This document shows, piece after piece, positions 1 to 20,380 of a stretch of DNA of 20,380 bases. The notes under the pieces are model-generated. The model saw only the letters and a list, made by a program, of their open reading frames with translations. It was not told where the DNA came from and ran no database searches. This DNA comes from a virus. Position 1 is the stretch's first letter, and every line of letters begins with the position of its first letter. The stretch lies in the IMG/VR virus record IMGVR_UViG_3300025168_000882, positions 1-20,380 of that record; one strand, written 5' to 3'. The position numbers were made by a program, and so were the translations under genes.

Positions 1-1
1 A

Positions 2-1045
2 AGAATACAGATATGTAGGGATTTATCTTATATCCCTGCTAGTTATGTAAGCGTTACAGATTTAGGATTTGAAATGAACAACGAAACTATGGTTATACAA
101 CAGGTTGAGTGGGGTGCATCGACAGGTATTGATACCTTAAAACTAACTTTAGAGAGAGACGAAGCATTGTCGTCAAATAAACTAAAAGACTTTTTACTAG
201 ATAGTGATAATGACGGTCTGCAATCCGGTGTTGGTGTAGGTGGTGGTGTAATTAACCCACCAATAAGCGATAGACCTATAAGACCCGGCGATAACAAACC
301 AAGCGAGGATTTAGACCCTACTCAAGACCAATCAACAGGAGACCCATTAGAAGATACAGGAGATGGTTATGACTCAGACCCCATAGTAACAGCAAACAAG
401 ATGAGTAAGGGTATGCACGGTATGATAAGAGGCAGAATGAATCTTCCTAAAGAAAGCATGGCGGGAGACGGTAAGTTCTCTATATTGGGTCAACAAAAAC
501 CTAGTATAGTTCCTTCTTCTATGAAAGCAATAGAGGGTATGGATGTGGACATTGTTGCTACAAGCGGCACAGCGTCTAAGACTGCTGACGGATATGTATT
601 TGCAGGTAAAGGATTACAGGGCGGTGATTACAAAGTAGCATCTCAAGAAATATCTTTAGAGACTACTTTTGTTATGCCTAATGACATACTTAGTAACAGG
701 ATGAGTATAGACGCTACTGTAACACATTCGCCACTAGCACCATCGGGTAACAAAACTGCTGTGCTTTATGTTACTATATCAAACGAGCAAGCCAATGTAA
801 CTAAAACTAATACGGTAAAAATAAATACAGGTGTTAGTAATAAAGTTTTATACATTTTGCCGGAGATGGCCGTCAAAGGATTGAATAAAGCAGGTAATAA
901 AATTAAGGTAAGAATAACTAGAAAACCCGGAACAGGTGATGATGACGCAGATGCTACTAGCGTGGTATTAAAGAATCTAAATGTTAAGATGCAAAGAGCC
1001 GCAATAAACACGTCATCTTCTGCGAGTAAGTTTACTATCGGTTAA
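2..1045 (+). CDS. Putative virion/tail-associated structural protein, 5'-partial
   Basis: This is the only plus-strand gene. An ATG at 74 has a weak TAGGAT upstream, but the frame stays open to the left edge. The extra codons encode residues ending YVSVTDLGFE that join smoothly into a beta-strand pattern (MVIQQVEWGAS, LKLTLERD) resembling the end of a tail/baseplate domain, so I infer the true start lies outside the window. Counting from the ATG, residues 40-110 are a Gly/Pro/Asp-rich linker (GVGVGGGV, then many acidic residues), and about 110-323 form a beta-rich C-terminal domain with alternating hydrophobic strands, possibly a jelly-roll-like binding domain. There is no signal peptide or membrane segment. 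The stop codon overlaps the stop of the opposing nuclease gene. The structural role is inferred from strand, composition and neighbourhood; no named family is recognised. Confidence 0.6.
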   Translation, partial: RIQICRDLSYIPASYVSVTDLGFEMNNETMVIQQVEWGASTGIDTLKLTLERDEALSSNKLKDFLLDSDNDGLQSGVGVGGGVINPPISDRPIRPGDNKPSEDLDPTQDQSTGDPLEDTGDGYDSDPIVTANKMSKGMHGMIRGRMNLPKESMAGDGKFSILGQQKPSIVPSSMKAIEGMDVDIVATSGTASKTADGYVFAGKGLQGGDYKVASQEISLETTFVMPNDILSNRMSIDATVTHSPLAPSGNKTAVLYVTISNEQANVTKTNTVKINTGVSNKVLYILPEMAVKGLNKAGNKIKVRITRKPGTGDDDADATSVVLKNLNVKMQRAAINTSSSASKFTIG

Positions 1046-1731
1046 TATTTATCCCGCAAACTTAGAATCGCCTTTGCTCTTTTTCTCCCAATTCCTTTTA
1101 CCTTCATAATATCTTTTTGTGTAGTTCTAGTCCGAAGTATTTTTGGTATACTACCAAACTCTTTTAGCAGACCTTCGGCCATTTCAGGAGTTATACCCTT
1201 TACTGTTGTGAGGATTGCTACACGTGGGTCTAGGTCTGCAATTTTTACTGCTTTCTCTAAGTGTGGTGAGTGTGTAGATAAGGACATACTTTTTTGTGTA
1301 TGGTTGACAACAAGATACTCGGTGAAATCATCCATCGTGGTTACTTCCATATATTTTATTTTTGGAAATCTCTGATAAAATGTGGTTTTGAATTGTTGTA
1401 TCACTTTTTTCATACGAGCCATTTCCATAGCCATTTGTTTTGCGTTAGGTCTACCGCCCGGAATGAAAGGCTTCAATTGCGTTCCGTACACCACTAACAT
1501 AGGGTTCTCAAACTCTTCCTGCAAATCTCTTAACTGCGCTACAATAGTACGTGTGCGCCCGAACCCCATAATAGACCTATACAGGTCGTTTATTTCTTTA
1601 GCCTCTATACCACAAGTTTCTATGATATAATCTGCGGCTTGAAGCCTACATACTTTTACGTTATCTTTACCCATTCTCATCAATAACTTGTTAACTACTT
1701 TTGGGTTTTCTCTGTCATCCACTAAGAGCAT
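1042..1731 (-). CDS. ERCC4/XPF-type structure-specific nuclease with C-terminal helix-hairpin-helix pair
   Basis: The 229-residue protein has the ERCC4 nuclease signature: VDDRE at residues 4-8, an Asp at 34 (AADYII), and EAKEINDL at 43-50, matching the family's V-ERK-x3-D core with Ala in place of Arg. The C-terminal 60 residues carry two helix-hairpin-helix units (VKGITPEMAEGLL and VKGIGRKRAKAIL). Known family members (XPF, Mus81, the nuclease half of Hef) cleave flaps, forks and branched DNA, so a role in resolving viral replication or recombination intermediates is likely. There is no helicase domain, so it is a short standalone nuclease. The start ATG has no Shine-Dalgarno but lies 26 nt from the TATA-like sequence TTAAATAA, suggesting its own leaderless transcript. 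The 3' end overlaps the convergent plus-strand gene by 4 bp. Confidence 0.88.
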   Translation of the reverse strand: MLLVDDRENPKVVNKLLMRMGKDNVKVCRLQAADYIIETCGIEAKEINDLYRSIMGFGRTRTIVAQLRDLQEEFENPMLVVYGTQLKPFIPGGRPNAKQMAMEMARMKKVIQQFKTTFYQRFPKIKYMEVTTMDDFTEYLVVNHTQKSMSLSTHSPHLEKAVKIADLDPRVAILTTVKGITPEMAEGLLKEFGSIPKILRTRTTQKDIMKVKGIGRKRAKAILSLRDKY

Positions 1732-1752
1732 AGTGATAACACAGTTAGATAC

Positions 1753-1760
1753 TTATTTAA
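1753..1760 (-). promoter_or_regulatory. TATA-like promoter of the ERCC4 nuclease gene
   Basis: Minus-strand TTAAATAA is centred about 26 nt before the ATG at 1731, in the 37-bp gap after the small zinc-ribbon gene. The spacing fits an archaeal TATA box driving a leaderless mRNA. The CCGTAATCA extension seen at other promoters is missing. Confidence 0.5.
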
Positions 1761-1768
1761 GGAGTTTC

Positions 1769-1927
1769 TTACCAACCTTGTTGACTATATACTTCTCCAC
1801 CTATTTCTATTAAGTGAGAGTTACATTTACCGCAATACTTTTCTAGTGTAGTCTGTGTAGTCCATTCACCACCACACATATTACATACCTTTGCTTGTGC
1901 TATTGTTATTAATTCCATTGTCATCAT
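1769..1927 (-). CDS. Small zinc-ribbon protein, 52 residues
   Basis: Starting with ATGATG at 1927, the frame encodes 52 residues with two CxxC knuckles: VCNMCGG at about 14-20 and YCGKCNSH at about 31-38. This is a minimal zinc ribbon with a short hydrophilic C-terminal tail. The start is supported by minus-strand AGAGGTAATAATATG, in which the AGAGG Shine-Dalgarno overlaps the primase stop codon, so the gene is translationally coupled to primase. Internal ATGs at 1924 and 1918 are alternatives. Stand-alone zinc ribbons of this kind often bind nucleic acid or bridge protein complexes; the particular role is not readable from sequence. Three other such genes sit in the same block. Confidence 0.8.
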   Translation of the reverse strand: MMTMELITIAQAKVCNMCGGEWTTQTTLEKYCGKCNSHLIEIGGEVYSQQGW

Positions 1928-1931
1928 ATTA

Positions 1932-2927
1932 TTACCTCTTTACTCCATCATGCGCCCAACATGGCCCTGCATCCGTACAGCACTTAGTCGGTACGTGTTC
2001 GTAGTCTATTACACTACCAATGTGGAATCTTGATGTATGTTCATTATAGTCTCTCCAATTTAGTTTAGAGATAAAATTAACTATTGTATCTATTGAGTCT
2101 CTTCTTTGCTCTTGCGTCAAAGTCGAGGGGTGTGCAAACCATCTTAGGTTTTCCGCTAAATGTTGCACTAATGCTATCCTATGTGTATGTTTAGGGTTTT
2201 CGTGGTTCATAGCCTTTTCTAAACACGGCGGTATAGGTATTAGACCCGCATTCCCAATCTTACCATCAAACTGTGTAACAGGTATAGGTACTTCTTTTCT
2301 AGGGTTATCAGCAATCCATTTTCGGATATTGAAACCATCATTAGGTCTCTGACCTCTAAACGGGTCTAAGTGTAATAGAGCCTCTTGTGGTCTATTAGGA
2401 ATGTTATATTTTAATGGGCTTTTTATGAATGCTTCTGTATCTATATTTACAGACCATCTGCCTCTAGTGGGGTTGTAGGTGTCGGGTACACGGGTAAGTT
2501 TCTGAGGAAACCCTACACCATCTAGTGTCATCAATCCTTGAGCCATTAACCTTTGGTATCTATCTAAATGCTTAGAAATCATAGTACCCTTTACAGGTGT
2601 GTCGAAGAATTGGTGAACGTGAAATCCTCTGCCTGTAAAGACAGTTCTAACATCTCCATTGAGCCTAGCAATAAGCGTAGCAACATCTCTTTTTACATCT
2701 TCCAAATTACCACCTTCTAACATATCAAAATCCCACCATGCTCTATCCATAACTACTGATTCAATATCCATTTTCCAAGACTTTCTTTCATCCTTTCTTT
2801 CAAAAGAATACAGAGAAGTATAACACGATGCCTTACCATTTACTTTTTCGATATAAGTATCAAAGTCATTTCTACTTAGGCATTGGGTGCGGCGTAAGCC
2901 AATCTCTCTAGGAAAATCCAACGGCAT
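1932..2927 (-). CDS. Archaeo-eukaryotic primase fused to a PriL-type Fe-S C-terminal domain
   Basis: The protein (331 residues) has archaeo-eukaryotic primase (AEP) motifs: WWDFD with catalytic Asp66/Asp68, TGRGFHVH at 98-105 (nucleotide-binding sGRGxHxH motif), and LTRVPDTYN near 144-152. From about residue 232 the pattern changes to one typical of the large-subunit PriL Fe-S domain: PPCLEKAM (Cys235), an HxxR helix, HIGSVIDY, then KCC and GPCW (Cys316, 317, 323). It thus looks like catalytic PriS joined to the PriL C-terminal domain, as in the plasmid primase-polymerase PolpTN2. It would make primers for PolB. The frame is open upstream to 3038, but those 37 codons overlap a zinc-ribbon gene in another frame. 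The true start is the ATG at 2927, preceded by GGAGTGA with 5-nt spacing. Confidence 0.85.
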   Translation of the reverse strand: MPLDFPREIGLRRTQCLSRNDFDTYIEKVNGKASCYTSLYSFERKDERKSWKMDIESVVMDRAWWDFDMLEGGNLEDVKRDVATLIARLNGDVRTVFTGRGFHVHQFFDTPVKGTMISKHLDRYQRLMAQGLMTLDGVGFPQKLTRVPDTYNPTRGRWSVNIDTEAFIKSPLKYNIPNRPQEALLHLDPFRGQRPNDGFNIRKWIADNPRKEVPIPVTQFDGKIGNAGLIPIPPCLEKAMNHENPKHTHRIALVQHLAENLRWFAHPSTLTQEQRRDSIDTIVNFISKLNWRDYNEHTSRFHIGSVIDYEHVPTKCCTDAGPCWAHDGVKR

Positions 2928-2932
2928 TTTTT

Positions 2933-2939
2933 TCACTCC
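2933..2939 (-). promoter_or_regulatory. Ribosome-binding site GGAGTGA fixing the primase start
   Basis: GGAGTGA lies 5 nt before the ATG at 2927, and its TGA is also the stop codon of the upstream zinc-ribbon gene. It supports 2927 rather than the far upstream in-frame ATG at 3038. Confidence 0.75.
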
Positions 2940-3070
2940 GTTTGTTGACTTCCACATTCGCAAGCCCATATAGTAATCTCTTCGGGTGCGTTGCCCGTCT
3001 GTCCGTTTACTCTCCAAATAACTTCTGAACCTTCCCAAAGGTCATCTGAACCACACGCAATACACTTCAT
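2933..3070 (-). CDS. Small zinc-ribbon protein, 45 residues, upstream of primase
   Basis: The ATG at 3070 opens a 45-residue frame with CIACG at 3-7 and CECG at 37-40, giving a CxxC...CxC zinc ribbon around an acidic, Trp-containing middle (DDLWEGSEVIW). It starts 5 nt after the Cas4-like gene's stop and ends in GGAGTGA, which doubles as the primase ribosome-binding site. It occupies the region a naive call would give to the primase N-terminus; the cysteine spacing and fit between neighbours favour this frame. The function is unknown. Location suggests an accessory to primase or a small transcription or DNA-binding factor. Confidence 0.8.
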   Translation of the reverse strand: MKCIACGSDDLWEGSEVIWRVNGQTGNAPEEITIWACECGSQQTE

Positions 3071-3075
3071 ACCAA

Positions 3076-3924
3076 TCACAAGCCCCACTCCGTAATACCG
3101 TTTAATTCTGCCTCACAATTAAGTGAGTAGTCGCACCACATAGGACAGAAATAATCATTCCATTTCATAGGCCATTGGTGGGAAGTTAGTGAGTCAATAG
3201 TGTCATATAATGATTCCTCAAAGGAATTATAGGAACGGGATAAAAACGGCTCTAACAAAGCAAAGCCGCGCTCTGCACCTACCCACATGGTCTTGCCTCT
3301 CTTATCACCCTCTAGTAATAATTTATCATCTTCGTCATATTCATAGTCGGGTGTTACATACAGGAAATGTGTTACTTCTCCTTCATAACCTAATTTCTTT
3401 AGTAAACGTGTATAGTATACTAATTCCTTTCTAGTTCTACCTAGTTTAGACATAGACATATTACCTGTCTTTAACTCCACAAGTATTAAACCACCCGTCT
3501 TTTTGTCCCGTAGAACACCGTCTATCAGACCTACCCAAATTATTTCATGTCCTTCAAACACTTCATATACTTCGTGTTTTACTTCTACTTCCACAACATC
3601 AAACCCGCCTATATCATGCGCTATCTGATGTAGTAGAATATTTAATGAGTCAACACCCTCGTCGTCTGCTACTCCTTCTTCTCTAGCCGCTTCCATCAGC
3701 ATATCTGAACCTTCTATTAAACCTCTCTCCATTACAGTATGTATTTTAGTTCCTCTTATCATCTGTTCTGTGGCAGGGGGTCTAGGTATATCGGCTATGT
3801 AATTCCAATAAAATTGTCTAGGACACATCTTATAACCCATAAAAGATGACTTACTTATTCTTAGTATATCACCGACCATAGGGTTGTAAGAAGAGTTTTC
3901 GGACTGTTCCGACGTAGCCTTCAT
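3076..3924 (-). CDS. Cas4/RecB-like PD-(D/E)XK nuclease with four-cysteine Fe-S cluster
   Basis: With the start at 3924 (282 residues), the catalytic core is GTKIH (His62), GLIDGV (Asp135) and VELKTG (Glu150, Lys152), followed by ELVYYTRLL in the place of the family's QxxxY helix. One N-terminal cysteine in MCPRQFYW (Cys34) plus three in CPMWCDYSLNC (Cys260, 264, 270) reproduce the Fe-S arrangement of Cas4 and AddB-type nucleases. Such enzymes are ssDNA exonucleases; in viruses without CRISPR they usually serve recombination or end processing. An ATG at 3942 is also in frame and overlaps the previous gene by 14 bp. The ATG at 3924 is preferred because it has GAGTGA spaced 5 nt upstream, fused to the upstream stop. 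No cas genes are nearby. Confidence 0.85.
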   Translation of the reverse strand: MKATSEQSENSSYNPMVGDILRISKSSFMGYKMCPRQFYWNYIADIPRPPATEQMIRGTKIHTVMERGLIEGSDMLMEAAREEGVADDEGVDSLNILLHQIAHDIGGFDVVEVEVKHEVYEVFEGHEIIWVGLIDGVLRDKKTGGLILVELKTGNMSMSKLGRTRKELVYYTRLLKKLGYEGEVTHFLYVTPDYEYDEDDKLLLEGDKRGKTMWVGAERGFALLEPFLSRSYNSFEESLYDTIDSLTSHQWPMKWNDYFCPMWCDYSLNCEAELNGITEWGL

Positions 3925-3928
3925 AGTA

Positions 3929-4240
3929 TCACTCTTCTTCATTAGTTAATCCGGCATCCCAATTCTCAAAGGTAGACTGTTTATTCCCAAAAACGTCTTT
4001 TCCACAGGAAGGGCAATCGTCGCTCTTTTCTACACCTTTGATATTAGGTCTTAATAACTCACCCTGACACTCAGCACAAACTATCCTTTCCATCTTACCT
4101 TCTTCTTCTAAATGGTTGTATACCATAGTCTGTAATCTAACTATATCAGCACCCATTATCTGAAATACTTGTGCTACCTCATTTCCAAACTCGGAAATAA
4201 TTTTACTCAATTCTTCTTGCGTTACCTTCTTTTTACTCAT
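3929..4240 (-). CDS. Coiled-coil plus zinc-ribbon protein of unknown function
   Basis: The 103-residue protein has a helical, heptad-like N-terminal half (residues 1-50, EELSKIISEFGNEVAQVFQI) and a C-terminal zinc ribbon made of CAECQGE and CPSCGKD about 20 residues apart, followed by an acidic tail. The frame is open upstream to 4285, but the ATG at 4240 is chosen because it sits exactly 15 nt after the conserved 16-base promoter box and begins the plausible sequence MSKKKVTQ. It is the first gene of the unit that also encodes the Cas4-like nuclease and primase. I do not recognise the family; a nucleic-acid-binding or complex-bridging role is plausible. Confidence 0.75.
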   Translation of the reverse strand: MSKKKVTQEELSKIISEFGNEVAQVFQIMGADIVRLQTMVYNHLEEEGKMERIVCAECQGELLRPNIKGVEKSDDCPSCGKDVFGNKQSTFENWDAGLTNEEE

Positions 4241-4254
4241 ATCTTTTTCACCAC

Positions 4255-4270
4255 TGATTACGGTTATAAA
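4255..4270 (-). promoter_or_regulatory. Conserved 16-base promoter box (nuclease/primase unit)
   Basis: Minus-strand TTTATAACCGTAATCA, perfect copy. It lies 5 bp after the PolB stop, and its 3' end is 15 nt from the ATG at 4240, placing the TATA centre at about -26.5. Confidence 0.8.
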
Positions 4271-4275
4271 GATTA

Positions 4276-6513
4276 CTATACCCAAGATATTTTGGATAAA
4301 CCGTTCTTAGCATTCTCTAAAGGTTGTGTGTCCCAACCTGCTAATACATAGTAAGGAGATATTTTATTTATGATAAATCTATCTACTAATACTTTAACCC
4401 CTATACTTTTGATACCTTCAATCTCTGAGGGGTCATCGAATGCTATATACTTTCCGTTTTCATCTAGTGTTACTAAGAAGAAAGACCCTGCTCTATATCC
4501 CTTACCTAGAAACTCATTAGCCCAAGCCGCACCTGCTGATGAGCCGGATAATACTTTGTATTTAGATAAGTCCCTATCTATCTTTCCTTTCATACACAAA
4601 TCTTTCGCTTCTGTTTTACCCCCCATTACAGAGTTAATCAAATCTGATATACGCGATGTGGTAGCATCCTCAGTTTCACGGTTTAATATACCCGTAATAG
4701 TATCAAGCATAGCCTCTTTCATTACTTTAGGCATCCTACTTTGCTTCATCTCAATACCTTTAACGTAAATGTTCGGTGTATGATACTCCCCATCTGTCCA
4801 AGTTACTTTACCCGTATATCTATTCTTGGCTACCATGATTAATCTAGGACACCACTTTTCAAACTCGGCTTCCATCGGGGCTATTCTTTCGTTAATTAAC
4901 GGCAGTAATTCTAAACCTTTTTCGGGTGTAGGTATTTGACAGAACACGGAGTCTGTATGACCGTAGATGACATTAAACCCTACTCTTTGAGCCTCAACCA
5001 TTAACTCACCTAAAGACGCTCTTGAGGTGTGCGTTATAGCGGCGGCTATTTCAGGGTGATACATTCCATATCTAGCATCTCCACAGACACCATACATAGA
5101 AGCAACTAAAGTTTTAGCGGCAAACTGCATACAGTCCCACTTTCTTTTCTTATCATCATCCGAGACAAGCATTTTCATCTTAAAGATATTTCTTAAATCT
5201 GTCATCTTATCCATTTGTCTTACAAGTAATCCTTTTTTATCTTGAGAAAACTTAGTGCCGTTCCCGCAGTCCACTCCTTCGGGGTCTAAACTATCCCAAC
5301 TGATATTATACTTAGCGGCGTTACTATGATACATAGCCTTTATATCTAGGATTCCTACATTATCATATACTCCTGCCTCTACATCTAGTATTTCAGCACC
5401 CTCATAATCAACCTTAGCGAACTGTGGTTGTGTAGGTATGCGTCTATTGAAATCAGAATCAGTTAGAACTAATTGTGTAAACATCTTAGTGATGAATGGT
5501 GTCGAGCGAATATCGCACTGAACAATGTGTTGTAGGGACGTATAGTAATCCAAAGCATTGACTGCCTCATCTAGTTTAGGTAATAGTCTAACATCTTGTC
5601 TAGCGTAGTGTAAATACAAAGCCTTATCTTCCCACCAAGATTCATTATGACCTTTCTCTAATTGAATTTTCTGTTCACCTAATATTTCATAGGCTACATC
5701 ATCTAGTTTGTAGGAAGGTAGTTTTCCGTTCTTTAACTCCCATAGTTTAGATACTGCAAGCATCAAGTCTATACAGTTCCTACCTACTATCGGTTGCGCC
5801 CAATCACCGAACTCATATCTAACCTTTCTCATAGGAGAAAGAGTTAACTCTGATAGGCCACAAGCCCTACATCTTTCCATTATCTGTTTTATATCAGCAC
5901 CTACAACATACCAACCCGCTATAATATCGGGGTCTTGTCTTTTCATGTGCCGCAAAAAGTGAATGAGCATATCTCTTTCAGTAGCAAACCCCATAGCAGG
6001 TGTTTCATATTTGTATTCACCGTATTCTTTGTAAGCCTTACCCTGTCCGTCTTTAAGACCCTGCTCCGCAAGCGTCGGTTCTACAAACCATACATATTCT
6101 TTTTCGGTAAAACTATCGTAAACCACCATCACTCTCATATTGCCTGTGGTCGGAGACCACTCACAATCCATATACCATGTCCTATGATTATAGTTCTGTA
6201 TCGGTTCATTACCATCGTTGATGTAATCACCTAACACCCTATTTGCGTAAGGTATATTCGCTTCCCATGTAGTGCCGTAATAAGATAATTGCTTAACATC
6301 ATAGGGTGTAGCACAAATTATTTTCGTCAAATCTTCTCCGTATAATCCTTTGTAACCTTTTTCCTTTTTAACTGCTTCATCTATATACTCTGCATCTACA
6401 TCTGAAACAAAAGCATAAGGCCAATATCCGGTGATAGTCTTTTCATATCTAGCGCCGTTTTTTTCTCGGCCTCTGATTATAATATCTCTACCTCTACCTC
6501 TCTCGATTATCAT
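4276..6513 (-). CDS. polB: Family B DNA polymerase with 3'-5' exonuclease domain
   Basis: The 745-residue replicative polymerase shows exonuclease motifs Exo I (MDCEW, Asp116/Glu118), Exo II (GWYVVGAD, Asp207, with the usual Asn replaced by Tyr) and Exo III (YARQD, Tyr303/Asp307). The polymerase motifs follow: YEGAEI at 370, motif A DIKAMYHS (Asp390), motif B KTLVASMYG (Lys467-Gly475) and motif C YGHTDS (517-522). Motif C normally reads YGDTDS; the first Asp is His here while the second is kept. The domain order and length fit archaeal/viral PolB with a somewhat shortened N-terminus. The start ATG at 6513 overlaps the TGA of the preceding zinc-ribbon gene (ATGA). With primase, clamp, loader and helicase it forms the viral replisome. 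Confidence 0.97.
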   Translation of the reverse strand: MIIERGRGRDIIIRGREKNGARYEKTITGYWPYAFVSDVDAEYIDEAVKKEKGYKGLYGEDLTKIICATPYDVKQLSYYGTTWEANIPYANRVLGDYINDGNEPIQNYNHRTWYMDCEWSPTTGNMRVMVVYDSFTEKEYVWFVEPTLAEQGLKDGQGKAYKEYGEYKYETPAMGFATERDMLIHFLRHMKRQDPDIIAGWYVVGADIKQIMERCRACGLSELTLSPMRKVRYEFGDWAQPIVGRNCIDLMLAVSKLWELKNGKLPSYKLDDVAYEILGEQKIQLEKGHNESWWEDKALYLHYARQDVRLLPKLDEAVNALDYYTSLQHIVQCDIRSTPFITKMFTQLVLTDSDFNRRIPTQPQFAKVDYEGAEILDVEAGVYDNVGILDIKAMYHSNAAKYNISWDSLDPEGVDCGNGTKFSQDKKGLLVRQMDKMTDLRNIFKMKMLVSDDDKKRKWDCMQFAAKTLVASMYGVCGDARYGMYHPEIAAAITHTSRASLGELMVEAQRVGFNVIYGHTDSVFCQIPTPEKGLELLPLINERIAPMEAEFEKWCPRLIMVAKNRYTGKVTWTDGEYHTPNIYVKGIEMKQSRMPKVMKEAMLDTITGILNRETEDATTSRISDLINSVMGGKTEAKDLCMKGKIDRDLSKYKVLSGSSAGAAWANEFLGKGYRAGSFFLVTLDENGKYIAFDDPSEIEGIKSIGVKVLVDRFIINKISPYYVLAGWDTQPLENAKNGLSKISWV

Positions 6514-6656
6514 GCGACTACCCTATCTATTATCATGTGATTACAATTCTCACACTCATAAATATCGCCTTCACCTTCTACACTATCATAGAATAACCAA
6601 GAAAAAGTAGCGTTACATTTCTCGCAAACCATCATCGGGTGTTTTCTCTTTACCAT
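6510..6656 (-). CDS. Small zinc-ribbon protein, 48 residues, coupled to PolB
   Basis: The ATG at 6656 opens a 48-residue frame with VCEKCNATFSW at about 10-20 and YECENCNHMI at about 33-42, two CxxC knuckles separated by an acidic beta-like stretch: a compact zinc ribbon. Its start overlaps the end of the 24-codon gene upstream, and its TGA overlaps the PolB ATG, so all three are probably translated in tandem. The function is unknown. Coupling to PolB suggests a polymerase accessory or a small regulator, but this is inferred only from location. Confidence 0.8.
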   Translation of the reverse strand: MVKRKHPMMVCEKCNATFSWLFYDSVEGEGDIYECENCNHMIIDRVVA

Positions 6657-6724
6657 AATCTATCTCTCCAACAACCACAGTTTCTATCATTATATGCACC
6701 ACAGTGCAAACACTTCTGTCCCAT
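6650..6724 (-). CDS. Mini-protein with paired cysteines, 24 residues
   Basis: The ATG at 6724 begins a 24-residue frame carrying CLHCG at 5-9 and NCGCWR at 15-20, a CxxC...CxC pattern able to bind one zinc. It starts exactly 15 nt after a conserved promoter box and also has AGGAGT spaced about 8 nt upstream, so it is well placed to be translated. Its last codons overlap the start of the next zinc-ribbon gene. Alternatively it is a short leader ORF that couples ribosomes onto the downstream PolB unit. The cysteine pattern favours a real product, but at this length that is uncertain. Confidence 0.55.
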   Translation of the reverse strand: MGQKCLHCGAYNDRNCGCWRDRLW

Positions 6725-6738
6725 ATTATGAACTCCTG

Positions 6739-6754
6739 TGATTACGCTTATAAA
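6739..6754 (-). promoter_or_regulatory. Conserved 16-base promoter box (PolB unit)
   Basis: Minus-strand TTTATAAGCGTAATCA, one mismatch to the consensus, ending 15 nt before the ATG at 6724. The TAA stop of the upstream HTH gene lies inside the TATA element. Confidence 0.78.
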
Positions 6755-7023
6755 GATTTCCTTTGACCTCTTGCTCTAGTAGTAATTTCGTGTTTGTTTA
6801 ACCACGCATTGATAGCCATAGCAGTTACACCGCACATAGCACCTATCTCTGCCATAGTCTTACCATTGGCAACGTATTCATTACGCAACCATGCTTCTTC
6901 TCTATGAAGCCCTTTGTTAGACGAAGGATAAAATGCAACACTTACGTTGTATTCTTCTCCATCAATCTCAATCACTTTGCTGTTTTCACCTAATTCTATA
7001 TCTGTCAATGTTATATTTACCAT
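6748..7023 (-). CDS. Small helix-turn-helix DNA-binding protein
   Basis: The 91-residue protein has a beta-rich N-terminal half (MVNITLTDIEL, EYNVSVAFYP) and a C-terminal helix-turn-helix: EEAWLRNEYVANGKTMAEIG, then CGVTAMAINAWLNKHEITTR, matching the homeodomain-like pattern (T..EIA..CGVS...I..WL) common in phage regulators and nuclease accessory domains. A basic tail (RARGQRKSL) follows. The frame extends to a TTG at 7038, but the ATG at 7023 is preferred: it has GGAGTG about 13 nt upstream next to the clamp stop codon, and the ATAATATG start context seen elsewhere here. It is the last gene of the RecA-like/clamp unit and may be a viral transcription regulator; targets are unknown. Confidence 0.75.
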   Translation of the reverse strand: MVNITLTDIELGENSKVIEIDGEEYNVSVAFYPSSNKGLHREEAWLRNEYVANGKTMAEIGAMCGVTAMAINAWLNKHEITTRARGQRKSL

Positions 7024-7027
7024 ATTA

Positions 7028-7864
7028 TCACACTCCAATGTTACTCATTTGGAATATGAAATCGCCATCGCCTAGCGTAATCAACATAGGATAACCCATG
7101 TTTACTTCTGTGAAATCCCACAAAGCAATACTCACTTCGCTGTTAAGATTTTGGAATATGTATTCTAAGCCACCGTTGTATGTGGCTGTTATCGGGTCTG
7201 CTTCACAAGCGTCTACATCTATCATCGTAGTAGTTTTACCCTTAAGTTCTTTACCCACGCCTATTGATAATTTACCTTCTTCATAGGAAACACTATATTG
7301 GTTAAACTTCTGACCGTTCATAGAATCACATCTAAGCGCTTCATACATAGTAGTGCTATCAAGTCCCTCTAACAGAACTAAAGGTTCTATTATAGAACCG
7401 TCATTCTTAGTATAGGTTTTACTTTCCGCGTCTATCTTTTTTACTATATCGTTAGACTTACTGTGCCATTGACCGATAGTTTCGGGTGTATGTGGGAAAG
7501 CCCTAGCATCCGTGTTACCCGTAATAGTAGTCTGTTTACTACCACTTTTAATAGTAATTTTATCCCCTTTATTAATCACGGTTAGAACACCACCATGATA
7601 CTTGAGAACACCTAACAGATTATCTATATCAGTGATAGCGATACCTAAACCATTAGAGTTTACTGTTGTGCATGGTATTGATAAGTTTATCAAGGATGTA
7701 ACACCATCCTTTACTAAAGAACGACAATACAATCTATGTTTTTCCGGTATTAGTAAAACCGAATGTATCTGTGAGATACTTTTACCGTCAATTGTTTGCT
7801 TTCTTTGTGCTAGTTTTAACAACCATATTAAAGAATTGCATTCGACTGTTATAGAAGGTGGCAT
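7028..7864 (-). CDS. Divergent PCNA-like sliding clamp
   Basis: The 278-residue protein is rich in beta strands alternating with short helices, as expected of the clamp fold. Supporting segments are LLGVLKYHGGVLTVINKG followed by KITIKSGSKQTTI (centre), and a C-terminal run GGLEYIFQNLN, VSIALWDFTEV, MLITLGDGDFIFQMS, which parallels the end of PCNA and phage clamps (helix, strand, then P/M-L-x-I...YxLAP). It lacks a recognisable PIP-box partner motif of its own. Length is slightly above cellular PCNA (about 250). Its place between the RecA-like ATPase and PolB units, with an RFC loader nearby, makes the clamp assignment likely, though sequence similarity is weak. The start has GGAGTGA 4 nt upstream, fused to the previous stop. 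Confidence 0.6.
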   Translation of the reverse strand: MPPSITVECNSLIWLLKLAQRKQTIDGKSISQIHSVLLIPEKHRLYCRSLVKDGVTSLINLSIPCTTVNSNGLGIAITDIDNLLGVLKYHGGVLTVINKGDKITIKSGSKQTTITGNTDARAFPHTPETIGQWHSKSNDIVKKIDAESKTYTKNDGSIIEPLVLLEGLDSTTMYEALRCDSMNGQKFNQYSVSYEEGKLSIGVGKELKGKTTTMIDVDACEADPITATYNGGLEYIFQNLNSEVSIALWDFTEVNMGYPMLITLGDGDFIFQMSNIGV

Positions 7865-7868
7865 ATAA

Positions 7869-7875
7869 TCACTCC
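7869..7875 (-). promoter_or_regulatory. Ribosome-binding site GGAGTGA of the clamp gene
   Basis: GGAGTGA is 4 nt before the ATG at 7864 and contains the TGA stop of the RecA-like gene, coupling translation of the two. Confidence 0.7.
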
Positions 7876-8819
7876 GTCATAAATGGTAGACCATACCACT
7901 CTACTTTACCCGCCTTTATGCGTAATACATCGTGCGTCGTGCCAACCTTTTCTATGTTACTACCTTTCATTTCTTCAATAGTAGCCCGTATAACCCATTC
8001 GTTATCAGCAAGGCTTCTGTCTCCTTCAACACCTGCGGCGGGGTCTGCTTTCTTCATAAATCTACTCAAGAATACTTGCTGTGAGAACTTTCTCATTGTG
8101 CCTTTCTCCCATTCCGGCCTAAAGCCAACGGTCATCAAAACCTTTTTACCTGTTCCGTCATCCATATACTGTGATACAGCCTTTAGATGGAATGTGAAAT
8201 ACACCTTAGCCACATTTAAACTATGAAGCCTAGATAGAGTATTTCTATATAGACGGTTACGCTCTCTCCATTCTTTCTGATTGAATGTGCCATCCTCTGT
8301 TTCGATAATTCCCCTGTCTAATAATGAAGCACGCATAGCGTGTTCACACCATTTCAAGAATGTCGAACCGCCATCAAATATAATACCACCTATACTATCC
8401 GGTGCATCTTTTACTATATTAGCAAGAATGTTCACGTAGTATGACGTTTTATCTAGCAACGCTTTGTAATCGACATTATTCTCATCATCAAAGATAGAGT
8501 CATCTGTTTCATCGTGCAACGGTAGAACGATGATGTTATCTTGGTTCGGGTAGATATAATCTACTGTGGATTTTGCGGAGTTATCTACATCAAAAATGTA
8601 TACCTTTTTACCTTCTTTAATCTCACTGTCAAGTAATGACAGTGCCAAACCCGTCTTAGCAGTATTCTCATGTCCTATAAAGGCCGCCCTATGTGTAACT
8701 GTTTTCATCGTGTTGTTTTCAAACAACCCTCTGTAATATGCTTCATCGAACCTTGTTGTAGGTTCTGTTGTTTTACTTTTAATCTCTGTCTTGGTCGGTG
8801 TTTTATCTCCCCATGTCAT
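7869..8819 (-). CDS. RecA-fold ATPase (RadA/Sak4-like recombinase candidate)
   Basis: The 316-residue protein has a P-loop at 49-56 (GHENTAKT, with Ala where Gly is usual), a strand KVYIFDVDNS at about 72-81, and a Walker B strand GGIIFDGG ending at Asp149. An aromatic strand KVYFTFHLK follows, then a long C-terminal part with a beta hairpin. This order fits the RecA/RadA/Sak4 ATPase core. Viral Sak4-type proteins promote strand annealing or exchange with an SSB. There is no N-terminal helix-hairpin-helix domain as in cellular RadA. It opens a unit with the sliding clamp and an HTH protein, consistent with recombination-dependent replication. Start: the ATG at 8819, 15 nt from the promoter box. 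A KaiC/Rad55-like regulator is an alternative. Confidence 0.7.
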   Translation of the reverse strand: MTWGDKTPTKTEIKSKTTEPTTRFDEAYYRGLFENNTMKTVTHRAAFIGHENTAKTGLALSLLDSEIKEGKKVYIFDVDNSAKSTVDYIYPNQDNIIVLPLHDETDDSIFDDENNVDYKALLDKTSYYVNILANIVKDAPDSIGGIIFDGGSTFLKWCEHAMRASLLDRGIIETEDGTFNQKEWRERNRLYRNTLSRLHSLNVAKVYFTFHLKAVSQYMDDGTGKKVLMTVGFRPEWEKGTMRKFSQQVFLSRFMKKADPAAGVEGDRSLADNEWVIRATIEEMKGSNIEKVGTTHDVLRIKAGKVEWYGLPFMTE

Positions 8820-8833
8820 ATATATCCCTCATT

Positions 8834-8849
8834 TGATTACGGTTATAAA
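8834..8849 (-). promoter_or_regulatory. Conserved 16-base promoter box (RecA-like/clamp unit)
   Basis: Perfect minus-strand TTTATAACCGTAATCA just after the GroEL stop, 15 nt from the ATG at 8819. A GAGGGAT lies between box and start and may serve read-through transcripts. Confidence 0.8.
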
Positions 8850-8854
8850 CCTTC

Positions 8855-10381
8855 TTATTCTCTAGGTGCTATGATAGCGGCATCGGTCATTAGAACCAAT
8901 GCGGCAACAGACACGGCACTCTCTAAACTGTTGATAACTACGTTAACAGGGTCATAGACCCCATCATCTTTAGCCTTTCTCATTTCTCCGGTCTTACCAC
9001 ACATATAATACGCCTTACCGAGAGAAAACCTAGTGTTTTCCGCACCACTATTCGATACAATAGTAGTTATAGGTGTTAGCAAACCGTTTACAAACAGTTC
9101 AAAAACATCACCGTCATACCCTGCTTTTCGTAACGCTTGCGCCGCATGATATAATGTTGCACCACCGCCGATGACAACACCGGCTTCAAGAGCATGACGA
9201 CAAGCGTTAACTGCATCATCCACTCTCTCTTTTCTTTCGACCTGCTCAACTTCGGTAGCACCCCCAACATAAATTGTTGAGATGCCCGTAGTAAGTCTTG
9301 ATAGACGATTATTCATTTGTTCTGCTAACCATTCGTGTTCAGCACCTTCTATATTCTGCATCAAGGTAATTAAATGTTTATCATTACCCATGACTTTCCT
9401 GCTTATGACTGTGCTTCTAGCACTAGCCTCTATACGCTCTGCATCTCCTATCATATTTGGTTTTATATCACCGATAGTTTCTTTTAAGGTAGTAGAAAGT
9501 AATTTAGCACCTGTCAACGCCGCTATATCTTCAAGCCACGCTTGTTTTTGTTCGTGCATACCACTAGGTTTAATAACACAAGCACTTATTTTACCCTGAA
9601 CTATATTAACTAAAAGATTTTGTATCATCTTTGGGTTATAATCAGCACAGAAAAATACAATAGGTCTACCCTCTTTAACCGCTATTTCTAAAGAAGGTAA
9701 TAATGTATTAAAACTTTCCAATTTTTCAGTAGTGCATACTACAAAAGAATTATCTAAGATACATTTACCTCTAGGTGAATTAGCCATTAGATTATGAGCA
9801 TAACCTGCGTTGACTTCCATACCGGAACTATCTTTAATATACGTCTGTGTAGTGGGAGATGTTTCTATTGTTATAGCACCCTTTGAACCCACTTCATTAA
9901 CTACATCAGCAATCATTACACCTAACTCTTCGTCGTTATTCGCGGCAATAGTAGCCACATCTTTCAAATCAAAGTCTGTTATACTTTCATCTCTAAGATA
10001 TTCAATAGTTTGTTCTAAGAAATCTTTAAACTCATCTCTTATTTGTAAGGGCGACGTTCCTTTCTCCATCAGAGATAATGAACCATTACACAATGTCTGT
10101 GCTATTAATGTTGCGCTTGTAGTTCCATCACCGGATTTCTCCTGTGCTTCTGATGCTACTTCCTTCAACAAATCAATACCCATTTGTATGTAAGGGTCTC
10201 TATCGGTTATTGCTCTCGCTATTGTTACACCATCATTAAGAATGACGGGCGCACCAATAGGATTTTGTATAATCACTGTTCTCGCGTTAGCACCCAAAGT
10301 CCCTTTGATAGAGTTCGCTACTTTGTTTACCCCTATAAGTAATTTTGAGCGTGCTTCTGTTCCTGTTAATATCGTTTCCAT
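8855..10381 (-). CDS. groL: Group I chaperonin GroEL
   Basis: The 508-residue protein follows bacterial GroEL through all three domains: LGANART near 29 (equivalent of LGPKGRN, altered), GAPVILNDGVTIAR (Asp50 equivalent to Asp52), GDGTTSAT (Asp85 equivalent to Asp87), IAANNDEELG, GAITIE, the apical ADYNPKMIQNLL and AWLEDIAALTGA, then VGGATEVE and VDDAVNACRHALEAGVV-GGG with the catalytic Asp of the 398 position. It is a group I type, not the archaeal thermosome. The Gly/Met-rich C-terminal tail is missing; it ends IIAPRE. The frame is open to 10480, but the ATG at 10381 with AGGTGA 4 nt upstream, overlapping the GroES stop, gives the correct N-terminus. Likely job: folding abundant viral proteins with the adjacent GroES. 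Confidence 0.96.
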   Translation of the reverse strand: METILTGTEARSKLLIGVNKVANSIKGTLGANARTVIIQNPIGAPVILNDGVTIARAITDRDPYIQMGIDLLKEVASEAQEKSGDGTTSATLIAQTLCNGSLSLMEKGTSPLQIRDEFKDFLEQTIEYLRDESITDFDLKDVATIAANNDEELGVMIADVVNEVGSKGAITIETSPTTQTYIKDSSGMEVNAGYAHNLMANSPRGKCILDNSFVVCTTEKLESFNTLLPSLEIAVKEGRPIVFFCADYNPKMIQNLLVNIVQGKISACVIKPSGMHEQKQAWLEDIAALTGAKLLSTTLKETIGDIKPNMIGDAERIEASARSTVISRKVMGNDKHLITLMQNIEGAEHEWLAEQMNNRLSRLTTGISTIYVGGATEVEQVERKERVDDAVNACRHALEAGVVIGGGATLYHAAQALRKAGYDGDVFELFVNGLLTPITTIVSNSGAENTRFSLGKAYYMCGKTGEMRKAKDDGVYDPVNVVINSLESAVSVAALVLMTDAAIIAPRE

Positions 10382-10384
10382 TTT

Positions 10385-10391
10385 ATCACCT
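10385..10391 (-). promoter_or_regulatory. Ribosome-binding site AGGTGAT fixing the GroEL start
   Basis: AGGTGAT stands a few bases before the ATG at 10381 and overlaps the TAG stop of GroES, coupling the pair and ruling against the upstream in-frame start at 10480. Confidence 0.7.
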
Positions 10392-10707
10392 AAAGATAAT
10401 TGTCGTGTAAGTCTTGTTCTTGGTATAATTCGCCGTTGACGTATATACCGAACTCGTTGTCTAAAGAAGAGACCGCACATATTTTACTGTAATGTAAAAC
10501 ATAAATACCATCTGTCCTTTCGGGATGAAGAGAGGAAAGTATAGCATCATCTGATAAGACTACACTATCTCCTACTGTCAATTCGCTTGCTACTTGCTTA
10601 CCTATTGAATGTATCGTATACATAGTGTCGGTTATCAGACCACTATTACTAACACTTTCATGGCTCTCTAGCAGAACAAACTCCCCAACGGCTCTCCAAC
10701 CATTCAT
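10390..10707 (-). CDS. groS: GroES-like co-chaperonin
   Basis: The 105-residue protein aligns with the GroES fold: WRAVGEFVLLE (first strand), a short SNSGLITDTMYT in place of the mobile loop, IHSIGKQV...LTVGDSVVLSDDAI (matching VLAVGxG...VKVGDxVxF), and YVLHYSKICAVSS (matching the VLIMSESDILAI end). About 25 extra residues follow at the C-terminus. Sequence identity is low, as with viral co-chaperonins such as T4 gp31, but its position directly before GroEL makes the call strong. The frame starts with GTG at 10722; the ATG at 10707 is preferred because the GTG lies within the previous gene and the homology begins after the ATG. It caps GroEL and encloses the substrate. Confidence 0.82.
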   Translation of the reverse strand: MNGWRAVGEFVLLESHESVSNSGLITDTMYTIHSIGKQVASELTVGDSVVLSDDAILSSLHPERTDGIYVLHYSKICAVSSLDNEFGIYVNGELYQEQDLHDNYL

Positions 10708-10709
10708 AC

Positions 10710-11891
10710 TCAAGCATCCCACCCATCAGTAGAATTGTCATCACCAAAGTCAGGTGCGGCCATTTGTGCTACTTCGTCAAAAGCCCACCAACCGTTTACA
10801 CTCATTCTATCTTCACCTTCACGGCTTCTCCATGCTTGACCGTGTAGTAGTAATTTTGTTCCGACACCAAAGGAAGGTATCTCATCACAGTAAACATCTA
10901 TTGTTCCGGCCATTGATGTAATATCTACATCACCGCATACAAGAATAGCACCGCCTTTATCTCTAGGGTCAATGTGTATTACTTCTGCTACTGTTGCACA
11001 GGTTCTATCCCACCAACCTTCTTTACCGTTAAAGTTATCGTAGTAAGCACCCAAAGCACCTAAGTTAGATAGCATATTTTCATCACCAATAATAGCAGGT
11101 AACATATCTACCGGCGAACCGCTAAACATAGACACTAATTCAGGATTAAGAGTAGGTAATGAAACATCTAAGTTCATATAACATCTATTATTCTTACCTG
11201 TTTTTAGGGGAATAGTAAGTGGAGTAAAGGTAGGGAATTGACGGTCAGCCGCCTGTCCGTTACCGCTTACAGTAAACACCTGTGGTTCACCTGTCGAACC
11301 TTGTGGTCGGCCATAGAATAATGAAGTTCTTTCTCTCTCATCTTGAGGTCGAGGCGCACCATACTTGAAGTTAGCATCTCCGCTAGGGAAGGTAGGGTTA
11401 TTCTTATCCCACACTACATAGAATTGTGTGTTGCCATCCAATGGCATAACGTGTTTTGGTAGTGAAGTAACATCACTTTCTGTCCCAAACCCGAACATCT
11501 CTGCCGCAAGTCTAGTGTATGTCCCGTCATTATTATTCTCAAACAGCACTACTGCACCGCTATTGACTAAAGCCATCCTTACTTCTTGAGGTGCGGAAAT
11601 CATTTGGTTCTTCATTTTATTGTAAAGTATTTTACCCCATTCTTTAGGTCGTGGGACAGAGATAAACATACCTTCGTATGTATCAGCACCGGCTCTACGC
11701 ATTCTCGCATTTTCAGTAGTAATGTTTCTTCCTGCTACTCTAAGAGCAAGGATAAAACAATCTTCATCAGAGCGACCGGCATTCTTCCATGCCGCCCCCT
11801 GTTCTGCGAGGACAGCGTTAGCCCTCTCTTGCACCATCTCCGGTGCGACGTTCAGCGTTTTCGCAATATTATTTAACATATCATTAGTCAT
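10710..11891 (-). CDS. Putative OB-fold ssDNA-binding protein (RPA-like)
   Basis: The 393-residue protein starts with a helical segment (residues 1-60, with KTLNVAPEMVQERANAVLAE), then has beta-rich regions that look like OB folds: AGADTYEGMFISVPRP at about 66-81, and a C-terminal GGAILVCGDVDITSMAGTID...VGTKLLLHGQAWRS segment typical of OB strands 1-5. The very end is acidic (DFGDDNSTDGWDA), as in many SSBs that recruit partners through an acidic tail. This supports an RPA/SSB role; no zinc finger is seen and sequence similarity is too weak for certainty. It heads the unit with GroES and GroEL. Its start has AAGGTGA about 7 nt upstream and a longer leader than the other promoters. Confidence 0.5.
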   Translation of the reverse strand: MTNDMLNNIAKTLNVAPEMVQERANAVLAEQGAAWKNAGRSDEDCFILALRVAGRNITTENARMRRAGADTYEGMFISVPRPKEWGKILYNKMKNQMISAPQEVRMALVNSGAVVLFENNNDGTYTRLAAEMFGFGTESDVTSLPKHVMPLDGNTQFYVVWDKNNPTFPSGDANFKYGAPRPQDERERTSLFYGRPQGSTGEPQVFTVSGNGQAADRQFPTFTPLTIPLKTGKNNRCYMNLDVSLPTLNPELVSMFSGSPVDMLPAIIGDENMLSNLGALGAYYDNFNGKEGWWDRTCATVAEVIHIDPRDKGGAILVCGDVDITSMAGTIDVYCDEIPSFGVGTKLLLHGQAWRSREGEDRMSVNGWWAFDEVAQMAAPDFGDDNSTDGWDA

Positions 11892-11921
11892 GTTTGTTCA
11901 CCTTATTATTCTTTCGTCGAT

Positions 11922-11937
11922 TGATTACGGTTATAAA
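11922..11937 (-). promoter_or_regulatory. Conserved 16-base promoter box (SSB-like/GroES/GroEL unit)
   Basis: Perfect TTTATAACCGTAATCA immediately after the RFC stop. Here the box ends 31 nt from the ATG at 11891, 16 nt more than elsewhere, leaving room for a leader with AAGGTGA. Confidence 0.8.
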
Positions 11938-11938
11938 C

Positions 11939-12817
11939 CTATCCCACCATCATTCGGACAAAGTTAGCCTTGACAATAAACTCATCAACACCATCTATTA
12001 TGTCCCTTTCCGCCGCAATAGCCGCATCAATCACACGAAGTTTATTTTGGGTCGAGGCTTCACCATCAACCGCATCTGTAAAGATAGCACGAACAACCGA
12101 GCGTGTATCTTCATCCTTTAGCATAGTATAACTACTATTAAAATTGTTATCTTTAAAACATAGTTTTAAGAAAGAAATACTATCGAAGTCTAACTCTCCT
12201 AAACTTCTAACGAATTGTGATGCACCAATGGGTTCATCGAAGGAAGCATACGCTTGTAATGCGTTAATAGCATTTCTCATGTCTCCTAAATTGGCTTTGC
12301 ATATTTGACGCAATTGCGTCTCTGTAATACCTACATTTTCTGCACCACAGATATATTCTAACCTACCCATCATAGCATCTATTTGTGGTGGTATTATTTC
12401 TATGTTTAAACAACGAGACTTAATCCATTGTGTTACTTTACTCTCATCGTTACAAGTAAGAATAAAGAAGCCTTGTGCATTCTCTATCACACCTTTCAAA
12501 GCACCCTGTGCTTCGGGTGTCAATTGGTCTGCTTCGTCTAATAATATAATCTGTTTGTAATTACCGGAACGTGTCAAAGGAATTAACTCTTCTTCAACGA
12601 ATGCTATACCTCTAGTTTTCTTAGAGGAAGCATTGAATATATGTAATTGATAACCTAACTGATTTGCTAGAACATAAGCAATAGTAGTCTTGCCTGTTCC
12701 TGCGCCCCTACTATGTAGTAACAAGTGTTGCATACTTTCTGCCAAATGATTTAGATGTTTAATACCACCAATACACTCTTCAAAAGTAGCAGGTCTATAT
12801 TTGTTCGCCCAAAGCAT
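11939..12817 (-). CDS. rfcS: Clamp loader ATPase, RFC small-subunit type
   Basis: The 292-residue AAA+ protein begins LWANKYRPATFEECIG, the hallmark N-terminus of RFC small subunits, and carries a Walker A GAGTGKTT (38-45), Walker B LLDEADQL (Asp94-Asp97), a sensor strand FFILTCNDESK and the SRC arginine-finger motif (Ser134-Arg135-Cys136). The C-terminal collar is shorter than in cellular RFC-S (about 320 residues). It loads the sliding clamp at primer ends with ATP. No RFC large subunit is in the window; the loader may be a homo-oligomer like T4 gp44, with a small partner elsewhere. The gene has its own promoter box 15 nt from the ATG and forms a single-gene unit. Confidence 0.95.
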   Translation of the reverse strand: MLWANKYRPATFEECIGGIKHLNHLAESMQHLLLHSRGAGTGKTTIAYVLANQLGYQLHIFNASSKKTRGIAFVEEELIPLTRSGNYKQIILLDEADQLTPEAQGALKGVIENAQGFFILTCNDESKVTQWIKSRCLNIEIIPPQIDAMMGRLEYICGAENVGITETQLRQICKANLGDMRNAINALQAYASFDEPIGASQFVRSLGELDFDSISFLKLCFKDNNFNSSYTMLKDEDTRSVVRAIFTDAVDGEASTQNKLRVIDAAIAAERDIIDGVDEFIVKANFVRMMVG

Positions 12818-12831
12818 ATCTAACCGTCGTT

Positions 12832-12847
12832 TGATTACGGTTATAAA
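12832..12847 (-). promoter_or_regulatory. Conserved 16-base promoter box (RFC unit)
   Basis: Perfect TTTATAACCGTAATCA abutting the TAG stop of the upstream gene, ending 15 nt before the ATG at 12817. Confidence 0.8.
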
Positions 12848-13183
12848 CTATCTGATTGTCTTTTCAGCGAGGTAAGCCAACCCACTGTCATATAAATCTA
12901 CTATCTCAGCATGACTACGTGTTCCCATACGTTCATTATTTCTTTTCTCTACCATAACAGCGAGCATGAGTCCTGAAAGAACACCTCTAATGAAATCGTC
13001 CGATAGTATGAACATTTCTTCTTCAAACTCTTCTTCTTCAAAGGCTTGGAATAAAAAGGAACGTATGAGAGAAGCGTCAAACATATTTTCTTGGGTCAAT
13101 ATTCTACTGAAATCTACTTGGCTATCAGTCTTTAACATTCCTCTAATTATAGTATCAATGTCGTCGCGCATCTGTTCTACCAT
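12848..13183 (-). CDS. Acidic helical protein of unknown function
   Basis: The predicted 111-residue product is mostly alpha-helical and acidic, with a dense run of Glu at about 47-57 (FEEEEFEEEMF) followed by a hydrophobic helix GVLSGLMLAVMVEKR that is too polar around it to be a clear membrane segment. No motif identifies a family. The start is uncertain: ATGs at 13192 and 13183 are both in frame. The ATG at 13183 is preferred because AGGA at 13192-13198 is spaced better for it and it has the TTAATATG context common in this region. It follows the winged-helix/zinc gene by 24 bp and is probably cotranscribed with it. Confidence 0.65.
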   Translation of the reverse strand: MVEQMRDDIDTIIRGMLKTDSQVDFSRILTQENMFDASLIRSFLFQAFEEEEFEEEMFILSDDFIRGVLSGLMLAVMVEKRNNERMGTRSHAEIVDLYDSGLAYLAEKTIR

Positions 13184-13207
13184 ATTAATCATTTCCTAAC
13201 TGTTGTA

Positions 13208-13606
13208 TTAACCCTTTCTAAGACAATGTAAACACATCTCTGTTTCCGGTGGAAAAACACGTATCTTCCCACAGCGACATTGATGCGCTGTCTCACGTTG
13301 CTTAGGTGTCATAACGGTTGGACTACGGGTATAAACTATTTCATCACGATGTTGAATCAATTCGCGGTCAATATCGTATACTAGATGTTTGGCTTTGATA
13401 CCAACAGCATTTTCTACTAACTCAGAACCCACCGCTATTATCTGTGGATTCTTAGAGAGAAGTGCTGAAAGGCTATGAGGTGAAGGAACAGCACGCACAT
13501 TCTTTTCGCTAGATAACTTTTGTGCTACACCCTCTTTTGTCATAGCACCATGTTCCCATAGTATATCAACTATAAGTCTACGGACTCTTCGGTTATTTGC
13601 ACTCAT
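13208..13606 (-). CDS. Winged-helix DNA-binding protein with C-terminal zinc knuckle
   Basis: The 132-residue protein begins with a winged-helix pattern (RRLIVDILWEHGAMTKEGVA, then a helix SLSALLSKNPQIIAVG as recognition helix and wing). Its last 25 residues contain CRCGK and CLHCLRKG, a CxC...CxxC zinc knuckle. This architecture fits a small transcription regulator. It starts 26-27 nt after a TATA-like TTATAA, with no Shine-Dalgarno, so it is likely leaderless. The TATA element overlaps the stop codon of the membrane-protein gene upstream. The specific target cannot be read from sequence. Confidence 0.75.
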   Translation of the reverse strand: MSANNRRVRRLIVDILWEHGAMTKEGVAQKLSSEKNVRAVPSPHSLSALLSKNPQIIAVGSELVENAVGIKAKHLVYDIDRELIQHRDEIVYTRSPTVMTPKQRETAHQCRCGKIRVFPPETEMCLHCLRKG

Positions 13607-13627
13607 GTATAAGTGTTAGCGTATAGG

Positions 13628-13637
13628 TATTATAAGT
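13628..13637 (-). promoter_or_regulatory. TATA-like promoter overlapping an upstream stop codon
   Basis: Minus-strand CTTATAATAC, with TTATAA centred 26.5 nt before the ATG at 13606. The TAA of the gene at 13630-13848 is part of it. The CCGTAATCA tail is not conserved here. Confidence 0.55.
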
Positions 13638-13848
13638 CGTTCCCTACATCAGCCCAAAATACGCCATCTGCGAAGGAGTTTTGTTGATATTCACCACACG
13701 GACTGAGGGGTGTGTCGCAAGCGTCTTGTTTAATAAGAATTACTCTGTTCTCAAAAAACTTTTGTAACATCTCATCAACAAATAAAGCAAGGAAACCTAA
13801 CCCTAAAAAGGAAAATACACAGAAAAGATTCGACCATATTATATCCAC
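13630..13848 (-). CDS. Small single-pass membrane protein
   Basis: The 72-residue product starts with GTG at 13848, overlapping the previous gene by 10 bp. Residues 6-25 (WSNLFCVFSFLGLGFLALFV) form a hydrophobic helix, followed by a polar region with NRVILIKQDACDTPLSPCGEY. It looks like a small N-anchored membrane protein with two cysteines outside the helix. No ATG is available before residue 27, which would remove the membrane segment, so the GTG is accepted with caution. The function is unknown; small membrane proteins in viral early regions often modify the host envelope or host metabolism, but nothing here shows which. Confidence 0.6.
   Translation of the reverse strand: MDIIWSNLFCVFSFLGLGFLALFVDEMLQKFFENRVILIKQDACDTPLSPCGEYQQNSFADGVFWADVGNDL
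13712..13724 (+). repeat. 13-bp repeat GTGTCGCAAGCGT, copy 1
   Basis: This GC-rich 13-mer occurs three times in the same orientation, each time inside a different minus-strand gene, reading Ala-Cys-Asp-Thr. Copy 1 is in the small membrane-protein gene. Confidence 0.6.
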
Positions 13849-14504
13849 TTATGTTGCCTCTGTTTGGTTTTACGCATACCTTTCGGTATGTTACCATTGT
13901 CTCTAACTTTATTGGCTACGGTTATAGAGTTTTCTAAAAGTATCTCCCAATGTTTATCAGTCCTACGAAACAATTCCGGCTTTTCTTTTACCGTTACTTT
14001 CTTTTTAGGCCATTCTACTCTTTTACGGGAAGGTTTTATACCATACACTAAAGATGCTTTAAGATACTTTTCCGGTAAAAAGTAAAGAACCTTTGCTACC
14101 CTTCTCCACATTTCAATATCACTTACATTGGCTTTGAGAAACCAAAGTAACAAAGCAGTAGGTTGGTCTTTATAGAATGCTTTAACCCTATTTCTATCTT
14201 CCCAATTAACCATGCCCCTCACCAACATGAAAGTTTCGTTGTTGTCTTTCTTTTTTAGGTTGTCGTCAATAACACATAATTCTTTAGCCTTCTTAGACAG
14301 TTTAGGTAGTTTTTCCGTAACTATAACCAATTTATTCTGTATCAAAGGAGACCAAATAATCACATCATCAGAAGAAAATTTATTACTATGTAATATATAT
14401 GTAGTTTCTTTTAAGGTAGGAATACTGTCTATCATACCGTGCATAATAATTTCATTGTCGCTACGGAAAGGTGTCTCGTCATTTGTAAATATTATAATGC
14501 TCAT
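13839..14504 (-). CDS. Unknown protein, possible clamp-loader accessory
   Basis: The 221-residue product begins MSIIIFTNDETPF at the ATG at 14504 (the frame opens earlier at a TTG at 14516), with GGGGG just upstream. Its middle contains SPLIQNKLVIVTEKLPKLSK and LKKKDNNETFMLVRG, then a helical region (LLLWFLKANVSDIEMWRRVA) and a basic stretch KPSRKRVEWPKKK. The first part recalls the domain of DNA polymerase III delta-type subunits where a strand LVIV precedes lysine-rich helices, and its size is like the T4 gp62 clamp-loader partner. This is only a weak resemblance; no ATPase motif is present. It has its own TATA box about 45 nt upstream. Confidence 0.6.
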   Translation of the reverse strand: MSIIIFTNDETPFRSDNEIIMHGMIDSIPTLKETTYILHSNKFSSDDVIIWSPLIQNKLVIVTEKLPKLSKKAKELCVIDDNLKKKDNNETFMLVRGMVNWEDRNRVKAFYKDQPTALLLWFLKANVSDIEMWRRVAKVLYFLPEKYLKASLVYGIKPSRKRVEWPKKKVTVKEKPELFRRTDKHWEILLENSITVANKVRDNGNIPKGMRKTKQRQHKWI

Positions 14505-14545
14505 ACCCCCTTTCAATTTTTTTAGTCAATTTTTTCCAAACCATG

Positions 14546-14553
14546 TTTATAAA
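14546..14553 (-). promoter_or_regulatory. TATA-like promoter of the 13839-14504 gene
   Basis: Minus-strand TTTATAAA is centred about 45 nt before the ATG at 14504, leaving a short leader of about 18 nt containing GGGGG. The TAA stop of the upstream gene lies inside it. Confidence 0.5.
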
Positions 14554-14801
14554 TCAAATGGGTCATTCCCATAGATGTAATCTTCCACTCTGCTCATTTG
14601 ATGTGTCGATAAGTTCCACATACTACGCACTACCTTTTTTTGTAGGCGATAACCACCATGAAACCAAAATATACCCTCGCTAGTTATCATAGCAAAAAGA
14701 CCATCTTCTATCATACTCTTTATCAACTTAGGTATTTCTTCCTTAAAAATAGGTCTAGTAGCAAAATACTTGTCAGTAGTCTTTCTCCATTTTTTACTCA
14801 T
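14547..14801 (-). CDS. Small basic protein of unknown function
   Basis: The 84-residue product is basic at its N-terminus (MSKKWRKTTDKYF), with an amphipathic helix IPKLIKSMIEDGLFAMIT and an aromatic strand-turn-strand GIFWFHGGYRL that could be the wing of a winged-helix fold; the end is acidic. This is only a fold-level impression. Its ATG overlaps the TGA of the preceding gene (ATGA) and GGTGATA lies just upstream, so it is translationally coupled to the zinc/HTH protein gene. Confidence 0.65.
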   Translation of the reverse strand: MSKKWRKTTDKYFATRPIFKEEIPKLIKSMIEDGLFAMITSEGIFWFHGGYRLQKKVVRSMWNLSTHQMSRVEDYIYGNDPFDL

Positions 14802-15415
14802 TCTATCACCTTGAAGGGAACGTCAATAGGTGTAGACAACAGATTTAACTTTCTTTCTACATCGTCTAGTAATCTAGGTTGGTCTGCTAAAGTTTCTACA
14901 AGTATTCTACTCACATCATTTAATTGATTATTGGCTAATAGTAATTGACTATCAACACCTATTTCTTTCTTCAATTGACCCACTAATTTTAGCGATGTAT
15001 TAGCCTGTGCGATAAGCCTAGAGGCATCGGCTACGAACTCTGATGTGATACCACCTTCGGCTTCTTTCCTGTCCTCTAATTCGTCTAAATAATTTCTTAT
15101 TCTAATAACAATATCTTCGGCTGAGTCTAAAGTATTGATAGATTGTGAACGTGCTTGTTCCATGTGCATACCCTCAGTAGGGTTATATTCCATGTGCGTG
15201 TCCATGTGGTGCATAACCGTCCCATCCGGCCAATTATATTTAGCCTCAAGATAACTCGGTGAAGTATCTTCGTTAAAGACCTGTTTCTCCAACTCTTTAC
15301 TTTCCTTATGCTCACACATCTCACAACCACCTGCCAATACCCAATTTAAAACTTCCATAGCAAAAGCGTCATTTTCAGTAGCAAGCCTTTGCTGTATCTC
15401 AGTTTTTGTTCTCAT
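14798..15415 (-). CDS. Zinc/HTH DNA-binding protein, small-terminase-like candidate
   Basis: The 205-residue product has a CxxCxH motif at about 31-36 (CEMCEHKESKELE) followed by SYLEAKYNW, GTVMHHMDTHMEY. This matches a domain frequent in phage proteins (C..C.H..R..IE..L......IA..YG.S...V..H...H), where a zinc-bound start precedes a helix-turn-helix. The remaining 110 residues are helical and coiled-coil-like (EDIVIRIRNYLDELEDRK, LLLANNQLNDVSRILVETLA). DNA-binding domain plus oligomerising helices is typical of terminase small subunits and also of other phage regulators; no large terminase lies in this window. The start overlaps the preceding stop (ATGA). Confidence 0.7.
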   Translation of the reverse strand: MRTKTEIQQRLATENDAFAMEVLNWVLAGGCEMCEHKESKELEKQVFNEDTSPSYLEAKYNWPDGTVMHHMDTHMEYNPTEGMHMEQARSQSINTLDSAEDIVIRIRNYLDELEDRKEAEGGITSEFVADASRLIAQANTSLKLVGQLKKEIGVDSQLLLANNQLNDVSRILVETLADQPRLLDDVERKLNLLSTPIDVPFKVIE

Positions 15416-15606
15416 TCTTCTTCATCCTCACTTATTATTAAGGGTAATATACCTTCAAACAAAACACCATTTAGTGTCATTTTGATATACAACGCTTCTG
15501 TACCGTCTGTTGTTTTATCCATCATGACACAATCCAATATCTTACCTTTACCCATCGGTGGGCTACTGTATTTTCCAAAGTTTATCCATCTTCTATTCTC
15601 ACTCAT
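15412..15606 (-). CDS. Small beta-rich protein of unknown function
   Basis: From the ATG at 15606 the product is 64 residues: MSENRRWINFGKYSSPPMGKGK, then a beta pattern (ILDCVMM, ALYIKMTLNGVLFEGILPLII) and an acidic end SEDEEE. The frame opens earlier at 15666, but this start has AAGGAGTGA 5 nt upstream and lies 15 nt after a conserved promoter box. No family is recognised. It leads the unit with the zinc/HTH protein and the small basic protein, linked by ATGA overlaps. Confidence 0.7.
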   Translation of the reverse strand: MSENRRWINFGKYSSPPMGKGKILDCVMMDKTTDGTEALYIKMTLNGVLFEGILPLIISEDEEE

Positions 15607-15607
15607 A

Positions 15608-16012
15608 TTATTCACTCCTTTGATTATCCTTATAAAGTTTCGTGCCTTTGCCGTGATATATAGCATCCTTACCCCTTGCTCTATGTGGGTCTAAAGACCA
15701 ATATTTATCATAGTCATTTTTATCGAAACTATAAACCCAACCCTTTGTATCATAATAAATATTACTGTCGACTGTGGCTGTCTTTCTTTTAAACCCCTCA
15801 TGGCAGTTAAGATGATGACGGAACGTGCCAAAACTTCTAGCAAACCTATGGTTTTTGTAGAGATTACCATTTTTGAATGTCATCTGATAATATATTTCTT
15901 TGGCTGTAAACCATTCATCATTTGACCGTTCACAGAAAAACCTACCCGCACACTCCAACATTTTACTATTTTTCCTTCCTCTTGCTTTCAATCCTGTTCT
16001 TTCCTTATACAT
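15608..16012 (-). CDS. Winged-helix-like basic protein of unknown function
   Basis: The 134-residue product has a very basic start (MYKERTGLKARGRKNSK), a helix-rich region with FTAKEIYYQM and FARSFGTFRHHL resembling the two helices of a winged helix, and aromatic strands (NIYYDTKGWVYSF) that could form the wing. It ends with a basic, glycine-containing tail. The ATG at 16012 is preferred to the GTG at 16021 because GGGGTG lies 6 nt upstream; it overlaps the end of the MCM-like gene by 8 bp. The end of the gene (AGGAGTGAATAA) contains the ribosome-binding site of the next gene. A DNA-binding role near the helicase is plausible. Confidence 0.68.
   Translation of the reverse strand: MYKERTGLKARGRKNSKMLECAGRFFCERSNDEWFTAKEIYYQMTFKNGNLYKNHRFARSFGTFRHHLNCHEGFKRKTATVDSNIYYDTKGWVYSFDKNDYDKYWSLDPHRARGKDAIYHGKGTKLYKDNQRSE
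15621..15636 (-). promoter_or_regulatory. Variant 16-base promoter box (15606 unit)
   Basis: Minus-strand TTTATAAGGATAATCA is inside the coding end of the winged-helix gene, with its 3' end 15 nt from the ATG at 15606. An AAGGAGTGA ribosome-binding site lies between box and start, so the gene can be read by both leaderless and read-through mRNAs. Confidence 0.7.
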
Positions 16013-17336
16013 CTTTCGCACCCCACTTTATAGGTTCACTTTCTTCACTTACTTTACCAAACCGACAGATGACACCCTTACGGCCTCTTCTTTTTACACT
16101 AGGCTCAACCTCACTATACCATGTCTGTCCTTCTAGGTTTTCTATCAACCAACGCTTTGCCGATTGATAGTCGCCCATAGTTACCATTCGTGAAATCTCT
16201 TTTAGCAATTGGCTCTTTGGAATATCCTTCATCCAAAACGCACTCTTGATTAACTCAAGGTCTGCATCCATTACTCTTCTACGTTGTGCTAACGACTGAT
16301 TTAATATTTCCCTTAAAGTATCATCAAGAGTAATTATCAACGGCTCTCCGCCACGATATGTAGGTTGCATCATAGCATAACCAATACACATCCTACGGAA
16401 TAAATCAGCCTCAAAAGAACGAACATCCGGTCTGTCTATCCACTCCATAATATCATTAGCAAATAATATTCCTGTTGGTGGGTTCGCTACTGCTTCACGC
16501 ATTCTATTTCTTATCCATTCTTTTATCTCTATATTAAGATTTGCTAATTCTAGCCTGTCATCTTTTTGCATATTTGCCTGTGCGTGCTGTGCAAGTTTAT
16601 ACGCTCTCTCCTTTTCCGGTGTCATCTCTATATCAATGATAAAGAAACGTCTATCTAAACCGGAGTCTAACTCAAACCTAGCAGGTTGAGTTCCCGCCCA
16701 CACTGTATATCTTGTAGTATAATTTACCCAACCGTTTCTCATGGCTTTCTGCACCCTACCATTATCTAAGGATGTAAGTAATTGGTTTTTCATATCCATA
16801 CTGTGGTCTTTTTTAGACGCATCAGACATAGAGGAAAATTCTTCAAACCCTAAGAAGCCGCCACACATCTCTCTCGCGATTGGTCGCCCTGCTATATTAC
16901 CTTCTTCATCTACTGAACCGAACATACCTGCTTCTGTGATAGAGTTAGCACCCATCATAGTGTTAAATCCTTGACCTAAATCTGAATTAGAATTGTATAC
17001 TAAGCCTGTGCCTTCTGCTAGGAACATAAGAATTAAAACCGATTTACCGCTACCTTTAGCACCTCTCATCAAGATATGAATACGTGTATCAGGTAATTGA
17101 GACATAGGTGTATAGAATGGTATGTTATCATGTCTAAGAGGACAATTTTCTATAACGAAATCACCTTCTTCTTGGTTTACTAAAGGGCTGTCGGGGTCAA
17201 AATCACATCGACTGCACTTGTTTAGTGCGTTAAATATATGACCGCCAACGCTACATAGAAAGATAGGTATTTTATCCTCTACGTCTACGAAGAAGTTTCT
17301 TTGTGCGAACTCAATAGTTTTATCGAAAATATTCAT
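16005..17336 (-). CDS. Short MCM-like AAA+ replicative helicase with N-terminal zinc knuckle
   Basis: The 443-residue protein has an N-terminal cysteine group (Cys28, CSRC at 41-44, ENCPLRH at 64-69) and then an AAA+ core: Walker A GAKGSGKS (92-99), a Walker B-like GFLGFEEFSSMSDA (Glu165-Glu166, lined up with MCM IDEFDKM), the insert QLLTSLDNGRVQKAM, sensor-1 strand YTVWAGTQPARF and the arginine-finger region SGLDRRF (Arg229). A C-terminal winged-helix-like tail ends with KRRGRKG. It is little more than half the length of cellular MCM and lacks the OB domain, so the zinc knuckle may substitute for part of the DNA-binding N-terminus. It should unwind the template ahead of PolB. The ATG overlaps the previous TGA. 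Confidence 0.8.
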   Translation of the reverse strand: MNIFDKTIEFAQRNFFVDVEDKIPIFLCSVGGHIFNALNKCSRCDFDPDSPLVNQEEGDFVIENCPLRHDNIPFYTPMSQLPDTRIHILMRGAKGSGKSVLILMFLAEGTGLVYNSNSDLGQGFNTMMGANSITEAGMFGSVDEEGNIAGRPIAREMCGGFLGFEEFSSMSDASKKDHSMDMKNQLLTSLDNGRVQKAMRNGWVNYTTRYTVWAGTQPARFELDSGLDRRFFIIDIEMTPEKERAYKLAQHAQANMQKDDRLELANLNIEIKEWIRNRMREAVANPPTGILFANDIMEWIDRPDVRSFEADLFRRMCIGYAMMQPTYRGGEPLIITLDDTLREILNQSLAQRRRVMDADLELIKSAFWMKDIPKSQLLKEISRMVTMGDYQSAKRWLIENLEGQTWYSEVEPSVKRRGRKGVICRFGKVSEESEPIKWGAKDV

Positions 17337-18112
17337 TGTAAATTAGCCCCCAAATGCTCTGCGTGTTTTAGTGCATCCATCATCTCGCTATAATAAAGAG
17401 TATCATACGGCAACCCGTGAACGTCCATCATAAATTCTAATAATCTATCTGCCTCAGTTTTGTTTAGGTATGTTGTGTTATCACTTGCACAAATCACCAA
17501 CCAATTACCACGAATACTTTTACCGCAAAAGTTATTGAATAATTGACACATAATCCATGATGGTGAAGGCACTATCATTTCTAAGTCATCTATAACTTCT
17601 CCATTAGTTAGTGTTAATACATCATCTTCCGGTTCAACAAAATCATACACAATCAATTCTTTTTGTGGTATCTGCGGTTGTTCTTCAAACAAGAAATCTT
17701 GCATAACATTTGACGTTAGATATACTAACTCATCAACTCCGTATGTATTCATTTCTAGTATAATGTCTCTCATAACAGGATAGTTATACAACCATGACTT
17801 TGTTTGTTCGGGTGAGGGAACGTAAGCATGAGATAGTTTAAGGATAAAATAACGTCTACCATCAGAATTATATTTAGAATACAATCTCCATTCGGGGTAG
17901 GTAGATAGAGGTAAACTATTCAAAGGCTCTACTTGATGTAGTTTTGAAAATATTTTACAGACAGGTTCACTATTACCTACTAAACTAGAACCGGCTACTA
18001 AAGAAGCAAATCCTTGTTCATTTGTATAATACACTACTAAAGTGCTAGGTTCATTGTTGTATTTATCTGCCCATACAAAGTCAGTGTCTCCACGTTGTTT
18101 AATATAACTCAT
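17333..18112 (-). CDS. Unknown protein, faint resemblance to PAC2-type chaperones
   Basis: The 259-residue product has an alpha/beta pattern: PSTLVVYYTNEQGFASLVAG, a middle RYFILKLSHAYVPSPEQTKS-W, VDELVYLTSNV and WLVICASDNTTYLNKTEADR followed by a helix. The strand/helix rhythm, with a nucleotide-free Rossmann-like core, faintly recalls archaeal PAC2/proteasome-assembly proteins, but this is a pattern impression only. It lies in the helicase operon between a winged-helix gene and the MCM-like helicase, with ATGA overlaps at both ends, which argues for a partner or regulator of the helicase. It has no nuclease or ATPase motif. Confidence 0.65.
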   Translation of the reverse strand: MSYIKQRGDTDFVWADKYNNEPSTLVVYYTNEQGFASLVAGSSLVGNSEPVCKIFSKLHQVEPLNSLPLSTYPEWRLYSKYNSDGRRYFILKLSHAYVPSPEQTKSWLYNYPVMRDIILEMNTYGVDELVYLTSNVMQDFLFEEQPQIPQKELIVYDFVEPEDDVLTLTNGEVIDDLEMIVPSPSWIMCQLFNNFCGKSIRGNWLVICASDNTTYLNKTEADRLLEFMMDVHGLPYDTLYYSEMMDALKHAEHLGANLQ

Positions 18113-18483
18113 TCTAATCTCTCCTGTATTGCTTTCTGTAAGAACATCGGGTATTTTTTAACAGGTTTTTTTGAGGCAATAGCCCTATCAACCACATCAT
18201 CTAAAGGTCTAGCATCCCACACGGCTACTAACCCATTAAACATAGTCTGCCCTACCTTCTCAAAGAGTAATGACTTAGCCATTACATTACTAACCTGTCT
18301 CGCACTTGTGCCTTGATTTCTACCTCTAGCATAATACTGGTCGGCATTCTTTCTTACCGCATTATACCAATGTGCTATTTCATTCGCTGTTTTTTGTCCT
18401 TCTTCTTGAAGGTATTCATAAACGCTAGTCTGCAATCTTTTGTTAGCACCCCGCTTAGTATACCTATCATCTTTCCTCTGCAT
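18109..18483 (-). CDS. Winged-helix DNA-binding protein heading the helicase operon
   Basis: The 124-residue product has a basic N-terminus, a helix-turn-helix (VYEYLQEEGQKTANEIAHWY, TSARQVSNVMAKSLLFEKVG) and a short strand GLVAVWDAR as the wing, followed by a basic tail KKPVKKYPMFLQ. This fits small viral winged-helix proteins that bind DNA or regulate transcription. It is the first gene after a promoter box at 18499 and the 208-bp gap, followed by the MCM-like helicase unit; it may regulate the operon or help load the helicase. Its stop overlaps the next ATG. Confidence 0.75.
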   Translation of the reverse strand: MQRKDDRYTKRGANKRLQTSVYEYLQEEGQKTANEIAHWYNAVRKNADQYYARGRNQGTSARQVSNVMAKSLLFEKVGQTMFNGLVAVWDARPLDDVVDRAIASKKPVKKYPMFLQKAIQERLE

Positions 18484-18498
18484 ATTATCATCTCTGTT

Positions 18499-18514
18499 TG
18501 TTTACGGTTATAAT
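18499..18514 (-). promoter_or_regulatory. Variant 16-base promoter box (helicase operon)
   Basis: Minus-strand ATTATAACCGTAAACA, two mismatches to the consensus, ending 16 nt before the ATG at 18483. It starts a four-gene unit with the MCM-like helicase. Confidence 0.7.
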
Positions 18515-18691
18515 TCTTTCAGTTACTTATTTTATTATAAAATTAATAAAACGCTTTACTGCTCTCTTTTTTTTAATTATTTTATTTCTTCAATGGTATG
18601 TTAGGAGTTTAGTCTACCAAAAATACTATTGAAATAATTAAAGAATTACTTCATAGGCTTTCAGTGCGACGTTTTTTTAATTTTATAGACT
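18515..18691. other. AT-rich gap between two minus-strand units
   Basis: Together with the adjoining promoter this is the largest non-coding stretch in the window. It is markedly AT-rich with poly-T runs (18567-18574 and 18672-18678) and contains an interrupted inverted repeat. No open frame with a plausible start was found in it. A replication origin, a terminator for the unit ending at 18692, or a regulatory site are all possible. Confidence 0.45.
18572..18642. repeat. Interrupted inverted repeat in the AT-rich gap
   Basis: The outer arms TTTAATTATT (18572-18581) and AATAATTAAA (18633-18642) are perfect complements. The inner arms TTCAATGGTAT (18589-18599) and ATACTATTGAA (18623-18633) pair with one G-T mismatch, and 7 extra bases separate inner from outer arm on the left. 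The loop is about 23 nt. It could form a long hairpin or bind a dimeric protein. Confidence 0.55.
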
Positions 18692-19483
18692 CTAAAAATT
18701 ACGAAAAGAATAGATATAGTCCTCGTATTCCAACTTATTTCTATCCCTAAAGTTTAGTTTTGAAGCCCTATCACTAAACTTATTTTTAGAAATAGTAACA
18801 TTTTTCAGAGCCTCTACATAGGGTGATAAAATATCGAATAATTCATCCAAAGACATTAGGTGTGTCCATTTACGCTTTATTCGATATTCTAACGGCTGAA
18901 CCCATCCATTACCTACTTTATACCTACCTACTATGTATGTAGTGCGATGTAGTGTAAGAACCTCTATCCGCATATTATTACAATCAAACTGTAAACAGGG
19001 GGCTTTACCATATACATAACTCGCTATGTTGAGATGTGTAGTTATAATGCTACTTTCCCACCCTGTGTCGCAAGCGTGAAGTTCATCTAGTATATTTTTT
19101 ATTACCATTCTATTTTGGTCTATGTATATACTTTTACTTCTATTTAACACAATCGCTTCTATAATATCATCCTTTACATATACAGGTATTTCTTTTACCG
19201 TTGAAGTATCTAACCAATGTGATACGAACTCTGTAAATGAAAACCCAATCGTTTCTATATCAGTAGGATAAATTGTATACATCATATCAAGATACTTAAT
19301 ATCTTCTTCCGGTCTCAATGCTCTAAAGAAATCGAGAAGTACATATCTATCAACAATTTTCAAATCTAAGTCCTGTTTGTTTAGGGATAAAACTATCTGT
19401 GGTGTCTTTTGTGCTACACCATTTACCGATGTATATTGTATAGCATCAAGTACAGTAGTAGTTTTAGGTCTGATGAACTTCAT
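18692..19483 (-). CDS. Unknown 263-residue protein
   Basis: No family is recognised. The product is mixed alpha/beta with strands YVLLDFF, IPVYVKDD, LQFDCNNMRIEVLTL and TTYIVGRYKVG, and a basic C-terminal region (KNKFSDRASKLNFRDRNK). Cysteines are few and scattered and there is no ATPase, nuclease or membrane pattern. The ATG at 19498 overlaps the preceding stop, but the ATG at 19483 with TTGGGGAATCT upstream is preferred. It is the last gene before the AT-rich gap and in the same unit as two short genes. Confidence 0.68.
   Translation of the reverse strand: MKFIRPKTTTVLDAIQYTSVNGVAQKTPQIVLSLNKQDLDLKIVDRYVLLDFFRALRPEEDIKYLDMMYTIYPTDIETIGFSFTEFVSHWLDTSTVKEIPVYVKDDIIEAIVLNRSKSIYIDQNRMVIKNILDELHACDTGWESSIITTHLNIASYVYGKAPCLQFDCNNMRIEVLTLHRTTYIVGRYKVGNGWVQPLEYRIKRKWTHLMSLDELFDILSPYVEALKNVTISKNKFSDRASKLNFRDRNKLEYEDYIYSFRNF
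19065..19077 (+). repeat. 13-bp repeat GTGTCGCAAGCGT, copy 2
   Basis: Exact second copy, inside the unknown 18692-19483 gene, same reading phase. Confidence 0.6.
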
Positions 19484-19494
19484 AGATTCCCCAA

Positions 19495-19740
19495 TCATTT
19501 TTGTCTGTGAGCCATATTAGTCGCCTTGATATAGTTAGCCCTCTTCATAGTACCCTTAAACTCTTCAATAACTTTCTTGGGTATATTAGCCCTGTTGTTG
19601 CCTATACTCATCCATTTAGTCATGTCCTCGACTAACTGTCGCAAGTTATTAACTTCGTCATTGTCGGTGTATTGGATTAACTTTTTTGCTTCTTCTTCTT
19701 CTTTCTTTTTATCTTCTAAATAATCTTTATACTTTCTCAT
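19495..19740 (-). CDS. Small charged coiled-coil protein
   Basis: The 81-residue product is strongly charged and helical: residues 5-20 (KDYLEDKKKEEEEAKK) are a coiled-coil-like run, followed by LRQLVEDMTKWM and a basic region KKVIEEFKGTMKRANYIK. It has no catalytic motif. Its ATG overlaps the TGA of the winged-helix gene upstream (ATGA), and GAGGGGG lies about 8 nt ahead. Confidence 0.65.
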   Translation of the reverse strand: MRKYKDYLEDKKKEEEEAKKLIQYTDNDEVNNLRQLVEDMTKWMSIGNNRANIPKKVIEEFKGTMKRANYIKATNMAHRQK

Positions 19741-19994
19741 ATTTCTGCCCCCTCGTCGTCGTAAAAATATATATTTACCTTGTAACTGTAAGTCTCTGTA
19801 TCTTTAATATAACATCCTCTTTTAACTTTTCTTACACCCTTCATACCCTTAACTAAGTTACTAATGTGTCTAGCATTCCTCACACCTCTAGCCTTTTTTG
19901 GGTTCATCCTTTGCATAATTTCACTAGCAGTCAAACCGTTAGGATGTTTTTTTAGGGTTTGTAATATCTCACCGCGTGCTGTCTTTTTCCTCAT
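19737..19994 (-). CDS. Winged-helix DNA-binding protein, 85 residues
   Basis: The product has a winged-helix signature: basic start MRKKTARGEI, helix LQTLKKHPNGLTASEIMQRM, recognition helix VRNARHISNLVKGMKGVRKV and a beta wing GCYIKDTETYSYKVNIYFY. It resembles small MarR/ArsR-sized viral regulators. The frame opens at 20051 but the ATG at 19994 is chosen: it lies 26 nt after a TATA-like TTATAAA and has AGGTGG 8 nt upstream. It heads the three-gene unit 19994-18692. Confidence 0.75.
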   Translation of the reverse strand: MRKKTARGEILQTLKKHPNGLTASEIMQRMNPKKARGVRNARHISNLVKGMKGVRKVKRGCYIKDTETYSYKVNIYFYDDEGAEI

Positions 19995-20016
19995 ATTCTT
20001 TCCACCTGTTAAGCAC

Positions 20017-20024
20017 TTATAAAT
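20017..20024 (-). promoter_or_regulatory. TATA-like promoter of the 19994 unit
   Basis: Minus-strand AATTTATAAG region, with TTATAA centred about 25.5 nt before the ATG at 19994. The conserved CCGTAATCA tail is absent; an AGGTGG is also present before the start. Confidence 0.55.
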
Positions 20025-20028
20025 TGTT

Positions 20029-20292
20029 CTATTCCGTGTCGCAAGCGTCATAATCTACATATTCATTTGCCGCTTTTGCTACATCTCTAATATTTTCGTT
20101 TGGGTGAGCATCTAGTGAATACTCAAGTATCTTTTGTGCATACACTACCGCATCCATCAATTCTTCTTTCAAATGTTGTACCCATTCGACAAAGGATAGG
20201 TCATCTCTATCCATTGTAGTACCGTATTTGGCCTCGCCTTTTTTAGCACGTTCTCTAATTTCAGCAATTACTTTTTCCTCAATACTACTCAT
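20029..20292 (-). CDS. MazG-like nucleotide pyrophosphohydrolase
   Basis: The 87-residue protein has the all-alpha NTP-pyrophosphohydrolase pattern common in phages: RAKKGEAKYGTTMDRDDLSF, then EWVQHLKEELMDAVVYAQKI with the conserved acidic EEL-x-D helix. Such enzymes hydrolyse (d)NTPs to monophosphates, and viral versions may adjust nucleotide pools or host alarmone signals. Its length is that of single-domain MazG-like proteins. The ATG overlaps the TGA of the gene entering from the right edge, with TAGGAGAG about 9 nt upstream. Confidence 0.78.
   Translation of the reverse strand: MSSIEEKVIAEIRERAKKGEAKYGTTMDRDDLSFVEWVQHLKEELMDAVVYAQKILEYSLDAHPNENIRDVAKAANEYVDYDACDTE
20036..20048 (+). repeat. 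13-bp repeat GTGTCGCAAGCGT, copy 3
   Basis: Exact third copy, at the extreme 3' end of the MazG-like gene, same reading phase, just upstream of the 20017 TATA box. Confidence 0.6.
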
Positions 20293-20380
20293 GGTACATC
20301 TCTCCTAATCCAATTACCTTTTTTATCTTCTGTATGAATAACACTAGGCCACTTTGTATCTAAGTTATCGTAGGCTTGTG
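20289..20380 (-). CDS. C-terminal end of an unknown protein, cut by the window edge
   Basis: A minus-strand frame from the right edge encodes 29 residues ending YDNLDTKWPSV, GNWIRRDVP and stops in a TGA overlapping the MazG-like ATG. No other minus frame is open across this stretch, and the ATGA junction matches the packing style of the block. Too little is visible to name it. Confidence 0.6.
   Translation of the reverse strand, partial: QAYDNLDTKWPSVIHTEDKKGNWIRRDVP

Follow-up and report, generated by a model that had tools for sequence, protein, structure and literature searches.

Small zinc proteins of viruses infecting salt-loving archaea are already known. Haloviruses of the HF1 group (Serpecor1, Hardycor2) encode many CxxC proteins of fewer than 100 residues, none of them in the 26 kb virion region (PMC7230728). 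In Hardycor1, seven CxxC proteins belong to the replication and accessory region (PMC7911831). In Haloferax, small CxxC u-proteins number 49, and 9 of the 14 tested bound zinc, a property that AlphaFold is unable to decide for such proteins (PMC11241148). The gene set of magroviruses comprises a family B DNA polymerase (PolB), a primase, a sliding clamp, a clamp loader and a chaperonin (PMC10768690), and their virion genes run opposite to the replication genes (PMC10768690, PMC12999244); a literature search, which was not exhaustive, found no description of mini zinc genes in magroviruses. Simple ORF lists apply length cut-offs that exclude genes of fewer than 60 residues. What is new here is a set of such families, conserved, at fixed positions and with one member of only 24 residues, together with a larger candidate clamp-binding zinc protein.

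The window, by which we mean the whole stretch of DNA analysed (20,380 nucleotides of the IMG/VR record IMGVR_UViG_3300025168_000882), is predicted from its gene content to be a genome fragment of a tailed virus that resembles magroviruses and infects marine archaea, viruses of this type being abundant in the ocean and uncultured. On its minus strand lie PolB (4276-6513; Pfam DNA_pol_B, 1.6e-27), a Cas4-like PD-(D/E)XK nuclease (3076-3942; Pfam PDDEXK_1, 1.9e-10) with four cysteines of Fe-S type that are invariant in alignment columns (C..CxxxCxxxxxC), an ERCC4-type nuclease with HhH (1042-1731; Pfam ERCC4, 2.6e-9, and HHH_5, 1e-9), an RFC-like AAA protein and a chaperonin. PolB, the RFC-like AAA protein, the chaperonin and ERCC4 are Pfam matches, whereas the primase is called from motifs only and the clamp, a candidate too, matched no Pfam family. 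The archaeo-eukaryotic-type primase candidate (1932-2927, minus strand) matched no Pfam or PDB profile; it keeps WWDFD and TGRGFHVHQ, and its catalytic-type residues, of the DxD and sxH motifs, are invariant in 18 aligned homologues. The sliding-clamp candidate (7028-7864, minus strand) has a conserved position in the block, a best PHROG match of unknown function and a weak match to a polymerase processivity factor, and an HTH protein (6748-7023, minus strand) is encoded directly before the mini genes on the PolB side. The archaeal host is a prediction, a search of host-genome contigs having found no relative of the block's PolB. With halovirus PolB, the window PolB shares only about 23-25% identity, and a search of GenBank phage DNA with the window gave no match.

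Among these genes, the original prediction placed four short ones that a 60-residue cut-off had missed, and all four stand. On the minus strand, they encode the Cys4 mini-proteins z52 (52 residues; 1769-1927, ATG at 1927; CNMC..CGKC), z51 (45 residues from an ATG; 2933-3070; CIAC..CEC; an in-frame GTG at 3088 would yield 51 residues), z48 (48 residues; 6510-6656; CEKC..CENC) and z24 (24 residues; 6650-6724; CLHC..CGC). The paired CxxC/CxC motifs ascribed to them are present in each: among 191 ORFs of 20-60 residues in the window, two such pairs occur in exactly these four, whereas dinucleotide shuffles (n = 200) gave a mean of 0.27 such ORFs, a maximum of 3 and never 4.

The mini genes had also been described as coupled to primase or PolB. 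The overlaps and fused ribosome sites behind that description exist: z24 and z48 overlap by 7 nt (ATGGTAA), z48 overlaps the PolB start by 4 nt (ATGA), the z51 stop lies inside the ribosome site of the primase (GGAGTGA; primase ATG at 2927), and the primase stop lies inside that of z52 (GAGGTAA), which starts 5 nt past it. A z51-primase overlap was rejected: the primase starts at 2927 (MPLDFP), the TTG at 3038 being a mechanical call. All neighbour pairs of the operon are similarly tightly packed, so the junctions single out no partner for the mini genes. Each of them may well be translated along with its neighbour through the overlapping or fused start and stop sites that we see.

Related loci were collected from IMG/VR by PolB search (33, then 80; L numbers below), and homologues were counted by iterated profile search with the window included. 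Profile searches in all sense frames gave a conserved block order of ATPase, clamp candidate, HTH protein, z24, z48, PolB, z118 (the product of 3929-4240, discussed below), Cas4-like nuclease, z51, primase, z52 and ERCC4, in which z24, z48 and z52 are present in some loci only. The block is otherwise rigid, with insertions confined to few spots: whole genes are inserted between z118 and the Cas4-like gene in L026 and L006, and between PolB and z118 in L044, L053, L020, L022 and L023, the L044/L053 insert presumably being a PAPS-reductase-type protein. At the PolB C-terminus (window 4276-4320, minus strand), GL.....W[VLI] is kept in most relatives and is possibly a clamp-binding end.

A search of related viral contigs was one of the checks that the original prediction proposed. 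It found 57 loci with z51, in the slot flanked by the Cas4-like nuclease and the primase (with exactly one match per contig in the 15 long contigs that have one), z48 at 39 loci directly upstream of PolB and in 4 further contigs, z52 at 32 loci in the primase-ERCC4 slot, and z24 in the window position at 6 loci, the six closest. Both z51 and z118 occur in nearly every relative and reach down to 49% PolB identity, z48 being found at 73% or above and z52 at 69% or above. Frame, cysteines and position are kept in up to 57 contigs across PolB identities of 49-94%. The cysteines are invariant in the z48, z52 and z24 families, as are C15, C18, C32, C35 and a C-terminal GW in z52 (nine-row alignment), CxxC..CxxCN in the z48 alignment, and C5, C8, C16, C18, YNDR and WRDR in z24; in z51, three of the four are invariant and the second nearly so, with Asp instead in L076-L083. 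Loss of frame and cysteines where the flanking genes are kept, the pattern expected of a wrong prediction, is thus not what the related contigs display.

The second proposed check, at synonymous sites, points the same way. We restricted it to near relatives (L001, L003 and L004), as pairwise dN/dS of distant pairs is noisy in genes this short. Synonymous change exceeded nonsynonymous change in all four genes (Fisher p 1.6e-10 to 3.1e-2): 15.0/26.5 against 3.0/108.5 for z51 versus L004, 18.5/25.3 against 17.5/118.7 for z48 versus L001, 8.0/11.7 against 8.0/60.3 for z24 versus L004, and 10.5/28.7 against 7.5/127.3 for z52 versus L003. The other two frames showed no comparable synonymous excess and nearly always contained stops. 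All four genes are under purifying selection, in the annotated frame only. Genes this short, missed by a 60-residue cut-off, might be suspected to be spurious, chance products of gaps and alternative frames, but the excess over shuffles, the conservation and the frame-specific selection led us to reject this for all four, and we regard it as extremely improbable; it is least strongly ruled out for z24, with its 24 codons, yet z24 recurs in a second context.

Judging from sequence, each mini-protein is probably a single domain folded around one metal ion. In this they resemble the small zinc proteins of Haloferax (PMC10716476, PMC11241148), which have fewer than 70 residues, one domain and two CxxC pairs; the latter are cellular and encoded on the host chromosome, whereas the mini genes are viral and lie within a replication operon. 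None of the four matched Pfam above curated cut-offs or PHROG below E 0.006. A link between z51 and z48 by phmmer was not taken as a single family, the probability by profile comparison being 9.6%, and they are kept apart. The AlphaFold2 model of z51 is a three-stranded zinc ribbon (pLDDT 92). With its four cysteines, three strands and a weak, near full-length profile match to the archaeal RPB9 ribbon 1qyp (E 0.019, 44 of 50 positions), z51 resembles TFIIS/RPB9-type ribbons, from which it differs in ending CxCG where theirs end CxxCG. Neither the profile match nor the best fold match (E 1.2) is significant.

The z51 match to RPB9, its best at full length, is one of several observations in favour of a role in early transcription, in which these proteins would be regulatory zinc ribbons that attach to viral promoters or to the RNA polymerase of the host and happen to be encoded in the early operon. 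Another comes from two distant relatives, L097 (4618-5004) and L101 (1630-1950), in which the HTH gene immediately upstream of PolB codes for a protein with a zinc ribbon fused to its N-terminus; the N-terminal part of the window protein contains no Cys. The joining of a zinc ribbon to the HTH protein is the sole fusion seen, none being to PolB or primase. A third is a winged-helix-like window protein (13208-13606, minus strand) that ends in a C-terminal CxC..CxxC pair and has no Pfam match above cut-off. Precedents exist: haloarchaea regulate transcription and stress by small zinc proteins (PMC7230728), and TFS4 inhibits the archaeal RNA polymerase through zinc ribbons (PMC9501531). Against this stand the lack of significance of the RPB9 match, the fold search without a relative, and the fixed places of z48, z51 and z118 within the replication block. 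We consider a purely regulatory role possible but, on the whole, unlikely.

That zinc motifs recur through the block, as had been claimed, is borne out well beyond it. Long relatives have two modules on opposite strands (told apart by strand, their virion genes being unannotated), and in six long related contigs we counted 32 mini four-Cys ORFs along 180 kb of PolB strand but just 4 along 186 kb of the opposite one (0.178 versus 0.022 per kb; p 8e-7), the module in this count being defined by strand and not by annotated virion genes. The ORFs are scattered along the whole early/replication strand, beyond the surroundings of PolB and primase. In such uneven, strand-based placement, the four mini-proteins resemble those of HF1-group haloviruses and Hardycor1, with which they also share a length below 100 residues, at least one CxxC and an origin in archaeal tailed viruses outside the virion module; z118, at 103 residues, is just above this size, and HF1-group viruses too have a family B polymerase. 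The likeness is one of size, motif and placement. What sets the present families apart is their marine, magrovirus-like setting, their fixed replication-block slots across dozens of contigs and members of down to 24 residues. The halovirus precedent explains the overall pattern without a special replisome set.

Slots that lack one mini family often contain an unrelated mini zinc protein. The primase-ERCC4 slot, where z52 is missing, often carries a second family (CPxC..GFxExHGS..CxNC..SCCGDxxC), found at ten loci (L017 14885-15043, L054, L074, L084, L087, L091, L094, L097, L098 and L101); L017 and L054 carry z52 as well, and L083 and L088 have singleton mini zinc proteins there. The pre-PolB slot of L076-L083 carries CKKC..CYRC-like proteins, and L092 and L093 have no z51 call between Cas4 and primase, yet have a four-Cys ORF there. 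In three contigs (L170-L172), z24 lies far from PolB before another gene, which in L170/L171 we take to be MazG-like; a similar window ORF (20029-20292) has no Pfam match, which bears on that label. A specific role of z24 as a PolB-linked part was rejected on the basis of this second context.

Two readings of the slots deserve mention. Because the slots before PolB, before the primase and after it usually hold some mini zinc protein of variable family, these proteins might be interchangeable subunits with which the viral polymerase and primase work and which z118 would tether to the clamp, a possibility to which we give little credence. Alternatively, the mini-proteins could serve host takeover or counter-defence, one per slot and with fast turnover in an arms race, without any part in replication. 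Small early viral genes often have such functions, and both the unrelated families in the same slots and the two locations of z24 would fit. The presence of z51 and z118 in nearly every relative does not, nor does the slow change of z51 among close relatives, unlike typical arms-race genes; there was also no significant PHROG match to counter-defence proteins (a Lar-like family reached only E 0.19). We judge this explanation improbable.

The protein most suggestive of the replisome is z118, a 103-residue product (3929-4240, minus strand; listed in the ORF table as 3929-4285, from a TTG) that combines a long helix, a Cys4 ribbon and a PIP-box-like tail, QSTFENW. Profile search found it at 61 loci. 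A tail of the form Qxx[FILVM]xx[WFY] lies in the last 28 residues of 50 of 55 distinct homologues and is absent from five distant ones, and other families of the block have 0-2 instances each. Compared with the canonical PIP box, Qxx[hydrophobic]xx[aromatic][aromatic], the tail fits the first seven positions, the eighth being Asp or another residue that is not aromatic. The same motif stands at the end of a few further ORFs from these viruses (L118 ...GRQTTLGEF, L110 ...RQETLEDWGF), which is what a clamp-binding signal would predict. The AlphaFold2 model has helices at 8-46 and, in the tail, at 91-95. Its ribbon comes nearest to the N-terminal zinc domain of archaeal MCM, both by profile (best match, E 0.014) and by fold (top seven matches all MCM, E 0.068, probability 0.97), neither being significant; the match covers only about 37 residues, and z118 differs from that domain in being a separate protein with a long helix and a tail. 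Sub-threshold matches of the zinc part include the HVO_0758 Pfam family (E 0.0041) and an HVO_2753-like chain (E 0.14). The z118 fold also occurs in viral proteins of BFVD (E 9e-8), so homologues are already deposited, nameless in the tables used. With its helix, MCM-like ribbon and PIP-box-like tail, z118 is, by this indirect evidence from sequence and models, the strongest replisome candidate of the block and possibly a clamp-tethered factor; positive, if indirect, evidence for a replisome link comes from z118 only.

Taken together, the reading that we put forward, and to which we assign an even chance, is that the four genuine Cys4 mini-genes of the early operon encode small docking modules, with z118 as the true replisome adaptor on the clamp. 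The mini-proteins would form part of a repertoire of small zinc proteins encoded on the early/replication strand and nearly absent from the other strand, and their targets in the early phase would be DNA or the viral proteins of replication or transcription. Of the four, z48 (before PolB) and z51 (before the primase) would be the best replisome candidates, and z24 a free-standing module. The long helix of z118 would probably serve self-association, with the zinc ribbon beside it, and its C-terminal tail would tie it to the viral sliding clamp. That only nine of the 14 similar Haloferax proteins bound zinc (PMC11241148) counts against docking modules of this kind. The fixed positions and z118 lead us to favour a replication role slightly over one in early transcription. 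The original prediction of "replisome or transcription adaptors" thus survives in part: the genes are real and the zinc motifs recur, but the link to PolB or primase as partners is weakened by the operon-wide packing, the strand-wide spread of mini genes, the second location of z24 and the sole fusion being with the HTH protein.

Annotation of such viruses should therefore retain short four-Cys ORFs. Any of these proteins that proved to bind PolB, primase or the clamp would count as an overlooked component of the replisome; action on RNA polymerase would make them early regulators.

Follow-up and report, generated by a model that had tools for sequence, protein, structure and literature searches.

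A TATA-bearing box with a virus-specific tail heads the replication genes of a probable archaeal virus and may be read by a common factor

What does a short TATA-bearing box do when it recurs at a nearly fixed distance from start codons, and what reads the part of it that lies beyond the TATA? The question is raised by a 16-bp box on the minus strand of the window, by which we mean the whole stretch analyzed (20,380 nt; IMGVR_UViG_3300025168_000882, positions 1 to 20,380). The seven positions and the box-to-ATG distances given in a preliminary description all proved correct when we rescanned the window. The box lies at 4255, 8834, 11922 and 12832 as exact copies, and at 6739, 18499 and 15621 with one, two and three mismatches, respectively. 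It ends 15 nt before the A of the ATG for the starts at 4240, 6724, 8819, 12817 and 15606, 16 nt for 18483 and 31 nt for 11891. Nine matches were found with up to three mismatches allowed, where 0.41 were expected, and none of them lay on the plus strand.

The box at 4255..4270 (TTTATAACCGTAATCA) precedes the start codon (4240) of a zinc-ribbon-like gene, g3929 (3929-4240), that directly follows PolB, and has an orthologous site in most relatives. That at 6739..6754 (TTTATAAGCGTAATCA) heads the PolB operon, in which a 23-aa Cys-rich ORF (6654-6724) is followed by a small ORF and then PolB, and it is kept in the relatives G001, G002, L008 and L050. The box at 8834..8849, before a RecA-like ATPase gene (7869-8819; named by eye, since no Pfam family reached the cut-off), is kept in nearly all relatives within a PolB range of 57-94%. 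At 11922..11937 the box precedes an RPA-like gene (10710-11891), which is followed downstream by GroES-like and then GroEL genes; the extra stretch between box and ATG holds a Shine-Dalgarno (SD) sequence, GGTGA, and the long spacing is kept in all relatives. The conserved box at 12832..12847 lies before a clamp-loader gene (RFC small subunit-like; 11939-12817) lacking an SD, and the box at 18499..18514 (ATTATAACCGTAAACA) before a winged-helix-like gene (18109-18483), where G001, L022, G006, G010, G012, G015 and G345 have ATTATAACCGTA or an ATTAAA-type box. Boxes directly follow upstream stop codons and lie ahead of the SDs. The idea that the box controls all core replication units holds only for operons: no box directly precedes PolB, GroEL or the gene at the PCNA position (7028-7864), each of which has a box-headed gene upstream.

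The copy at 15621..15636 (TTTATAAGGATAATCA) has no CGTAAT core and falls within the end of ORF 15608-16021 (..LYKDNQRSE and stop). Because the counterpart DNA in G001 is much alike and still coding, with a different gene downstream, this match is probably fortuitous, a coding lookalike. Thus, of the seven sites described as promoters, those at 4255, 6739, 8834, 11922, 12832 and 18499 are genuine, and the seventh is explained by coding. Two further lookalikes with three mismatches each are also coding, namely 13320..13335 (TTTATACCCGTAGTCC) in ORF 13208-13606 and 13913..13928 (TCTATAACCGTAGCCA) in ORF 13839-14516. The 13320 copy remains CCCGTAGTCC in relatives whose real boxes are TGTGTAAT, and so does not follow the lineage variants.

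Relatives whose PolB is 49-94% identical have the element at these same genes, and there TTTATA begins 29-31 nt upstream of the ATG (42-54 nt at the RPA-like gene). The core TTTATANNYGTRAT matched 22 times in 237 kb, against 0.6 expected in shuffled sequence, and 22/22 perfect matches have an ATG in register, so that the preliminary description is not refuted by its own condition of equal frequency inside coding regions. Additional copies in G343 turned up when that genome's own word was used. Structural modules lack the box, which is restricted to the replication module, and no convincing common 9-mer was seen upstream of structural genes when a late-gene promoter motif was sought. An exact-word scan of IMG/VR gave 42 matches, most apparently due to chance, with only L008, L010/L036, L022, L023 and L041 being relatives. 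In 20 Marine Group II (MGII) genomes the box was not enriched (7 matches versus 27 for the reversed control).

Comparison of the boxes across loci showed that TTTATA is constant, while the next 8-10 nt differ between virus lineages yet match across loci within one genome. This tail is CCGTAATCA in the window virus; other viruses are of TGTGTAAT or GGCGGATA type. Its identity across loci within a genome was 0.759, compared to 0.521 with genomes shuffled (0/5000). The flanks barely showed such likeness (0.446 versus 0.377 and 0.365 versus 0.330 shuffled); the first pair is for the 8 nt upstream of TATA, where a BRE would lie and sharing is only slight. The proposal that the tail is conserved beyond what TBP binding explains is therefore upheld, in that CCGTAATCA is under extra constraint, is virus-specific when set against the MGII genomes sampled, and changes jointly at the copies of any one genome. 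Such variation points to a trans-acting factor, and a common factor reading the tail would fit it best. The accompanying suggestion of a 'sigma-like' class found no support, and no viral TBP or TFB was found.

The position of TTTATA agrees with that of an archaeal core promoter, in which TATA is located some 25 to 30 nt upstream of the start site or leaderless ATG, the start here being predicted. In genes of the sampled MGII genomes, too, TATA-like sequences peak at -30, and SD sequences are fewer there; host TATA elements sought in tRNA promoters came from 10 usable genes only and were uninformative. Of the leaderless archaeal promoter proposed earlier, the TATA-type element in leaderless register stands, but most box genes also have an SD before the ATG (RecA-like, 0.94; g3929, 0.91). 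The clamp-loader gene has one in 0/11 viruses, and the RPA-like gene has one together with ~17 nt more spacing. If transcription starts at the ATG, SDs between TATA and ATG are left untranscribed, which counts against the explanation that we favor.

This marine virus probably has an archaeal host, the host being assigned from gene content. Its replication cluster, with a family B polymerase, clamp loader and chaperonin, is like that of Magrovirales/Aoguangviridae, and overall gene content matches Aoguangviridae; there is also an ERCC4 nuclease, and PolB is nearest to that of haloviruses. In G012 and other relatives the tail and portal genes lie opposite to the replication cluster, with the terminase on the replication strand. 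Linkage to a host by binning gave matches in 13/319 MGII genomes, which we read as cellular polymerases given their weak scores and partial range. Unlike Aobingvirus, for which a virus-encoded TFB is reported, these viruses showed no TFB match above the cut-off in the fragments searched, all from incomplete contigs whose missing parts might encode one, and no viral TBP; host TBP and TFB should therefore read the TATA. We rejected a viral TFB as the tail reader, as TFIIB-like matches to the N-terminus of the RPA-like ORF (10710-11891) reached 12-14 bits, below the cut-off. A TFIIB search in 15 distant relatives gave no match.

We consider it likely, with a probability of roughly 0.7, that the box is the core of dispersed viral promoters by which the DNA-replication module is turned on, with the tail read by a common factor. 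TTTATA would be bound by host TBP with TFB, and transcription would start at the ATG or a few nt before it, giving leaderless or nearly leaderless mRNA; at the RPA-like gene, the additional spacing would leave room for a short SD-bearing leader. The 8-10 nt after TATA would form a second element, recognized by a sequence-specific factor that serves every box promoter of a given virus, the simplest choice being an activator that the virus encodes; we infer the factor, the timing of expression and activation over repression. Changes in the factor would be followed by joint change of the box copies, and SDs kept at most box genes may allow translation from read-through transcripts as well.

A second promoter class consists of TGACGCTTGCGA plus TATA and marks the presumed early region. 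In the window, its upstream word CGCTTGCG, inside TGACGCTTGCGA, lies at 20040..20047 on the minus strand, and its TTTATA at 20018..20023. This TTTATA follows the start of that word by 24 nt and precedes by 29 nt the ATG (19994) of another winged-helix-like gene (MRKKTARGEI..); the second class likewise has SDs between TATA and ATG. The temporal class of the box promoters would follow from gene position only. At the junction of the two classes lies the gene at 18109..18483 (minus strand), encoding a fast-evolving winged-helix-like protein, and in several relatives both promoter elements occur together before it as a hybrid. Because of this position and the hybrid promoter, its product is the best-placed candidate for the tail reader. 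The highly conserved minus-strand ORF 13208..13606 (winged-helix plus zinc-ribbon-like, with a weak TFIIE-alpha-like fold match) is less likely as a specificity factor, since the part presumed to make recognition hardly varies among viruses whose tails differ. Pfam and PDB sequence searches with the winged-helix-like ORFs gave nothing significant.

The same concerted variation could arise if the tail were an operator for a viral repressor, which would hold the replication genes silent early or silence them later, with TATA alone as the promoter. This differs from an activator-read tail only in the sign of regulation; the location between TATA and start suits promoter occlusion, and characterized regulators of archaea and their viruses are mostly repressors (PMC5569661), but we regard it as the less probable, if serious, option. 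It is improbable that the tail reflects a preference of host TBP, TFB or TFE or of a host regulator, with each viral lineage matching its own host lineage. Different viral lineages may have different hosts, the host being inferred only, and viruses presumably often copy host promoters; however, apart from the lack of enrichment in MGII genomes, no sequence is common to the 10 nt that follow TATA-like elements in MGII (0.26), and the box is limited to one viral module.

Bacterial-type promoters in a bacteriophage, with TTTATA in a -10 element and a short SD leader on the mRNA, would place the SDs in transcribed sequence; the second class resembles a -35/-10 pair when read as CTTGCGA-17 nt-TATAAG, and GroEL/GroES genes are also bacterial-like. 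Yet nearly all box sites (TATAAC, TATATG, TATAGG, TATATC) would have C or G in place of the final T of the -10 element TATAAT, the box class has no fixed -35, and the lack of an SD at the clamp-loader gene, the presence of a clamp loader and ERCC4 nuclease among the replication genes, the PolB affinity and the Aoguangviridae gene content all argue against this very unlikely reading. Least probable of all is an RNA element that acts between the cistrons of read-through mRNA to direct processing or control translation. The location of boxes between stop codons and SDs would suit it, but no consistent fold was seen (z from -1.6 to +1.3), what never varies is a TATA sequence at archaeal promoter distance, and only the RPA-like gene departs from the common spacing to the ATG, its gap being filled by an SD.

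T7/T3/SP6-type phages have one promoter word per virus, which diverges between relatives along with its reader. In those phages the word is read by the phage's own RNA polymerase, while here host RNA polymerase is presumed; we see a likeness in function and claim no membership. Tentatively, and at somewhat less than even odds, these viruses may use a rapidly diversifying private promoter code, in which a viral DNA-binding protein (the 18109 product being best placed) and host TBP/TFB read an element directly downstream of TATA. Factor and sites would co-evolve to a new word in each lineage, T7-like in function on an archaeal TATA, and a second, slower-evolving upstream element would run the early genes.

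Among archaeal viruses, the closest likeness is to the class I/II intergenic-repeat promoters of HF2, a tailed virus with a family B polymerase, which were proven by reporter assays and primer extension (PMC8707807). Both are repeated TATA-bearing elements unique to the virus, confined by class to one genome region or module (early-middle or late in HF2) and conserved in position among relatives, and viral regulators have been proposed there (PMC8707807). However, HF2 repeats are longer (56-58 or 29 bp), and their motifs surround TATA and the start site (PMC8707807), whereas the compact 16-bp box lies close to start codons and has its extra word immediately behind TATA, and from one related virus to the next this word changes at all copies together; neither of the HF2 motifs TCTTTAAGTC and CCCTTTAC occurs in the aligned boxes. 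In SIRV1/SIRV2, viruses of another type, many promoters have a GTC motif downstream of TATA (Kessler 2004, reviewed in PMC5569661), similarly a virus-specific cis element, but here the words are lineage-specific and restricted to replication genes, and GTC is absent from the compared tails. An early-gene regulatory sequence of SIRV2, for which a winged-helix regulator (Aca8) is proposed, also joins a shared promoter core to virus-specific surroundings, with differences between viruses outside TATA/BRE; the genes that it marks are early anti-defence genes, unlike those of the present tail, which abuts TATA at replication genes (PMC11065993). We found no paper on magrovirus promoters in the literature searched.

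Start-site-enriched marine RNA data are already published for an MGII-rich community (PMC5069720). Viruses of uncultured marine archaea are abundant, and one word per virus at all replication promoters would allow promoters, operons and regulon to be predicted from sequence in metagenomic archaeal viruses. The concerted replacement of that word provides a clear hypothesis of a viral regulator, and the two promoter classes along one arm offer a first map of a likely early-to-replication switch.

The window is part of a tailed virus. It encodes a family B DNA polymerase (PolB), a chaperonin, ERCC4 and PD-(D/E)XK nucleases and a clamp-loader ATPase, and terminase, portal, tape measure and tail tube genes are recognisable in longer relatives, where the replication genes run on one strand and the portal and tail genes on the other. 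The labels RecA-like, RPA-like, GroES-like and PCNA-position were assigned by eye or from gene order, with no family match above the cut-off. Gene content resembles that of the Aoguangviridae/Magrovirales, which infect Marine Group II (MGII) archaea, as compared with their published description only (PMC10768690). The best GenBank phage records for PolB were haloviruses (~23-25% identity), and 319 MGII genomes yielded no close relative. Taken together, these observations make an archaeal host likely and an MGII host plausible. The chaperonin (8855-10722) is group I-like, with a Cpn60_TCP1 Pfam match; it shares an operon with the RPA-like gene and adjoins the GroES-like ORF, itself weakly matched to a head morphogenesis PHROG. 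GroEL was undetected in several distant relatives.

The preliminary description had listed seven minus-strand TTTATAACCGTAATCA boxes, at 4255, 6739, 8834, 11922, 12832, 15621 and 18499, ending 15 nt before the start codon in five cases, and 31 nt and 16 nt before it at 11922 and 18499. These coordinates and distances were correct, and six of the sites are good. Allowing up to three mismatches, we observed nine matches to TTTATAACCGTAATCA in the window, all on the gene strand, compared with 0.41 expected from shuffled sequence. The site at 15621 is probably a coding lookalike: it lacks the CGTAAT core and falls within the end of an ORF (15608-16021); in the related contig G001 the equivalent DNA is largely kept, as coding sequence, with a different gene downstream. 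Matches at 13320 and 13913 are coding lookalikes, the former not following the lineage variants of the tail, the word after TTTATA.

Searches with PolB retrieved about 80 related loci (49-94% identity). In these relatives the box precedes the same genes, namely the clamp-loader gene rfc (11939-12817), the RPA-like gene (10710-11891), the RecA-like gene (7869-8819), the small Cys-rich gene heading the PolB operon, g3929 (3929-4240; next after PolB) and the winged-helix-like gene 18109 (18109-18483). At some of these genes it is absent from more distant viruses, either lost or never present. TTTATA begins 29-31 nt before the ATG, or 42-54 nt before that of the RPA-like gene. The core TTTATANNYGTRAT had 22 matches in 237 kb (six contigs) against 0.6 in shuffled sequence. 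An ATG lay at the right distance in 22/22, compared with 51/183 for the remaining TTTATA hexamers. In records of up to 68 kb, in-register boxes sit in the replication module, with none in the structural module. The ORF heading the PolB operon encodes a Cys-rich peptide of 23 residues (MGQKCLHCGAYNDRNCGCWRDRL, 6654-6724; 77-89% conserved in close relatives), and a second small Cys-rich ORF (6513-6623) stands with it at the operon's head.

While the hexamer is constant, the letters after it change from lineage to lineage yet match at the different sites of one genome. The word is ACCGTAATCA in the window clade, and among other viral loci TGTGTAAT in L054, L063 and L199, TGCGTAAT in L071, TCCGTAAT in L066, ACCCTAA/ACCGTATTA in L057, TGCGGATAG in L227, GGCGGATA in L223 and L224, and AGCAAAGAAG/ACCTAAGAAG in L209. 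We selected sites by TATA and distance alone, ignoring the tail, and shuffled genomes inside each locus (23 dereplicated viruses, 85 cross-locus pairs). Within-genome tail identity was 0.759, compared with 0.521 (sd 0.016) after shuffling, and none of 5000 shuffles reached the observed value. The effect was far weaker in the 8 nt upstream of TATA (0.446 versus 0.377) and the 10 nt past the tail (0.365 versus 0.330). Phylogeny and composition are common to tails and flanks, so neither explains the agreement of the tails. In the relative G343, moreover, the word derived from three sites identified three further copies on the replication strand. Recombination between sites could also keep tails alike, but is a poor alternative given how short the sites are and how unlike their flanks. 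Sites that change together would instead be expected of a shared trans-acting reader.

In halovirus HF2, TATA begins at -26 relative to the start site (PMC8707807), a geometry that predicts transcription starting at the ATG or a few nt upstream. The absence of a Shine-Dalgarno (SD) sequence from rfc (0/11) fits such a start, and at the RPA-like gene the ~17 nt of extra spacing contains an SD (0.89). However, SDs also occur at RecA-like (0.94) and g3929 (0.91) genes, where transcription beginning at the ATG would exclude them from the mRNA, and this is a real tension. The simplest reconciliation may be double use, the SD serving read-through operon mRNA and the local promoter being leaderless.

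The box was not enriched in 20 MGII genomes (7 matches, against 27 for a reversed-pattern control). Upstream regions of MGII genes (L098-L175, L246-L281) showed TATA-like hexamers of the TTCAAA/TTGAAA type peaking at ~ -30, a figure that is approximate as starts were mechanically assigned. Genes with such a hexamer at -32 to -27 had fewer SDs (approximately 0.29 versus 0.42 over all 964 non-redundant regions). This is the pattern expected of leaderless genes, and it suggests that promoters of this uncultured group are leaderless and carry an unusual TATA. The viral TATA shares this register. The 10 nt past the MGII elements have nothing in common (approximately 0.26 in the best-sampled genome), in contrast to viral tails (mean 0.78).

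In a second promoter class, TGACGCTTGCGA, a TATA-like hexamer follows the start of the CGCTTGCG core, most often by 24 nt, and precedes the ATG by 29-30 nt. This class occurs in 3-8 copies per contig in G001, G348, G012, G006, G345, G010 and G344, clustering at 8.9-15.8 kb in G001, 43-52 kb in G348 and 40-48 kb in G012, and is absent from G343, G350 and G015. Distant viruses have an identical CGCTTGCG word, which sets it apart from the tail. The only window copy (20018-20047) precedes a gene starting at 19994; as it falls within ORF 19737-20051, the mechanical start at 20051 is probably wrong and the ATG at 19994 likelier. The class lies mostly between terminase and gene 18109, a region presumed to be early in many relatives, and the box class from 18109 onwards. 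The 18109 promoter carries both elements in G006, G010 and G012, and the box only in the window, G001 and L022. Because the classes change over at this gene, with both elements in some relatives, its product is the best-placed candidate reader of the tail. A different protein (13208-13606), winged-helix/zinc-ribbon-like and among the most conserved of these viruses (49-92%), gave a good predicted model (pLDDT 93) whose best fold match was TFIIE alpha (E 3.1e-4, but TM 0.37), a weak resemblance that we treat as a lead only. G343, which is without the CGCTTGCG class, carries at 48.5-52.4 kb (L284) an intergenic element repeated in both orientations around TATGCTACAAATTTGTAG.

Comparable systems are known. 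Class I and II intergenic repeats of HF2 carry promoters, and are limited to early-middle and late regions at conserved positions (PMC8707807); in rudiviruses SIRV1/2, a GTC motif that follows TATA has been proposed to be an element specific to the virus (PMC5569661), and extended promoters are common to the early genes of SIRV2 (PMC11065993). The promoters described here belong with these systems, but their sequence is different, their compact word directly adjoins TATA, they serve another module, and the word is replaced from one lineage to the next. There is no support for sigma-like control replacing the basal machinery: the contigs searched, all of them incomplete, yielded neither a viral TBP nor a viral TFB, although Aobingvirus is reported to encode a TFB (PMC10768690). 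A virus-encoded factor on the tail could act as a repressor of the replication promoters rather than an activator. Most likely, host TBP/TFB would bind TTTATA, and a virus-encoded factor would bind the adjacent word and activate all replication promoters together.
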